Positions 1 through 64,000 of a DNA stretch of 64,000 bases are shown piece by piece. Positions within the stretch are counted from its first letter, which is position 1. The number at the start of each line of letters is the position of its first letter. Origin of the DNA: Acetatifactor sp. (GTDB taxonomy: Bacteria; Bacillota; Clostridia; Lachnospirales; Lachnospiraceae); NCBI GenBank assembly GCA_016290775.1, contig JAEEVF010000013.1:42248-106247 (forward strand). Reading direction: 5' to 3'. The notes under the pieces were generated by a model. It was not told the origin of the DNA and ran no database searches. It worked only from the letters and a program-made list of their open reading frames with translations. The translations under genes and the position numbers were made by a program.

Positions 1-145
1 CCATAATGTCGATGTGATGATGCAACGTGAAAATCTTCGTGCTGGTATAAAGTGAATATGCCGGAGTCCCGAAGTTATCAACGTTGTTTACGTTTGCCCC
101 TTCCCCAGCCTCATGAAATCTGTGAACCTTTGAAAACATTCCCAT
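1..145 (-). CDS. 5' part of a minus-strand gene (MGMFSKVHRFHEAGEGANVNNVDNFGTPAYSLYTSTKIFTLHHHIDIM...), runs off the window; function unknown
   Basis: On the minus strand, ATG at 145-143 is preceded by AAAGGAGGTACTCAT; the frame is open to the window edge. Confidence 0.6.
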   Translation of the reverse strand, partial: MGMFSKVHRFHEAGEGANVNNVDNFGTPAYSLYTSTKIFTLHHHIDIM

Positions 146-172
146 ATGAGTACCTCCTTTGATTTCTTTTAT

Positions 173-661
173 CTACCAGATCAACTGCATTATCCCGGAC
201 AGAATGGCTGCCAGGATTGGGTATCCGAAGCAGGTACCAACCCACTTTTTAATCTTTACCTTCGCAGATATATACGGTCTCAGATCCTCCGTACCAGGAA
301 TGATCCATGCTTTGGTATGTCCAACCCACCACTCATCAATGAAAAGTCTGTCAAAAAGATTAGCGATCATGAATATTCCCAGAAGTTGAAGAAAGCAGTT
401 CCAGAATCCGTCAGCGCCATTATAGAAATGCACTATCGCAGGGATAACCGTAAATTGTGGCACAAAAAGCGCAAGGCCGGAAATCATGGATGCTCTCTTG
501 ATCTTTTCGGCTGTTGTCAGCCCCAATTCAATAACTCTGTCTTTGACATCCTGTTCATAAAAAACCACCAGGCCAACGGGCCCATTCGCTATGCCTACCA
601 CGCAGATAAGTAGTAGCCAAAAACTGAGGATCAACCCTTCAAATATCACTAACATACTCAT
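173..661 (-). CDS. Small multi-pass membrane protein, uncharacterised
   Basis: 162 aa ORF with several hydrophobic segments (LILSFWLLLICVVGIANGPVGLVVF, ISGLALFVPQFTVIPAIV). Confidence 0.65.
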   Translation of the reverse strand: MSMLVIFEGLILSFWLLLICVVGIANGPVGLVVFYEQDVKDRVIELGLTTAEKIKRASMISGLALFVPQFTVIPAIVHFYNGADGFWNCFLQLLGIFMIANLFDRLFIDEWWVGHTKAWIIPGTEDLRPYISAKVKIKKWVGTCFGYPILAAILSGIMQLIW

Positions 662-889
662 TCTCCCTTGATATTATGCAACTATCATACCATGTTCTGA
701 ATGGGAAGGGTAGAGTAAAAACCGCATGATAAAGAACGATATCGTGCAGCTCCCCCGCGTGATTGCCGTTCATGCGATCGCCGTTACCGCATTGATTATT
801 CAGATGGAATGTGTGCGGTAGGAAATCAAGAGAATTACCTTTTGGCGCCTCTTGAAATTTATCTTGGCATGTGTCATTATATTCAAAAC

Positions 890-949
890 GATTTTATTAA
901 AATTGATTTTATTAAAATTGATTTGAATCAAATTGATTTGAACTAAATT
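890..949. repeat. Four tandem 15-bp units: GATTTTATTAAAATT x2, GATTTGAATCAAATT, GATTTGAACTAAATT
   Basis: Read directly; immediately upstream of the first GNAT gene. Confidence 0.9.
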
Positions 950-972
950 CTCGAAGGAGAAGGTGCCTGGTT

Positions 973-1845
973 TTGGGCATGAATGGGGTGGAAATAGCGA
1001 TGAATGGGCGGATCAGATATCAGGTTGTGGATTCCCACAGGAATCTTTCGGCGCGGCGCGCGTGGGCGCTGGCGATGTTTTTTGCTGAGGTAAAGGGGCT
1101 GGCTGCGGAGGAGACGGAGCAGCAAGTACGCTTTTGCGACTGGTATGAGAAGGAGCACGCCGTAAAATGGTTTGAGGTGGTTGCGTCGGAGGGCGGCGAG
1201 ATCGTCGGGTACCTACGGTGCCTTCGAAATCCCGAGGATGCGAGGGAGTGGTTTGTCGGCGACGTGCACGTGCGAAAGGCTGCATGGCGGCGTGGGATCG
1301 CGACCCGGATGTACGAAAAAGTTTTTCGGGAGATTGCAGAATATGATGCCGCAGAACGGGTGATCGCATCGGTGCATCCCCAAAATAAGGCGTCGATCCG
1401 ACTGCACGAGAAATGCGGATTTCAAGACACGGGGAAGCCATGTGAATTTCCGACCTTCTTTTTTGATCCGGCCGAAACCGCGTTTGAGAAGTGGATTTAT
1501 CAATATCTGCCCGTGCCGGACGTCAAGGGGGCTGTGGACAGATTGCTGCCGCTTTGGACAGAGGCCAAAAGTGGGACTGACAAAGGAAAACATGGTCCAA
1601 AAGCGATTGAAAGTGGGGCAAAGAACAAGAAAAACGGAACAAAGACAGACGGAAGTGGAAGCAAGGATGGCAGAGGCAAACTCGAGGACAGCGTGATCGA
1701 GGCGGGGCTTCGGAAGGACCTTGAGCACGTGATCAAGGATGCCGCGAAGGGAAAATGTACCCTCGAAGCCATCTGGTGCGGGAACCGTTTGGTGGGGTTC
1801 CGTTATGGAGAAGGCGTATCAATTACAGAATATTTCCAAAAGTGA
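973..1845 (+). CDS. GNAT family N-acetyltransferase with low-complexity K/G/S-rich segment
   Basis: RRGIATRMYEKVFREI...ASVHPQNKASIRLHEKCGFQDTG GNAT motif; likely TTG/ATG start at 973 or 979. Confidence 0.75.
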   Translation: MGMNGVEIAMNGRIRYQVVDSHRNLSARRAWALAMFFAEVKGLAAEETEQQVRFCDWYEKEHAVKWFEVVASEGGEIVGYLRCLRNPEDAREWFVGDVHVRKAAWRRGIATRMYEKVFREIAEYDAAERVIASVHPQNKASIRLHEKCGFQDTGKPCEFPTFFFDPAETAFEKWIYQYLPVPDVKGAVDRLLPLWTEAKSGTDKGKHGPKAIESGAKNKKNGTKTDGSGSKDGRGKLEDSVIEAGLRKDLEHVIKDAAKGKCTLEAIWCGNRLVGFRYGEGVSITEYFQK

Positions 1846-1874
1846 TTGACATTTGCGGAAACTCTCTGTATAAT
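1846..1874 (+). promoter_or_regulatory. Sigma-A type promoter of the ABC-F gene leader (TTGACA-17-TATAAT)
   Basis: TTGACA 1846-1851, 17-nt spacer, TATAAT 1869-1874. Confidence 0.85.
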
Positions 1875-1952
1875 CGAGAATGTCGGTAGGCGTTTTGCCG
1901 ACACGTAACTGTTAACTGTGCATCGCCGTATGGCGGGAAAGGAGGTAGAAAG

Positions 1953-2024
1953 ATGTTCGTTCGCGTTCGCAGATTTGACAACACTCATAGAGACGACTAT
2001 ACCTCCTGGAGACGCGTACAGTAG
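1953..2024 (+). CDS. Leader peptide MFVRVRRFDNTHRDDYTSWRRVQ of ABC-F attenuator
   Basis: Strong SD AAAGGAGGT (1938-1946) before ATG 1953; 23 codons plus stop; internal TACCTCCT (2000-2007) is complementary to the SD AGGAGGTA (1940-1947). Confidence 0.7.
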   Translation: MFVRVRRFDNTHRDDYTSWRRVQ

Positions 2025-2056
2025 CAAAAGCAGGCTTCATTTTACATGGGATCATC

Positions 2057-2128
2057 ATGACCAAACATCATACCCATCGAAAAAGAAATTGCAGAGTAGC
2101 TATTGGCCCTGATACCGGAAGGTATTAG
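2057..2128 (+). CDS. Possible second leader ORF MTKHHTHRKRNCRVAIGPDTGRY ending inside the terminator hairpin
   Basis: ATG 2057 overlaps (ATGA) the stop of a mini-ORF ATGGGATCATCATGA (MGSS); the stop at 2126-2128 lies in the 3' arm of the terminator; no strong SD seen. Confidence 0.4.
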   Translation: MTKHHTHRKRNCRVAIGPDTGRY

Positions 2129-2142
2129 GGCCTTTTCTGTTT
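2105..2142 (+). terminator. Intrinsic terminator/attenuator upstream of the ABC-F gene
   Basis: GGCCCTGATACC-GGAA-GGTATTAGGGCC (12-bp stem, one G-U) followed by TTTTCTGTTT. Confidence 0.88.
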
Positions 2143-2222
2143 ATATGCGAGAGCGCAGCGAAGCAATCCGTTTTATCGAGGGTGACGCTCACCCGGAGGG
2201 CGGGCAGGATGGAGGTGATGCC

Positions 2223-3782
2223 ATGTTTCAGATAAAAAACGTTACGTTAATACATAAAAAAGATTTACGAACCATTCTTGAAAATTTTTCCCTGGTTTTG
2301 AATGACGGTGACAAGGCCGTGATGATCGGCGAGGAGGGAAACGGGAAGTCCTCGCTGATGAAGTGGATCTTCGATCCGGAGCTTGTGGAGGATTATTTGG
2401 AGTTTCAGGGCGAAAAGGTGATCAGCGGAGAAAAGCTTGGCTATTTGCCGCAGGAGCTTCCTGAAGTTCAAAAGTCCAAAACCGTTTATGAATATTTCAT
2501 CGAAAGTCCGGGTTTTCTCGATAGGACGCCAAAGGAGCTTTCCAGGCTGGCAAATGATTTTCACTTAGAGCCGGAATTTTACTATCGGGAACAGACCATG
2601 GGGTCGCTTTCGGGCGGCGAGCGTGTGAAGGCGCAGATGATGCGGATCCTGATGGAGGAGCCGACGATCCTGCTTTTGGACGAGCCATCGAATGACATTG
2701 ACGTCGAGACGCTGGAATTCATGGAAGAGCTGATAGGCGGCTGGGAGCATGCGGTACTTTTTATCTCGCACGATGAGACGCTGATCGAGCGGACCGCGAA
2801 CCGCGTGATCCATTTTGAGCAGATCAGGCGGAAGACAAAATGCCGTCATACCGTGGCGAACATGCCCTATCGGCAGTATGTCGAGGAACGGCTGCATGCC
2901 TTTGAAAAGCAGGAACAGATTGCTCAGGGGGAACGCAGGGAAAAACGGATCCGAGATGAGAAAATCCGAAAGATGGAGCAGAGCGTCGGAGCTAGGCTCG
3001 ACGGTATCTCCAAGGCAGATCGTGACGCCATCGGAAGGCTCCTTAAGAAGAAAATGAAGAACGTCAAGGCCATGGAAAAGCGCTGTGAGCGTGAAGATGC
3101 GGAAATGACGGAGATGCCGGAGCAGGAAGAGGCCATTTTCTTCAAACTGGGGAACAAAGACAGTGCGATCCCGTCAGGAAAGTGGGTTTTGGAATATGAA
3201 TCAGAAGAGCTTCTTTCGGCGGACGGTACCAGGGTGCTGGCGAAGGATCTGGAGCTTAGGATCCGCGGATCGGAGAAGATCGGGATCATCGGAACCAATG
3301 GTTGCGGAAAAACGACACTACTGTCACTCATAGCTGACGAGCTGTTAAACCGCCCTGACATTCGTGCCGAGTATATGCCACAGAACTATGAAGTCCTTTT
3401 GAATCTGGATGAAACGCCAGTGGACTTTCTGGATCAGACAGGCGACAAGGAGGAAAGGACGCGGATCCGCACCTACTTAGGGTCGCTTAAGTTTACGGCG
3501 GACGAGATGGAACATTCCATTCGGGAGCTCTCCGGCGGACAGAAGGCGAAGGTGCTGCTCCTAAAGCTTAGCTTGTCGGGGGCAAACGTCCTTGTCTTGG
3601 ACGAGCCGACGCGAAACTTCTCGCCACTTTCGGGGCCAGTGATCCGAAGAATGCTAAAGGACTTCCCGGGCGCGATCATCAGCGTGTCGCATGATCGAAA
3701 GTACCTGACGGAGGTCTGCGATAAGATATACAAGTTAACGCCAGAAGGGCTGATAAATGTAAATTTGATAAGTGTGAATTAA
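2223..3782 (+). CDS. ABC-F family ATPase (ribosome-protection type candidate)
   Basis: Two ABC domains: GEEGNGKSSLMKW...LSGGERVKAQMMRILMEEPTILLLDEP and GTNGCGKTTLLSL...LSGGQKAKVLLLKLSLSGANVLVLDEPTRN, no TM segments; ATG 2223 with SD GGAGGTGATGCC. Confidence 0.88.
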   Translation: MFQIKNVTLIHKKDLRTILENFSLVLNDGDKAVMIGEEGNGKSSLMKWIFDPELVEDYLEFQGEKVISGEKLGYLPQELPEVQKSKTVYEYFIESPGFLDRTPKELSRLANDFHLEPEFYYREQTMGSLSGGERVKAQMMRILMEEPTILLLDEPSNDIDVETLEFMEELIGGWEHAVLFISHDETLIERTANRVIHFEQIRRKTKCRHTVANMPYRQYVEERLHAFEKQEQIAQGERREKRIRDEKIRKMEQSVGARLDGISKADRDAIGRLLKKKMKNVKAMEKRCEREDAEMTEMPEQEEAIFFKLGNKDSAIPSGKWVLEYESEELLSADGTRVLAKDLELRIRGSEKIGIIGTNGCGKTTLLSLIADELLNRPDIRAEYMPQNYEVLLNLDETPVDFLDQTGDKEERTRIRTYLGSLKFTADEMEHSIRELSGGQKAKVLLLKLSLSGANVLVLDEPTRNFSPLSGPVIRRMLKDFPGAIISVSHDRKYLTEVCDKIYKLTPEGLINVNLISVN

Positions 3783-3791
3783 AGGAGAAAT

Positions 3792-4892
3792 ATGGATCAG
3801 ATTGGTACAAAGACAATAGAGACGGAGAGATTGATCCTGCGAAGATATGTCGTGGAAGATGCGGAGGATATGTACCGGAACTGGGCGGGGGATCCGGAGG
3901 TGACGAAGTTCCTCTCCTGGCCGACGCATCCGAACGCTGAGTTCAGCAGGAAGCTTTTGGAGAAGTGGGTTTCTTATTATGACGAGGGCAGAACCTACAA
4001 TTGGGGCATTACCCTGAAGGGCGATGATCACGTTATCGGAAACATCGCCGTGGTGGAGCGCGAAGAGAGAACGCGTTCTTATGAGCTTGGTTATGTGCTG
4101 GGCAGGGCTTTTTGGGGGCGTGGCATCATGCCGGAGGCTCTGAAGGCCGTGATCGCGTATCTATTCCAAGGCGAAAAGGACTTAAATCGCATCATCGCAA
4201 CCCATGACGTTCGGAATATGAAATCGGGGCGCGTGATGCAAAAGGCTGGCATGCATTTTGACGGCGTGCTCCGCGCTTCGAAGAGGAATAATCTGGGGAT
4301 GCATGACACGGCATATTACTCCATTTTGCGGGAGGATCTGGTGACAAAGGAGCAATATGAGGCGCTCTTTCTTGAGATGAATCCGGGCTTTTTCGAAAGG
4401 GACTACGTGCAGAGGGTTCCGGAGGACGAGCCGGCGTCGGAAATGCTGCTTCGTTTGCAGGGATTTGATGAGAAAAAATATGAGAAAGCCTTTGCAGACA
4501 ACGTGACGTTTGGCTATTATCACGGCGACATGGACACGCTCCGCAAGGTTGTAGAGCAGGTGGTACCGCACTGGACACAGTTCTTTAATGAGGGCGCACG
4601 CGTATATTGTGGCTTTGTGGATGGAAAAGTGGTCAGCTTCTGCATGATCCAGGACTTTGGCGAACATGTCGTGAACGGCGTTAATTGGAAGATTGGCGGT
4701 CCCGGATGTGTCGGGACGCTTCCGGAATATCAAAACCGCGGCATCGGACTGACCATGGTGCGGAATGTCACGAAGATCCTAAGAGATGAGTTTTATGATT
4801 ACAGCTACATTCACTATACCTACGAAACGAAATGGTATGGAAAGCTTGGATATCAGACATTCGTGAGCTGGAGCGGGAAGGGATTTGTGTAA
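3792..4892 (+). CDS. Tandem GNAT protein: RimJ/RimL-like N-terminal GNAT plus second C-terminal GNAT domain
   Basis: IETERLILRRYVVEDAEDMYRNWAGDPEVTKFLSWP (RimJ-like); C-terminal GGPGCVGTLPEYQNRGIGLTMVRNVTKIL...YTYETKWYGKLGYQTF. Confidence 0.82.
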   Translation: MDQIGTKTIETERLILRRYVVEDAEDMYRNWAGDPEVTKFLSWPTHPNAEFSRKLLEKWVSYYDEGRTYNWGITLKGDDHVIGNIAVVEREERTRSYELGYVLGRAFWGRGIMPEALKAVIAYLFQGEKDLNRIIATHDVRNMKSGRVMQKAGMHFDGVLRASKRNNLGMHDTAYYSILREDLVTKEQYEALFLEMNPGFFERDYVQRVPEDEPASEMLLRLQGFDEKKYEKAFADNVTFGYYHGDMDTLRKVVEQVVPHWTQFFNEGARVYCGFVDGKVVSFCMIQDFGEHVVNGVNWKIGGPGCVGTLPEYQNRGIGLTMVRNVTKILRDEFYDYSYIHYTYETKWYGKLGYQTFVSWSGKGFV

Positions 4893-4897
4893 AAAAC

Positions 4898-4926
4898 GTG
4901 CCAATGGGGACGGTTCTTTTTGGCAC
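4898..4926. repeat. GTGCC palindromic repeat, single unit (GTGCCAATGGGGACGGTTCTTTTTGGCAC)
   Basis: Read directly; starts 6 nt after a stop codon, ends 11 nt before the next ATG. Confidence 0.95.
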
Positions 4927-4936
4927 GGGAGAAGGT

Positions 4937-5554
4937 ATGACGATGGTGATCAAGGAAGAGATAGGCGGAATAGAGATCGTTTGCGAGACCGGGAATTATT
5001 ATTTCTCGCCGAAGGGTGTTGACCGGGGCACGCGGCTGATGCTGGAGACGGTGCCAATCCTGGAAGGCGATAAGGTGCTGGATCTTGGCTGCGGGTATGG
5101 CGTGGTTGCGATCTACGCCGGCAAGAAGGTCGGCGGGGATCACGTTGTCGCCTGCGACGTTTTAGAGGAGGCCGTGGCGCTCACGCGGGAGAACCTTTCG
5201 CGGAACGAGATCGAAGGTGCGAAGGTCCTGCAAAGCGACGGACTAAAGAGCATTGAGGATCGAGATTTTACATTGATCTTAAGCAATCCGCCTTACCACA
5301 CGGATTTTTCGGTGGCGAAGGGCTTTATCGAGGATGGTTTTCGGAAGCTTGCGGTCGGCGGCAGAATGGCCCTTGTCACGAAACGGCTGGACTGGTACCG
5401 CAACAAAATGAAATCGACATTTGGAGGCGTAAAGGTGGTCGAGGCGGAAGAATATTATATCTTCGTCAGCGAGAAAAGGGCACCGTACGTGCACAAAGAA
5501 AAGAAAAACCAGCAGATCATGTCGAAAAAACTACAAAGAAAACATAAAAAATAA
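4937..5554 (+). CDS. Class I SAM methyltransferase, RsmC/MTS-like
   Basis: VLDLGCGYGVVAIYAGK motif I and ILSNPPYH (NPPY) motif; ATG 4937 with SD GGGAGAAGGT. Confidence 0.82.
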   Translation: MTMVIKEEIGGIEIVCETGNYYFSPKGVDRGTRLMLETVPILEGDKVLDLGCGYGVVAIYAGKKVGGDHVVACDVLEEAVALTRENLSRNEIEGAKVLQSDGLKSIEDRDFTLILSNPPYHTDFSVAKGFIEDGFRKLAVGGRMALVTKRLDWYRNKMKSTFGGVKVVEAEEYYIFVSEKRAPYVHKEKKNQQIMSKKLQRKHKK

Positions 5555-5607
5555 GAAAAGGAGACTATCAAAATGGTGATGTTCGTATGGACTTGGAATA
5601 TCTGATC

Positions 5608-5637
5608 GCATGAAATCGTTGATCAATGGTTTCATGC
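5608..5637 (+). other. Intergenic hairpin GCATGAAATC...GGTTTCATGC
   Basis: 10-bp stem with one G-U, 10-nt loop, between two co-directional genes; no T-tract. Confidence 0.5.
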
Positions 5638-5686
5638 CAACGTAGCAAATCAACATGAAAACATTTGAATCAAAAGGAGAAAAATC

Positions 5687-6823
5687 ATGATATTTCAAGA
5701 TAACATTGTAAAAGAATATTTGAAGAACGTATATTTCATCACGGGAACGCCCTGTGGCGGCAAGACGACCGTTTCACGGGCGCTGAGCAAGATGTATGGG
5801 ATCCCGGTATATGACATCGACGAGCGCTTTGAGGAGCATCAGAAGATGTCCGATGCGGAGCATCAGCCCGCAATGAACAAGCAATTCAAGGACGCGGACG
5901 AGTTTTTTGGACGGAGCGTTGAGGAGTACAAGGCATGGCTTTTGCAGAACACGAGGGAGCAGCTGGATTTCGTCATTTTGGACCTGATCCGTTTGTCGAA
6001 GGACGGACCGATCCTTTGCGATTGTCACCTGACCTTGGAGCAGGCAGACATGCTGAGTGACCCTTCCAGAGTTGCCTTTATGTTAAAGGAGCCGAAGGAC
6101 CTGGTGGAGGATTACTGCAACAGGCCGGATCACCAAGGCTTTAGCAACTTTATTCACAGCGCGACGGACTATGAAAAGGCAAAGGCAACCTGTAACGAGA
6201 CGTTAATGTCGCTCAACGTCAAGCACTATCACGACGTGAAAAACAGCAAGTTTTTCTGGCTGGAGCGCGACAATAACAGGAGCGTGGAGGACACCGCGGA
6301 GCTTGTGGCAAAGCACTTTGGACTGGAAGGCGCTTCGGAACCAGGCAAGCCATTCGAGGAGGATTTCACGAAGGCTGGGCTTCAGATACGGAAGGTTGAG
6401 AAGGATACGCCCCTTGCAGAAGAGCTCCTGCACTTCGTGGAGAACTGCTCCTGGACGGAGGTGCGAGATCATATCGCAGGCTTGATCCGAGACTGGAGGT
6501 TTACGGATTGGGAGACCATGTTCGCGGCTGTTCTGGATGGGAAAATCGTTGGAATGACCTCACTTTTGAAGGAGGATTATTATCCTCTGCCGAAGATCTT
6601 CCCGTGGGTATCCTGCGTCTTTGTGGAAAAGGAATACAGAGGTAAGCGCATCAGTGAAAAGCTGATTGCAAGGGCCAATGAGTACGCCAAGGCGTTAGGA
6701 TTTGACAAGACCTATATTCCAACGGAATTTTGCGGGTTTTATGAAAAATATGGCTATTCTTACGTGAAGGATATCGTCAACTATGGAGGCGGCACGGATC
6801 GTCTTTATGTGAAGGAACTCTAA
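5687..6823 (+). CDS. Fusion: P-loop kinase-like domain (N-term) plus GNAT acetyltransferase (C-term)
   Basis: FITGTPCGGKTTVSRAL Walker A; C-terminal SCVFVEKEYRGKRISEKLIARANEYAKALGFDKTYIPTEFCGFYEKYGYSYV. Confidence 0.8.
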   Translation: MIFQDNIVKEYLKNVYFITGTPCGGKTTVSRALSKMYGIPVYDIDERFEEHQKMSDAEHQPAMNKQFKDADEFFGRSVEEYKAWLLQNTREQLDFVILDLIRLSKDGPILCDCHLTLEQADMLSDPSRVAFMLKEPKDLVEDYCNRPDHQGFSNFIHSATDYEKAKATCNETLMSLNVKHYHDVKNSKFFWLERDNNRSVEDTAELVAKHFGLEGASEPGKPFEEDFTKAGLQIRKVEKDTPLAEELLHFVENCSWTEVRDHIAGLIRDWRFTDWETMFAAVLDGKIVGMTSLLKEDYYPLPKIFPWVSCVFVEKEYRGKRISEKLIARANEYAKALGFDKTYIPTEFCGFYEKYGYSYVKDIVNYGGGTDRLYVKEL

Positions 6824-6845
6824 TATGTAAGGCAAAGTCATTAAT

Positions 6846-6906
6846 GTGCCAACGGGGACGGTTCTTTTTGGCACAAACGTGCCAAAAAGAACCGTCCCCA
6901 ATGGCA
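6846..6906. repeat. GTGCC repeat, inverted pair
   Basis: GTGCCAACGGGGACGGTTCTTTTTGGCAC-AAAC-GTGCCAAAAAGAACCGTCCCCAATGGCAC. Confidence 0.95.
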
Positions 6907-6931
6907 CATTGGTACAAAAGGTGGTGATTGT

Positions 6932-7753
6932 TTGAATTATTTTATCGAGGGAATTCAGGGTGCGGGTAAGAGCACCTTGGTAAATCGCCTCGCGGAGAAG
7001 TTGCCGGATGATCACTTGTTCCGCGAAGGAGATTATAATCCGGTGGAGCTGGCATGGTGCTCTTATCTGACCAAGGAACAATATGAAGCAGTGCTCAGTA
7101 AGTACGCAGTGATCGCAGACGAGATCAAGGCAAATACCACCGTCGAGCGTGTTTTTACGGGTTCGGGCGTGAGCGCTGACAGGAATGCGGAGGATCGTTA
7201 TGTTCTTACGTACACAAGGATCATAACGGATCTTCCCGGATTTCATAAGGATCTTGAGCAGTACGAGATTTACAATGGGCGCGTTAGCAGGGAGACCTTT
7301 GACAGGATCATTTTTTCCAGATATGCGAAGTGGCACGGCGATAATCAGGTTTTCGAGTGCTCCATCTTTCAAAACATTGTGGAGAATCAGATCCTGTTTT
7401 ATGAGATGTCGGACGAGGAAATCGTAGAGTTTTATAAGGAGCTGGCGCAGGTGATCCAGGTGGAAAATTATAAAATTCTTTATTTGGACGTACCCTGGGT
7501 GGCAGGAGCGCTTGAAATCATCCGTAAGGAGCGAGTGGACGCACAGGGACATGAAATGTGGTTTCCGCTGATGCTGGGATTTCTTGAGGATTGTCCCTAT
7601 GGGAAAAAGCATGGCCTCAAGGGCTTTGACGGACTGGTAAGGCATCTGGAGCACAGGAAAAATCTGGAGCTTCGGATCCTGCGGGAGGTGTTCCCAGAGC
7701 ATGCGGTCATCTTACCTTCGAAGGAGTATGACCTGGAAACCGTGAATTTGTAA
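6932..7753 (+). CDS. P-loop NTPase / kinase-like protein
   Basis: YFIEGIQGAGKSTLVNRLAEKL Walker A; TTG start with upstream AAAGGTGGTG. Confidence 0.75.
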   Translation: MNYFIEGIQGAGKSTLVNRLAEKLPDDHLFREGDYNPVELAWCSYLTKEQYEAVLSKYAVIADEIKANTTVERVFTGSGVSADRNAEDRYVLTYTRIITDLPGFHKDLEQYEIYNGRVSRETFDRIIFSRYAKWHGDNQVFECSIFQNIVENQILFYEMSDEEIVEFYKELAQVIQVENYKILYLDVPWVAGALEIIRKERVDAQGHEMWFPLMLGFLEDCPYGKKHGLKGFDGLVRHLEHRKNLELRILREVFPEHAVILPSKEYDLETVNL

Positions 7754-7773
7754 GTGGGTAGGGGGAATGTGGA

Positions 7774-8805
7774 TTGATAAATGTTTTAGAAAAGGCAAAA
7801 GCCTTTTATGATTTAGAGAATTTTGAATTTGATCAAGTGGGCGGACATGACGGCGGAAGAAACCTCGTCTATGTCTGTAGAAAAAATGATGAGAAGAAAT
7901 ATGTTTTAAGGATTTCTTCGCTGGGCGACAGGACGCTGGAGGACTATGAGGCGGAGACCGAATTTGTGCATTACCTCGCAGAACATGGTGCGCCCGTGGC
8001 GAATGTGATCTCATCGAAGAAGGGGAAGCTTGTAGAGAGTTTTGTCATGAAGTCCGAAGAAAGAAGTACGGCGAACGCAGATGGCGAAGCATGCTATGTA
8101 TCCTTGTTTGCATATGCCAAAGGAATGCTTCTTAGCGAGAACGGATATCGTTACAGAGAGGGTGCAGCGCTCACCGAGCTTTTTTTCAACATGGGAAAGA
8201 CCATCGGAGCGATCCACAGGCTTTCGAAGCAATATCAGCCCAAGCACAAAAGACAGCAGTATTTTGACAAGTACAACATGGAATATATCAGTAAGGTCAT
8301 CCCCAGAGACTTCGCGGAGTTGAAAGATGCCATTGCAAATCGCCTGGAAAAGTTCCAGACGCTGCCGATGGATCCGGAGAGCTATGGGCTCGTACATTTT
8401 GATTTTAGCGATGGAAATTATCACGTGGACTACAGTGACGGTGCAATTACGACCTTTGATTTTGATAATTGCATCTACTGCTGGTACATGTTTGACCTTG
8501 CCCATCTTTGGACCCACGGCGTCGGCTGGTGCATGTGGATCGAGGACGGAGAAGAGCGCCTTAAGTTCATGAAGGAGTACTATTTTGCGACGGTCCTTGA
8601 GGGGTACCGGAGTGAGACGAGCCTTCCTGAAAACCTGCTTGAGCAGCTGCAGCTTTTCATTGACATGGTACTGATCGAAGGGATTGTGGACGAGTTTGAG
8701 TGTGCCGCAAGGGAAGGCGAGGAAATCGATCCTGAGGACATAGAGGATTACGTAAAATGCCTGGTGGAGGATATCCCCTACGCAGGCGTTGGAGTGGATT
8801 TATAA
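7774..8805 (+). CDS. Phosphotransferase enzyme family (APH-like) protein
   Basis: YGLVHFDFSDGNYHVDYSDGAITTFDFDNCIYCWYMFDLAHLW, HxDxxxxN and DFDN motifs. Confidence 0.82.
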   Translation: MINVLEKAKAFYDLENFEFDQVGGHDGGRNLVYVCRKNDEKKYVLRISSLGDRTLEDYEAETEFVHYLAEHGAPVANVISSKKGKLVESFVMKSEERSTANADGEACYVSLFAYAKGMLLSENGYRYREGAALTELFFNMGKTIGAIHRLSKQYQPKHKRQQYFDKYNMEYISKVIPRDFAELKDAIANRLEKFQTLPMDPESYGLVHFDFSDGNYHVDYSDGAITTFDFDNCIYCWYMFDLAHLWTHGVGWCMWIEDGEERLKFMKEYYFATVLEGYRSETSLPENLLEQLQLFIDMVLIEGIVDEFECAAREGEEIDPEDIEDYVKCLVEDIPYAGVGVDL

Positions 8806-8844
8806 AGCTTGAACTCCTTTCATAAATGGGGAAATGCAAAAAAC

Positions 8845-8913
8845 ATGGCGCCGCGTGGAAAAGAAAGGCGCAGGGAGACATGACGCCACAAGGAAAAGAA
8901 GGCGCAGGGAGAC
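8845..8913. repeat. Two tandem copies (35/34 bp) ending in GGCGCAGGGAGAC just before the next start codon
   Basis: atggcgccgcgtggaaaagaaaggcgcagggagac / atgacgccacaaggaaaagaaggcgcagggagac. Confidence 0.85.
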
Positions 8914-9750
8914 GTGACGGAGGAACATAACGTGACTGAGAAGGTACGGTTTTTGGAAGAAATTGGAGCGAATGGGCACGTTACATTGAATGTGATGCAG
9001 TATGACGGTTGGCTTTTGCGGTTTTCAAATGGATACACCAGCAGGGCCAATTCCGTTAGCATGCTTTATCCGTCCACGAGACCCGTGGAGGAGAAAATCA
9101 CGTACTGTGAAAAATGTTATGCAAGCCAGGGCTTGCCGACGATCTTTAAGGTGACGGATCTTGATAAGGAGTTTTCAGACTTGCTTGCAAGGCGTGGTTA
9201 TGAGATCGTAACGCCGTCGGATGTCATGGAGGTAGTCGCTTGGGACGCCGAGGATGAAACTTCTTGTCATGAAAACGCCAGGCAGGCGAAGCACGAAAAC
9301 GCTTGCCGCGAAAATGCCGGGACAGAGAATGGCGGACGCGGTGAGGTGCATTGCGAGTTCTCTTACGAACCGTCCGCGTGGCTTCCCCACTATTTTGCGT
9401 TTGAAAACATCACCGATGAAACAAAGAAAAATACCTTTCAAAAGATGCTTTCGAGGGTGATGATTGATGCGTCATATGGTATACTTTATTATGAGAATGA
9501 GCCAGTAGCATGTGCTTCCGTTGCGGTGGAGCATGGTTATGCGCTCTTGCATAACGTAATCGTTACCTCTGCCATGCGGGGGAAGGGACTTGGTGAAAGG
9601 CTCTGCCGTGCAATGATCGCAAAGGCAAAAGAGATGGGGGCGGATCACGTATTCCTGCAGGTGGTTCAGTCAAACCAGGTGGCGATGAACTTATATAAAA
9701 AGCTAGGTTTTCAAAAGGACTATACTTATTGGTATATGAAGAAGGCGTAA
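8914..9750 (+). CDS. GNAT family N-acetyltransferase
   Basis: LLHNVIVTSAMRGKGLGERLCRAMIAKAKEMGADHVFLQVVQSNQVAMNLYKKLGFQKDYTYWYM. Confidence 0.85.
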   Translation: MTEEHNVTEKVRFLEEIGANGHVTLNVMQYDGWLLRFSNGYTSRANSVSMLYPSTRPVEEKITYCEKCYASQGLPTIFKVTDLDKEFSDLLARRGYEIVTPSDVMEVVAWDAEDETSCHENARQAKHENACRENAGTENGGRGEVHCEFSYEPSAWLPHYFAFENITDETKKNTFQKMLSRVMIDASYGILYYENEPVACASVAVEHGYALLHNVIVTSAMRGKGLGERLCRAMIAKAKEMGADHVFLQVVQSNQVAMNLYKKLGFQKDYTYWYMKKA

Positions 9751-9802
9751 GCCATTTAGAATCGTCGCAGGCGACTTGCCTAGGCGCATTGGGGGACGGC
9801 AA

Positions 9803-10378
9803 ATGTATTATCACGCATCAAAGACGGCGGGGATTAAGCAATTAGAGCCGCGGATCTCAAATCATAACGTACCGCTCATCTATTTTTCGAGAAAGCGGGA
9901 AAACGTGCTGGTTTACTTAAGCAATGCCGTTGAAAAGTATTGCAGGGAGCAGGGCTTTGCGTACGACGGGCCGTGGTCGAAATGGGGTCCGTATGGGTTT
10001 GAAAAGGATGGGAGATTACGGCTTGAGGAGTATTATCCAAATGCCTTGGAAAGCACCTATCAAGGGGTTTCCGGATATATCTATGTGGCGGCGGAGGTCC
10101 AGGATTCTGGATTTGCTTTGCAGATCCCGGATGCGGTGGCGAGTGAAATTCCCGTGGACGTGACAGGCTCTGAATTTGTTGCGGATGCGTATGAGGAGCT
10201 GCTTCGCGCAGAGCGGGAGGGGCTGATCACAATTCTGCGATATAAGGATTTAACGCTGCAAAAGAAGGAGTGGATCCGAAAGACCATACTGCTGGAATAT
10301 GCGGAGGCCAAGGATCATCCGGAATATCAATTCTTTTTGCGGGGAACATTCCAGGAACTGAGACAAGACGAAAGGTGA
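9803..10378 (+). CDS. Uncharacterised protein
   Basis: 192 aa from ATG 9803 (MYYHASKTAGIKQLEPRISNHNVPLIYFSRKRENVLVYLSNAVEKYC). Confidence 0.65.
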   Translation: MYYHASKTAGIKQLEPRISNHNVPLIYFSRKRENVLVYLSNAVEKYCREQGFAYDGPWSKWGPYGFEKDGRLRLEEYYPNALESTYQGVSGYIYVAAEVQDSGFALQIPDAVASEIPVDVTGSEFVADAYEELLRAEREGLITILRYKDLTLQKKEWIRKTILLEYAEAKDHPEYQFFLRGTFQELRQDER

Positions 10379-10383
10379 AGAAC

Positions 10384-11559
10384 ATGATTATCAAGAGACT
10401 GGAAGGAAAAGAGAGATTTGACGCATATATGACAGCCGTTTATTGCTTTCACATGCGGGTGGAGGATCCGGAGGCGGAGCGGGCTGTTCATGAGGCCGAT
10501 ACGAAAGAGGATTGGGGTGCCTTTGATGAAAACGGCACTCTGATGGGCAGGATTATCAATCACAAGTTTGATTTTTACTTGGATGGAAAGACCGTGAGAT
10601 GCGGGGGCATCGGCGGAGTCGCAACGCTTCCGGAGTATCGGAATAAGGGCGTTGTGAAGGCAATCTTCAGGGAACTTTTGCCCGCGGCATATAAGGACGG
10701 CGAGGTGCTTTCGGCGCTGTATCCCTTCAAGCATGAGTTCTATCGTAAGCAGGGATATGAGGTCGTGCCGGCATGGAATGATTATTCCTTAACGCCGGGA
10801 CTGCTCTGCAACTATCGCTTTGACGGAGAGGTTTGCAAGTACAACATGGGCGATCCCGTGACGGATTTCATGACGGTGTACAACGCTTTCGCGCCGCAGT
10901 TTAACATGGCCTTGGCACGCACGGAGGCGTGTATGCAAGATCACCTGAAGGTGGACAAGCCTTATATTGACAGGAAGTTTTCCTATGTGATGAAGCAAGG
11001 CGGAAAGCCCATCGCGTATATCATTTTCACGGACATCAGGCATGATCCCGCAGCCATTTTGCAGGTGGAAGAATGTGCCTGGACGGGCCGTGAGGGCTTC
11101 CATGCCATCCTTGGATTTCTTGCAAGATTTGAGGCGGATTACGGCACGATCAAGCTGACTTTGCCGAAGGGAATTGACCTGCTTCGCGTGGTGCAGTCGC
11201 CCCTTGCATATGACATCGAAAAGATCCCGCAGCAGAACTTCATGGTCAGGGTGATCAATGCGAAAAAGCTGTTAGAGGCAATTTACAAGCCCGCTGACTG
11301 TGACTTTACGATCAAGGTGAGTGACGAGCTGATCGCGGAAAATAACGCGACCTATCGCGTGCAGGCCGATGGTGTTAAGGCAAGCAGAAAAGAGAAAGCA
11401 GACATGGAATTAAATGAGCGCGCACTTGCACAGCTGGCAGTAGGTTGCCTGAATCTGGATGAGGCCATGCTTCGCAAGGACGTGACCATAAACGCGAAAG
11501 AAGAGATGCTCCGTCGCGTATTTGTGGAGAAAAAGATTTTTGTCGGAGAACATTTTTAA
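10384..11559 (+). CDS. Eis-like GNAT N-acetyltransferase
   Basis: GGIGGVATLPEYRNKGVVKAIFRELLPAAYKDGEVLSALYPFKHEFYRKQGYEVVP, plus long C-terminal region typical of Eis-like proteins. Confidence 0.82.
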   Translation: MIIKRLEGKERFDAYMTAVYCFHMRVEDPEAERAVHEADTKEDWGAFDENGTLMGRIINHKFDFYLDGKTVRCGGIGGVATLPEYRNKGVVKAIFRELLPAAYKDGEVLSALYPFKHEFYRKQGYEVVPAWNDYSLTPGLLCNYRFDGEVCKYNMGDPVTDFMTVYNAFAPQFNMALARTEACMQDHLKVDKPYIDRKFSYVMKQGGKPIAYIIFTDIRHDPAAILQVEECAWTGREGFHAILGFLARFEADYGTIKLTLPKGIDLLRVVQSPLAYDIEKIPQQNFMVRVINAKKLLEAIYKPADCDFTIKVSDELIAENNATYRVQADGVKASRKEKADMELNERALAQLAVGCLNLDEAMLRKDVTINAKEEMLRRVFVEKKIFVGEHF

Positions 11560-11585
11560 GCAAATCACAAAAGGGGGATAAAAAC

Positions 11586-12122
11586 ATGAAATTATTAGTG
11601 ATCGACGTTCAAAAAGGAATTACGGACGAGGAATTATATGCATATGACAGCTTTGTTGCCAACGTTAAGACATTGATCGAGACCGCAAGAAAGAACGGTG
11701 TCGAGATCATATACGTCCAGCATGATGACGGACCTGGATCCGGATTCACCTTTGGAGATGAAGCCTTTGAGATTTCGGAGCTGTTTGCGCCGAAGGAAGG
11801 CGAAAAGATTTTCGTAAAAGAGATCAACAGCGCCTTTGGAAATAAGGAGTTTGCGGCATATCTGGAGAGCCAGGGTGACAAGGATCTGATGATCATTGGG
11901 CTGCAGACGAATTTTTGCATCGATGCGACCATCAAGTCGGCCTTTGAAAGAGGCTATAAGGTTTACGTGCCGGATGGAGCAAATTCTACGTTCGACAATG
12001 ATTATATGACTGGCGAGACGACCTGTAAGTATTACAACGATTTTATTTGGCCGAGTCGCTTTGTGGACAGCATTTACATGGAGGATGCCATTGCCCTGCT
12101 GGAGGGAAAGAGCATCGAATGA
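11586..12122 (+). CDS. Cysteine hydrolase, isochorismatase-like family
   Basis: LLVIDVQKGIT...IIGLQTNFCIDATIKSAFERGYKVYVPDGANSTF. Confidence 0.85.
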   Translation: MKLLVIDVQKGITDEELYAYDSFVANVKTLIETARKNGVEIIYVQHDDGPGSGFTFGDEAFEISELFAPKEGEKIFVKEINSAFGNKEFAAYLESQGDKDLMIIGLQTNFCIDATIKSAFERGYKVYVPDGANSTFDNDYMTGETTCKYYNDFIWPSRFVDSIYMEDAIALLEGKSIE

Positions 12123-12144
12123 AGATTTTTGAGAGGTAAGAGAA

Positions 12145-12945
12145 ATGGAAAAATACATTGAAGGCAATAAGGCCGCTTGGGAGGAAGCCTTTGAAAACAG
12201 GGATGCTTCCTGGGGAGCGGACGTCGTAGAAAAAATCCAGAAGGAAGAATATGCATTCTTCAATCAGGAGACGGCGGACATACTTAAGTCGATCAACACG
12301 GAGGGCATGGTGATCGGCCAGTTTTGCTGTAATAACGGTCGTGAGCTCCTTGCCCTTGTGAAAAGCGGAAAGGCAAAGAAGGGCGTCGGCTTTGACATTG
12401 CTGAGAATCAGGTGGCGTTTGCCAACGAAAAGGCAAAGGAACTAAACCTGCCCTGTGAATTTGAGGCTGCCAATATCTATGACATTGATGACAGGCACAA
12501 GGAAGAGTTTGACTTGGCGCTCATCACCATAGGCGCGCTCTGCTGGTTTGAGGATCTGGATAAGTTCTTTGCCATCGTGGCAAAGTGCATGAAGCCTGGT
12601 GCGATCATTGTGATCAATGAGCAGCACCCGTGCACGAACATGCTTGCAACCGCGGGGGATGAGCCCTATTCTCCGGACCACAAGAAGGAGTGCCACTATT
12701 CCTATTTTGAACATAAGTGGGAAAGCAACGGAGGCATGTACTACATGACTCAGAAGTGCTACAAGTCCAAGACGTTTACCGACTATACCCATTCCATGTC
12801 GGAGATCATGACGGGAATGTGCAATAACGGGATCGTCATTACGGGAATGCAGGAGTTTGACCATGACCTTAGCGGAGGCTTTGGCGAGGTCGATCAGAGC
12901 GGATTCCCGCTTTCCATGATCATCAAGGGAAGAAAAGACAGGTAA
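12145..12945 (+). CDS. Class I SAM-dependent methyltransferase
   Basis: VIGQFCCNNGRELLALVKSGKAKKGVGFDIAENQVAFANEKAKELNLPCEF motif region. Confidence 0.78.
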   Translation: MEKYIEGNKAAWEEAFENRDASWGADVVEKIQKEEYAFFNQETADILKSINTEGMVIGQFCCNNGRELLALVKSGKAKKGVGFDIAENQVAFANEKAKELNLPCEFEAANIYDIDDRHKEEFDLALITIGALCWFEDLDKFFAIVAKCMKPGAIIVINEQHPCTNMLATAGDEPYSPDHKKECHYSYFEHKWESNGGMYYMTQKCYKSKTFTDYTHSMSEIMTGMCNNGIVITGMQEFDHDLSGGFGEVDQSGFPLSMIIKGRKDR

Positions 12946-12979
12946 TGATCGTGACAAACCATTAGAAAAGGACGAAGAG

Positions 12980-14410
12980 ATGAAAGTAAAAGAAAGCGAA
13001 TACTTAAAAGCAAAAAAACCGATACTGCAAAAGCTGCTGAATAAGCTTCTTGCTAAGTATGAATATGCTTCCATTCTGGCAAATGACTCAAAGAGCACCA
13101 ACTATAGTGTCTCGAAGGCGGGTACCAGTATTTATGAGGACGGGACGTTATCTGAGCGGGGCTTTTGCGTGAAGGTATATGACAACGGAAAAGCGGCAGA
13201 GTACAGTTTCAATGCCATCGAAGAGGACACCATAGGCGAGGTATTCGGTGAGATCACGGAAAGACTGGATGCTCTTGGGAAGACCTTGCCTGAAGGAGTT
13301 ACGGCCTTTCGCTTTGACGGCGTGGAAGATGAGAAGCTCTTTATCAACGAAAGCACGGAATATGCTGTCGATCCCGAGGAAAAGGGAGATAACGACATCA
13401 TTGATCTTTTAACGCGTATTTCGGAAAAGGGTCGCGCATTTGATGAAAAGATCATAGACTGCCACGTGGCATTCTCGTATCAGAAGTACTCCAAGATGTT
13501 CCTGTCCAAGAATAAGGATCTTACTCAGAACATTTTATGGTCGTGCGGTTATATCGTGGCCATGGCAAAGGACGGAGAAGAGATCCAGAACGGATATAAG
13601 CCCGTGTCCATGCTGGGCGGCATCGAAGTGCTGGATCCCTTGGAGGATAAGCTGGAGGAAGCATGTAAGATCGCGATGGATCTTCTTTCGGCAGAGCCAA
13701 TGATCCCGGGGGAATATGACTGCATCTGCGAGCCAGACATTACCGGCATGATCGTGCACGAAGCATTCGGACATGGCGTTGAGATGGACATGTTCGTAAA
13801 GGACAGGGCGCAGGCCAAGGACTTTATTGGAAAGCAGGTGGCCTCTGAACTGATCACCATGCATGACGGCGCATGCACGATCCCACAGGTGGCAACTTAC
13901 TTTTTCGACGATGAGGGAGTGCCCGCGCATGATACCGTCATTATCGAGAAAGGGATCTTAAAGACCGGTATCTGCGATGCGCAGTCAGCCATGCATCTGG
14001 GGATAGCGGGCACAGGCAACGGCAGACGCCAGGACACCACAAGAAAAGCGTACACCAGAATGACCAATACCATATTTGAAGCTGGGACTAGCAAGGTGGA
14101 GGACATGATCGCGTCCGTTAAATACGGATTTTTGCTCTGCCAGGCGTCCTCGGGCATGGAGGATCCCAAGAACTGGGGCATCCAGATCATGGCTGACATG
14201 GCAAGGGAGATCAAAGACGGTAAGCTTACGGGAAAGGTTTTCTCGCCGATCGTTATGACGGGCTATGTGCCGGATCTGTTAAAGTCGATCTCCATGATAT
14301 CAGATCAGATCGAAGCAGGAGGTACCGGTTATTGCGCCAAGGGCGAAAAAGAGCTGGTCAAGGTATCGGACGGCGGCCCGTATATCAAAGCAAGGATCAG
14401 ATTAGGGTAA
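12980..14410 (+). CDS. tldD: TldD family metallopeptidase
   Basis: HEAFGHGVEMD (HExxxH), TGNGRRQD..., adjacent to TldE/PmbA-like gene. Confidence 0.85.
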   Translation: MKVKESEYLKAKKPILQKLLNKLLAKYEYASILANDSKSTNYSVSKAGTSIYEDGTLSERGFCVKVYDNGKAAEYSFNAIEEDTIGEVFGEITERLDALGKTLPEGVTAFRFDGVEDEKLFINESTEYAVDPEEKGDNDIIDLLTRISEKGRAFDEKIIDCHVAFSYQKYSKMFLSKNKDLTQNILWSCGYIVAMAKDGEEIQNGYKPVSMLGGIEVLDPLEDKLEEACKIAMDLLSAEPMIPGEYDCICEPDITGMIVHEAFGHGVEMDMFVKDRAQAKDFIGKQVASELITMHDGACTIPQVATYFFDDEGVPAHDTVIIEKGILKTGICDAQSAMHLGIAGTGNGRRQDTTRKAYTRMTNTIFEAGTSKVEDMIASVKYGFLLCQASSGMEDPKNWGIQIMADMAREIKDGKLTGKVFSPIVMTGYVPDLLKSISMISDQIEAGGTGYCAKGEKELVKVSDGGPYIKARIRLG

Positions 14411-14435
14411 CGCATCGAAACGAGTGAGGTACAAT

Positions 14436-15731
14436 ATGAAAGAAAAAATCCTGGCCTCCTTAAAGAGGCTGAACATTGAAGAATATATCATCAACGTCAC
14501 GTCCTATAAAAGTGCTCAGATGTTCTTTGTGAAAAAGAGCCTGGATTGCAAGAGAGCGGAGAATACGAAAACATATAACGTAAGAGTTTATAGGTCTTTT
14601 GAGAAAAACGGCAAAGAGATGAAAGGAAGCTCCTCCGTATTTGTTTATGACGGCATGACCGATGAGGAGATCGATGCTAGTTTGGGCCGCGCGTATCTTG
14701 CAGCATCCTTTGTATGCAACCCGACGTTTGAGCTTATGGAATGCACCGAAAACAAGTTTATCACCATGGAATCGGGCCTGTTTGACCATACGCTGGAAGA
14801 GTGCTGCGAGAAGGCTTCGGAAGCGCTGTTTGCAGAGGATAACAGAAGTGACGCATTTATCAATTCGGCGGAAATATTCGCTTATGAGACAAACGTCGAG
14901 ATCATATCCTCCACTGGCATTGATTCCGGATATACCAAGAGAAAGATCAGTGGTGAATTTGTGGCGCAGTGCAAAGAGCCGCAGGACGTGGAGACTTATA
15001 AAGACTTTCAATACTATGATCTTGACTGCGAATCGCTAAAGTCACTGGTTCGCAAAACGCTGGAATATACCCTCGAGAGGGCAAAGGCAACGCAGGCTCC
15101 TAAGGCCGGAAAATACAGAGTGATCATCAGTGATCATTACGTATGCAGCGTCTTTAGCTATTATATGGGAAGGGCGCAGGCACCCTATATCTATGCAGGG
15201 TATTCCACGTTTGAAGTGGGGCAGAACGTTCAGGCAGTGAATGCGGAAGGCGAATCCGCAGACGTTAAGGGTGACAAGGTCAGTATGACGCTTGTGCCGA
15301 CCGAGCCTATGAGCGATGAAGGGATCTGGCAGCAGGAGCGCGAATTGCTGGATGAGGGCGTGCTGAAAACCTATCATGGCGGACTACGTTTTTCAAGATA
15401 CTTAGGGATCGAGCCGACGGGATATTTTGGGTGCATAAAGGTGGCGCCAGGTTCGATGTCGGTGGAAGACATGAAAAAAGAGCCCTATCTTTGGGTCGTG
15501 AATTTCTCCGATTTTACGCTGGATGATTTCACGGGGCACTTTGGCGGCGAGATCAGACTTGCCTTCCTTTTTGACGGCGAGAAGGTGACGCCGGTAACCG
15601 GCGGTTCCATCAACGGAAGCATCATAGATTCACAGACAAACATGCATTTTTCAAAAGAGATTCAGAAATCCGCTAATTTTATGGGGCCTTACGCCATGTG
15701 CTTTGAGGATGTATCGGTAGCGGGTGTATAA
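14436..15731 (+). CDS. TldE/PmbA-like metallopeptidase partner
   Basis: Follows tldD; C-terminal GGSINGSIIDSQTNMHFSKEIQ; no HExxxH. Confidence 0.75.
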   Translation: MKEKILASLKRLNIEEYIINVTSYKSAQMFFVKKSLDCKRAENTKTYNVRVYRSFEKNGKEMKGSSSVFVYDGMTDEEIDASLGRAYLAASFVCNPTFELMECTENKFITMESGLFDHTLEECCEKASEALFAEDNRSDAFINSAEIFAYETNVEIISSTGIDSGYTKRKISGEFVAQCKEPQDVETYKDFQYYDLDCESLKSLVRKTLEYTLERAKATQAPKAGKYRVIISDHYVCSVFSYYMGRAQAPYIYAGYSTFEVGQNVQAVNAEGESADVKGDKVSMTLVPTEPMSDEGIWQQERELLDEGVLKTYHGGLRFSRYLGIEPTGYFGCIKVAPGSMSVEDMKKEPYLWVVNFSDFTLDDFTGHFGGEIRLAFLFDGEKVTPVTGGSINGSIIDSQTNMHFSKEIQKSANFMGPYAMCFEDVSVAGV

Positions 15732-15749
15732 GAAAAAAGGAGTAAAGAA

Positions 15750-16334
15750 ATGGGATATAAAATCGTGCCACTGCCGAAGGAGCAGTGGAAGGGCGTGCCC
15801 ATTCTGATGAGATACACGACGGAGGAATACTTTGATCTGGAAGTATCGGAGAATGCGGACGCATTTGAAGCAAAAATGGTAAAGAAGAAGTTTGAGACGC
15901 CGGTGACGCATTCACCGGAGGAATATGACTTCCCCGACGGCCTGTATCAGGATCACTGGGAGAAGGCCGAAGCTTACGGCATTTACCGCGAGGAGGACGG
16001 GAAGAAGATTTTGATGGCATGCATCGAAGTCTGCCCGGAGGAGTGGAGCAATCGCCTGATGGTGACGGAGCTTTGGGTGGATGATTCCCTGCACAGACAG
16101 GGCATTGGTACCGCGCTCATGAACAAGGCCAAGGAGGTCGCGAAGGAGCAGGGCCGCAGGGCCATCATTTTGGAGACCCAGTCCTGTAACGTCAGGGCCA
16201 TCGCGTTTTATCGCTCTCAGGGATTCCGACTGATCGGATTTGATTCCTGCTGCTATACAAACCGCGACGTGGAAAGACGCGAGATCCGCTTTAACATGGG
16301 ATTCTTTATGGACCAGCGAGAGGGCAGATGGTAG
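15750..16334 (+). CDS. GNAT family N-acetyltransferase
   Basis: ELWVDDSLHRQGIGTALMNKAKEVAKEQGRRAIILETQSCNVRAIAFYRSQGFRLIGFD. Confidence 0.88.
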   Translation: MGYKIVPLPKEQWKGVPILMRYTTEEYFDLEVSENADAFEAKMVKKKFETPVTHSPEEYDFPDGLYQDHWEKAEAYGIYREEDGKKILMACIEVCPEEWSNRLMVTELWVDDSLHRQGIGTALMNKAKEVAKEQGRRAIILETQSCNVRAIAFYRSQGFRLIGFDSCCYTNRDVERREIRFNMGFFMDQREGRW

Positions 16335-16337
16335 GAT

Positions 16338-16432
16338 GTGCCAACGGGGACGGTTCTTTTTGGCACGTTTGTGCCATTGGGGACGGTTCCTGGTGGCACA
16401 AACGTGCCAAAAAGAACCGTCCCCAGTGGCAC
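16338..16432. repeat. GTGCC repeat, three units (rev, rev variant, fwd)
   Basis: GTGCCAACGGGGACGG...GGCAC GTTT GTGCCATTGGGGACGGTTCCTGGTGGCAC AAAC GTGCCAAAAAGAACCGTCCCCAGTGGCAC. Confidence 0.95.
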
Positions 16433-16665
16433 ATACGCTGGGAGACCTTTTAGACATTTACTTTGGGAAAAAATCCTATGCGACCTATGATAAGTCAGCG
16501 CTTCAGTGGAACCAGTTTGTTCATGACTTTTGCGCGGATGAGGCGACGAAAGGATTTGAAAACAAGTTGGAGACAGCTGCCGCTCTCTGGAAGATCGTTA
16601 GGGATTCTGACAGGGAGAAAAAGTATTCCAGGGCGCTACTTAAGGAATTTCGAAAAGAGCTGTGA
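16433..16665 (+). pseudogene. Orphan 3' coding segment abutting the repeat (HTLGDLLDIYFGKKSYATYDKSALQWNQFVHDFCADEATKGF...LLKEFRKEL)
   Basis: Open frame without its own start codon after the repeat; the ORF-track ORF 16240..16665 only opens by reading through the repeat. Confidence 0.45.
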
Positions 16666-16715
16666 AAATGTATTAGAGGATGTTGTAATTTTCGAAAAAG
16701 ATTTGGGGGAGAAAA

Positions 16716-17750
16716 ATGAATTCGGTTCATCAAAAGATAGTGGATGCTGTTTTGGAAAAGGCGAATAAGGAATGTCCAGATGCGTTGGACGCGGTTGCAG
16801 TCTACGGCTCGGTTTGCACGGGGGACGTGCATGACCATTCAGATCTTGACCTGCTGATTTTGATCAATGATCCCAAGGGATATGCGTTGGCAAAAGCATT
16901 TATCTTGGATGACGAGGCGATCGGTTATGACATCTATTGCACGAGTTGGGAAATGCTGGAGGAGGATGCAAATTGCGGTCATGCTCACCTTAGCAAGCTG
17001 ATGGATTCCGAGATGCTTTACGTGCGCGACGAGAGCGTGACGGAGCGTCTGGAGGGCCTGAAAGATAAGGCGAGGGAGATCCTTGGCTCTGATAAGCGAT
17101 TTGAGTTGGTCGCAGGGATTCGAGAGGAACTTTGTAAGGTTTATGGACATGCTTTTGTAGCAGAGACCATTGGACAGCTTCGTAGTTGGGCGGCATATAT
17201 GATCACGCTTAGCTTAGATGCCATGATGCTTTGGAATGGTACATATTTTAAGCGCGGTGTCAAAAGAAGCTTTGAGGAACTAGATGGGCTCGATATTCCA
17301 GATGATTTCGAGACGAATATCATGAAGATCGTGCGGGCGACAAGTTTTATTGAGCTAGGGATTGCGCTGGGAACGCTGTTTAAGTCGGTCATGCGCTTTA
17401 CGGAGCGCAGAACGAGAAAGGACGTGCCTTCGAGGGAGAAGCTTGCGGGTACCTACGAGGAGATGTTTTCCAACTGGAGAAATAAGATGCCTGAGGCTAC
17501 TGAACGCGGAGATGCTTTCGCGTCCTTCATGAACCTGGCATCCTTGCAATTCATGCTTGAGGAGATTGCTTCAGAGAATGCCATTCCGAAATTTCAGGTG
17601 ATGGAAGAATTTGACGCAAACGACCTGGCGAAAAATGCGAAGCTCTTTGATGACGCACTTGAGGATTACCGTCAGGAATATGACAAGCTCGGCATGGAGG
17701 TCAGGCACTTTGATCACGTGGATGCTTTTCTAAAGGCATACATGGAATGA
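16716..17750 (+). CDS. Nucleotidyltransferase domain protein
   Basis: VAVYGSVCTGDVHDHSDLDLLILI (GS...DxD pol-beta NTase motif); SD GGGGGAG before ATG 16716. Confidence 0.82.
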   Translation: MNSVHQKIVDAVLEKANKECPDALDAVAVYGSVCTGDVHDHSDLDLLILINDPKGYALAKAFILDDEAIGYDIYCTSWEMLEEDANCGHAHLSKLMDSEMLYVRDESVTERLEGLKDKAREILGSDKRFELVAGIREELCKVYGHAFVAETIGQLRSWAAYMITLSLDAMMLWNGTYFKRGVKRSFEELDGLDIPDDFETNIMKIVRATSFIELGIALGTLFKSVMRFTERRTRKDVPSREKLAGTYEEMFSNWRNKMPEATERGDAFASFMNLASLQFMLEEIASENAIPKFQVMEEFDANDLAKNAKLFDDALEDYRQEYDKLGMEVRHFDHVDAFLKAYME

Positions 17751-17756
17751 GGTTAT

Positions 17757-17827
17757 GTGCCATTGGGGACGGTTCCTGGTGGCACAAACGTGCCAAAAAG
17801 AACCGTCCCCAGTGGCACAGGTGGCAC
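17757..17827. repeat. GTGCC repeat pair plus extra partial end (GTGGCACATA)
   Basis: First 62 nt identical to 16371-16432. Confidence 0.95.
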
Positions 17828-17843
17828 ATAGGAGAGGTAAGAA

Positions 17844-18425
17844 ATGGCAAATATTTATATGATTTCGGGGCCGTGTGGATGCGGGAAATCAACGCTGGCG
17901 GATGCATATGCAAAGCATATGGTGAGGGAGGAGAAGCGAGATCAAGTTTACGTGATCCACGGCGATGATTTTCACGCGGGATTTGTGCTGCGGTCCTATG
18001 AGGTAGAAGACTTTTGGCAGAACGGACAGGCTGCGAATCAAATCGAATGGCTTGAGATTTTGAAGTTTAACTGGGAGTGCATCATCGACGTGGCGGGAAA
18101 GGTTCTGGCCCGCGGTTTGGACGTGGTGATCGATTACATTGTTGAAGACGAGCTGCCGCTTTTGCAAAAGCTGGCGAAGGAGCACGAGGCGAAGTTATAT
18201 TATATCGTGCTCACGGCGTCTGCCGAAGCGATCACAAAGCGTATCGAGGAGCGCGGCGACAAGGAAATGGTGGAGAGAGCGCTATTCTTAAAAAACAAGC
18301 TCGATCATCTTCCGGAGAACCAGGGACACCTCTTGGACAACACGGGAAAGACCGTGGAAGAGGAAGTCGCGGAATTGGCAAAAAGCATGGAGAAATACTG
18401 TGCCAAAGGGGACGGTTCTTTTTGA
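17844..18425 (+). CDS. P-loop kinase-like protein; C-terminus encoded by the repeat
   Basis: MISGPCGCGKSTLADAYAKHM Walker A; ends ...MEKYCAKGDGSF* inside the repeat at 18400. Confidence 0.78.
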   Translation: MANIYMISGPCGCGKSTLADAYAKHMVREEKRDQVYVIHGDDFHAGFVLRSYEVEDFWQNGQAANQIEWLEILKFNWECIIDVAGKVLARGLDVVIDYIVEDELPLLQKLAKEHEAKLYYIVLTASAEAITKRIEERGDKEMVERALFLKNKLDHLPENQGHLLDNTGKTVEEEVAELAKSMEKYCAKGDGSF

Positions 18426-18487
18426 CTCATTCAATGGAAAAACAACAAAGAGGAAAACGTGCCAAAAAGAACCGTCCCCAGTGGCAC
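18400..18487. repeat. GTGCC repeat pair, left unit with TGACTCATTC end
   Basis: TGCCAAAGGGGACGGTTCTTTTTGACTCATTC ... GTGCCAAAAAGAACCGTCCCCAGTGGCAC. Confidence 0.93.
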
Positions 18488-18501
18488 GCTGAGAGGAGAA
18501 T

Positions 18502-19035
18502 ATGAAAACAAAAGTTTATTATGACGACGGATCGCTTAAGGTCCGCAGCATGGTGCCGGAGGACGCGAAGGTCTTTTATGACACGTATCTGTCCTATGGC
18601 TGGCACCCGCAGCTGGAGACTTACGAGAATTATTACAAGGAGCAGGAGGCGGGCGAGCGCATCATGTTTATCCCGGAGTATGAAGGCAAGGTCGCAGGGA
18701 TCTGCACGCTTGTCCTAAAGCCTTCGGAGGGTCCGCTGGCGGGCAAGGGATGGCCGGAGATCGTTGATTTCTGCGTGTTCTTTCACCTGCACAAGAAGGG
18801 GATCGGAAATAAGATTTTGGACGTAGTTGAGGCAGAAGCAGCGAAGATTTCGGATCACGTATTTCTGGCGGTTGGCGTGCATAGCGGCTACGGCGCGGCG
18901 CAGAGGATTTACGTAAAGCGAGGGTATATACCGGACGGGACTGGCGTGTGGTATCAGGGAAAGCAGCTGGACCAGTACGCGCCTTGCGTTAACGATGATG
19001 ACTTGCTGCTGTTTATGTCGAAAAAAATCAAGTAA
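18502..19035 (+). CDS. GNAT family N-acetyltransferase
   Basis: EIVDFCVFFHLHKKGIGNKILDVVEAEAAKISDHVFLAVGVHSGYGAAQRIYVKRGYIPDG. Confidence 0.85.
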   Translation: MKTKVYYDDGSLKVRSMVPEDAKVFYDTYLSYGWHPQLETYENYYKEQEAGERIMFIPEYEGKVAGICTLVLKPSEGPLAGKGWPEIVDFCVFFHLHKKGIGNKILDVVEAEAAKISDHVFLAVGVHSGYGAAQRIYVKRGYIPDGTGVWYQGKQLDQYAPCVNDDDLLLFMSKKIK

Positions 19036-19074
19036 CGGGATTCATGTTATGGTAGAATATTCACTGAAGGGGAA

Positions 19075-19104
19075 TGAGCCAAAAAGAACCGTCCCCAGTG
19101 GCAC
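19075..19104. repeat. GTGCC repeat, single unit with ATGAGCC left end
   Basis: GAGCCAAAAAGAACCGTCCCCAGTGGCAC. Confidence 0.92.
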
Positions 19105-19119
19105 GAATTTGGAGGTAAA

Positions 19120-19632
19120 ATGGATAAGGGTAAGATTGTATTTTTGAATGGCGTTACGAGTTCCGGAAAGACGACGATCGTAGAGGCGCTTCAGGAGCGC
19201 AGGGACGTGTTTTTCTATGTGGTCGCAAACGATCTGTTTCAGGAGATGGTGGGCGAGCAATACTTGCAGGAAAACTATTGGAAATATCTTTCCGAAGTGA
19301 TCATCATGATGTATCACACGGCAAAGCTCTACTCCGACATGGGGAAGAACGTGCTGATCGACGGCATTCTTGTGGAGCGCGAGGAGCTAAGGCCCCATTA
19401 TCAAAAGCTCATGGAGATCATGAAGGACAATCCGCTGGACATTGTTGAGGTGTATTGCCCGCTGGAAATCTGCAAGCAGAGAAACATTGAGCGCGGAGAT
19501 CGCTACGAGAGCCAGTCCGAGGAGCAGGCGGAGCTGATGAGCAAGGACATCAAGTATCGCATGCGCGTGGACACGAGCAAGTTCTCCGCGGAGGAATGCG
19601 CGGACATGATCGTGAAGACCTTGTTTGCGTAA
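19120..19632 (+). CDS. Chloramphenicol phosphotransferase-like (CPT family) P-loop protein
   Basis: VFLNGVTSSGKTTIVEALQ...EVYCPLEICKQRNIERGDRYESQSEEQ. Confidence 0.72.
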   Translation: MDKGKIVFLNGVTSSGKTTIVEALQERRDVFFYVVANDLFQEMVGEQYLQENYWKYLSEVIIMMYHTAKLYSDMGKNVLIDGILVEREELRPHYQKLMEIMKDNPLDIVEVYCPLEICKQRNIERGDRYESQSEEQAELMSKDIKYRMRVDTSKFSAEECADMIVKTLFA

Positions 19633-19643
19633 GTGCGACAAGG

Positions 19644-19742
19644 AAATCGCCATGGCATATGCGTGCGAAATGAAGGGACCAGGGGCAAGAGCATCGGAGA
19701 CCTTGAGGCAAATCGCCGTGGCATATGCGCGCGAAATGAAGG
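19644..19742. repeat. 33-nt direct repeat, two copies with 66-nt period (19644-19676, 19710-19742)
   Basis: AAATCGCCATGGCATATGCGTGCGAAATGAAGG vs AAATCGCCGTGGCATATGCGCGCGAAATGAAGG. Confidence 0.9.
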
Positions 19743-19800
19743 AGAAGATCGCAAGCGTCATAAACAAATAAGAACGTAAGAAGTGAGGTTGGATGGAAGC

Positions 19801-20781
19801 ATGAAGAAGTTCGTCGCATTATTGATGGTAATGATCGTTTCCGCAGGGTTACTTTCGGGGTGCTCTGACACGGAGCCCGTGAAATCTGTGGATCCGACGG
19901 AAGTCATTGGGTCAACGGAGCCAGAGGAATCACCCTTGCCATTGGAACCCATTTACGTACGGGAGCTCGACAGCACGGTCCTGGCGAGGCAAGTTAAGGT
20001 TTTTATGGACCATCGGAGGGATTGGACCGTCTGGAGAGATGAGGCGGAAAAATATGATTCGGTTGCATATGGCCTGAATGACAGAGACCATGACGGGCGG
20101 ACGGAGCTGATCATTGCATGCTGGGTTGGCAGTACGAATACTTATGACCTCAAAATTTACGAAATTGATGGGAATGGCGACGGTTACGAGCCGCAGGACG
20201 TGAATTACACGAAGGATCTTCCTGAAAATTATTGGGAAGGGTTTTACTACACTGAAAACAAAGCCGCAAGGCCCCGGACGCCGGTGGGTGATCTGGAAAA
20301 CAGCGATCTCGAAAAAATATTGACGGATACCTATCTCGTTTTTGTGGGAAAGCTTAGCAATGAGGAATTCTATGAGAGGCATATTGCCTTGAACGGTGAT
20401 CGCACCTGTGAGGAATTGCTGCAGGAATCCATTGGAACCTGGGGCCTTTGCATGACGGACACGGAAGGGGACGTTACCTACTATGAGCCGGGCGATCCCT
20501 TTTATAAGACGCTGGTGGTTTCTGAGGATCGGACCATGACCTTGACGGAGGACGCCGGCATGGATTCGGAGTATGTGATCAAGGTAAACCTCCTCGATCA
20601 TGCGGACGGAATGCTGTTTGGAAATTTCGTTCCGAGCCCCGCCGACGGGAAACTCTATGACAGTTTGCTTCTTTCGATCGTGGATCTGGACGTGGAAGGA
20701 CGCCTCGTGATCACCATGGATTGCTGGAACGGATTAGAGTATCTCGCCGGCAGCAGCTGGTACTTCGAACGCGCGGAATAA
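19801..20781 (+). CDS. Lipoprotein, uncharacterised
   Basis: MKKFVALLMVMIVSAGLLSGCSD lipobox (LSGC); DRDHDGRTELIIAC region. Confidence 0.82.
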   Translation: MKKFVALLMVMIVSAGLLSGCSDTEPVKSVDPTEVIGSTEPEESPLPLEPIYVRELDSTVLARQVKVFMDHRRDWTVWRDEAEKYDSVAYGLNDRDHDGRTELIIACWVGSTNTYDLKIYEIDGNGDGYEPQDVNYTKDLPENYWEGFYYTENKAARPRTPVGDLENSDLEKILTDTYLVFVGKLSNEEFYERHIALNGDRTCEELLQESIGTWGLCMTDTEGDVTYYEPGDPFYKTLVVSEDRTMTLTEDAGMDSEYVIKVNLLDHADGMLFGNFVPSPADGKLYDSLLLSIVDLDVEGRLVITMDCWNGLEYLAGSSWYFERAE

Positions 20782-20782
20782 C

Positions 20783-20875
20783 ATGCCAATGGGGACGGTT
20801 CTTTTTGGCACGTTTTGCAAGGGCGTGCGATGAGAAAGGTGAAAACGTGCCAAAAAGAACCGTCCCCATTGGCAC
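20783..20875. repeat. GTGCC repeat pair flanking a 35-nt spacer
   Basis: ATGCCAATGGGGACGGTTCTTTTTGGCACGTTTTGCAAGGGCGTGCGATGAGAAAGGTGAAAACGTGCCAAAAAGAACCGTCCCCATTGGCAC. Confidence 0.95.
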
Positions 20876-20888
20876 GTGGAGGAAGAAT

Positions 20889-21338
20889 ATGAAAATTGAA
20901 CTTAGGGAATTGACGGAAGAGAATCTGCAGGAATGCTGTAAGCTTAAGGTCGCGGAGGATCAAAAGCAGTATATTGATTCGAATGAGAACTCTTGGAATG
21001 CGGCAAAGGAAAATGCAGACGTGGCGCGGCCATTCGCAATTTATTGTGACGGGGAGATGGTGGGGTTTACCATGTTCGCGTTTGAGGAAGATTACGAAGA
21101 TCCGAACGACAGGTATTGGCTTTGGAGGTTCATGATCGATGAATCCTTGCAGGGCAAGGGCTATGGAAAGGCGGCGCTTCAGGTGATCATTCAGTATTTC
21201 AAGGAGCATGGTGCAAATAACATTCGTCTGTCGACCAAGGAGACGAATGTCGGCGCGCTGTCGCTGTACCGCAGGGCCGGCTTTCGCGACACCGGTGAGA
21301 TGAACGATGAAGAGATCGTGTTACAGATGGATTTCTGA
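20889..21338 (+). CDS. GNAT acetyltransferase, spermine/spermidine acetyltransferase (BltD)-like
   Basis: RPFAIYCDGEMVGFTMFAFEED...YWLWRFMIDESLQGKGYGKAALQVII...ETNVGALSLYRRAGFRDTGE; ATG 20889 with GGAGGAAG SD. Confidence 0.85.
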   Translation: MKIELRELTEENLQECCKLKVAEDQKQYIDSNENSWNAAKENADVARPFAIYCDGEMVGFTMFAFEEDYEDPNDRYWLWRFMIDESLQGKGYGKAALQVIIQYFKEHGANNIRLSTKETNVGALSLYRRAGFRDTGEMNDEEIVLQMDF

Positions 21339-21373
21339 GTGTATTGCTAGAGAATATTGTGGGGGAAGAGTAG

Positions 21374-21862
21374 ATGGTTTTATCGGACGAAGGCAAGAGG
21401 GTTTCGAAGATCGACACGTACTTGAATTGTGCGGAGGTTTTTGCGTATCGGAGCACTTGTATCAAGCGAAAGTACGGCGCTGTGATCGTGAAGGATGACG
21501 CCGTCATTTCGACGGGATATAATGGAGCGCCCAGAGGGGAAGAGAATTGTTGCGACATAGGGTACTGCCCGAGGATCGAAAAAGGCTTGCATCAGGGGCA
21601 GGGCTACGAGCTTTGCCGCGCGGTACATGCTGAAGCTAATGCCCTGCTGAACTGTGCGAGGGAACAGACGATTAATGCGGATCTTTATCTGTCGGGCGTC
21701 AACCCGAACGATAATTCCGTCCACAAGGCCAAGCCGTGCCCGCTGTGCGCAAGAATGATCATTCAGGCGGGCATCAGAAACGTGTATCTGAGAACGGGTC
21801 CGAACGCCGGTGATTACACCGTGGTACCCGCAAAAGAACTTAATTGGGTGGTAAAAGAGTAA
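21374..21862 (+). CDS. Deoxycytidylate (dCMP) deaminase-like protein
   Basis: HAEANALLNCA and PCPLCARMI zinc motifs. Confidence 0.87.
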   Translation: MVLSDEGKRVSKIDTYLNCAEVFAYRSTCIKRKYGAVIVKDDAVISTGYNGAPRGEENCCDIGYCPRIEKGLHQGQGYELCRAVHAEANALLNCAREQTINADLYLSGVNPNDNSVHKAKPCPLCARMIIQAGIRNVYLRTGPNAGDYTVVPAKELNWVVKE

Positions 21863-21878
21863 TTTGGAGGAAAAAAGA

Positions 21879-22331
21879 ATGAGTGAATTACAATATAAGA
21901 CATTACGGGAGATCCCCGAAAAGAAGGACATGGCAGCGCAGTGGTTCCACGAGAAATGGGGCGTGCCGAAGGAAGCATATTTGGAGTGCATTGATGCATA
22001 TCTAGCCGGCGAGACCGAATATGGTTGGTACCTGTGCTTTGACGGCGAGGACATCATCGGCGGCATGGGCGTGATCGAGAATGATTTCCATGACAGGAAG
22101 GACCTCGCGCCCAACGTTTGCGCGGTATATGTCAACGAAGACCGCAGATGCCAAGGCATCGCGGGCAAGTTACTGAACTTTGTGGTAGAAGACCAGAAGG
22201 CGCATGGCATTACGCCAATCTATCTTGTGACGGATCACATTGGATTCTACGAGCGCTACGGCTGGGAGTTCCTGTGTATGGCGCAGGGCGACGGCGAGCC
22301 CGAGCCTACGAGAGTGTACGTGCACAGATAG
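21879..22331 (+). CDS. GNAT family N-acetyltransferase
   Basis: NVCAVYVNEDRRCQGIAGKLLNFVVEDQKAHGITPIYLVTDHIGFYERYGWEFLC. Confidence 0.87.
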   Translation: MSELQYKTLREIPEKKDMAAQWFHEKWGVPKEAYLECIDAYLAGETEYGWYLCFDGEDIIGGMGVIENDFHDRKDLAPNVCAVYVNEDRRCQGIAGKLLNFVVEDQKAHGITPIYLVTDHIGFYERYGWEFLCMAQGDGEPEPTRVYVHR

Positions 22332-22451
22332 TGTGCCAAGGCGTGCCACTGGGGACGGCGTGCCACTGGGGACGGTTCTTTTTGGTACGTTTTGCAAGGG
22401 CGTGCGATGAGAAGGTGAAAACGTGCCAAAAAGAACCGTCCCCAGTGGCAC
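22332..22451. repeat. GTGCC repeat: truncated starts plus pair flanking the same spacer as 20783-20875
   Basis: GTGCCAAGGCGTGCCACTGGGGACGGCGTGCCACTGGGGACGGTTCTTTTTGGTACGTTTTGCAAGGGCGTGCGATGAGAAGGTGAAAACGTGCCAAAAAGAACCGTCCCCAGTGGCAC. Confidence 0.95.
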
Positions 22452-22469
22452 GTAAAGAAGGGGGAGCAT

Positions 22470-23894
22470 ATGAGAAAGGAATTTTTGGCGGTATTCAGTG
22501 GTTTTCCGGAGCATCACTTTTCGAAGGAGATCACGGAGCGTCTTCGCGCGGAACTGACGGAGCGAAAGAACATCGTGTTTATCACTGCATGTCCGCTTGA
22601 TTATGAGCAAAATGATGACGACTGCGATGGCATGTACGAGATGTTTGCGGAGCAGGGACTGCCGTTTGAAAAGCACTGTGTGATCGACAAGCGCACGGAG
22701 CCAGAGGTGGCGAAGGAGCTGGTGGAAAACGCGGACTGTATTTTCCTGATGGGCGGAGGCGTCTGTGAGGAACAGCTCGATCTGATCCGCGAGAAGGGCT
22801 GCTATGATGCCTTGCTGGATTGTCATGCAGCGATCTTCGGCGTGAGCGCTGGGTCGATGAACATGGCGCGAAAGACGGTGGATTTCTTCGAATCCATGGA
22901 GGCGTTTGACGGGCTCGGGCTTACGAATATTACGGTGAGTTGTCATCATGACCCGGAGGATACTTGGCGTTTTGAGCAGACGCTTCGGATGTCCGAGGAC
23001 CGCACGGTATATGCCATGGAGGACATGAGCGCGTTCTTCATCAAGGGTGGTCGGATTGACGTTGTCGGTACGATCTACAGGGTGAAGGACAGGGAGCTAC
23101 AGCTCCTTACTGAGGAAGGGATCAAAGAACTGGAGCAGGACGAGTTTCGAAGAGTGTTTGATACGATCCCGGATCAGTTTGACAAATTTCGCCCGCGCTA
23201 CAGCGATGAACTCTTTGCATATCTGATCGCCGAAGCAGGGATCGGGCCTGGCAAGCGCGTTTTGGAAATCGGACCTGGAACGGGACAGGCGACGGAGCCG
23301 GTGCTTCGGACTGGCTGCGAATATCATGCCATCGAGCTTGGCGAGCACCTGTATCGCAAGATGCAAGAGAAGTACGGAAAACTGCCGAACTTTAACATCG
23401 TGAATGACGATTTCATCACGCATGATTTCGGCGACATGAAATTCGACATGATCTATTCGGCGGCCACGATCCAGTGGATTCCGGAGGCGATCGCATATAC
23501 CAAGACTTTTGATCTTTTAAAACCTGGCGGAACGTTGGCGATGATGCTGACAAGCGCCGAATATAAGTCGGACAACGAGGCACTTTACGAGAAGATCCAG
23601 ACATTGTACGACCGTTACTACAAGCCTGACATCCCTTATAAACGGGGGGCCTTCCGTTACACGGCAGCGCCAGAGTACGGATTTTCGGAGGTGGAACGGC
23701 ATGATTTCAAGGGACAGCGTGTGTTCACGGCGGATGAATATGTTGCATTTTCCGGAACGCACTGCGACCATATCGTGATCCCAGAGCCTTTGCGTACGGA
23801 GTTCTTTGAAGGCTTGAGGAAGGCAGTATTGGAAGCGGGTGATCGGATCGTTTTCAATGACACCCATGTCCTGTATCTCACGAAAAAGCCTTAA
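22470..23894 (+). CDS. Fusion: peptidase S51 (class-I GATase-like) domain plus SAM methyltransferase domain
   Basis: ADCIFLMGGGVCEEQL...IFGVSAGSMNMA (S51 Ser elbow) then KRVLEIGPGTGQATEPVL...IYSAATIQWIPEAIAYTKTFDLLKPGGTLAMML. Confidence 0.85.
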   Translation: MRKEFLAVFSGFPEHHFSKEITERLRAELTERKNIVFITACPLDYEQNDDDCDGMYEMFAEQGLPFEKHCVIDKRTEPEVAKELVENADCIFLMGGGVCEEQLDLIREKGCYDALLDCHAAIFGVSAGSMNMARKTVDFFESMEAFDGLGLTNITVSCHHDPEDTWRFEQTLRMSEDRTVYAMEDMSAFFIKGGRIDVVGTIYRVKDRELQLLTEEGIKELEQDEFRRVFDTIPDQFDKFRPRYSDELFAYLIAEAGIGPGKRVLEIGPGTGQATEPVLRTGCEYHAIELGEHLYRKMQEKYGKLPNFNIVNDDFITHDFGDMKFDMIYSAATIQWIPEAIAYTKTFDLLKPGGTLAMMLTSAEYKSDNEALYEKIQTLYDRYYKPDIPYKRGAFRYTAAPEYGFSEVERHDFKGQRVFTADEYVAFSGTHCDHIVIPEPLRTEFFEGLRKAVLEAGDRIVFNDTHVLYLTKKP

Positions 23895-23933
23895 CGTCCA
23901 CAGAACTAAATCGAGATTTGTGGAGGAAAAAAT

Positions 23934-24431
23934 ATGATACATTTGGAGAAAATTGATTCAACTAACATATGGGAGATTGTTGATCTGAAGGTCTTCAAAA
24001 CTCAGAAAAGCTTCGTTGCGGCAAACTGGGTAAGTATTGTTCAAGCATACGGCGTTCGGGATTCGGCTACGGCCGCGTTTCCTTTTGCCATCTATAATGA
24101 CAAAAGACCAGTTGGGTTCCTGATGATCGGTTTTAACGAGGCTGCGATGTATGAAAATTGGGATGACGTTGAAGCACCAAAGATACTTGTCAACAACTAC
24201 TCCCTCTGGCGTTTGATGATCGACAAGCGATATCAAAAACGCGGTTACGGCAGAGAAGCGATAAAACTTGCTCTCGACTTTATCAGAACGTGGCCCTGCG
24301 GAAAGGCTGAGTATTGCTCCCTTTCTTACGAGCCGGAGAACGAGGTGGCAAGAGAGTTATATCGTTCCTTAGGATTTGTGGAAAATGGCGAAATGGACGG
24401 CGAAGAAATCGTCGCAGTGTTGAAACTGTAA
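23934..24431 (+). CDS. GNAT acetyltransferase, BltD-like
   Basis: FPFAIYNDKRPVGFLMIGFNEA...YSLWRLMIDKRYQKRGYGREAIKLALDFI...ENEVARELYRSLGFVENGE. Confidence 0.87.
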   Translation: MIHLEKIDSTNIWEIVDLKVFKTQKSFVAANWVSIVQAYGVRDSATAAFPFAIYNDKRPVGFLMIGFNEAAMYENWDDVEAPKILVNNYSLWRLMIDKRYQKRGYGREAIKLALDFIRTWPCGKAEYCSLSYEPENEVARELYRSLGFVENGEMDGEEIVAVLKL

Positions 24432-24469
24432 TACGGAGGGCGTTAAATTCGGGTTGGAGGTCGGATGAT

Positions 24470-24883
24470 ATGAAGTGTGAACTTTTAGCAGAATCAAATC
24501 TTGCGTTGCTGCCGGATTTTATTGATGACATGAACACAAAATACGACGTGACCGTGCTGAAAGCGTTTTTGGATGAAAAGAACGCATACGGATATATTGC
24601 CGTAGACGACGGAAAGGCAATTGGATTTGCATACGGTTATGTATTAAATGAGCCCGATGGACGAAAGACCTTTTATCTGCATGCGATAGATATTATGGCC
24701 GGTTATCAGAATCTTGGTTACGGTACGGAATTGGTCAGATTTGTGTATGCACATTCAAAAAGCCTGGGTTGCCGCAAAATGTTTTTGATGACAAACGCCG
24801 GCAACGTGTCTGCCTGCAGATGCTATGAAAAGGCGGGTGGAACAAGCGTTGCTGACGTTGCCATGTATGAATACAAGAAATGA
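24470..24883 (+). CDS. GNAT family N-acetyltransferase
   Basis: LHAIDIMAGYQNLGYGTELVRFVYAHSKSLGCRKMFLMTNAGNVSACRCYEKAGG; ATG 24470. Confidence 0.83.
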   Translation: MKCELLAESNLALLPDFIDDMNTKYDVTVLKAFLDEKNAYGYIAVDDGKAIGFAYGYVLNEPDGRKTFYLHAIDIMAGYQNLGYGTELVRFVYAHSKSLGCRKMFLMTNAGNVSACRCYEKAGGTSVADVAMYEYKK

Positions 24884-24925
24884 TTCGGCATGTAATATGA
24901 TCAACAGAAAATCGGGGGTTGTTGA

Positions 24926-24994
24926 TTAGCTGAAAACATGATCGCCATGGGAGAAGATCCCACGATGTTTGTCTACATGGAGCGGAAGAAATAA
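24926..24994 (+). pseudogene. Short orphan coding tail LAENMIAMGEDPTMFVYMERKK*
   Basis: Stop-free 22-codon stretch with protein-like composition after an in-frame stop, before the DUF3795 gene. Confidence 0.3.
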
Positions 24995-25011
24995 TCTTTG
25001 GGGGATATGAA

Positions 25012-25314
25012 ATGACGGATTTTTCAAAGATAACCGCATGTGGTGAATGCTGCGAGAGATGTGCGAAGAAAAAAGACGGGAGATGTCTTGGATGCATAGA
25101 GGCGAAGGGGCGAGTTCCGGAATGGGCGCAGTCAGGGATTTGCAGAGTGTATGCCTGTTGCGAGGAGTATCAAGCGCAGTTTTGCGGATTGTGCAGCGAA
25201 TTCCCTTGTGAAAAGCTTCCGCAGATGATCCCGTGGAATCCGGACATTGTAAATCATCTCTCGAGACTGCGGGATGAATATTACAAGCAGAGCGTGAAGG
25301 AAGAGGAAATATGA
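25012..25314 (+). CDS. DUF3795-like cysteine-rich protein
   Basis: CGECCERCAKKKDGRCLGC...GICRVYACCEEYQAQFCGLCSEFPCEKL. Confidence 0.78.
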   Translation: MTDFSKITACGECCERCAKKKDGRCLGCIEAKGRVPEWAQSGICRVYACCEEYQAQFCGLCSEFPCEKLPQMIPWNPDIVNHLSRLRDEYYKQSVKEEEI

Positions 25315-25880
25315 GCAGAACGACAATCATATTCGTGCGTCATGCGCAGTCCGTATATGGGAGTGATGACAGAAACAGGCCGCTGACTGAGGAAGGACTT
25401 CGGGATCGTGGCATTGTTCTTGAAACCTTGAAGGACAGGCAGATAGATGGCTTCCTGTGTAGCCCGTACAAGCGGAGCCTTGATACGATCGCGCCGACGG
25501 CGGAGTTCTTTGGCATGGAGATCAAGACGGACGAGCGATTTCGCGAGAGGAAAAGCGGGAATTTCGAACCAGACTTTTTGGAAAAAAGGTGGGCCGATTT
25601 TCACTTCGCTGAAGAGAATGGAGAATGCCTTGCATCTGTGCAAGTGCGTAATATGGAGGCTTTTCTGGAAGTGCTTCGTGACTATACAGGAAAAACGGTG
25701 GTCATTGGAACGCATGGAACGGCTCTCAGCATGATCTTGAATCATTATGATCCGAAATTTGGTTTGAAAGATTTCCTTCGGATCGTGAAATGGATGCCGT
25801 ATGTCATCGAGATGGTTTTTGAAGAAGACAAGCTTTTGGAGACGCGCGAGTTGGCGTATGTTGATAAGGGGTTATCTTAA
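25311..25880 (+). CDS. Histidine phosphatase family protein
   Basis: IIFVRHAQSVYG...IDGFLCSPYKRSLDT...VVIGTHGTAL. Confidence 0.87.
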   Translation: MSRTTIIFVRHAQSVYGSDDRNRPLTEEGLRDRGIVLETLKDRQIDGFLCSPYKRSLDTIAPTAEFFGMEIKTDERFRERKSGNFEPDFLEKRWADFHFAEENGECLASVQVRNMEAFLEVLRDYTGKTVVIGTHGTALSMILNHYDPKFGLKDFLRIVKWMPYVIEMVFEEDKLLETRELAYVDKGLS

Positions 25881-25896
25881 ATAAAGTCAATAAAAA

Positions 25897-25925
25897 TTGA
25901 CAAATGCACAAAATTAGTATAATAT
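25897..25925 (+). promoter_or_regulatory. Promoter of hipBA-like operon (TTGACA ... TATAATAT)
   Basis: TTGACA 25897-25902; TAATAT 25920-25925 (17-nt spacer) or TATAAT 25918-25923. Confidence 0.65.
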
Positions 25926-25948
25926 TATCGACATAAGGAGATGATATT

Positions 25949-26263
25949 ATGGCAAAGAAATCGGTTGTTTTATTACCTGATACATTAGAGATACTTGAGA
26001 AAATGGGTTTACAGATCAAGTATGCGAGATTGCGGCGAAAACTATCTGCGGAATTGGTTGCTGAGAGAGCAGGAATAAGTCGCGCGACCTTAGTGGCAAT
26101 AGAAAAAGGCGCGCCTTCAGTTGCGATAGGATGTTACGCAGCCGTCTTGCATGCACTTAATTACATGGATAAAGATTTATTATTGGTTGCTCAAGATGAT
26201 GTTTTAGGGCGAACGCTTCAAGATTTAAATCTAACTGTCAAGAAGCGTGTGAGGAAGGGGTAA
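25949..26263 (+). CDS. HipB-like XRE helix-turn-helix antitoxin
   Basis: GLQIKYARLRRKLSAELVAERAGISRATLVAIEKGAPSVAIGCYAAVLHAL HTH; adjacent to HipA. Confidence 0.85.
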   Translation: MAKKSVVLLPDTLEILEKMGLQIKYARLRRKLSAELVAERAGISRATLVAIEKGAPSVAIGCYAAVLHALNYMDKDLLLVAQDDVLGRTLQDLNLTVKKRVRKG

Positions 26264-26267
26264 TGCT

Positions 26268-27512
26268 ATGGAAAAAGAGCTGACCATATATGTGTATGCG
26301 GATTTTGCACCCTTCTCATGTACATTGATTGGAACGGTTTTTGTATCTCAAATGAAAGGGAAGGAGATATATTCTTTCGAATACGATCAGAGTTGGCTTA
26401 AGAATCTGCCAATTCAGATAGATCCTGATCTGCAGTTGTTTAAGGGCCGACAATATGTGGCGGCTGATAAAGATGTTTTCGGATTCTTTTCGGACTCTTG
26501 CCCTGACAGATGGGGGCGAAAACTGATGAATCGTCGTGAAGAGCTGCGTGCCAGAAAAGCAAATGAAAGACCTCAAAAGCTTTTGGAGAGTGATTATCTT
26601 CTGGGCGTTTTTGATGAGAGCAGAATGGGTGGTTTAAGGTTCAAGACATCTTTGGATGGGGAGTTTTTGTCGAATGAAAAAGATTTTGCAACGCCGCCGT
26701 GGACTTCGCTCAGAGAATTAGAACAAGCATCCCTCGCGTTTGAAAAAGATGACAAAGGTCTTGACGATAAATGGTTGAAACAATTGCTGGCACCTGGTTC
26801 GTCCCTTGGCGGTGCAAGGCCGAAGGCCTCGGTTATGGCACCGGATGGTTCGCTTTGGATTGCTAAATTTCCTTCCAGACATGATGAGTTTGATACTGGC
26901 GCATGGGAAATGGTGGTTCATGATCTGGCTAAGATGTGCAAGTTGAATGTGCCTGAAGCGAAGGCAGAGAAGTTTTCTAAATTGGGAACAACATATCTCG
27001 TAAAGCGCTTTGACAGGGATGGCAGCAGGAGAAAGCATTTCTCGTCGGCAATGACCATGCTTGGAAAACAGGATGGTGCCGGAGCAAGTGATGGCAGTGG
27101 CTATCTTGATATTGCAGCATTTCTAAAGGCAAATGGCGCAAATCCGCAAGGCGACCTGCTTGAACTTTGGAAGCGGATTGTGTTCAATATGGCAGTATCA
27201 AATACGGATGATCATTTTCGAAATCACGGCTTCCTTTTGGAAAACAAGGGCTGGGTGCTGTCGCCGTTATATGACGTAAATCCCGATATCTATGGGGAGT
27301 ACTTGTCGCTAAACATTGATTCGGCGTATTCAGCAATTGATTTCGACCTAGCCATAGACGCCGCACGCTATTATGGAATAACGGAAAAGCTTGCAGTCGA
27401 GATGGCTCAATCCATTCGAGAGACGGTAAAGACTAATTGGCAGATGTTGGCGAAAAAATATAAGATAAGCAGAGGCGAAATTGAAAGACTGAGCCCCGCA
27501 TTTAAGGCGTAA
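26268..27512 (+). CDS. HipA-like serine/threonine kinase toxin
   Basis: PGSSLGGARPKASV and NTDDHFRNHGFLLENKGWVLSPLYDVNPD catalytic motifs. Confidence 0.92.
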   Translation: MEKELTIYVYADFAPFSCTLIGTVFVSQMKGKEIYSFEYDQSWLKNLPIQIDPDLQLFKGRQYVAADKDVFGFFSDSCPDRWGRKLMNRREELRARKANERPQKLLESDYLLGVFDESRMGGLRFKTSLDGEFLSNEKDFATPPWTSLRELEQASLAFEKDDKGLDDKWLKQLLAPGSSLGGARPKASVMAPDGSLWIAKFPSRHDEFDTGAWEMVVHDLAKMCKLNVPEAKAEKFSKLGTTYLVKRFDRDGSRRKHFSSAMTMLGKQDGAGASDGSGYLDIAAFLKANGANPQGDLLELWKRIVFNMAVSNTDDHFRNHGFLLENKGWVLSPLYDVNPDIYGEYLSLNIDSAYSAIDFDLAIDAARYYGITEKLAVEMAQSIRETVKTNWQMLAKKYKISRGEIERLSPAFKA

Positions 27513-27535
27513 GTCACGATACAAGGAAGAAGATC

Positions 27536-28357
27536 ATGAAAACAAAACTAACGGTAATCGTAGATAATACTGGCAACGAGGAGCTTGCGGGGGAATGGGG
27601 GCTTTGCATCCTGGTGGAATATGGCGAGAAAAAGATCCTTTTGGATGCGGGGTCATCAGAGCTTTTTGCGGAGAATATGAAAAAGCTTGGCCTTGACATT
27701 GCGGCCGTGGATTATGGCGTTTTGAGCCATGCGCATTATGATCATGGCAATGGGATGCCGCGATTTTTCCGGGACAATGGGAAGGCGGAATTCTATCTGC
27801 AGGAAGCTGCCGATGAAAACTGCTATAAAAGGCTTGGCATTTTCATGAAGTATATTGGTTTGCCGAGGCATGTTACGATAGATTTCGCTGATCGCATTCA
27901 ATATGTTTCCGGGGATTATCAGCTGACGGATGGCGTATGGCTGATCCCGCATAAGACGCCGAATTTGGAGCTGATCGGCAAGCGCGAGAAGATGTATCAG
28001 AGAACGGGTCTGCTTTCGTGGAAGCTGGATGATTTTTCACATGAGCAGAGCCTTGTTTTGGACACGGACGAAGGACTTGTGATCTTGAACAGCTGCTCCC
28101 ATGGCGGCGCAGTCAACATCATAAACGAGGTTCGAAAGACCTTCCCGGACAAGAAGATTTATGGCTATGTCGGTGGCATGCACCTCTTTAACAAGACTGA
28201 CGAAGAGGTGGAGGCCGTGGCGAAAAATATCGCCGAGACGGGCATCGAGTATATATGCACAGGCCACTGCACCAGGGGGCACGCCTACGGGATCTTGAAG
28301 CAGGCGCTTGGCGACAGGCTCGACCAGCTGCGCGTTGGGCTCGTAAAGGAGTTTTAG
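27536..28357 (+). CDS. MBL-fold metallo-hydrolase
   Basis: YGVLSHAHYDHGNGMPRF (HxHxDH); GHCTRGHAYGIL. Confidence 0.88.
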   Translation: MKTKLTVIVDNTGNEELAGEWGLCILVEYGEKKILLDAGSSELFAENMKKLGLDIAAVDYGVLSHAHYDHGNGMPRFFRDNGKAEFYLQEAADENCYKRLGIFMKYIGLPRHVTIDFADRIQYVSGDYQLTDGVWLIPHKTPNLELIGKREKMYQRTGLLSWKLDDFSHEQSLVLDTDEGLVILNSCSHGGAVNIINEVRKTFPDKKIYGYVGGMHLFNKTDEEVEAVAKNIAETGIEYICTGHCTRGHAYGILKQALGDRLDQLRVGLVKEF

Positions 28358-28358
28358 C

Positions 28359-28420
28359 GTGCCACTGGGGACGGTTCCTTTTGGCAGAAATGTGCCAAAA
28401 AGAACCGTCCCCACTGGCAC
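28359..28420. repeat. GTGCC repeat, inverted pair
   Basis: GTGCCACTGGGGACGGTTCCTTTTGGCAGAAATGTGCCAAAAAGAACCGTCCCCACTGGCAC. Confidence 0.95.
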
Positions 28421-28436
28421 GTGATAAGGAGATTGC

Positions 28437-28874
28437 ATGATTCACTTAGAGTCGGTGACAAAAGAAAATATAGATGAAGTGCTTGCGCTTGGGGTGCGGG
28501 AGGATCAGATGGGGTTCGTTTCGCCGAACGCGGAGTCTTTGGCGCAGGCGTATGTATATGCCAAGACGGCGTGGCCCTTCGCCGTGTATGACGATGAGAC
28601 GATGGTCGGATTCATCATGATGGGATATTACGAAGCCAAGCATTATTACACGCTTTGGAAGTTCATGATCGACCAGCGGTATCAGAACATGGGGTACGGG
28701 CGAAAGGCGCTGGAATTGGGCTTGGCGTTCGTAAAGGAGAAATTTCATCCCGAGGAGATCTACACTGGCGTTGCGCCTGGAAACAGCGTGGCGAAGGGGT
28801 TGTACGAGTCCGTTGGGTTCGTGGATACGGGGCTGGTGGAATTTGGGATGGAAGAGATGTGTAAGAAATATTAG
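28437..28874 (+). CDS. GNAT acetyltransferase, BltD-like
   Basis: WPFAVYDDETMVGFIMMGYYEAKHYYTLWKFMIDQRYQNMGYGRKALELGLAFV...GNSVAKGLYESVGFVDTG. Confidence 0.88.
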   Translation: MIHLESVTKENIDEVLALGVREDQMGFVSPNAESLAQAYVYAKTAWPFAVYDDETMVGFIMMGYYEAKHYYTLWKFMIDQRYQNMGYGRKALELGLAFVKEKFHPEEIYTGVAPGNSVAKGLYESVGFVDTGLVEFGMEEMCKKY

Positions 28875-28877
28875 GAT

Positions 28878-30197
28878 TTGATAGAAAGTGTGGTAAGAGT
28901 GATAAAAGTGATTTTGTTAAATGGGCCGTCGTCGGCCGGCAAGTCAACGCTCTCTGGGGAATTGCAGCGAAGGCTTGCGGGCATGGGCGTGGAGGCCGAG
29001 ATCATATCCATTGACGATTATATGATCACGGATCCGAAGGAGACCATTTACGAAGATGATATTTATGAGATCATGCCGGCCATGTGCGAAGGGATGAAAA
29101 ACGTACTGGGGAAGGGCAGGTCGGTGATCGTAGACCATGCGATCACAAGCGAGCGGATTTTCGAGGCGTTCATGGATGCCGCGAAGGGTTACGAAGTGCT
29201 GACGGTGAAGGTGACGTGTGATCTGGAAATCCTTCTAAGGAGGGAGCAGGAGCGGGGCGACAGATGCCCGGGGTCCGCGGAGGCCTCCCTGCAGTATTTG
29301 TGGCCGAAGGAAGGATATGATCTGTGCGTTGACAGCGGAAAGTGTTCTGCGGCGGAAAATGCGGAGATAATTATGGATGCGATAGAAACGTGCCAAAAAG
29401 AACCGTCCAAGGCTTGGAATGCGAAGCATTCCATGATCCCGACTGAAAGGAGGGACGTGACGAAGGTCACGCCAGTGGCAGAAACGTGCCAAAAAGAACC
29501 GTCCCCAGTGGCAGAAACGTGCCAAAAAGAACCGTCCCCAGTGGCACGTTTGGAGAAGATGGGTGAGTTCTTCGATGCGAGGCTTGAGGGCTATGAGGAG
29601 CATCAGCTCACGACGATTGATGACGCGGGTGAGTTTTACCCGTTTACGGCGGGGTGTTTGCCGCAAGATGCGGGGGCCTGCATTCTTGACTTGGGCTGTG
29701 GTACGGGCCTTGAGCTGGGTTATTACTTTGAGGTTGTACCCACTGCGAAGGTCACGGGTGTTGACCTGGCAGCAGGCATGTTGGATGCGCTGAAAAAGAA
29801 GTTCCCTGAAAAAGCATTAAATTTGATCGTGGGATCGTATTTTGACGTGCCGTTTGAGGAAGGCGCATTTGATGCGGCGGTGTCCGTAGAGTCACTTCAC
29901 CATTTCACGAAAGAGGAGAAGATCTCTTTGTATGAAAAGGTGCGGAAAGCCTTGAAGGCGGAAGGATATTTTATCCTGACCGATTATTTTGCAACTTCTG
30001 AGGAAGAGGAGCGGTTCCACCGTGGCGAGTTGCTCAGGCTTCGGAAGGAACAAGGCCTTCGCGAGGATGAGTTTTATCATTACGACACGCCGCTGACCGT
30101 GGAGCACGAAACGGAGGCACTGCTGGCGGCGGGGTTCGCCCAGGTTCAAGTGCTGAAGAACTGGGGCCACACCTACACGCTGAAGGCGGCTAGATAA
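28878..30197 (+). CDS. Continuous ORF: CPT-like P-loop kinase domain, repeat-encoded linker, SAM methyltransferase domain
   Basis: VILLNGPSSAGKSTLSGEL ... TCQKEPSKAWNAKHSMIPTERRDVTKVTPVAETCQKEPSPVAETCQKEPSPVA ... ACILDLGCGTGLELGYYF. Confidence 0.75.
   Translation: MIESVVRVIKVILLNGPSSAGKSTLSGELQRRLAGMGVEAEIISIDDYMITDPKETIYEDDIYEIMPAMCEGMKNVLGKGRSVIVDHAITSERIFEAFMDAAKGYEVLTVKVTCDLEILLRREQERGDRCPGSAEASLQYLWPKEGYDLCVDSGKCSAAENAEIIMDAIETCQKEPSKAWNAKHSMIPTERRDVTKVTPVAETCQKEPSPVAETCQKEPSPVARLEKMGEFFDARLEGYEEHQLTTIDDAGEFYPFTAGCLPQDAGACILDLGCGTGLELGYYFEVVPTAKVTGVDLAAGMLDALKKKFPEKALNLIVGSYFDVPFEEGAFDAAVSVESLHHFTKEEKISLYEKVRKALKAEGYFILTDYFATSEEEERFHRGELLRLRKEQGLREDEFYHYDTPLTVEHETEALLAAGFAQVQVLKNWGHTYTLKAAR
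29390..29547. repeat. GTGCC repeats in coding frame: one extended unit plus two simple 33-nt tandem units
   Basis: Read directly inside the 28878..30197 ORF. Confidence 0.95.
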
Positions 30198-30210
30198 TCG
30201 AGGGGGGCTT

Positions 30211-30642
30211 ATGGCGAAGAAAAACTATAATTTGGGGCAGTTGGACAACATTGAATTTGTGGTGATCTTTACAAGATATCAGGACAAGTGGGTGTATTCC
30301 TGGCACAAGAAAAGGCAGAGTTTTGAGCATCCCGGCGGGCACGTGGAGGCAGGCGAAACCGCAATGCAGGCGGCAAGGCGCGAACTTTATGAAGAGACTG
30401 GCATCACGGATTGCAGGATGATCCCGCTTTGGGATTACGAGCAGATTTGGGATGACGGGATCGGGAGAAATAACGGTCGCGTTTACGTTGCCATCGCCAA
30501 TGCGCTGGGCCAGCTTCCGGAAAGCGAGATGAGCAAGATCGAGCTCTTTGACGGCGTTCCCGAGAATTATACCTATAGCAGGGAAGAAGAGCAGAAGGAC
30601 TTAGAGACGATCTTGAAAATGCTGAAGGCGTGGGAGGAGTAG
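30211..30642 (+). CDS. NUDIX hydrolase
   Basis: GGHVEAGETAMQAARRELYEETGI Nudix box. Confidence 0.9.
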   Translation: MAKKNYNLGQLDNIEFVVIFTRYQDKWVYSWHKKRQSFEHPGGHVEAGETAMQAARRELYEETGITDCRMIPLWDYEQIWDDGIGRNNGRVYVAIANALGQLPESEMSKIELFDGVPENYTYSREEEQKDLETILKMLKAWEE

Positions 30643-30644
30643 GG

Positions 30645-31217
30645 ATGACGAAGTTTTTGTTTGTCAGACACGGTGAGCCAGACTATGCAAGCGTCGGAGA
30701 TTGGTCGAGATTCCCGATGGGTACGAATTTCGCGGGCTTGTCGGAGCGAGGCGCGGAGCAGATCAAAAACAGTTGTGCGAAGCTGGCGGAATATCCCGTC
30801 GAACTGATCGTGTCTTCGCCATATACAAGAGCCCTGCAGGGTGCTGCGATCATGGCGCGTGAGCTTCAGGTCGACGTGGCGGTGGAGCGTGACTTGCATG
30901 AATGGCAGGTGGACGTGACATACTCCATTACGGGAGATGAGAATTTGGTGGCCCTGTGTCAGGAGCGAGACAGGATGCAAGGCGTTTATCCTAAGGGCGA
31001 AACCAAAGTATGGGAAAGCACGGAGATTGTTCGGAACAGGGTGTTGGCGTGTCTTGAAAAGTATAAGAACCACAAGTGTGTTGTTGTGGCGGGACATGCC
31101 ATCATGATGCAGGCCGTGTTTGGCATCAGCACGGCGATAGAATATGGCGAGATCATGAAACTGGAATGGAATGAGTCAAAAAGAACCGTCCCCAGTGGCA
31201 TGGAACTGGAATTGTAA
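30645..31217 (+). CDS. Histidine phosphatase family protein; C-terminal tail from repeat
   Basis: FLFVRHGEPDYA...IVSSPYTRALQGA...VVVAGHAIMM; ends ESKRTVPSGMELEL*. Confidence 0.87.
   Translation: MTKFLFVRHGEPDYASVGDWSRFPMGTNFAGLSERGAEQIKNSCAKLAEYPVELIVSSPYTRALQGAAIMARELQVDVAVERDLHEWQVDVTYSITGDENLVALCQERDRMQGVYPKGETKVWESTEIVRNRVLACLEKYKNHKCVVVAGHAIMMQAVFGISTAIEYGEIMKLEWNESKRTVPSGMELEL
31173..31202. repeat. GTGCC repeat, single unit with ATGAGTC left end, inside CDS
   Basis: GAGTCAAAAAGAACCGTCCCCAGTGGCATG. Confidence 0.9.
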
Positions 31218-31232
31218 GATAAGGAGGGCAGT

Positions 31233-31730
31233 ATGGAGTATTGGGATCTGTATGATGCGGAGAGGAAGCCGCTGGGGCGGACGCATCTGCGTGGGGAAAA
31301 GTTTGAAGAGGGTGAGTATTACGTAAGCTGTGAGATCTGGGTCATGAATTCCAAGGGGGAGTTTTTGACGACGCAGCGGCACCCTGCGAAGAAGGCGGGA
31401 AATCAGTGGGAGTTTGTTGGCGGCGGCACGCTTGCGGGCGAGACGACGACGGCATCCTCTGTGAGGGAACTTTTCGAGGAGACGGGGATCGTGGCCGCGG
31501 AAAGCGAGTTGAAGCTGATCGCCACCTACGCGCACAAGAATTATTTCTTGGATGTTTATCTGCTGAAAAAGGACGTGGCAATTGATGATCTGGTGCTATG
31601 CCCTGAGGAGACGGTGGCGGCGAAATGGGTAGGTGACGAGGAAATCCGCAGGATGATCGAAGCGGGCGAGTTCGTATATTCCGTCGGGCAGCGGTATGGC
31701 ATGTATGAAAAACTGGCGAGAGAATTATAA
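31233..31730 (+). CDS. NUDIX hydrolase
   Basis: GGGTLAGETTTASSVRELFEETGI Nudix box. Confidence 0.88.
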   Translation: MEYWDLYDAERKPLGRTHLRGEKFEEGEYYVSCEIWVMNSKGEFLTTQRHPAKKAGNQWEFVGGGTLAGETTTASSVRELFEETGIVAAESELKLIATYAHKNYFLDVYLLKKDVAIDDLVLCPEETVAAKWVGDEEIRRMIEAGEFVYSVGQRYGMYEKLAREL

Positions 31731-31781
31731 GCAGAAAGGGGTTGCGGCGAAGACATATGCCGTGACTTGGAGGATGGAAGG

Positions 31782-32720
31782 TTGACGGAAAGATTTGCAA
31801 TCATATCGGACATACATGGGAATCATCCGGCGCTGGTGAAGGTGTTGGAGGATATAAAGAGTCGGGGAATCGAGCAGTTTATCATTGCGGGTGATTATTG
31901 TTTGAGCGGCGCCTGGCCGAATGACTGTATTCAGACGTTGAAGGAAATTCCGAAGAAATGGATCATTCAGGGTAATGAAGAAAGGTACCTCGAGAATCTG
32001 ATCGGGAAGGATCAGAGCACTTGGACCGACGGCCAGATGCAGATCTCGTATTGGAATTATCGGAATATCGAAAAGGAGAATCTGGATTATCTTTTGGCGT
32101 TACCGCACACGGCAGAGTTTGAATGCAATGGCGTGAAGGTTCATATGGCGCATTCCTTGGCTGATTTTATTGGGGTGCGTGAATCTGCTGATTCGGTGGC
32201 CGTTTCGGAAAGATATGCGAAGGTGCAGACGACGCCGGAAATGGTACGGAAGGACATCCATGCAATGTTGGATGCGGACGCGGATTTTCAGGAGAAAGTG
32301 GCGGCGCTGGAAGAGGGCGTATATATCTTCGGGCACACGCATGTGCAGTGGAGTTACAAGGTTCCTCGCAAGAACATGTTGCTGATCAATCCAGGTTCCT
32401 GCGGTTTGCCGCTGGATGCGATCACGGACAGCGTGCCGTACGCGATCCTCACGATCGCGGAGAACGGAGAGGCTTCGGTGGAGGAGATACGGGTGCCGTT
32501 TTCCATGGCGGATTACATTGAGGAGCTCAGGAAGACGACGCAGTACGTGGAGGCAAACGTGTGGTGCAAGGTGATCTTCAAAGAGCTTTTGTCGGCGAAG
32601 GAGCACATGTACTACTTCTTGCGGTATGCGGAAGAATATGCCAAAAGGATTGGCGACGAAAGAAGGCCTTACGCCGTGGAAACATGGGAAAAGGCGTACG
32701 AAGAATGGAGTAAGTCGTGA
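31782..32720 (+). CDS. Metallophosphoesterase
   Basis: FAIISDIHGNHPAL, GNEERY, FGHTHVQ motifs; TTG start likely after GGAGGATGG. Confidence 0.87.
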   Translation: MTERFAIISDIHGNHPALVKVLEDIKSRGIEQFIIAGDYCLSGAWPNDCIQTLKEIPKKWIIQGNEERYLENLIGKDQSTWTDGQMQISYWNYRNIEKENLDYLLALPHTAEFECNGVKVHMAHSLADFIGVRESADSVAVSERYAKVQTTPEMVRKDIHAMLDADADFQEKVAALEEGVYIFGHTHVQWSYKVPRKNMLLINPGSCGLPLDAITDSVPYAILTIAENGEASVEEIRVPFSMADYIEELRKTTQYVEANVWCKVIFKELLSAKEHMYYFLRYAEEYAKRIGDERRPYAVETWEKAYEEWSKS

Positions 32721-33682
32721 AAGAAAGCAGGTTTGTGACATATACGGAAGATGACAGGAATATTGTGAGGGCCGGGATCGAAGGCGTGAGGGAGATTTTG
32801 CTGGGCAGTGATGCGGATCAAAAGAGAAGCATGTTGTTTTGCCTGGACTGGTTTATGGATCCTTATTACGGGCAGGACATTTCCGCTTTCAAGGAGGAAT
32901 TGATCGAGCTTTTGCAGCAGGTCATCGTGGCGCATGGCGAGGAATTGGACGTCAAGGAAGATGCGCTGCAGCTGCTTGCGGCTTATGAGTTCGGGCCTTT
33001 TCCGATCTTGGAGGAGCATTTTGAAGAGCTCGAAGAGGAGATCAAGCCTGACGCAAAGTACGTGATCAACATGCACCGCGAATTTGGCGTGAGAACGCTC
33101 ATTTTCCTTGGGTCGTCCGTTACTTACGGAGAGGCGGCCGGCGGCATATCCTTCGCGGATTTGCTGTGCAAGAAGTTTGGGTACGAAATGGTCAAGGAAG
33201 CGGTGTCGGGGACGACGCTTGTGGATGACGGGCCGGACTCCTACGTCAGCAGGCTCAAGACGATCGATGCAGAGTCTGCAAGCCTTCTTGTGTGCCAGCT
33301 GTCCACAAATGATGCTACTTGTATGAAGCCCCTCGGGAGCGTTGATAAGAGCAGGGAGTTGGAGTCGTTTGACACGAAAACCGTGGCCGGTGCGATCGAA
33401 TATATCATCGCATATGCGCGTGTGAAATGGGGCTGTCCGGTGACGTTTTACACGAGTCCGCAGTATGAGTCGAAGGAATATGCCGAGATGGTGGAGCTGC
33501 TAAAGAAGATCGCGAAAAAGTGGGACATCGAGCTCATCAACCTATGGGACGATAAGGCATTTAACAAGGTCACTGCGGAGGAACGCGCCAGATTCATGGC
33601 GGATCCTATCCATCCGACGCTGGAGGGCTACAAGGAATGGTGGTTGCCGTACTTCGAGAAGAAGATACCTAGTTTGTTTTGA
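32717..33682 (+). CDS. SGNH/GDSL hydrolase-like protein
   Basis: LIFLGSSVTYGEAAGG and MADPIHPTLEGYKEW. Confidence 0.8.
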   Translation: MKESRFVTYTEDDRNIVRAGIEGVREILLGSDADQKRSMLFCLDWFMDPYYGQDISAFKEELIELLQQVIVAHGEELDVKEDALQLLAAYEFGPFPILEEHFEELEEEIKPDAKYVINMHREFGVRTLIFLGSSVTYGEAAGGISFADLLCKKFGYEMVKEAVSGTTLVDDGPDSYVSRLKTIDAESASLLVCQLSTNDATCMKPLGSVDKSRELESFDTKTVAGAIEYIIAYARVKWGCPVTFYTSPQYESKEYAEMVELLKKIAKKWDIELINLWDDKAFNKVTAEERARFMADPIHPTLEGYKEWWLPYFEKKIPSLF

Positions 33683-33685
33683 AAT

Positions 33686-33922
33686 GTGCCAAAAGAACCG
33701 TCCAAGGCTTGGAATGCGGAGCATTCCATGATCCCGACTGAAAGGAAGGACGTGACGAAGGTCACGCCATTGGCAGAAATGTGCCAAAAAGAACCGTCCA
33801 AGGCTTGGAATGCGGAGCATTCCATGATCCCGACTGAAAGGAGGGACGTGACGAAGGTCACGCCCATTGGCACATGATCCCGACCGCAGGGAGGGACGTG
33901 ACGAAGGTCACGCCATTGGCAC
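33686..33922. repeat. GTGCC repeats: two extended units plus a 5'-truncated extended unit
   Basis: Read directly; each contains GGAATGCGGAGCATTCC and GTGACGAAGGTCAC. Confidence 0.95.
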
Positions 33923-33934
33923 GAGGAGGAAAAA

Positions 33935-34414
33935 ATGATCAATTTACGGAAGGTTGAGGCGAAGGACAAGGACTTGCTCTTTAGCATCAATCAAAAATAT
34001 CTATATGAGATGACGAACTTTTACGAGGATGAGATGGACGAGCACGGGAATTATTCCTACGGGCATTTCGAGGAATATTTCACCGACCCGCGCCGGATCG
34101 CGTATTTTATCCAGGACGATGAGGTTTTGGTGGGATTTGCGATGCTTTGTCCCTACTCGAACATCGGGCAGGATCCGGATTATATCATGGCGGAGTTTAC
34201 GATCTTTCCGTCCTATCGCAGAAAGCATTTTGCGCTGGATGCGGCCAGGCTTATACTGGCAAAGCATCCTGGGAATTGGGAGATCAAATACAACGAGAAG
34301 AATCCTAAGGCAAAGAAGCTTTGGACCATGGTGACGGAGCCGTTTCATCCGCAGGTGGTGCACCTGAACGATGAGGAAACGGTGTTTGTGTTTGTGAATG
34401 ACGGGGTTAGGTGA
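33935..34414 (+). CDS. GNAT family N-acetyltransferase
   Basis: IMAEFTIFPSYRRKHFALDAARLILAKHPGNWEIKYNEKNPKAKKLW. Confidence 0.8.
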   Translation: MINLRKVEAKDKDLLFSINQKYLYEMTNFYEDEMDEHGNYSYGHFEEYFTDPRRIAYFIQDDEVLVGFAMLCPYSNIGQDPDYIMAEFTIFPSYRRKHFALDAARLILAKHPGNWEIKYNEKNPKAKKLWTMVTEPFHPQVVHLNDEETVFVFVNDGVR

Positions 34415-34447
34415 CGGTGCCTTACGCCCGAAAGAAAGTAGGCCTAA

Positions 34448-35818
34448 ATGAAACTAATGTTTGGTTACGGTGAAGCGGACTTGACGCCGGATTGGTCGGC
34501 GCCGTTGGTGGGCTTCTACCGTGAGGACAATTACTCGAAGGGGGTTTTAGCTCCCTTGCTTGCGCAGGTGTCCGTGTGGGGAGAAGAGAGCCGCGCCGCA
34601 CTGATCACGATCGACAGTATTGGCTTTACCAAGGAATTGTCGAATGATCTGCGGGATCAGGTGGCGGAGCGGATCGGCGCTTCGCGTGAGAATATTATGC
34701 TGTGTTTTTCGCACACGCATGCCGCACCGGACGGTGACGCGGGTGATGGGTATTTTGAACTTGTCTGCGAGCGGATTATGATGGCGCTGGAGACGGCCCT
34801 GGAAGGCATGGAAGAAGTGCAGACGGGGTGCGTTAATGCGCGGGCAAAGATCGGTGTGAACAGGCGGTTCGCAAGTGACCTTGTGGACGACAGGGTCGGG
34901 ATCCTTGAGGTGCGTGAACTTCGCGAGGGCGAGGCTGGCGAATTGCAAGGTACGGCGCGGAAGCTCTTGTTGTTGCGGGTGACGGCGCACGGGAATGTGT
35001 TGAAGGCGGATAATCTTATGATCTCGCCGGATTATTTCGGAAACGTGCGCGAAACCTTGCAGAAGAAATATGGCTGTCCGGTGATGCTGATCCAGGGCGC
35101 TGCCGGGAATGTCGCACCGAAGTATTTTTGCTCCAAGAACACGCCAGTGGACGCAAGGGGACCTAAGTTTGTAAGGTCGGAGAATGCGTTGCAGCTGATG
35201 GCGGATGAGGTGCTGCGAAGCGTGGAAGAGGCGCTTAGGAATCGCGGGACGATTACGGCAAGCGGCATGCAGGCAAGCGGCATACAGGCAGGCGACATGC
35301 AGGCAAGCGGCACAAGCGTTGGCAATGAAAACGCCGATGGAGGTGCGTCCCTGCAAGCCTATTCTCGCTGGATCGCGTTACGGGCGCAGGTACCGAGCGC
35401 GGAGCGAGCGGATATGATTGCGAAAGAGGCAATGGCAGAGTGCGGGATCGATGGTGCGGAGTGGCTTGCAGAGGTGAAAAGGCTGCGCGCGCAGGGGATC
35501 ACCGTGCAGGAAGAGCAGGCAGAGGTGCAGTATTTCAGGATCGGAGCTTTTTGCCTTTGCGGCATGGCCTACGAGCTGATGACCGAGTTTGCGCTTGAGG
35601 CGGCGGAGCGCCTGAAGGATGAGTTCTTTTACTTGAATGGCTATGCCAACGGGTGCCTATCCTACTTCCCGACCAAGGAGGAGTTTGACCTTGGCGGATA
35701 TGAGGTGTATTGGTCGCTGCTGATCTATTACAAGTACTTTGGCAGGGTGTACCCGTTCGAGCGGGAAGAAGCCGACAGGGTCGTGGAGTTCGTGGTGAAA
35801 CATGCTCCAAGAGGATGA
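34448..35818 (+). CDS. Neutral/alkaline ceramidase N-terminal domain-like protein
   Basis: FGYGEADLTPDWSAPLVGFY...MLCFSHTHAAPDGDAGDGYFE...LIQGAAGNVAP. Confidence 0.72.
   Translation: MKLMFGYGEADLTPDWSAPLVGFYREDNYSKGVLAPLLAQVSVWGEESRAALITIDSIGFTKELSNDLRDQVAERIGASRENIMLCFSHTHAAPDGDAGDGYFELVCERIMMALETALEGMEEVQTGCVNARAKIGVNRRFASDLVDDRVGILEVRELREGEAGELQGTARKLLLLRVTAHGNVLKADNLMISPDYFGNVRETLQKKYGCPVMLIQGAAGNVAPKYFCSKNTPVDARGPKFVRSENALQLMADEVLRSVEEALRNRGTITASGMQASGIQAGDMQASGTSVGNENADGGASLQAYSRWIALRAQVPSAERADMIAKEAMAECGIDGAEWLAEVKRLRAQGITVQEEQAEVQYFRIGAFCLCGMAYELMTEFALEAAERLKDEFFYLNGYANGCLSYFPTKEEFDLGGYEVYWSLLIYYKYFGRVYPFEREEADRVVEFVVKHAPRG
35258..35317. repeat. Four in-frame 15-nt repeats (ASGMQ ASGIQ AGDMQ ASGTS)
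   Basis: gcaagcggcatgcag/gcaagcggcatacag/gcaggcgacatgcag/gcaagcggcacaagc. Confidence 0.9.
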
Positions 35819-35910
35819 GTCAAAAAGAACACGTCCAAGGCATGGAATGCGTAGCATTCCATGATCCCGACCGCAGGGAGGGACGTGACGAAGGTCACGC
35901 CCAGTGGCAC
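35817..35910. repeat. GTGCC extended repeat with ATGAGTC left end
   Basis: GAGTCAAAAAGAACACGTCCAAGGCATGGAATGCGTAGCATTCC...GTGACGAAGGTCACGCCCAGTGGCAC. Confidence 0.93.
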
Positions 35911-35940
35911 GAAGGTCGCGTGGTTTACAGGAGGAATTAG

Positions 35941-36789
35941 ATGAATACAGTTTGGTCAGATTACGTTCAGGGAATCAAAACATTATATTACAGCAGAAAA
36001 CTGAGATTTGACGACTTGTTTTTTGCGCAGTATCAAGGGCTTTTTGGACTGGATCGGGACAAGGAAATGAAGATATTGGAGATCGGGTGCGGTCCTGGAG
36101 CATTGGCTGAGGCTTTGCGCAGATGGTATCCCAAGGCCAAGATCACGGCGATCGACAGAGATAGTCAGTTCATTGCGTTTGCGCGAAAGAACATTGCGGG
36201 AGTGGAGTTTTGTGAGGGAGACGCGACGGCGCTGCCCTTCGCGGATAACACCTTTGACGTGACCATTTCCAATACCGTTCAGGAGCACGTGGAGCCCAAG
36301 TCCTTTTGGGGAGAGCAGCTTCGAGTGTTAAAACCCGGCGGTATATGCCTTTGCCTCTCGGCAAGAAAAGGGGTAAGCGTGCAGGCACCGTGTCTCGCGG
36401 AGACTGCGGAAGAGAAAGCGTTTTGGGAGAAGACGCCGTCGTGGGAGGAAACACGGGATGCATATCAGGTGTGTCAGTATCCCATGACAGAGGCGGAAAT
36501 CCCTGCGTCCATGGAAGCCAACGGATTTTGTGAAGTGGCGACGGGATATGCAGTGATCGACTTGACGCCTGACAACCCCAGGTTTTCTGCAGAGTTGGCC
36601 GAGGCCATGATCGAAGCGCAAAGACAGACAAGCCTGGAAGCGATCGAATCCGCGCATTTGGATGGCGATGAAGCGGTCGTGGCGGCGGTGAACGCGAAAT
36701 ATGATGAGAGGATCAGGTTGTACCGACAGGGGAAAAAGCAATGGGATACGGCCACCTCAGTGACGATGGTCATTCGCGGTAGGAAATAA
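35941..36789 (+). CDS. Class I SAM-dependent methyltransferase
   Basis: MKILEIGCGPGALAEALRRWYPKAKITAIDRD...FDVTISNTVQEHV...LRVLKPGGI. Confidence 0.88.
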   Translation: MNTVWSDYVQGIKTLYYSRKLRFDDLFFAQYQGLFGLDRDKEMKILEIGCGPGALAEALRRWYPKAKITAIDRDSQFIAFARKNIAGVEFCEGDATALPFADNTFDVTISNTVQEHVEPKSFWGEQLRVLKPGGICLCLSARKGVSVQAPCLAETAEEKAFWEKTPSWEETRDAYQVCQYPMTEAEIPASMEANGFCEVATGYAVIDLTPDNPRFSAELAEAMIEAQRQTSLEAIESAHLDGDEAVVAAVNAKYDERIRLYRQGKKQWDTATSVTMVIRGRK

Positions 36790-36799
36790 ATTGAAAAAT

Positions 36800-37057
36800 G
36801 TGCCAAAAAGAACACGTCCAAGGCTTGGAATGCGTAGCATTCCATGATCCCGACCGCAGGGAGGGACGTGACGAAGGTCACGTCCAGTGGCACAAATGTG
36901 CCAAAAAGAACACGCCCAAGGCTTGGAATGCGTAGCATTCCATGATCCCGACCGCAGGGAGGGACGTGACGAAGGTCACGCCCAGTGGCACAAATGTGCC
37001 AAAAAGAACCGTCCCCATTGGCACAAATGTGCCAAAAAGAACCGTCCCCATTGGCAC
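36800..37057. repeat. GTGCC repeats: two extended units followed by two simple units, all same orientation
   Basis: Read directly. Confidence 0.95.
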
Positions 37058-37165
37058 AAAAATAAGGCCCGAAAAGGAAAAATATAGTTAGTATATGAAC
37101 AAAATTTATGGTATAATAATATTTTATGAAATAAGGCAAAATGGCTTGGGAGGGGGAGTATTGTC

Positions 37166-38167
37166 GTGAGCAATGACCAATTAAGGTATTTATATTTTGG
37201 AGCATATCGTTTCGAAGAGAAGGAGGACGGCTGGCTGCAGGCGTTCCAGTACTCGAAGGCGCAGGAGGATTACTTCAAGGAGGCCTTTGATTTCTGGTAT
37301 GAGAGATGCACGGCGTCTACCGCAAAGACCATTGAATTTGTGACGGAGGCCACGAAGGTGTCCTTTGATTTCAAGCTGATCTGGATGGGCTCGCCGGATT
37401 CCTTTGAGCTGGCGGTAGACGGTCAGATCACAAAGATCGCTTACGTGATGGATTTCTTGAAAGAAGGCATGCCGGAGCCCGATTTTTCAAAGGGATTTCC
37501 GGGATGGAACCTCCCGAAGGAAGGCAAGATTGAGTGGGACATGCCGGAGGGGAAGAAGTCAGTCGTGATCTATCTGCCCGCAGACGCCACGGTGCTTTTG
37601 CGGAACTTTGCGTTGAACGCGGCCGCAGAAAGACCTGTGAAGAATGAAAAGGTGCTTTGGCTGGGCGATTCCATCACCCAGGGCTTTGGTCCGCTCCGTT
37701 CCGGACAAACTTATGTCTCGGTGGCTAACCGACTGCTGAATTACGACATTATTAATCAAGGGATCGGCGGATATATCTACGACAAAAACTCCCTGATGAA
37801 GATGGAGGGCTATCAGCCCGACAAGATCATCGTGGCGCTCGGAACCAATCAATACGGGGATGAGACCATGGAACGCGTCGAGGAGTACTATGAAACCTTG
37901 ACCGGGATTTATGGCAATGAGATCCCGATCCTTTGCATCTCACCCGTTTGGCGCGGCGACCAGCCAGAGGGGTATGAGAAGTTCGTGGATTTCTGCGAGA
38001 ACATCAAGAAGATCGCGGGAAGCTACAAAAACGTAACTGTTGTGGATGGGTTCACGCTTGTGCCCCATCTGAAGGAATATTATCTCGACAACCTACATCC
38101 GAACTGCCTCGGGACGGAAACCTACGGCAGAAATCTTGTGGAGGTAATCCGTAAACTGGGATTTTAG
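37166..38167 (+). CDS. SGNH/GDSL hydrolase with N-terminal beta-sandwich-like region
   Basis: VLWLGDSITQGFGPLRSGQTY (GDS) and LDNLHPNCLG; GTNQYGD. Confidence 0.85.
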   Translation: MSNDQLRYLYFGAYRFEEKEDGWLQAFQYSKAQEDYFKEAFDFWYERCTASTAKTIEFVTEATKVSFDFKLIWMGSPDSFELAVDGQITKIAYVMDFLKEGMPEPDFSKGFPGWNLPKEGKIEWDMPEGKKSVVIYLPADATVLLRNFALNAAAERPVKNEKVLWLGDSITQGFGPLRSGQTYVSVANRLLNYDIINQGIGGYIYDKNSLMKMEGYQPDKIIVALGTNQYGDETMERVEEYYETLTGIYGNEIPILCISPVWRGDQPEGYEKFVDFCENIKKIAGSYKNVTVVDGFTLVPHLKEYYLDNLHPNCLGTETYGRNLVEVIRKLGF

Positions 38168-38176
38168 GTTGTGAAC

Positions 38177-38255
38177 GTGCCAATGGGGACGGTTCTTTTT
38201 GGCACGTGAGGGACCATGGCATGAACGTGCCAAAAAGAACCGTCCCCATTGGCAC
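38177..38255. repeat. GTGCC repeat, inverted pair (last copy in window)
   Basis: GTGCCAATGGGGACGGTTCTTTTTGGCAC...GTGCCAAAAAGAACCGTCCCCATTGGCAC. Confidence 0.95.
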
Positions 38256-38283
38256 GTTGGCATGTTAGAAAGTGTGAGACAAA

Positions 38284-40638
38284 ATGAATTTACCGAATAG
38301 TTTTTACGAAGTTGCAAAGAATTATGGGGTGTCCAAGGAGGAGATCCTCTTTGGCGCCATGGCGGATTTTGACCTGGAATATCGTTTCGCCGACACGGTG
38401 GTGGCACTGACGAAGGAGAAGCTCCTCGTTGCGGCATATCCCTATCGCGAGAAGGAAGAATTCAGGCTTGGCGGCTACGGCGGCTTACAAAAGGACATGG
38501 TACTGGAAGGCAAGCCGGCCCTGACGATTTATCCGCTTGATAAGGTGGAGAAGCTCGAAGTGCTGCGTCAGATCAGCACGGGCGTTCTCATGGGCGAGAT
38601 CGAAGGCGCTGAGCGCTTCATCTGCCAGTTTTCCAACACGAAGCAAGGCTATTTTCACAAGCTTGCGGACCTGCTTAAGAAGATCAAGGACAAGGAGGAG
38701 ATCAAGGACGAAGACCTGGACGTTGAGAAGGGAAAAGAGGTTTGCCCGAAGTGTGGCATGCTCTATCCCGATCAGGAGCGCAAGGTCTGCCCGAAGTGCT
38801 TGGACAAGCGTTCCGTTCTCTTTCGTATCATGGGGTATTTCAAGCCCTACAGATTTCAGCTTGCCATCATGGTGCTGTGCTACCTTGGAAACGTGGGCCT
38901 GAACCTTGCCTGGCCGTACCTGAGCGGTACGATCCTTTATGACAAGGTGCTCCTTAAGGATCCGAAATTCCTGGAGTTCCTGAACCTTCCTGCAGGGAAA
39001 TTCTCTGCTGCCCTTGTGATGGTGGTGATCGCCATGATCGTGGCGAAGATGATCGGCCAGTTCTTTGGTATTTTGCAAGGTGCGATGACGGCGAACGTGG
39101 CACCCCACGTGGTGGGAACCATCAAGAGCCAGACCTTTACGGCCATGGGCAGACTGTCCATCAGCTTCTTTACGAGGCGTCAGACCGGCGGCCTGATGAC
39201 CCGTGTATGTGATGACGCGGAGCAGATCTCGTCGTTTTTTATCGACGGCATTCCATACTTTTTCATCAACGTGCTGACGATCATCGCGACGACGGTCGTG
39301 ATGTTTCTCATGAGCCCGATCCTGGCCATCGCCTGCGTGATCCTCATGCCCGTGCTTGTGGTCATGAGCTATAATATGCTTCCGCACCTCTGGCATTACT
39401 ATGGCAAGCGTCACCGCGCGAACAGGCGCATGAACAGCCAGATCAACGAGAACCTGACCGGCGCGCGCGTGGTCAAGGCCTTCGGCCGCGAGGAGCAGGA
39501 GATCGGTCGTTTCGGCAAGAATAACAAGAGAGTGAAGAACTCCGAGATCGATCTTGCGCATTATGATAACAAGTTTTTTGCATTATATTATTCCGTCGAG
39601 GATACGATTTCCTTCCTTGTTTGGGCCGTGGGCGGCGCGCTGATGATCGGCGGTTTTGCGGCTGCGGCTAACGGCAAAGCAGGTTTCCTTGGCACGCAGA
39701 ACATTTCCCTGGGTTTGCTTCTGACCTTCTCAGGTTACGTTGGCCTGCTCAAGGGACCCTTGGAGTTCATGTCACATATCATCCGTTGGTACACCAACTG
39801 CATGAACTGCGGACAGAGATTATTCGAGATCATCGACGCCGTGCCCGAGGTGCGAGAGGTGAGAGATCCTTACAGACCCGAGAAGTTAAACGGCGAGATC
39901 GAACTGAAGAACGTAACCTTCGGATATGAGCCGCACAAGCCGATCCTGAAGGACATCAGCTTCCACGTGAACGCCGGCGAGGTGTTTGGCATCGTGGGAA
40001 GGTCCGGCGCGGGCAAATCCACGCTGGTTAACCTGATCTCGAGGCTATATGACACCGAAGAGGGCGAGGTTTTGGTGGATGGCATCAACGTAAAGCAGTA
40101 TGGCTTCCGCGAGCTTCGAAAGAACGTGGCCATGGTGTCTCAGGAGACCTATATCTTCATGGGAACCGTTGCGGAAAACATCGCGTACGCAAGGCCTGAC
40201 GCAACGCGCCAGGAGATCATCTCCGCGGCCATGCAGGCGAGCGCGCACGACTTTATCTGCAAGATGCCCGAGGGCTATGATACGATCTTAGGTTCCTCCG
40301 GAAGATCACTTTCCGGCGGTGAAAAGCAAAGGATCTCGATCGCAAGGGCGATCCTTGCGGATCCCAAGATCCTGATCTTGGACGAGGCAACTTCTGCCGT
40401 GGATACGGAGACGGAGCTTGCGATCCAAAAGTCGCTTGAGCGCCTTGAAAAGGGCAGAACCGTCATCTCCATTGCGCACAGACTTTCTACCCTGCGCAAT
40501 GCGACCCACCTCATCGTGCTCGATGAAGGAAAACTGACCGAATCCGGAACCCATGAAGAACTCATGGCGAAGAAGGGAACCTACTACAAGCTCAACGAGT
40601 TACAGACCAAGGCTTTGGCCATGCGTGGATTGGAGTAA
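38284..40638 (+). CDS. ABC exporter (fused TMD-NBD) with N-terminal domain and CxxC...CxxC zinc-ribbon
   Basis: VCPKCGMLYPDQERKVCPKC; GRSGAGKSTLVNLISRLYDT...SLSGGEKQRISIARAILADPKILILDEATSAVD. Confidence 0.92.
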   Translation: MNLPNSFYEVAKNYGVSKEEILFGAMADFDLEYRFADTVVALTKEKLLVAAYPYREKEEFRLGGYGGLQKDMVLEGKPALTIYPLDKVEKLEVLRQISTGVLMGEIEGAERFICQFSNTKQGYFHKLADLLKKIKDKEEIKDEDLDVEKGKEVCPKCGMLYPDQERKVCPKCLDKRSVLFRIMGYFKPYRFQLAIMVLCYLGNVGLNLAWPYLSGTILYDKVLLKDPKFLEFLNLPAGKFSAALVMVVIAMIVAKMIGQFFGILQGAMTANVAPHVVGTIKSQTFTAMGRLSISFFTRRQTGGLMTRVCDDAEQISSFFIDGIPYFFINVLTIIATTVVMFLMSPILAIACVILMPVLVVMSYNMLPHLWHYYGKRHRANRRMNSQINENLTGARVVKAFGREEQEIGRFGKNNKRVKNSEIDLAHYDNKFFALYYSVEDTISFLVWAVGGALMIGGFAAAANGKAGFLGTQNISLGLLLTFSGYVGLLKGPLEFMSHIIRWYTNCMNCGQRLFEIIDAVPEVREVRDPYRPEKLNGEIELKNVTFGYEPHKPILKDISFHVNAGEVFGIVGRSGAGKSTLVNLISRLYDTEEGEVLVDGINVKQYGFRELRKNVAMVSQETYIFMGTVAENIAYARPDATRQEIISAAMQASAHDFICKMPEGYDTILGSSGRSLSGGEKQRISIARAILADPKILILDEATSAVDTETELAIQKSLERLEKGRTVISIAHRLSTLRNATHLIVLDEGKLTESGTHEELMAKKGTYYKLNELQTKALAMRGLE

Positions 40639-40703
40639 TTGAGACGCGGCCAGCCCCCGAGTTGGCAATAACCAGAATTTTAGAAAGACAAGAGGAAGAA
40701 ACG

Positions 40704-41279
40704 ATGAGTGAAGAAATGGATTTGCTAGATTTAAATATGGACGATGACTTCGATGAGGAGGCGCTGAAGAAGGAGTCAGAAGAGCTCTTAGAGATGCGCT
40801 TCATCACGAAGGATAACGCAACCTTTGCGAGGACCGAGGGCGGCTTTGTGTCCCTGAAGTTCGGCGACAAAGAGTACAAGAGAGTTGGCGTGTACCTGAC
40901 CTTCCCGCTGACCAATCCGGAAGAATATATCTCCATCCGCGAGGCCGACGAGAAAGCAAAAGAGATCGGCATGGTGGAAGACATTAAACAACTTCCGAAG
41001 GACCAGCAGGAAATGCTCAGAGAGCAGATCAGGCTGCGCTACTTCATGCCCGTGATCAAGAAGATCATGGAGATCAAGGAAGAGTATGGTTACGCCTATT
41101 GGCACGTGGAAACAAGCTTTGGCATGTGCCGCTTTACGACGCACATGAGCGGTGACGTCGTGGTATCCCTAAGCGATGCAAGACTTCTGGTGAAGGACAT
41201 TGACGGCAACCGCTATGAGATCCCCGACTTTTACGCACTCGGAGTGCAGGAAAAGAAGAAGCTTGATCTGTTCATCTAA
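40704..41279 (+). CDS. DUF1854-like protein
   Basis: IRLRYFMPVIKKIMEIKEEYGYAYWHVETSFGMCRFTTHMSGDVVVSLSDARLLVKDIDGNRYEIPDFYAL fits my recollection of DUF1854; lies between two ABC exporter genes. Confidence 0.75.
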   Translation: MSEEMDLLDLNMDDDFDEEALKKESEELLEMRFITKDNATFARTEGGFVSLKFGDKEYKRVGVYLTFPLTNPEEYISIREADEKAKEIGMVEDIKQLPKDQQEMLREQIRLRYFMPVIKKIMEIKEEYGYAYWHVETSFGMCRFTTHMSGDVVVSLSDARLLVKDIDGNRYEIPDFYALGVQEKKKLDLFI

Positions 41280-41329
41280 TCGGATCAGGTTTGTAACAAC
41301 GTGGTATTGACAAGAGGATTAAAGAAAAA

Positions 41330-43678
41330 ATGAAATTACTATTTACGTTAACGGGAAGTCAGCTGGAGGCGCTTGCGCTCTCTGCCGGCGAGAAATTGGT
41401 ATATTGTGTGCCCGCGGACCTTGCGTACGAAATGACGGGCGCGGCGGGCGAAAACGGAACGCCAAATGCGAAGGTCGACCTTGCGAAAGAACCTACGGCG
41501 CAGGCGGCGGACAGATATGAAACGGATGTCTTTATCGCCGTGACGAACAGGCGCCTTGTGGTGCTTTCCGGCGATAAGGTCACCTATCAAAAGGAATTAA
41601 AAGATTGTGAAAAGGTGCGTTGTGAGCACCAGGTGGGCTGCGGCATCATCACGGTGATGACCCTGGCCGAAAGTAATGAAAACATTATTGGGGAGGGCGT
41701 GGAAGAGTGCGTGGCAAGAGTGTCCATGCGCCAGATCGTTCGTGCCTCCTATGCCATTCGCGGCGCGCAGGCGATCGTAAAGTCTCTGAAGGAATGCGGC
41801 GACGCGGAGAAAGCGGAGCAGATCACAAGCTCGGAATATGAAACCTACTGTGAGAAGTGCGGCCGCGCCCTGCCGAACACCAGCGCATGTCCTTATTGTG
41901 AAGGCAAGATGGTCATTGCCAAGAAGTTTATGAACCTTTGCGGCGGCTTTATCGGCAAGCTCCTTCTCATCAGCCTTTCCATGCTGGTGATCGCTGCAAT
42001 GGACATTGCAAGGCCCATGGTACAGCGCTGGTTCATCGATGATGCGCTTTCGACCGGAAGGGGAAAATGGGCGGACCTTGGCGTATTTGTCGGGATATCC
42101 TTTGCGTTGCTCATCGGCGCGATTTTGCTGAGCGTTTGGAAGAACCTTGCCTGCATTAAGCTCGGCTCGGCGCTTTCCATGTCCCTGCGTGAAAAGCTTT
42201 ACGTGAAGATCCAGATCCTTTCGCTCTCCTTCATCAACAAGAGGAAGCCGGGCGAACTGATGAACCGCGTGTCCCGCGACACCGGACGCATCCGCGAATT
42301 CTTTGAAGAAGTGTTTGGATATATGTTCTCGACGCTTCTGACGATGATCATTTCGCTTGTGGTAATGTTCATGATCAGCCCTGTCATGACGGGACTTTCC
42401 CTGATGTTTGTCATCGTCGTGTTTGTGCTGATGAAGATCTTTTGGCATCATATTCACACGATCTTTTCCCGTCAGTGGATGAAGTCGGACGAGCTTTCCA
42501 ACAGCATCCAGGACATCATCTCCGGCATGAGGATCGTAAAGACCTTTGGTACGGAGGATCGTGAGGCGGCGCGCTTTACGGAAAAGGCGAGGGATTACGC
42601 AAAGACCCAGTCCAGGAATGAGACCTTCTGGGCCGTGTTCTTCCCGATCCTGACCTTCCTTCTGGGCTGCGGTACTTACGTGGCTGTGCTCTTTGGCGGC
42701 CGTGACGTGCTGGTGGGCAAGATGACCATGGGTCAGTTGGTGCAGTTCATGACCTACAGCGGATATCTTTTCGGACCGCTTGGTTGGATGACGCACTTGC
42801 CCAGAATGGTCATGCAGATGGTGACGAGTCTGAACCGTATTTACGACGTGCTTGACGAGGAGCCGAGGATCAAGGACCGCGACGGCAGCAAGGAAATTGC
42901 GATCAAGGGACACTTCCAGTTCGAGAAGGTATGCTTTGGATATAACACCTATGAGCCCGTGCTTGAGGACGTGAGCTTTGAAGTGCAGCCCGGCGAGATG
43001 ATCGGTCTGGTGGGTGCTTCCGGTACCGGTAAATCCACGATGATCAATCTGATCATGAGATTATATGATCCCGACCAGGGCCGCATTGTTCTGGATGGGG
43101 TGGATCTTCGCGACGTGAAGGTGGAAAGCCTGCACTCGCAGATCGGCGTGGTGCTGCAGGAGACCTTCCTGTTCTCAGGTACGATCCTCGACAACATTCG
43201 CTTTGCGAAGCCTACGGCAACGCTTGCGGAGGTGATCCAGGCCGCGAAGGCAGCCAATGCGCATGACTTTATCTGCAAAACGCCGGATGGATATAATACT
43301 TACGTCGGAGAGCATGGCTACAACCTGTCGGGCGGTGAGAGGCAGCGTGTTGCGATCGCAAGAGCGATCCTCAACAACCCGAAGCTTTTGATCCTGGACG
43401 AGGCAACCTCCTCTTTGGATACGGAGAGCGAATTTCTGATCCAGCAGGCGTTAAACCGTCTGATCGAGGGCAGAACGACGTTTGCGATCGCGCACAGACT
43501 TTCCACGCTGCGTGAGGCAAACCGCCTGATCGTCATCGATAAGCATTCCATTGCAGAGATGGGCAGCCACAATGAACTTCTTGAGAGAAAGGGCATTTAC
43601 TATGGCCTCGTGACGGCGCAGCTGCGCATGGCGGAGGGCCGCCCCGGAAGCGAAGAGAAGGAAGTGGCGACGGCATAG
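41330..43678 (+). CDS. ABC exporter (fused TMD-NBD) with N-terminal PH/GRAM-like domain and zinc-ribbon
   Basis: YCEKCGRALPNTSACPYC; GASGTGKSTMINLIMRLYDP...LSGGERQRVAIARAILNNPKLLILDEATSSLD. Confidence 0.92.
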   Translation: MKLLFTLTGSQLEALALSAGEKLVYCVPADLAYEMTGAAGENGTPNAKVDLAKEPTAQAADRYETDVFIAVTNRRLVVLSGDKVTYQKELKDCEKVRCEHQVGCGIITVMTLAESNENIIGEGVEECVARVSMRQIVRASYAIRGAQAIVKSLKECGDAEKAEQITSSEYETYCEKCGRALPNTSACPYCEGKMVIAKKFMNLCGGFIGKLLLISLSMLVIAAMDIARPMVQRWFIDDALSTGRGKWADLGVFVGISFALLIGAILLSVWKNLACIKLGSALSMSLREKLYVKIQILSLSFINKRKPGELMNRVSRDTGRIREFFEEVFGYMFSTLLTMIISLVVMFMISPVMTGLSLMFVIVVFVLMKIFWHHIHTIFSRQWMKSDELSNSIQDIISGMRIVKTFGTEDREAARFTEKARDYAKTQSRNETFWAVFFPILTFLLGCGTYVAVLFGGRDVLVGKMTMGQLVQFMTYSGYLFGPLGWMTHLPRMVMQMVTSLNRIYDVLDEEPRIKDRDGSKEIAIKGHFQFEKVCFGYNTYEPVLEDVSFEVQPGEMIGLVGASGTGKSTMINLIMRLYDPDQGRIVLDGVDLRDVKVESLHSQIGVVLQETFLFSGTILDNIRFAKPTATLAEVIQAAKAANAHDFICKTPDGYNTYVGEHGYNLSGGERQRVAIARAILNNPKLLILDEATSSLDTESEFLIQQALNRLIEGRTTFAIAHRLSTLREANRLIVIDKHSIAEMGSHNELLERKGIYYGLVTAQLRMAEGRPGSEEKEVATA

Positions 43679-43845
43679 TCCTTAAGAAAGCCGCGCCGCA
43701 AAGAATGAGGCGCCCGGCAAACCGGGCGCAAAAAATGATTATGGTAAAAATGCTTTAAAAGTGGTATAATAGGATTAGGAAAAAGCTGGAATGGTTCAAA
43801 TGAACTTGGTTTGGGGCGTGACGTCTGGCAGAAAGGAGGGTGCCC

Positions 43846-44514
43846 ATGAAATTTGAAAGGATCGATGACAAAACGGTAAGATGCTTTATTTCCAACGAAG
43901 AGCTGGAAGGCTATCAGATCGACTACAAGGACTTTGTGCTCCGAAGCGACAAGGCGCGCGAGGTCGTGCGCGACATCATCTCGCAGGCTTCAGAGGAAGT
44001 GGGTTACAAGCCTCCGAAGTTTGCCTTTGACATGTCCATCATGATGCTTCCCGAGCAGGGACTGGTTTTGACCTTCAGCGAGAGTGATCCCTTGACGGAT
44101 AAGGACGGCGGACGCCTGATGGAATATCTCAATGAGATGAAGAAGGCGTTTGACCAGTCGCTTGACTCCAAGAAAGAGGGGCAGCAGGCCAAGGAGGAAG
44201 CTCCTGAGCAGCTGACCAATCCGGAGCAGGGCATTTTCGAATTCGAGAGCCTGGGCGACGTGATGGAGCTGGCAAGCATTGTTCCGAAGAACCTTCGGGT
44301 GCAGACCTCGCTTTATCGCATGGGCGATCACTATTACCTGTGCGTGAAAAAGGGCGCCGCATCCTATCAGCGCTACAGCAAGCTCTGCGTACAGGCGATG
44401 GAGTTTTCCGTTCTGTATGGCGCGGAGGAGCAGAAGATCCTTTACGTGAAGGAACACGGCGAGTGCCTGATCAAAGAGGGCGCGCTGAAGAAGCTTTGCG
44501 TGGAGAAGAAATAA
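43846..44514 (+). CDS. mecA: Adaptor protein MecA
   Basis: MKFERIDDKTVRCFISNEELEGYQIDYKDFVLRSDKAREVVRDIISQASEEVGYK. Confidence 0.85.
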   Translation: MKFERIDDKTVRCFISNEELEGYQIDYKDFVLRSDKAREVVRDIISQASEEVGYKPPKFAFDMSIMMLPEQGLVLTFSESDPLTDKDGGRLMEYLNEMKKAFDQSLDSKKEGQQAKEEAPEQLTNPEQGIFEFESLGDVMELASIVPKNLRVQTSLYRMGDHYYLCVKKGAASYQRYSKLCVQAMEFSVLYGAEEQKILYVKEHGECLIKEGALKKLCVEKK

Positions 44515-44521
44515 GCAAGGC

Positions 44522-44551
44522 TTGACAAAAGCATTAGGAACGTAATAATAT
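44522..44551 (+). promoter_or_regulatory. Promoter of the proS leader (TTGACA-18-TAATAT)
   Basis: TTGACA 44522-44527, TAATAT 44546-44551. Confidence 0.65.
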
Positions 44552-44559
44552 TATTGCAC

Positions 44560-44875
44560 AAAAGACGATGAAGAGGGTTAGTAGGAGCATTTCCGCACCC
44601 CAGAGAGAGAACGTGGCGCTTAGGCAATGTGTACGGCGCGGCTGAGAGGTTCTTGTGTGGGAGGCTTTGAACCTGCCTTGGAGTTTTGCGTGAGACGATG
44701 AGGGGAGATGAATCTGGCAGCGTGGGGGCGCGGGCCGGAAGGGTATCCCATGCATCGAGAAGCGTAACGTAGGATCGGCGTTAACGATTGTGAAAGATGG
44801 GCGCAAATGCGTCAATTAGGGTGGTACCGCCGGTTTCCGGTCCCTTGCGGGGCTTGAAGCCGGCTTTCTAACTTT
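44560..44875 (+). promoter_or_regulatory. T-box riboswitch upstream of proS
   Basis: T-box sequence AGGGTGGTACCGCC at 44818-44831; AGACGATGAAGAGG...AGTAGGAG stem I start; GAACCTGCC candidate specifier CCT 44672-44674. Confidence 0.88.
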
Positions 44876-44896
44876 AAACACAAAGGAGACACAACA

Positions 44897-46333
44897 ATGG
44901 CAGACAACAAGAAGATGGTGGAAGCGATCACTTCAATGGAGGAGGATTTCGCCCAGTGGTACACGGATGTGGTGAAGAAGGCGGAGCTCATCGACTATAC
45001 GAGCGTTAAGGGCTGTATGGTGATCAAGCCCGCGGGCTATGCGATCTGGGAGCTGATCCAGAGACAGCTGGACGATCGTTTTAAGGCGACGGGCGTGGAG
45101 AACGTATATCTCCCCATGTTCATTCCGGAGTCTTTGCTTCAGAAGGAAAAGGATCACGTGGAAGGCTTTGCGCCTGAGGTGGCTTGGGTGACCCATGGCG
45201 GTCTGCAGCCCCTGCAGGAGAGAATGTGCGTGCGTCCCACTTCTGAGACGCTGTTCTGCGATTTTTATAAGAACTGCATCCAGTCCTACCGAGATCTGCC
45301 GAAGGTATATAATCAATGGTGCAGCGTGGTAAGATGGGAGAAGGAGACGAGACCGTTCCTTCGCTCTCGTGAGTTCCTCTGGCAGGAAGGCCACACGGCG
45401 CATGCTTCCTTCGAAGACGCGCAGGCCCGCACCATCCAGATGCTGAATCTTTATGCGCAGTTCTGCGAAGAAGTGCTTGCGATCCCCGTGATCAAGGGTC
45501 AGAAGACCGAGAAGGAAAAGTTCGCGGGCGCGGAGGCAACATATACGATCGAAGCGCTGATGCATGACGGCAAGGCACTTCAGTCCGGCACGAGCCACAA
45601 CTTTGGCGACGGCTTTGCAAAGGCCTTTGGCATTCAGTTCACGGACAAGGACAACACCCTGAAGTACGTAAATCAGACCTCTTGGGGCATGACCACGAGA
45701 CTGATCGGCGCGCTGATCATGGTACACGGCGACAATGAGGGTCTTGTGCTTCCTCCGAAGGTGGCGCCCATTCAGGTGTGCATCATTCCGATCGCGCAGA
45801 AGAAGGAAGGCGTGATGGAGAAGGCAACGGAGCTCAAAGAACTCCTTTCCAAGAACTTCCGCGTAAAGCTGGATGACACGGACAAGACGCCTGGATTTAA
45901 GTTTGCTGAGGCGGAGATGAGAGGATATCCCATCCGCGTGGAGATCGGTCCGAAGGACATCGAGGCCGGTAAGTGCGTGATCTGCCGCAGGGATACGAGA
46001 GAGAAGATCGAGGTCGCGCTCACGGATCTTGAGGCGAAGGTAAGCGAGCTGATGGAGACGATCCAAAAGGAAATGCTCGAGCGCGCAAGGAAGCATCGCG
46101 ACGCGCATACCTACGTGGCAACCAACATGGACGAGTTCGTAAAGCTCTTTACGGAGAAGTCCGGATTTGTTAAGGCAATGTGGTGCGGCGACCGCGCATG
46201 CGAAGATCAGATCAAGGAACGCTTAAGCGTGACGAGCCGTTGCATGCCGTTTGAACAGGAAAACCTGGCCGACACTTGCGTATGCTGTGGCAAGCCTGCG
46301 AAGAAGATGGTTTATTGGGGAAGGGCATATTAA
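44897..46333 (+). CDS. proS: Prolyl-tRNA synthetase (eukaryote/archaeal-like, ProS type 3)
   Basis: [66 protein letters not shown]...RPTSE. Confidence 0.93.
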
Positions 46334-46336
46334 TTC

Positions 46337-47338
46337 ATGAACTATGTTGTATTTGATCTGGAATGGAACCAGAGCAATACGGGGGTTAGTTCAAGGGTCG
46401 AAGGGTTACCCTTCGAGATCATAGAAATTGGGGCGATCAAGGTCAACGCAGACGGAACCTTGGATGCAGAGTTCAACGAACTCATACGCCCGCAGGTCTA
46501 TAGGGAAATGCACCGCATCACGGGAAAGATCGTTCATCTGACCATGGAGGAACTAAAGCACAGCCGAACGTTCCCGGAGGTGGCCACGAGGTTTGAAATG
46601 TGGTGCGGTACGGCACCGTTCCTTTATTGCACCTGGGGCACGCTGGACGTCATGGAGCTCCAGCGCAACCGAAAATACTATGACATGATGCCTTTGACGG
46701 AAAAGCCTATGCCGTATCTGGACGTGCAAAAGCTGTTCGCGCTGACCTATGACGCAAACGAGCCGAGAAAGAGGCGTGCGCTTCAGGATGCAGTGGATTA
46801 TCTGCAGATCGAGAAGCACGTTCCCTTTCATCGAGCCTTCAGTGATGCCTATTACACCGCCAAGGTGTTGCAGGAGATCATGCAGGTAAATCCGAAGGTG
46901 CTCTCAAAGGTCTCGTATGACGTTTATTATCCGCCGACCAGCAGGGAGACGGAGGTCAAGCATCAGTTTGACACTTATTTCAAGTATATTTCCCGGACCT
47001 TCCCAGGAAAGCATGAGCTTTTGAACGATAAGGAGGTCAGCTCGAGTAAGTGTTATCTTTGCAATCGGAACCTGAAAAAGCGTGTTCGCTGGTACACGAC
47101 GAACAATCGAAATTATGTGTGTCTTGCGTATTGTGAGGTGCATGGGTTCCTCAAGGGAAAGATCCGCGTGAACAAAACGGCGGAGGGCGAGGTGTTCGCC
47201 GTAAAGACCACAAGGCTGGTGGACGAAGAGACGGCCATGGAGGTCGAAAAGAAATGGGAGAAGCTCCAGGCTTCCAAGAATAAGGACGAAGACAGTGTTA
47301 TACCGGAGACTCCGGAAAATATGGATCTGCAAGAATAA
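46337..47338 (+). CDS. DEDDh-type 3'-5' exonuclease
   Basis: YVVFDLEWNQ...IEIGAIKV...HRAFSDAYYTAKVLQ. Confidence 0.82.
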   Translation: MNYVVFDLEWNQSNTGVSSRVEGLPFEIIEIGAIKVNADGTLDAEFNELIRPQVYREMHRITGKIVHLTMEELKHSRTFPEVATRFEMWCGTAPFLYCTWGTLDVMELQRNRKYYDMMPLTEKPMPYLDVQKLFALTYDANEPRKRRALQDAVDYLQIEKHVPFHRAFSDAYYTAKVLQEIMQVNPKVLSKVSYDVYYPPTSRETEVKHQFDTYFKYISRTFPGKHELLNDKEVSSSKCYLCNRNLKKRVRWYTTNNRNYVCLAYCEVHGFLKGKIRVNKTAEGEVFAVKTTRLVDEETAMEVEKKWEKLQASKNKDEDSVIPETPENMDLQE

Positions 47339-47370
47339 AGCGCGGGTGGTTACCTGCGCTTTATTCTTTC
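47334..47370. terminator. Bidirectional terminator between convergent genes
   Basis: AATAAAGCGCGGGT-GGTT-ACCTGCGCTTTATT followed by CTTTCTTT. Confidence 0.75.
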
Positions 47371-48921
47371 TTTATATCGTTTTTTTGCCGCACGGATCTG
47401 GGATTTGCGGCTCTTTTGCATTTCCTTCGAAGCGCGCAGCTTCGCTTTTGCGTGCTCGTGATTCCTGGAATTCTTAAGACCTGACGCAAAGGAGAAATGG
47501 ATGTTTCTCCGGATGAACATATAAAGCACGAAGAGGACTGCGGCCACGATGACAAGGATCAGGAGGACCTTTAGGATCTTTAAGTTGACGAAGACGAAGG
47601 AAGGCGTTTTCTTTTCCTTTTCTTTTGAGTCCTTTGCCTTCTCTTTTTCCTTTTCCTTTTTCTTGTCAGGGGCGGGCGTCTTTGTTTCCGGCGTAGGCGT
47701 AGGTGCTTCCTGCGTTTCGAAGGTAAAGGCGTTTTCCTGTCCCTTTGCCAGGTCGAGTGAAACGGTACCCACTGGCGTTCCGTGGAAGGTGTAGGAGATC
47801 AGTGCCGCCTGGCCCGGAACGCTTACGTTGTAAGAGATCGTGCTGGTCAGGTCGCCGAAGTTCGCACTCTTTGGAAGGATCACGCAGTCGTCCTTGTTCA
47901 GCGAAAGGAGCGGCTCGGATGCGCCAAAGATGTCGGTGTTGTCGTAAAAGAAACCAATGTTGTCGATGTCATATTTTGTTTCGGTCTGTGACACGTTGAC
48001 CTTGCTGAAGTTGTTGAAACCGTAGTCAAACAGGGCAATCGTGTCCTCGGCGTACATGGGGTTGTCGTCATTGAGAACGACGCAGATGAGGCGCATGCCG
48101 TTCTTTTCCGCACAGGCGACCATGGTGTTGTGGGCGCTGTCCGTATAGCCCGTTTTGCAGCCGATCAGAAACTCATAAGCATATTTCCCCGAAGGGATCA
48201 GGGGCATCTGGTTCATGTCCGTCAGGACGCCGTTTGGCTTTTCCACCACAAGCTTGGGCTCTAGGGTGATCTGGTTAAGGTAGTCGATGGCAAAGAACGC
48301 ACGGCCGATCATGGCGAGGTCATAGGCACTGGTGACGTGCTCTTCGTTGGGAAGGCCATTGGGATTCGCAAAGTGGGAATCCACGGCGCCAAGCTCCGCG
48401 GCACGGGCATTCATCATGTCCACAAAGGCATCCCAGCTTCCGCCCACGTGGGCCGCGAGAGCATATGCCACTTCATTGGCGGAACGGATGAGCAGTGCCC
48501 GCAGGCAATCCTCCATGGAGAGCGTATACCCCGGGTTTAGTGAGATGTGGTTGCTTCCCTTGGGAATGGAAAAAATGTCGTCATGGGAGAAGGTCACGGT
48601 CTCATCCAAAGAGCTTTTCTCGTAAGCAAGAAGCGCCGTCAAAATCTTGGTCGTGCTTGCGGGATATTGTTTTTTGTGAATATTCTTTTCGTAGAGGATG
48701 GTGCAGGTCTCTGCCTCAATGAGGATCGCGGATTCCGCTGAAACCACGGGGCCTGCGGGCCAGCTCGTTCTTGCATTGGATTGGATGGCCATTGCCTGAT
48801 GCTCCGCAATGCGCTCTTCTTTTTCTGAGGCCTTGTCCGCCAGCGCGGAAAGGGGAGAAGAGAGCACAAGGCATGCGGCGAGCGCACCGGCAAGAAGCCG
48901 AAAGTGCTTCATTCGAAACAT
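47350..48921 (-). CDS. D-alanyl-D-alanine carboxypeptidase (PBP5/DacA-like)
   Basis: YPASTTKILTALLAYE (SxxK), RSANEVAYAL (SxN), GCKTGYTDSA (KTG); signal peptide and C-terminal TM. Confidence 0.92.
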   Translation of the reverse strand: MFRMKHFRLLAGALAACLVLSSPLSALADKASEKEERIAEHQAMAIQSNARTSWPAGPVVSAESAILIEAETCTILYEKNIHKKQYPASTTKILTALLAYEKSSLDETVTFSHDDIFSIPKGSNHISLNPGYTLSMEDCLRALLIRSANEVAYALAAHVGGSWDAFVDMMNARAAELGAVDSHFANPNGLPNEEHVTSAYDLAMIGRAFFAIDYLNQITLEPKLVVEKPNGVLTDMNQMPLIPSGKYAYEFLIGCKTGYTDSAHNTMVACAEKNGMRLICVVLNDDNPMYAEDTIALFDYGFNNFSKVNVSQTETKYDIDNIGFFYDNTDIFGASEPLLSLNKDDCVILPKSANFGDLTSTISYNVSVPGQAALISYTFHGTPVGTVSLDLAKGQENAFTFETQEAPTPTPETKTPAPDKKKEKEKEKAKDSKEKEKKTPSFVFVNLKILKVLLILVIVAAVLFVLYMFIRRNIHFSFASGLKNSRNHEHAKAKLRASKEMQKSRKSQIRAAKKRYKERIKRR

Positions 48922-49070
48922 GGGGTACTCCTTTTTTGGTCATTTCCTTTCTATCTTACTACATTTTTGGGAAAAACCAAAGTAGAAAGTGAAAAAAGTT
49001 TCGCTTCTTGCCAAGAGGGGCGAAAAAAGCTATAATGAATTGATTTCTAAGTTTGAATGAGGTAGGAAAC

Positions 49071-49715
49071 ATGAGATTACGCAACGTGACCGGTTCGCGG
49101 GAGGTGATCGCGCAGAGCCGTTTTGTGGTGCCGGAGGAGACCTTAAAGGAAATGCCGGGAAAATGGCACGCACTTTTTGGGAATGAGCATCCGATCCGCG
49201 TGGAGATCGGCATGGGGAAAGGGAAATTTCTTCATGCACTGGCCAAGGAAAATCCGGACGTGAATTACATTGGGATCGAGAAGTATTCAACAGTGCTTCT
49301 TCGCGCCGTACAGAAGATGGAGCAGGAGGAGCTTCCAAACCTTCGGTTCCTTCGCATGGAGGCGGAGGAGATCGCGGAGGTGTTTGGTGAGGGCGAGATC
49401 GATCGCATCTACCTGAATTTCTCGGATCCCTGGCCGAAGGACAGGCATGCAAAAAGGAGGCTCCCCTCGCGGGAATTCCTTGCAAGATATGACAAGATCC
49501 TGAAAAGGGACGGGGTGATCGAGTTCAAGACGGACAATCGCGATCTGTTTGACTTTGCGGTGGAGGAGCTTGAGCCCGCAGGCTGGAAGGTGCAGGTCAT
49601 CACTTATGATCTTCATGCGGACCCCGTGCTCATGGAGGGCAACGTGATGACGGAATATGAAGAGAAGTTTTCCGCGGCGGGGAATCCGATCTGTAAGTAC
49701 GTGATCCGCAGGTAG
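49071..49715 (+). CDS. trmB: tRNA (guanine-N7)-methyltransferase TrmB
   Basis: VEIGMGKGKFLHALAKENPDVNYIGIEKYSTVLLRA...IYLNFSDPWPKDRHAKRRL. Confidence 0.92.
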   Translation: MRLRNVTGSREVIAQSRFVVPEETLKEMPGKWHALFGNEHPIRVEIGMGKGKFLHALAKENPDVNYIGIEKYSTVLLRAVQKMEQEELPNLRFLRMEAEEIAEVFGEGEIDRIYLNFSDPWPKDRHAKRRLPSREFLARYDKILKRDGVIEFKTDNRDLFDFAVEELEPAGWKVQVITYDLHADPVLMEGNVMTEYEEKFSAAGNPICKYVIRR

Positions 49716-49822
49716 GCGCGCCTTTAGCGTGGAAAGCCGCAGCGAGGGCGCTACGGGGCGCTTGCTGCAAGGAGATCGAGACGCTGCGGGGGCGTTTGCG
49801 GGAAGAAAGACGAGGAATAAAA

Positions 49823-50575
49823 ATGGACATCAATGAGACCGGAAAGGGCATGTTATACAGGCACCCGTGGGAGCTGAGCCGCACCAAGTGCTTGTTGGAT
49901 GCATTTGGACTTGTTCTGGACAGGATGCATGAGAGTCAAAAGAAAAGGCGTTATATCAACGTGGGAGCGGGGGATCTGTATTTTGATCAGAGGCTCCTTG
50001 CGAGGTATGAGCAGGATGAGGCCTATGCCGTGGATCTTGGCTATGATGAGGAGCCGTCCGTGGAGGGAAGGATCCATAAGTTCCGCACGCTGGATCAGAT
50101 AGAGGAAGAGGGCTTTGATTACTGCATCATGATGGATTCCCTGGAGTACATGGAGGATGATGCAGCCTATGTCAGGGCCATGGCGGAAAAGCTTCGTCCA
50201 AACGGTTGCTTTTTCTTTACGTTGCCTGCGCACAGGTTTTTGTTTTCAGAGCATGACAGGATCGTGGGGAATCTTCGGAGATACGACGTGAAGTCTTTTG
50301 ACAAGGTTTTGAAGCAGGTACCGGAACTGGAGAAGGAGACGGAATATCATTTCTACACTTCGCTCTTTATGGTGCGTCTTGCACAGAAGGTATTTCGCAT
50401 GGAGATCGATCCGGAGCATAAGGTGACGACGGGATGGGAGCATTCTGAGAAAAGCCTTGTGACAAAGGTTGTGACTGCGTGCCTGAACCTGGATTTTGCC
50501 GTAAACAGACTCCTGGCAGGCGCACACGTGCACCTGCCAGGGTTATCGCTTCTTGTGATCTGCCGTAAGAAATGA
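49823..50575 (+). CDS. Class I SAM methyltransferase
   Basis: YINVGAGDLYFDQRLL...YCIMMDSLEYMEDDAAYVRAMAEKLRPNGCFFFTLPAH. Confidence 0.78.
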   Translation: MDINETGKGMLYRHPWELSRTKCLLDAFGLVLDRMHESQKKRRYINVGAGDLYFDQRLLARYEQDEAYAVDLGYDEEPSVEGRIHKFRTLDQIEEEGFDYCIMMDSLEYMEDDAAYVRAMAEKLRPNGCFFFTLPAHRFLFSEHDRIVGNLRRYDVKSFDKVLKQVPELEKETEYHFYTSLFMVRLAQKVFRMEIDPEHKVTTGWEHSEKSLVTKVVTACLNLDFAVNRLLAGAHVHLPGLSLLVICRKK

Positions 50576-50584
50576 CGGATTGGA

Positions 50585-52069
50585 TCATTGATGGAACAAT
50601 TTCTGATTTTGATAATTGGGTTCGCATGTGAGGTTGACGCCCAGCTTTCTGAAGACGCTCATGTCCACGTGGGACAGGATCACGCTGGAGTGCACCTCGG
50701 ACCCCTTTAACTGGCGAAGCTGCTCTAATGCACGCTTCGCTTTTTCGTCGGTTGCGGCACAGATGGAAAGTGCGATCAGCACTTCGTCCGTGTGGAGTCT
50801 CGGATTCTTGTTGCGAAGGTGGTTGACCTTGAGCTCCTGGATGGGCTCGATGATGGTGGGAGAGAGGAGCAGGTTGCTGTCGTCAATCCCGGCCAGGGTC
50901 TTGAGCACGTTGAGGAGCATTGCGGAGGAAGCACCAAGCAGTTCGCTGGTCTTTCCCGTTACGATGCGGCCGTCGGGCAACTGGATGGCTGCCGCGGGTT
51001 CGCCGGTGAGCTCGGCTTTCGTGGTTGCGGCGCTGATGACGGGGCGATCTGCCGGCGTCACGCCTGCCTGATTCATGAGGAGCTCGAGCTTAAGGATCTG
51101 ATCATCATCTGCCATGCCCTGGCGCTTTGCGCAGAGCGTGTTGTAATATCTGCGGATGATCTCCTGCTTTGCGGCCGCCTGCACTGCTTCGTCGTCGACG
51201 ATGCAATAGCCCGCCATGTTTACGCCCATGTCGGTCGGAGACTTGTAAGGGCATTCGCCCATGATCTTGTCGAACATTGCGCGGAGCACGGGGAAGACTT
51301 CCACGTCGCGGTTGTAGTTGATGGTCGTGGTGCCGTAAGCCTCAAGGTGGAACGGGTCGATCATGTTGACGTCGTTCAAATCTGCCGTGGCGGCTTCATA
51401 TGCCAGGTTCACGGGGTGCTTGAGAGGAATGTTCCAGATCGGGAAGGTCTCGAACTTTGCATAACCGGCCTTCACGCCGCGCTTATAATCATGATAGAGC
51501 TGGGACAGGCAGGTTGCCATCTTTCCGCTGCCGGGACCCGGTGCAGTGATGACCACCAAAGAACGGCTGGTTTCGATATATTCGTTCTTTCCATAGCCCT
51601 CGTCGCTCACGATGAGAGGAATGTTGGAAGGATAGCCGGGGATGGGGTAATGGCGATATACCTTAAGGCCCAGGGATTCGAGCTTTTTCTGATATGCAAT
51701 GGCGCTGGGCTGGCCGGAGAACCGGGTCAGGCAAACGCTGCCGATATACAGGCCGTAGCCGCGGAATGCATCGATCAGACGAAGCACGTCCAGGTCATAG
51801 GTGATGCCAAGGTCGGAACGCATTTTGTTCTTTTCAATGTCAGCTGCATTGATGGCAATGACGATCTCGGCCTGGTCCTTTAACTGCACGAGCATGTTGA
51901 TCTTACTGTCGGGCTTGAAACCGGGCAGCACGCGGGAGGCGTGATAATCATCAAAAAGCTTTCCGCCAAATTCCAGATAAAGCTTTCCGCCGAAAGTGGC
52001 GATGCGCTCCTTGATGCGCTCAGATTGCATTTGCAGATATTTCTCGTTGTCAAAGCCTTGATTTGCCAT
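50585..52069 (-). CDS. DUF1846-like protein
   Basis: Full-length 494 aa; [19 protein letters not shown]...[70 protein letters not shown]. Confidence 0.88.
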
Positions 52070-52341
52070 AGGGATGTGTCCTTTCTTCTTTGCTTTCCGA
52101 TGCTTAAAAGAGTTCGTAACTGTTCAGAAAACCCAAAAGGAGCGCCGTAACGCTCCGTAAACATCATACAAAAAAAACAGAACAAAATCAATGAAAACTT
52201 CATACAATTTTCACATTTATTCTATTGATTTATGCCTCTATTCTCCCTATAATGTAATGAGTGGAAATGTCACCGCGTATGTCCGCCGAAAGCTCATGGC
52301 CGTGCGGACAAGGAAAATGATAAGGACGGAAAAAGAAATCT

Positions 52342-54606
52342 ATGGACAATCAAAATAACAATAACGGAGGAAATGGCCCCCAGAAGCAACCCAACATAAC
52401 GCTTCTCATTCTGCTGATCCTGGGTTCGGTGCTTTTGGCGTTTGTGTTTTATTCAGCCTTTTTCGGGAATCGCGGACAGGATCGCGTGAAATATACGAAA
52501 TTCCTCGAGGACTTAAAGGAAGGAAAGGTCAAGAGCGTTAAGATCGCTGACACGCGTGTCATGACCGTGGAGCTCAAGGATGACGGGACGACCTCCACGA
52601 CGCCGCAGGTGCCATCGGGCTATGATCGTCTGCTCACCCAGGTCCGCGAGATGAACAACACTTACGAGACCATGCTCGCGGAGGACATGGACACGTTGAC
52701 GGCGCGTCTTGAGGAATATGGCGTCGAAGGCGAGTTCGTGGCCAGTTCGAGCAATAATTACATCTTAGAGCTCTTGCTCACGGTGGTATTGCCGGTCGCA
52801 TTGTTCTGGCTGCTGTTAGGATTCCTCTTTCGGAGGATGGGCGGAGGCGGCGGACCGCTTGGCATGGGAAAATCCACCGCAAAGGTTTACGTGCAAAAGG
52901 AGACTGGCGTTACGTTCAAGGACGTGGCAGGCGAGGACGAGGCAAAGGAAAGCCTTGTCGAAGTCGTGGACTTTTTGCACAATCCGCAGAAATATTCCAA
53001 GATCGGTGCAAGGTTGCCGAAGGGCGCACTGCTCGTAGGCCCTCCCGGAACCGGTAAGACGTTGCTTGCAAGAGCCGTGGCTGGTGAGGCACACGTGCCG
53101 TTCTTCTCCCTGACGGGTTCGGATTTCGTGGAGCTTTACGTCGGCATGGGCGCAAGCCGCGTGCGCGACCTTTTCAAGGAGGCGAACAAGAACGCCCCTT
53201 GTATCATCTTCATCGATGAGATCGATGCCATCGGACGCAGCCGTGATTCCAAGTATGGCGGCGGCAATGAGGAGCGCGAGCAGACTTTGAACCAGCTCCT
53301 TTCGGAGATGGATGGTTTTGACAGTTCCAAGGGTATTTTGATGATCGGCGCGACGAACCGCCCTGAGATCCTTGACAAGGCGCTGCTCCGTCCCGGTCGT
53401 TTTGACAGACGCATCATCGTGGACAAGCCTGACTTAAAGGGCCGTGTTGAGATCCTGAAGGTGCATGCGAAGGACGTAAAAATGGATGAGACCGTGGACC
53501 TGGATGCGATCGCACTCGCAACCAGCGGTGCCGTGGGTTCTGACCTTGCAAACATGATCAATGAGGCTGCCATCAACGCCGTCAAGGAAGGCAGGGAGTA
53601 CGTCAGCCAAAAGGATCTGTTCGGCGCCGTGGAAGTGGTGCTGGTCGGCAAGGAAAAGAAGGACCGCATCATGAGCCCCGAGGAGAGAAAGATCGTTTCC
53701 TACCACGAGGTTGGACATGCGCTGATCAGTGCGCTGCAGAAGAACTCCGAGCCCGTGCAGAAGATCACCATCGTGCCCCGCACCATGGGTGCCTTGGGTT
53801 ACGTAATGCACGTGCCTGAGGAGGAGAAGTACTTAAATACCGAAGCAGAGCTTCGTGACATGCTGGTCGGCCTGCTTGGCGGCCGCGCGGCGGAGGAGAT
53901 CGTCTTTGATTCCGTGACGACCGGTGCGGCGAATGACATTGAGCGCGCGACGGACATCGCAAGGAATATGATCACGCGCTATGGTATGAGCAAGAAATTT
54001 GGCCTGATGGGGCTGGCTACGATCGAGAGCCAGTATCTTGAGGGCAGAACGGCCCTGAATTGTAGCGACGCGACGGCAGCGGACGTGGATTCCGAAGTGG
54101 TGGCACTTTTGAAGGAAAGCTACGAAAAGGCACTTTCCATGCTTCGCGAAAACCGCGATCTGATGGACAAGATCGCAGCATATCTGATCGAAAAAGAGAC
54201 CATTACCGGCAAGGAGTTCATGGAGATCTTCCGCAGGGAAAAGGGATTGCCTGAGCCTGAGGAGAAGCCGGCGGAGAAGAAGGTGCCGGAGCCTGCAAAG
54301 GAAGCGCCCGCGCAGGCGAAGGCGGATGAGGTTGCTAAAGTGGCGCCCGCTAAGGCGCCGATCACTGTCGGCGAGAGCATTTTTGACAGGAAGTCCATCT
54401 TTGACGAGCCTGCAAAGGCAGATGGCGCAAGTGGCGCGAGTGCCGAGGACGGCAAGAACCTTGGTACGGGCGCGGCAGGCAACGTGAGCGCGCAGGAAGC
54501 GAAGGCGGAGCAGAAGCCCGCGCAGCAGGATGCAGGTGCACAAGGATCCGCACCCGCAGACGACAGACCCGTTGGACGGTTTTCTCAGAAAAGATTGGAT
54601 GATTGA
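52342..54606 (+). CDS. ftsH: ATP-dependent zinc metalloprotease FtsH
   Basis: [39 protein letters not shown]. Confidence 0.96.
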
Positions 54607-54663
54607 TTTTTGATCTATAAGGCTTCCTTGGGGGGACTAAGGAGACTTAAAGGAGAGACTATC

Positions 54664-55695
54664 ATGGGAGACGAGAGTTTTGAAACGCCCCAACCTACAC
54701 TTGAAGAAAAGCAGGGGATCACGGGAACGACGCTGAAGATCATTGCTTTGGCAGCGATGTTCATTGATCACTTCGCGGCAATCTTTATCAGTGATTATCT
54801 GACGACGATGAGTATTCCTCCGGCTGGAAGTCTGCAGGAGCAGACACTGTGGCATGCGCAGAATGATCCAAAGCTTGCTGTCATAAGCACCATCATGGTG
54901 ATCATGCGACTGATCGGACGGTTTGGGTTCCCGCTGTTTGCATTCCTTATTGTGGAAGGTTTCCAGCACACCCATAGCGTGAAGAAATATGCCTTGAACC
55001 TCGCGATTTTCTCGGTGATCTCGGAGCTTCCGTTTAACCTGGGATTTACAAGCAAACTGTTTTACACAGGGTATCAAAGTGTGTACTTTACGCTGCTCTT
55101 TGGCCTGCTTTGCATCACGGGCATTCACTACTTTGGTGAGACCAGGAAAGAGGATGAAAAGCTGCGTCCGATGTTTTTTGTCGCGGCGTTTTTGGCGATC
55201 CCGCTGGCAGTCTATATGTTTATCACGAATTGTTTCATCGGGATGCTGATCTTTACGCTGGACTGGATGACGATGACGCTTATTTTGCTTGTGGCCGGCG
55301 TGGTCTCCCTGATCATTTTTTTGATCGTCGGGAAGGGATGGGACACTGCGAAAAGGAATACTTTTTCTTCCGTGGTTCTGCCGCTTACAGTGTTTTGCGC
55401 CTTGGGTGACCTGCTTAAAACGGACTACGGCGCAGGCGGAGTGCTCCTTATTGCAGTCATGTATCTTTTCAGGAAGAACAAGATAAAGGCATTTGCTCTT
55501 GGCTGTACCGTGCTGACCTTGATGACGCTCGCAGAGGGAATGGCGTTTTTTATGCTCATCCCGATTGGCGCTTACAACGGAAAGCGTGGCATGAAGCTCA
55601 ACAAGTATGTCTACTACGCATTCTATCCCGTGCACATCGGACTGATCTATTTGCTTGCCTTGCTGCTGGGATTTACGACGTTCGCGATCAGATAA
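54664..55695 (+). CDS. TraX-like membrane protein
   Basis: GTTLKIIALAAMFIDHFAAIF...RLIGRFGFPLFAFLIVEGFQHTHSVKKYALNLAIFSVISELPFNL. Confidence 0.85.
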   Translation: MGDESFETPQPTLEEKQGITGTTLKIIALAAMFIDHFAAIFISDYLTTMSIPPAGSLQEQTLWHAQNDPKLAVISTIMVIMRLIGRFGFPLFAFLIVEGFQHTHSVKKYALNLAIFSVISELPFNLGFTSKLFYTGYQSVYFTLLFGLLCITGIHYFGETRKEDEKLRPMFFVAAFLAIPLAVYMFITNCFIGMLIFTLDWMTMTLILLVAGVVSLIIFLIVGKGWDTAKRNTFSSVVLPLTVFCALGDLLKTDYGAGGVLLIAVMYLFRKNKIKAFALGCTVLTLMTLAEGMAFFMLIPIGAYNGKRGMKLNKYVYYAFYPVHIGLIYLLALLLGFTTFAIR

Positions 55696-55702
55696 AAAGA
55701 AT

Positions 55703-55743
55703 AAAAAGGCTTCACAGCGATCACGCATGCGAAGCCTTTTTTT
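55703..55743. terminator. Intrinsic terminator, usable from both directions
   Basis: AAAAAGGCTTC ... GAAGCCTTTTTTT between the TraX-like gene and tRNA-Ser. Confidence 0.85.
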
Positions 55744-55748
55744 GTGGA

Positions 55749-55836
55749 CGGAGTTGGAGGGATTCGAACCCTCGCGCCAGTTGCCCGGCCTACCGCATTT
55801 CGAGTGCGGACCCTTCAACCACTTGGGTACAACTCC
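55749..55836 (-). tRNA. tRNA-Ser (CGA)
   Basis: Minus strand GGAGTTGTACCCAAGTGGTTGAAGGGTCCGCACTCGAAATGCGG...GGTTCGAATCCCTCCAACTCCG; anticodon loop CTCGAAA; long variable arm. Confidence 0.93.
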
Positions 55837-56020
55837 ATAGCGTTTTCTATTCTAGCCGAAAAGAAATGATTTTGCAAGCCTTTATCGTGCAAATTTTGTA
55901 GTTTACGAGATGATATTATGCAGGATTGCAGATTGCACAAGGGAAAAAGGTCCGTTATAATGAGTATTATAAACCAAATGTTTGCGATAAACGCAGTTGG
56001 AGTTGAGAGGAGGAATACAT

Positions 56021-56950
56021 ATGAATGCAAAGGTTTGGACTAGACCTGAACTTAGGGAGCGCGGAAGGAATGCGTTCAAAAGAAATTACTGGTGGTGTGT
56101 GCTTGCGGCGCTGATCCTGATGCTGATCACGGGAGGTGGCAGCAGCAACGGGCGCAGTGATAAAAAGACCAACAAAGTGAACTATAAGCAGAATTATAGT
56201 TACAACATTGATTGGAGTGGCAACAATTCGAGTTCGTATGACTGGACTGGCAATTCCGGTTCGCTTGGTTCGCTGGGTTCGATCCAGAACACCTTTAGCA
56301 AGGAGAACATTACAAACCAGGTGGGAAGTTCGGTCGGAGGCGTTACTTATACGCTTGGTAAGGCGGCATATGGCATCGCCGGCGGCGTGATTAGCCTGTT
56401 CTTTATCGCGTTGATCCTTGCGATCATTGCTTTCGTGATCATATTGGGCATTCTTGTGTTCAACCCGTTGGAGATGGGTGGCAGGAAGTTTTTCTTGCAA
56501 AACGCACTGGCAAAGCAGGACGGTATTGGGAGCTTTTTGGATGCGTTTAAGAGCGGTTACTACGGGAACGTGGTTGTGACGATGCTTGTCAGGGACGTGA
56601 AGGTTTTCCTTTGGTCGCTTCTCCTTATCATCCCCGGCATCGTGAAGGCGTATGAATATCGCATGGTTCCTTATATTTTGGCTGAGCATCCTGAGCTGAG
56701 CTACAGCGAAGTGCTTCGGATCAGCAGCGAGATGATGGACGGACAGAAGTGGAATGCTTTCGTTTTGGACCTGAGCTTTATAGGCTGGTATATTCTTGGT
56801 GCATTCACCTGCGGGATCCTGAACATCTTCTGGGTAAATCCCTACGTTTATGCAACCGATGCAGAGCTTTATCTGGAGCTGAGCATGGATGATCGCAACT
56901 TAAACGCAGCGGGTAACGGCAGCGATTATGTTGCAAATAACATGGCATAA
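56021..56950 (+). CDS. DUF975-like membrane protein
   Basis: PELRERGRNAFKRNYWWCVLAALIL...YGNVVVTMLVRDVKVFLWSLLLIIPGIVKAYEYRMVPYILAEHPELSYSEVLRISSEMMDG. Confidence 0.87.
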   Translation: MNAKVWTRPELRERGRNAFKRNYWWCVLAALILMLITGGGSSNGRSDKKTNKVNYKQNYSYNIDWSGNNSSSYDWTGNSGSLGSLGSIQNTFSKENITNQVGSSVGGVTYTLGKAAYGIAGGVISLFFIALILAIIAFVIILGILVFNPLEMGGRKFFLQNALAKQDGIGSFLDAFKSGYYGNVVVTMLVRDVKVFLWSLLLIIPGIVKAYEYRMVPYILAEHPELSYSEVLRISSEMMDGQKWNAFVLDLSFIGWYILGAFTCGILNIFWVNPYVYATDAELYLELSMDDRNLNAAGNGSDYVANNMA

Positions 56951-56967
56951 AGGGAATTTTGAACACG

Positions 56968-57000
56968 AGTGGCACTGGCAAGTCCGGTGCCACTTTTTTT
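56968..57000 (+). terminator. Intrinsic terminator
   Basis: AGTGGCAC...GTGCCACT followed by TTTTTT. Confidence 0.85.
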
Positions 57001-57126
57001 CAGTTTCAAGTTGTTTCCTGAGCCAAAATAGGTTATACTGTTATGTGGGACTTTGCGCAAAAATGGCAGGCCTCGAAATACGCAGGTTGCACCGAAAATG
57101 TTTTTCGGGTGCGGAATGGAGGAGAT

Positions 57127-58200
57127 ATGAAGAGAATCGGCATGTTGACCAGTGGCGGCGATTGCCAGGCTTTGAATGCGGCAATGCGCGGCGTGGTAAA
57201 GACTTTGGTGAATAGCAGGCAGAAGGTGGAGATCTTTGGCTTTATCGATGGTTACCGCGGACTCATCTACGGAAATTATCGGATGCTGACCGGGAAGGAT
57301 TTTTCCGGTATTCTGACCAAGGGCGGCACGATCCTTGGAAGCTCCAGAACGCCCTTTAAGACCATTCAGGATCCGGATGAGAACGGACTGGACAAGGTGG
57401 AGGCCATGATCAAGAATTACCAGAAGCTAAAGCTCGATTGTCTGGTGATCCTTGGCGGCAACGGAACGCATAAGACGGCGAATCTCCTTCGCGAGAAGGG
57501 CCTGAACGTGGTGACGCTTCCCAAGACGATCGACAATGACCTTTGGGGAACGGACATGACCTTCGGCTTCCAGAGTGCCGTGGACGTGGCGACCAGCGCC
57601 ATCGACTGCATTCACACGACGGCTGCTTCCCACGGGCGCGTGTTCATCGTGGAGGTGATGGGTCACAAGGTTGGTTTCCTGACCTTGAACGCAGGCATGG
57701 CAGGCGGTGCGGACATCATCCTGATCCCGGAGATCCCTTATGACATCAACAAGGTGATCAAGAAGATCGAGGAGCGCGAAAAGAACGGCAGTCGCTTCAC
57801 CATCATCGCGGTGGCTGAGGGTGCCATTTCGAAGGAAGACGCAAAGCTTTCCAAGAAGGATTACAAGAAAAAGCTGCTGAACAACCCTTATCCGTCCGTA
57901 TCCTATGAGATCGCCGCACAGATCGAGGAAAAGACGGGTCGTGAGATCCGCGTGACGGTGCCAGGTCATACGCAAAGAGGCGGCAGCCCTTGCCCTTATG
58001 ACCGCGTGTTTGCAAGCAGACTTGGCGCAGAGGCGGGCGAACTCATATTAAAGGGAGAATACGGTTTCATGGTTGGCTACAAGAATCGTGAGGTCGTAAA
58101 GGTGCCTTTGGAGGACGTGGCAGGAAAGCTTAAGATGGTCGATCCGAAGTCCACCATCGTGAAGGAAGCCAAGCTGATGGGCATTTCCTTCGGTGATTAA
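57127..58200 (+). CDS. 6-phosphofructokinase family
   Basis: IGMLTSGGDCQALNAAMRG, ILGGNGTHKTA, LPKTIDNDLWGTD, PGHTQRGGSP. Confidence 0.92.
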   Translation: MKRIGMLTSGGDCQALNAAMRGVVKTLVNSRQKVEIFGFIDGYRGLIYGNYRMLTGKDFSGILTKGGTILGSSRTPFKTIQDPDENGLDKVEAMIKNYQKLKLDCLVILGGNGTHKTANLLREKGLNVVTLPKTIDNDLWGTDMTFGFQSAVDVATSAIDCIHTTAASHGRVFIVEVMGHKVGFLTLNAGMAGGADIILIPEIPYDINKVIKKIEEREKNGSRFTIIAVAEGAISKEDAKLSKKDYKKKLLNNPYPSVSYEIAAQIEEKTGREIRVTVPGHTQRGGSPCPYDRVFASRLGAEAGELILKGEYGFMVGYKNREVVKVPLEDVAGKLKMVDPKSTIVKEAKLMGISFGD

Positions 58201-58262
58201 TGGAATGAAAGGCCGGCAGGTTTCGCCGGCATGAATTGGAACTAGTTTGTGAGGAAGTTGTT

Positions 58263-59843
58263 ATGTCGTATGTTGCGCTTTACCGAAAATTCCGCCCGGC
58301 TTCGTTTGCTGAGGTCAAGGGGCAGGATCATATTGTGACAACCCTGAAGAACCAGCTCAAGGCGGGGAGGATCGGTCATGCGTATCTCTTTACGGGGACG
58401 CGGGGCACCGGCAAGACTTCCGTGGCGAAGATCTTCGCAAAGACGGTGAACTGCGAGAACCCTACGGAGGACGGGCCTTGCGGGCAGTGTAAGAGCTGCA
58501 GGGCGATCGCGGCGGGCGCGAGCATGAACGTGATCGAGATCGACGCCGCTTCGAACAATGGCGTGGACAACATCCGCGAGATCGTGGATGAGGTGGCATA
58601 TTCTCCCACAGAGGGAAAATATAAGGTATATATCGTCGACGAGGTGCATATGCTTTCGATCGGCGCGTTCAATGCACTGCTTAAGACTTTGGAGGAGCCG
58701 CCTTCTTACGTGATCTTCATTTTGGCGACCACGGAGGTGCATAAGCTCCCCATCACGATCCTGTCGCGCTGCCAGCGTTATGATTTCAAGCGTATTTCCA
58801 TCGAGACGATCGCGGATCGCATGAAGGAATTGGTGGAAGCGGAGGGCGTGAAGGTCGAGGACAAGGCGCTGAGATACATTGCTAAGACGGCGGACGGGTC
58901 CATGCGTGACGCGCTCAGCCTTTTGGATCAGTGCATTGCCTTTCATTTGGGGAATGAGCTGACCTATGACAAGGCGCTGGACGTGCTTGGTGCGGTAGAT
59001 ACAAGTGTGTTCAGTAAACTTCTTCGGAACGTTTTGGCAAGGGACGTGCTCGCATGTATCTCCCTTTTGGAGGAGGTCGTGATGCAGGGCAGAGAGCTTA
59101 CGCAGTTTGTGACGGATTTTACCTGGTATCTGCGAAATCTCATGCTGGTGCAGGCTTCTGACAACCTGGAGGACGTCATCGACGTTTCCTCGGACAATCT
59201 GGCAAGGCTGAAGGAAGAGGCGCAGAGCGTAAGCTTTGATCAGGTGTGCCGCTACATTCACGTGTTCTCGAATCTGGCGGGGCAGATCAAATATAGCAAT
59301 CAGAAACGCATTCTTGTGGAGATCGCTTTGATCAAGCTTTGTAAGCCTGAGATGGAGCAGTCGAGTGAGGCCGTGCTGGATCGGATAAGACAGGTGGAAG
59401 AGCGCGTGGAGCAGGCTGAAGCCGGCGCGTTCACAAGGGTGGTCCCGATGGCGAGTGCCGAGGGGAGCGTGCCGGTGAGTCCGGCGGCGAAGCCAAAGCT
59501 CGACAAGGCGGTTCCGGAGGAGATCCAGGAGATCGTCAGGAGCTGGATGGGCATTGTGGGAAACGCATCTGGCTTGATGCGGGCGCATCTTAAGGATGCA
59601 AAGCTCAGTCTGGGGCAGGATAATCAGTTGATTGTAGCGCTGAAGGAAGGACCTGCAGGCCCATATGATTATTTCGATGGTCACCCTGAGAATCTGGATG
59701 CTCTCGTACATCTGATCGAGGATTTCTGCGGGAAGGAAGTTTCGGTGTTACTAAGGTCCTATCAGGACGAAGTTGATTTTGAGAACCATTTCGTGGATCT
59801 AAAAGAAGTGATCCAGATGGAGATAGAGGAAGAGGAGGAATAA
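58263..59843 (+). CDS. dnaX: DNA polymerase III subunit gamma/tau
   Basis: [30 protein letters not shown]...[20 protein letters not shown]; followed by ybaB and recR. Confidence 0.95.
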
Positions 59844-59848
59844 ACACA

Positions 59849-60205
59849 ATGGCAAAGCGCGGAGGATTTCCCGGAGGCGGGATGATGCCCGGAAACATGA
59901 ACAATCTGATGAAGCAGGCACAGCGCATGCAGCGTCAGATGGAGGAAGGGCAGAAGGAGCTCGAGACGAAGGAATTTACTGCTTCGACGGGCGGCGGCGC
60001 AGTGACGGCGACCGTAAACGGAAAGAAGGAGCTTCTTTCGATCAAGCTTTTGGAGGATATCGTGGATCCTGAAGACATTGAAACCCTGCAGGATTCGATC
60101 GTAGCCGCAGTCAATGAGGCGATCCGTCAGGCGGATGCGGCAAATGAGGAGCTGATGGGGAAGATGACCGGTGGCTTTGGAGGCCTGGGAGGACTGCCCT
60201 TCTAA
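59849..60205 (+). CDS. YbaB/EbfC nucleoid-associated protein
   Basis: [51 protein letters not shown]; dnaX-ybaB-recR synteny. Confidence 0.93.
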
Positions 60206-60801
60206 TGAATCTTTACAGTGGACACGTAAATAAACTGATCGAGGAGCTTGCTTCGCTCCCGGGCATTGGAAACAAATCGGCGCAGAATCTGGCGTTTCAT
60301 TTGATCAACATGCCGCAGGAGAAGGTCAACCGTCTTGCGAATGTGATGATGGAGACGCGCTCGAAGGTCTGCTATTGCAAGGAATGTTGCACTCTGACGG
60401 ACCAGGAGCTCTGTCCCGTATGTGCCAATGAGCGGCGGGACCACAAGATCATCATGGTGGTAGAGGATCCCCGTGACATGGCGGCCTATGAAAAGACCGG
60501 AAAGTACACGGGAGTATATCACGTGCTGCACGGCGCCATCTCCCCGATGCTTGGCATCGGACCGCAAGAGATCCGCTTAAAAGAGCTGATCGAGCGCTTA
60601 AAGGGCGACGTGGAAGAGGTGATCATCGCAACAAACTCCAATCTGGAGGGCGAATCCACGGCGATGTACGTCAGCAAGCTGATCAAGCCGACGGGCATCA
60701 AGGTGACGAGGATCGCGACGGGCGTGCCCGTGGGCGGCGATCTGGAATATATTGACGAAGTGACCCTGACAAGGGCCTTAGATGGAAGAGTAGAGCTATA
60801 A
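60205..60801 (+). CDS. recR: Recombination protein RecR
   Basis: LIEELASLPGIGNKSAQNLAFHLI, CKECCTLTDQELCPVC, Toprim region. Confidence 0.95.
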   Translation: MNLYSGHVNKLIEELASLPGIGNKSAQNLAFHLINMPQEKVNRLANVMMETRSKVCYCKECCTLTDQELCPVCANERRDHKIIMVVEDPRDMAAYEKTGKYTGVYHVLHGAISPMLGIGPQEIRLKELIERLKGDVEEVIIATNSNLEGESTAMYVSKLIKPTGIKVTRIATGVPVGGDLEYIDEVTLTRALDGRVEL

Positions 60802-60832
60802 TATATAATTATGAGGAAGGCGGGTAAGCATT

Positions 60833-61870
60833 ATGGCAGTTGAAATTCAGGATTTTGGCAAGGCAAAGGACGGAAGAGAGATCAAGCTTTACACGATCAA
60901 GAATAAGAAGGGCATGCAGGCGGCCGTGACGAATATCGGCGCGATTCTGGTAAAGCTTCTTGTTCCGGATGAGAAGGGAACCCTGGACGATCTGGTGCTC
61001 GGGTTTGACCATGGCGAGGATTATTATCAGAACGGTTGCTTTTTCGGCGCGGTGATCGGACCGAATGCAAACCGCATTGGCGGCGCAAGCTTTGAGATTG
61101 ACGGCGTGAAGTACCAGCTGGCCGTGAACGACGGACCGAACAATCTGCACAGCGATTTTGAAAAGGGCTATCATAAGGCAATCTGGGACGCAGAAGTGTT
61201 TGAGAACGGCGTATGCTTCTCTTTGGAAGATACGGACGGAAACATGGGCTTCCCCGGAAATAAGAAGATCCAGGTGACCTACACCTTGGATGAGAACAAT
61301 GGCTTAGAGCTTCATTATCATGCTTCTTCCGACAAGAAGACGGTGCTGAACCTGACCAATCATACTTATTTCAATCTGGACGGACATGATGCAGGAAGCA
61401 TTGAGGGACATGAGCTTTGGCTGAACTGCAGCAAGTATACGCCCGTTGTAAAGGGCGCGATCCCGACTGGCGAGCAGGCCCCCGTGGCAGGCACCTTTAT
61501 GGATTTCACGCAGCCCAAGGTGATCGGCAAAGAGATCAATGAGAAGTGGGAGCAGCTGCTTCTTACGGGCGGATATGATCACAACTGGATCATTGACGGC
61601 GCGGACGGAAAGCTTCGCGAGATCGCAACGGTGAAGGGGCCTAAGAGCGGCAGAGTCATGAAGGTTTACACGACGCTTCCCGGCGTTCAGTTTTATGCAG
61701 GTAATTTCATCGCACCTCAGACGGGTAAGGATGGCGTAAATTATGGTCGCCGCGGCGGACTGTGCCTTGAGACGCAGTATTATCCCGACACGGTGCATCA
61801 GCCTGATTTCCCTTCCTGCATCTTTGGCGGGGAGAAGGAATATGATTCCGTGACGGTATATCGCTTTTAA
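60833..61870 (+). CDS. galM: Aldose 1-epimerase
   Basis: GPNANRIGGASFEIDGVKYQLAVNDGPNNLH...NLTNHTYFNL...ETQYYPD. Confidence 0.93.
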   Translation: MAVEIQDFGKAKDGREIKLYTIKNKKGMQAAVTNIGAILVKLLVPDEKGTLDDLVLGFDHGEDYYQNGCFFGAVIGPNANRIGGASFEIDGVKYQLAVNDGPNNLHSDFEKGYHKAIWDAEVFENGVCFSLEDTDGNMGFPGNKKIQVTYTLDENNGLELHYHASSDKKTVLNLTNHTYFNLDGHDAGSIEGHELWLNCSKYTPVVKGAIPTGEQAPVAGTFMDFTQPKVIGKEINEKWEQLLLTGGYDHNWIIDGADGKLREIATVKGPKSGRVMKVYTTLPGVQFYAGNFIAPQTGKDGVNYGRRGGLCLETQYYPDTVHQPDFPSCIFGGEKEYDSVTVYRF

Positions 61871-61884
61871 GGACAGGACTTAGA

Positions 61885-63093
61885 ATGGCTAAGATAAGTT
61901 ATTTTGATGAAGAAAGCCGAAAAAACAGAATCGAAGCCAGGGAGAGGCAAAAGCAGTCGGATAAGGAATATGCAAGACACAGGCTGTTCCGGTTTCTTCG
62001 CATTGCGATCATTTTGCTGGTCTTGATCGGCGGCGCCATCTACTTCTATGTGCGCTATCAGGGCAAGATCTACGTGGGATATGACGTCGTAAACTCCGTG
62101 GGGCGGATCAAGGTGGACGGCGCGAAGGACGTAAAGCTTGGAAGCGCGATCCTGACCTACAGCCAGGACGGGGCGCACAGCGTGGACGTCAAGGGCGTGA
62201 CGACCTGGAACCAGAGCTTTGAGATCCAGGACATCATGCTTGCGACCTGCGGCGGCGTATCGGCGATCTGCGGCTATAACGGGCATGACATTTACGTGCA
62301 GAGCGCGGACAGTCAGCTTGGGCTGATCACGACGAATCTCCCCATCAAGAATCTGACGGTTGCGGATTCGGGGCGTGTCACGGCCGTGCTCGAGGACACG
62401 AAGGTCGTTTGGCTGAACACTTATGAGCCCAGCGGACAGACCATCTACGAGGGTCAGTTCCACATGAGCCAGAGCGGATATCCTTGCGCCATCAGTCTTT
62501 CGCCCAACGGGGATCTTCTGGCGGTCAGCTTTATCTTCGTGGAAGAAGGAAGTGTCGTGACGAACATTGCTTTCTATAATTATGGACCCGTCGGCGACAA
62601 CCAGAGCGACCAGCTGGTGAGTACCTTTACTTACCGCGACATGATCGTGCCGGAGATCCACTTCCTGAACAACAGCGCAGCGTTTGCAGTGGCGGACAAT
62701 CGTCTGATGTTTTATTCGGGCGCGCAGGTGCCGACCACGAAGAAGGAGCACATTCTCGATCGCGAGATCAAGGCGGTATATTATGATAAGGATTACGTCG
62801 GCCTGATCTTCAACTCTGACAGGGCGGATTCCAAGTACGTCCTTCGAGTGTATAATGCGTCCGGGGATCAGGTGGCGGAAAGATATTTCGACATGGATTA
62901 TCTTGGCGTATTCTTTGAGGAAAAGACCTATGCGATCTATAATGCAACGGATTGCGTGATCTATACCATGACGGGCGGCTGTAAATATGAAGGAAAGTTT
63001 GACAAGAACGTGACCCTGATGGTGCCGACGGACACGCCGTACAGATATCGCGTCGTGACGGATGATTCGATCGACACGATTCAATTAAAGTAG
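61885..63093 (+). CDS. DUF5711-like membrane-anchored protein
   Basis: One N-terminal TM (IAIILLVLIGGAIYFYV) and a repetitive beta-rich extracellular region. Confidence 0.68.
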   Translation: MAKISYFDEESRKNRIEARERQKQSDKEYARHRLFRFLRIAIILLVLIGGAIYFYVRYQGKIYVGYDVVNSVGRIKVDGAKDVKLGSAILTYSQDGAHSVDVKGVTTWNQSFEIQDIMLATCGGVSAICGYNGHDIYVQSADSQLGLITTNLPIKNLTVADSGRVTAVLEDTKVVWLNTYEPSGQTIYEGQFHMSQSGYPCAISLSPNGDLLAVSFIFVEEGSVVTNIAFYNYGPVGDNQSDQLVSTFTYRDMIVPEIHFLNNSAAFAVADNRLMFYSGAQVPTTKKEHILDREIKAVYYDKDYVGLIFNSDRADSKYVLRVYNASGDQVAERYFDMDYLGVFFEEKTYAIYNATDCVIYTMTGGCKYEGKFDKNVTLMVPTDTPYRYRVVTDDSIDTIQLK

Positions 63094-63107
63094 AAAGGGT
63101 GTGAAGG

Positions 63108-63620
63108 ATGGGTATCAATCTTTTGGTGATCGCAGTGCTGGCCCTTTTGGTGCTGAAGATCGTAAGCGGATATAAGCGAGGCATGGTCAAGGAATTGATC
63201 ATGTTCGTGAGCCTGATCATTACTTGTATTATGGTAGCGTTGATCTCAAACGGCATCAGCAGCTATAATTCCGGAAGGATCTTTAACGTCGTGCTGATGG
63301 TTCTGATGCTGATCGTGCTCAGCATCGTGCAGCTTGTGCTCAAGCCGATCTTTTTCTCTGCAAAGCTTGTGGTGAAGCTTCCGATCGTGAGCTGGCTTGA
63401 TCATGCGCTCGGGATCCTGGTGGGCGTGTTCGAGACGATCCTGCTTTTGTGGACGCTATATTTCTTCGTCATGATCATGGACATGGGCGGTATCAGCGAG
63501 CAGATCCTGGAATGGACGAGAGGAAATGTCGTGCTTCGATGGTTCTTTGAACATAACTATCTGGCATCGTTTTTGCAGGCAATCAGCCGCAAGGTGCAGT
63601 TCCTGCCAAATCTCCTTTAA
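63108..63620 (+). CDS. CvpA family membrane protein
   Basis: LLVIAVLALLVLKIVSGYKRGMVKELIMFVSLIITCIMVALIS, 4 TM. Confidence 0.82.
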   Translation: MGINLLVIAVLALLVLKIVSGYKRGMVKELIMFVSLIITCIMVALISNGISSYNSGRIFNVVLMVLMLIVLSIVQLVLKPIFFSAKLVVKLPIVSWLDHALGILVGVFETILLLWTLYFFVMIMDMGGISEQILEWTRGNVVLRWFFEHNYLASFLQAISRKVQFLPNLL

Positions 63621-63660
63621 AAAGTTCTTGAAAAGTCCTTTAAAAGTTTTTAAAAACACG

Positions 63661-63689
63661 TTGACAATGAATTTAACGCATGATATTAT
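63661..63689 (+). promoter_or_regulatory. rRNA operon promoter (TTGACA-17-TATTAT)
   Basis: TTGACA 63661-63666, TATTAT 63684-63689, upstream of 16S. Confidence 0.85.
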
Positions 63690-63884
63690 AGTAAAGCTGT
63701 CGCATGAAACACGGCGACAGCTTGTACTTTGATAAGTGAACAACAATGCAACCCTGAAAATTCCAGAGAAAGGGCTTTTAGGAGCCCGGACTTCTGAAGA
63801 TTTCAGAAAGCGAATACCTAAAACAAAACCAAACAAACGGTAAGCCAGATTAACAAATAGGTTGATCCGGCCCGGAAAAAACTT

Positions 63885-64000
<116 letters not shown>

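Follow-up and report, generated by a model that had tools for sequence, protein, structure and literature searches.

An enzyme gene array interspersed with GTGCC repeats

The window, a stretch of 64,000 nucleotides from Acetatifactor sp., contains a one-directional array of genes for small-molecule-modifying enzymes (GNAT, NUDIX, kinases, methyltransferases, ABC) at 2103..44514 on the plus strand, which is conserved, with turnover, in relatives. The statement of a preliminary description that all genes lie on the plus strand holds from 973 to 47338. The array ends beside a mecA-like gene and a prolyl-tRNA synthetase gene; gene turnover occurs genus-wide without repeats.

Palindromic GTGCC repeats occupy 15 loci in this array. 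A single plus-strand unit at 4898..4926 lies 6 nt past the stop codon of gene 3792-4892, and the downstream gene (4940-5554) is absent from this place in relatives. The 62-nt inverted dimer at 6846..6907, which is REPIN-like, fills its gap; four relatives have both flanking genes adjacent without the dimer, that is, an empty site. At 16338..16432 a unit is joined to an inverted dimer identical to the inverted dimer at 17757..17818; the latter lies between genes 16716-17750 and 17844-18425, an adjacency not found in relatives. A long-spacer dimer at 18400..18487 overlaps the 3' end of gene 17844-18425 and provides its stop codon, and a single minus-strand unit at 19076..19104 stands between genes that are adjacent in five relatives, where the repeat is absent. 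The dimer at 20783..20875, with a 55-nt spacer, is almost equal to its neighbour at 22360; a truncated unit and a dimer with a 54-nt spacer make up 22332..22451. Another inverted dimer (28359..28420) begins 1 nt past the stop codon of gene 27536-28357. The next four loci are on the minus strand: an in-frame cluster of one compound unit with an insert and two plain units (29390..29547) at the join of two fused genes, a single unit (31173..31201) within the 3' end of gene 30630-31217, two compound units with a ~70-nt insert plus a partial copy (33686..33930), and a compound unit (35817..35910) that overlaps the stop codon of gene 34448-35818. Two compound and then two plain units follow in tandem at 36800..37057, also on the minus strand, and the last locus is a dimer (38177..38255) between genes that are adjacent in five relatives. 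Two 33-nt direct copies, 94% identical, at 19644-19742 in the gap after gene 19120-19632 are unrelated to the GTGCC repeat.

The preliminary description had counted about 32 units at the 15 loci, and its coordinates and distances to stop codons were right. The exact 11-nt core, GGGGACGGTTC, is present in 24 copies in the window compared with a shuffle mean of 0.02, and the total is ~32-33 units when degenerate, truncated and insert-bearing ones are counted. Its list of loci stands; six units at these loci (29390, 33686, 33781, 35817, 36800 and 36898) are in fact compound, interrupted by the ~70-nt insert. In the whole genome (3.19 Mb) we counted 161 cores. Positional statistics were drawn from 37 genome stretches around repeats, which held 151 of the 161 cores before a small overlap was removed.

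The unit, RYGTGCCANTGGGGACGGTTCTTTTTGGCACRY, is ~29 nt long. In all 151 flanks examined, GTGCC was preceded by C or T (position -1), so the element is slightly longer than the 29-mer and reads RYGTGCC...GGCACRY. Bases upstream of the RY end were weakly A/T-rich, with no clear sequence-specific target site. Inverted dimers are the prevailing arrangement, with 39 among the 151 cores examined and core spacings of 35, 50-54, 61-66 or 102-117 nt; the reverse arrangement is rare. Other units stand alone or in tandem, usually 33 nt apart. Dimers fold into near-perfect hairpins (-51 kcal/mol, z -12.6). The same variable dinucleotide was found in both halves of 27/39 dimers (9.6 expected, p<1e-4), and in simple dimers pairing beyond the core, into the immediate flanks, exceeded expectation. 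These two observations indicate that the element evolves as a hairpin. In the longer dimers the tip either is self-complementary and variable between copies, for example GTTTTG-TCCTGGGA-CAAAAC, or carries the ~70-nt insert. Spacers are shared more often between neighbouring dimers: identity exceeds 0.9 in 40% of near pairs and in 7.6% of far pairs (p=0.04 for the mean, by permutation). A search of the window with Rfam returned one tRNA and one 16S rRNA only, the repeats being without a match.

The insert that interrupts compound units, TTGGAATGCGNAGCATTCCATGATCCCGAC..., has 29 copies in the genome. It carries two hairpins (TTGGAATGCGNAGCATTCCATGATCCCGACCG...GTGACGAAGGTCAC) and is located at the tips of dimers or within units, for example at 29390-29470 and 36800-36995 of the window. 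Among 61 genus genomes its core is present only in this genome (G000) and in G018, where a copy (G018:C37:21133-21152) sits within a different long inverted repeat.

The in-frame cluster at 29390-29547 is a special case. It lies in the plus-strand ORF 28878..30197, which encodes a chloramphenicol phosphotransferase-like part (aa 10-169), a repeat-encoded linker (~aa 171-223, TCQKEPSPVA...) and a methyltransferase (aa 270-367). The two parts are separate genes in all relatives found, and in G018 these are neighbours 48 nt apart. Here the cluster takes the place of stop codon, gap and start codon while one frame is kept, and the ORF possibly represents a natural gene fusion. Translation of the methyltransferase could still begin at an internal ATG (29559) that has a GGAG shortly before it, so the ORF may yield one fused protein or two.

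The repeat-flanked Y1 transposase gene

The genome has exactly one Y1_Tnp (PF01797) gene (E 1e-11, above the Pfam cut-off), which lies outside the window at G000:C3:95730-96467 and encodes 245 aa. In the stretch that contains it (L032), the ORF (3730-4467) has repeats on both sides: a dimer upstream (3483-3544) and a unit (4470-4498) that begins 2 nt past the transposase stop codon. The preliminary description had named a Y1-transposase (REP/RAYT) repeat family as the alternative to gene cassettes, and a genome search for the repeat and for a recombinase flanked by it bore this out, yielding the 161 cores and this one repeat-flanked gene.

The HUH (HVH) and Tyr (RYILNNP) motifs are conserved in relatives of the transposase. 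The Y1 domain is followed by ~110 residues with a conserved end, RQIERLTGI; TIRYTs have an HTH/DnaA-C-like extension there, and Pfam HTH matches in the present protein were non-significant. The NCBIfam REP_Tyr_transpos equivalog model matched at E 5e-12 and 45.8 bits, under its 80-bit cut-off, and the GT[AG]G foot at the base of REPs is absent, the unit starting RYGTGCC. For these two reasons we do not file the protein as a classical RAYT; by its score it is a homologue, not an equivalog. We provisionally assign it to the TIRYT type, on the strength of its C-terminal extension and of the GGGGAC repeats on either side. A structure model built from two sequences (pLDDT 54) was too poor for fold comparison, and a PDB sequence search with the transposase found no meaningful relative.

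TIRYTs, with their TIRtrons, are likewise Y1 HUH transposases (~245 aa) that have a C-terminal extension and inverted repeats of the GGGGAC type on both sides, and their repeats also occur as single, dimeric and grouped copies. In contrast to them, the repeats here are high-copy with well-formed hairpin dimers, and their core, GGGGACGG, fits 7/8 positions (one base off) of the published flanking-repeat consensus GGGGWSAS (Di Nocera et al. 2013, PMC3733652). The REPIN/BIME and RAYT systems of Pseudomonas and E. coli (Bertels and Rainey 2011, PMC3116915; Nunvar et al. 2010, PMC2817692) resemble the present one in having a single repeat-flanked transposase, inverted dimers, symmetric variation, intergenic location and >100 copies; they differ in unit sequence, in transposase subfamily and in the GTAG/GGAG foot, which is absent here. 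Some published subclasses and TIRYTs are likewise without a GT[AG]G foot. For TnpA-Y1 subclass 2.1, the counterpart of the TIRYTs, no REP-like sequences were found and further analysis was called for (Quentin et al. 2018, PMC6006769), which makes the abundance of the present repeats, beside a putative member, noteworthy. We regard the system as a REP/REPIN-like family, of a kind already known, whose transposase is probably of the TIRYT type, and this particular family as newly described. It offers a well-resolved Lachnospiraceae case of a TIRYT-type transposase with REP-like repeat abundance, a link left open by the 2018 classification.

Homologues of the transposase occur in ten of 138 genus genomes, and the close ones only in G099 (70%) and G067 (67%). 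A scan of genome contigs, with the window's own record outside it, gave three transposase relatives. Cores number 161 in G000, 132 in G099 and 7 in G067, where two of them flank the transposase; no other genus genome scanned exceeds 14. Repeat copy number follows the transposase: only G099, with the 70% relative, is also amplified among those scanned. Uncultured Lachnospiraceae RUG596 has a transposase identical to the G099 one, and, judged from relatives, the source habitat is probably rumen-type. Across the family, flanking inverted repeats with a GGGAC core were found at 22/38 homologue loci, compared with 2.3 when flanks of different loci were paired as a control. The stems alongside a 69% relative of the transposase read GTGACA/TGTCAC, and alongside 35-45% relatives the sequence is GGGGACGGTGTTTTTGGC. 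A change of transposase goes with a change in both stems and inner sequence: RAYT and repeat diverge together.

Position relative to genes and comparison with relatives

The gaps that hold repeat clusters in the 37 stretches were co-oriented (50), convergent (18) or divergent (4). Cluster density was very uneven across contigs, with at least 5 clusters on the 893-kb contig C7 and at least 14 on the 106-kb contig C14. Among the 19 clusters in co-oriented gaps that leave 60 nt or more to spare, 13 began at most 14 nt past the stop codon, where 2.1 were expected (p<5e-5); genes were called here with a simple in-house caller, not taken from annotation. The window cluster at 4898 was counted twice, in overlapping stretches, and with 10 nt spare falls outside the 19. 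In the window alone, 4/8 clusters lay at most 14 nt from the stop codon and 4.1 were expected (p=0.71). The proposal that the repeats hug stop codons therefore holds genome-wide; in the window alone their closeness is indistinguishable from random placement in short gaps. The genuine, genome-wide 3'-end placement is a known REP property: REPs adjoin (<20 bp) the 3' ends of genes, and their ends can supply stop codons (PMC3733652). GTAG/CGTC REPs in particular lie at most ~15-20 nt from the 3' ends of genes, in gaps that are convergent or co-oriented, and can supply stops (Di Nocera et al. 2013; RepRanger, PMC12306157); the repeats here belong to another sequence family.

An equivalent one-directional, tightly spaced array is found in G110, G011, G078, G018, G067 and G117. 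Its orthologues are 60-94% identical in amino acid sequence, with gene gain, loss and some reordering, and these loci contain 0 to 2 exact cores per 40-60 kb stretch. In G000, repeats have been added at three conserved adjacencies, the gaps after 6823, 19035 and 38167. At the gap 38167|38284, G110, G078 and G011 have a short hairpin only, CGCGTC-ATTA-GACGCG or TGTGTC-ATTA-GACACA, with compensatory differences, which may be a remnant of the repeat or a pre-existing hairpin used as target; the gap in G067 is 34 nt with neither hairpin nor repeat, and that in G117 holds a single unit with other stems.

The preliminary description had asked whether breakpoints of gene gain and loss fall inside the repeats. 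Comparing species, not strains, we found the adjacency conserved at 3/13 repeat junctions and at 10/31 repeat-free junctions (Fisher p=0.72; p=0.50 with the 31173 unit added), and this low-power test gave no enrichment of repeats at rearranged junctions and no association with broken synteny. One gene has clearly been relocated: 17844-18425 has repeats on both sides in G000 and follows gene 19120-19632 in relatives. Its former site, the gap 19632-19783, is without the GTGCC repeat.

These results indicate that the array is older than the repeats and evolves independently of them, that the repeats do not shuffle the genes between them, and that the cassette-like layout is ordinary behaviour of REP elements over an older gene row.

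A probable REP/REPIN-like family and competing readings

Very probably, the GTGCC repeats form a non-autonomous REP/REPIN-like family and depend for mobilisation, in trans, on the single Y1 (HUH) transposase, a RAYT of the TIRYT kind. The transposase would recognise the hairpin ends in single-stranded DNA, and dimers would be copied or moved into new places by it, as has been proposed for TnpA-REP. Copies would persist where they are least harmful, directly 3' of coding sequence, and the hairpins formed there at mRNA 3' ends may affect stability or termination. Genes would not be carried; an older gene row with short gaps would simply collect repeats. We infer mobilisation from the association with the transposase and from copy number, not from transposition events seen. 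A point against this reading is G067, which has a close transposase yet just 7 cores. A more elaborate version is offered tentatively and is rather doubtful: that a Y1 transposase of the TIRYT type, from a subclass reported to be without REPs, is behind the amplification of REPINs whose hairpin tips vary and sometimes include foreign DNA, for instance the ~70-nt insert. This cargo would be copied together with the dimer, and insertion would be directed to 3' gene ends, occasionally fusing neighbours.

It is unlikely that the repeats are primarily functional 3'-end RNA elements (stabilisers of mRNA, terminators or hairpins that stall ribosomes), maintained by selection and only secondarily mobile. 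Such a role would agree with starts at most 14 nt from stop codons far above expectation, with the strong RNA hairpins and paired changes of the dimers and with the compensatory differences in the hairpin at 38167|38284 in relatives; E. coli REPs at most 15 nt from the stop codon act on translation, according to a statement in PMC12306157 that cites earlier work. However, close relatives with the same genes are nearly repeat-free, copy number tracks the transposase, contigs are very unequal in repeat content, and paired change is equally expected from hairpin transposition intermediates.

Homologous recombination between copies, spreading repeats and reordering genes, is an improbable account. 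The sharing of spacers by neighbouring dimers and the repeats that bound the relocated gene would fit it, but recombination creates no new sites, relatives rearrange without these repeats, and breakpoints show no enrichment.

The least probable reading by far, that the repeats are recombination sites at which modules of RBS, ORF and 3' palindrome move together as in integrons, draws on the one-directional array with its short gaps, the varying gene order between species, the repeats on both sides of the sole clearly relocated gene and the identical dimers that bracket gene 16716-17750, and is largely refuted, since relatives show equal one-directional turnover while nearly repeat-free, broken adjacencies are not associated with repeats, at least 3 repeat junctions are adjacencies conserved in relatives, the former site of the relocated gene lacks the repeat, and the majority of clusters are found beyond the window, many of them in gaps between convergent genes. 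The likeness to integron cassettes (attC) is superficial and limited to the layout, in which genes share one direction and end in a 3' palindrome; there are no attC features here and the palindromes are unrelated to gene gain and loss. The preliminary description had seen no integrase in the window, and in the genome no integron integrase passed the cut-off: the best TIGR02249 match, on another contig, scored 61 bits against a cut-off of 265. The findings taken together settle the cassette question for the window locus.

G000 and G099 set against their repeat-poor sister species form a natural comparison for what drives bursts and for settling at stop codons. New genes always enter the window array in one orientation. 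A second one-directional array of similar enzymes (GNAT, NUDIX, kinase, methyltransferase) is located at G000:C3:70000-89999 (L034).
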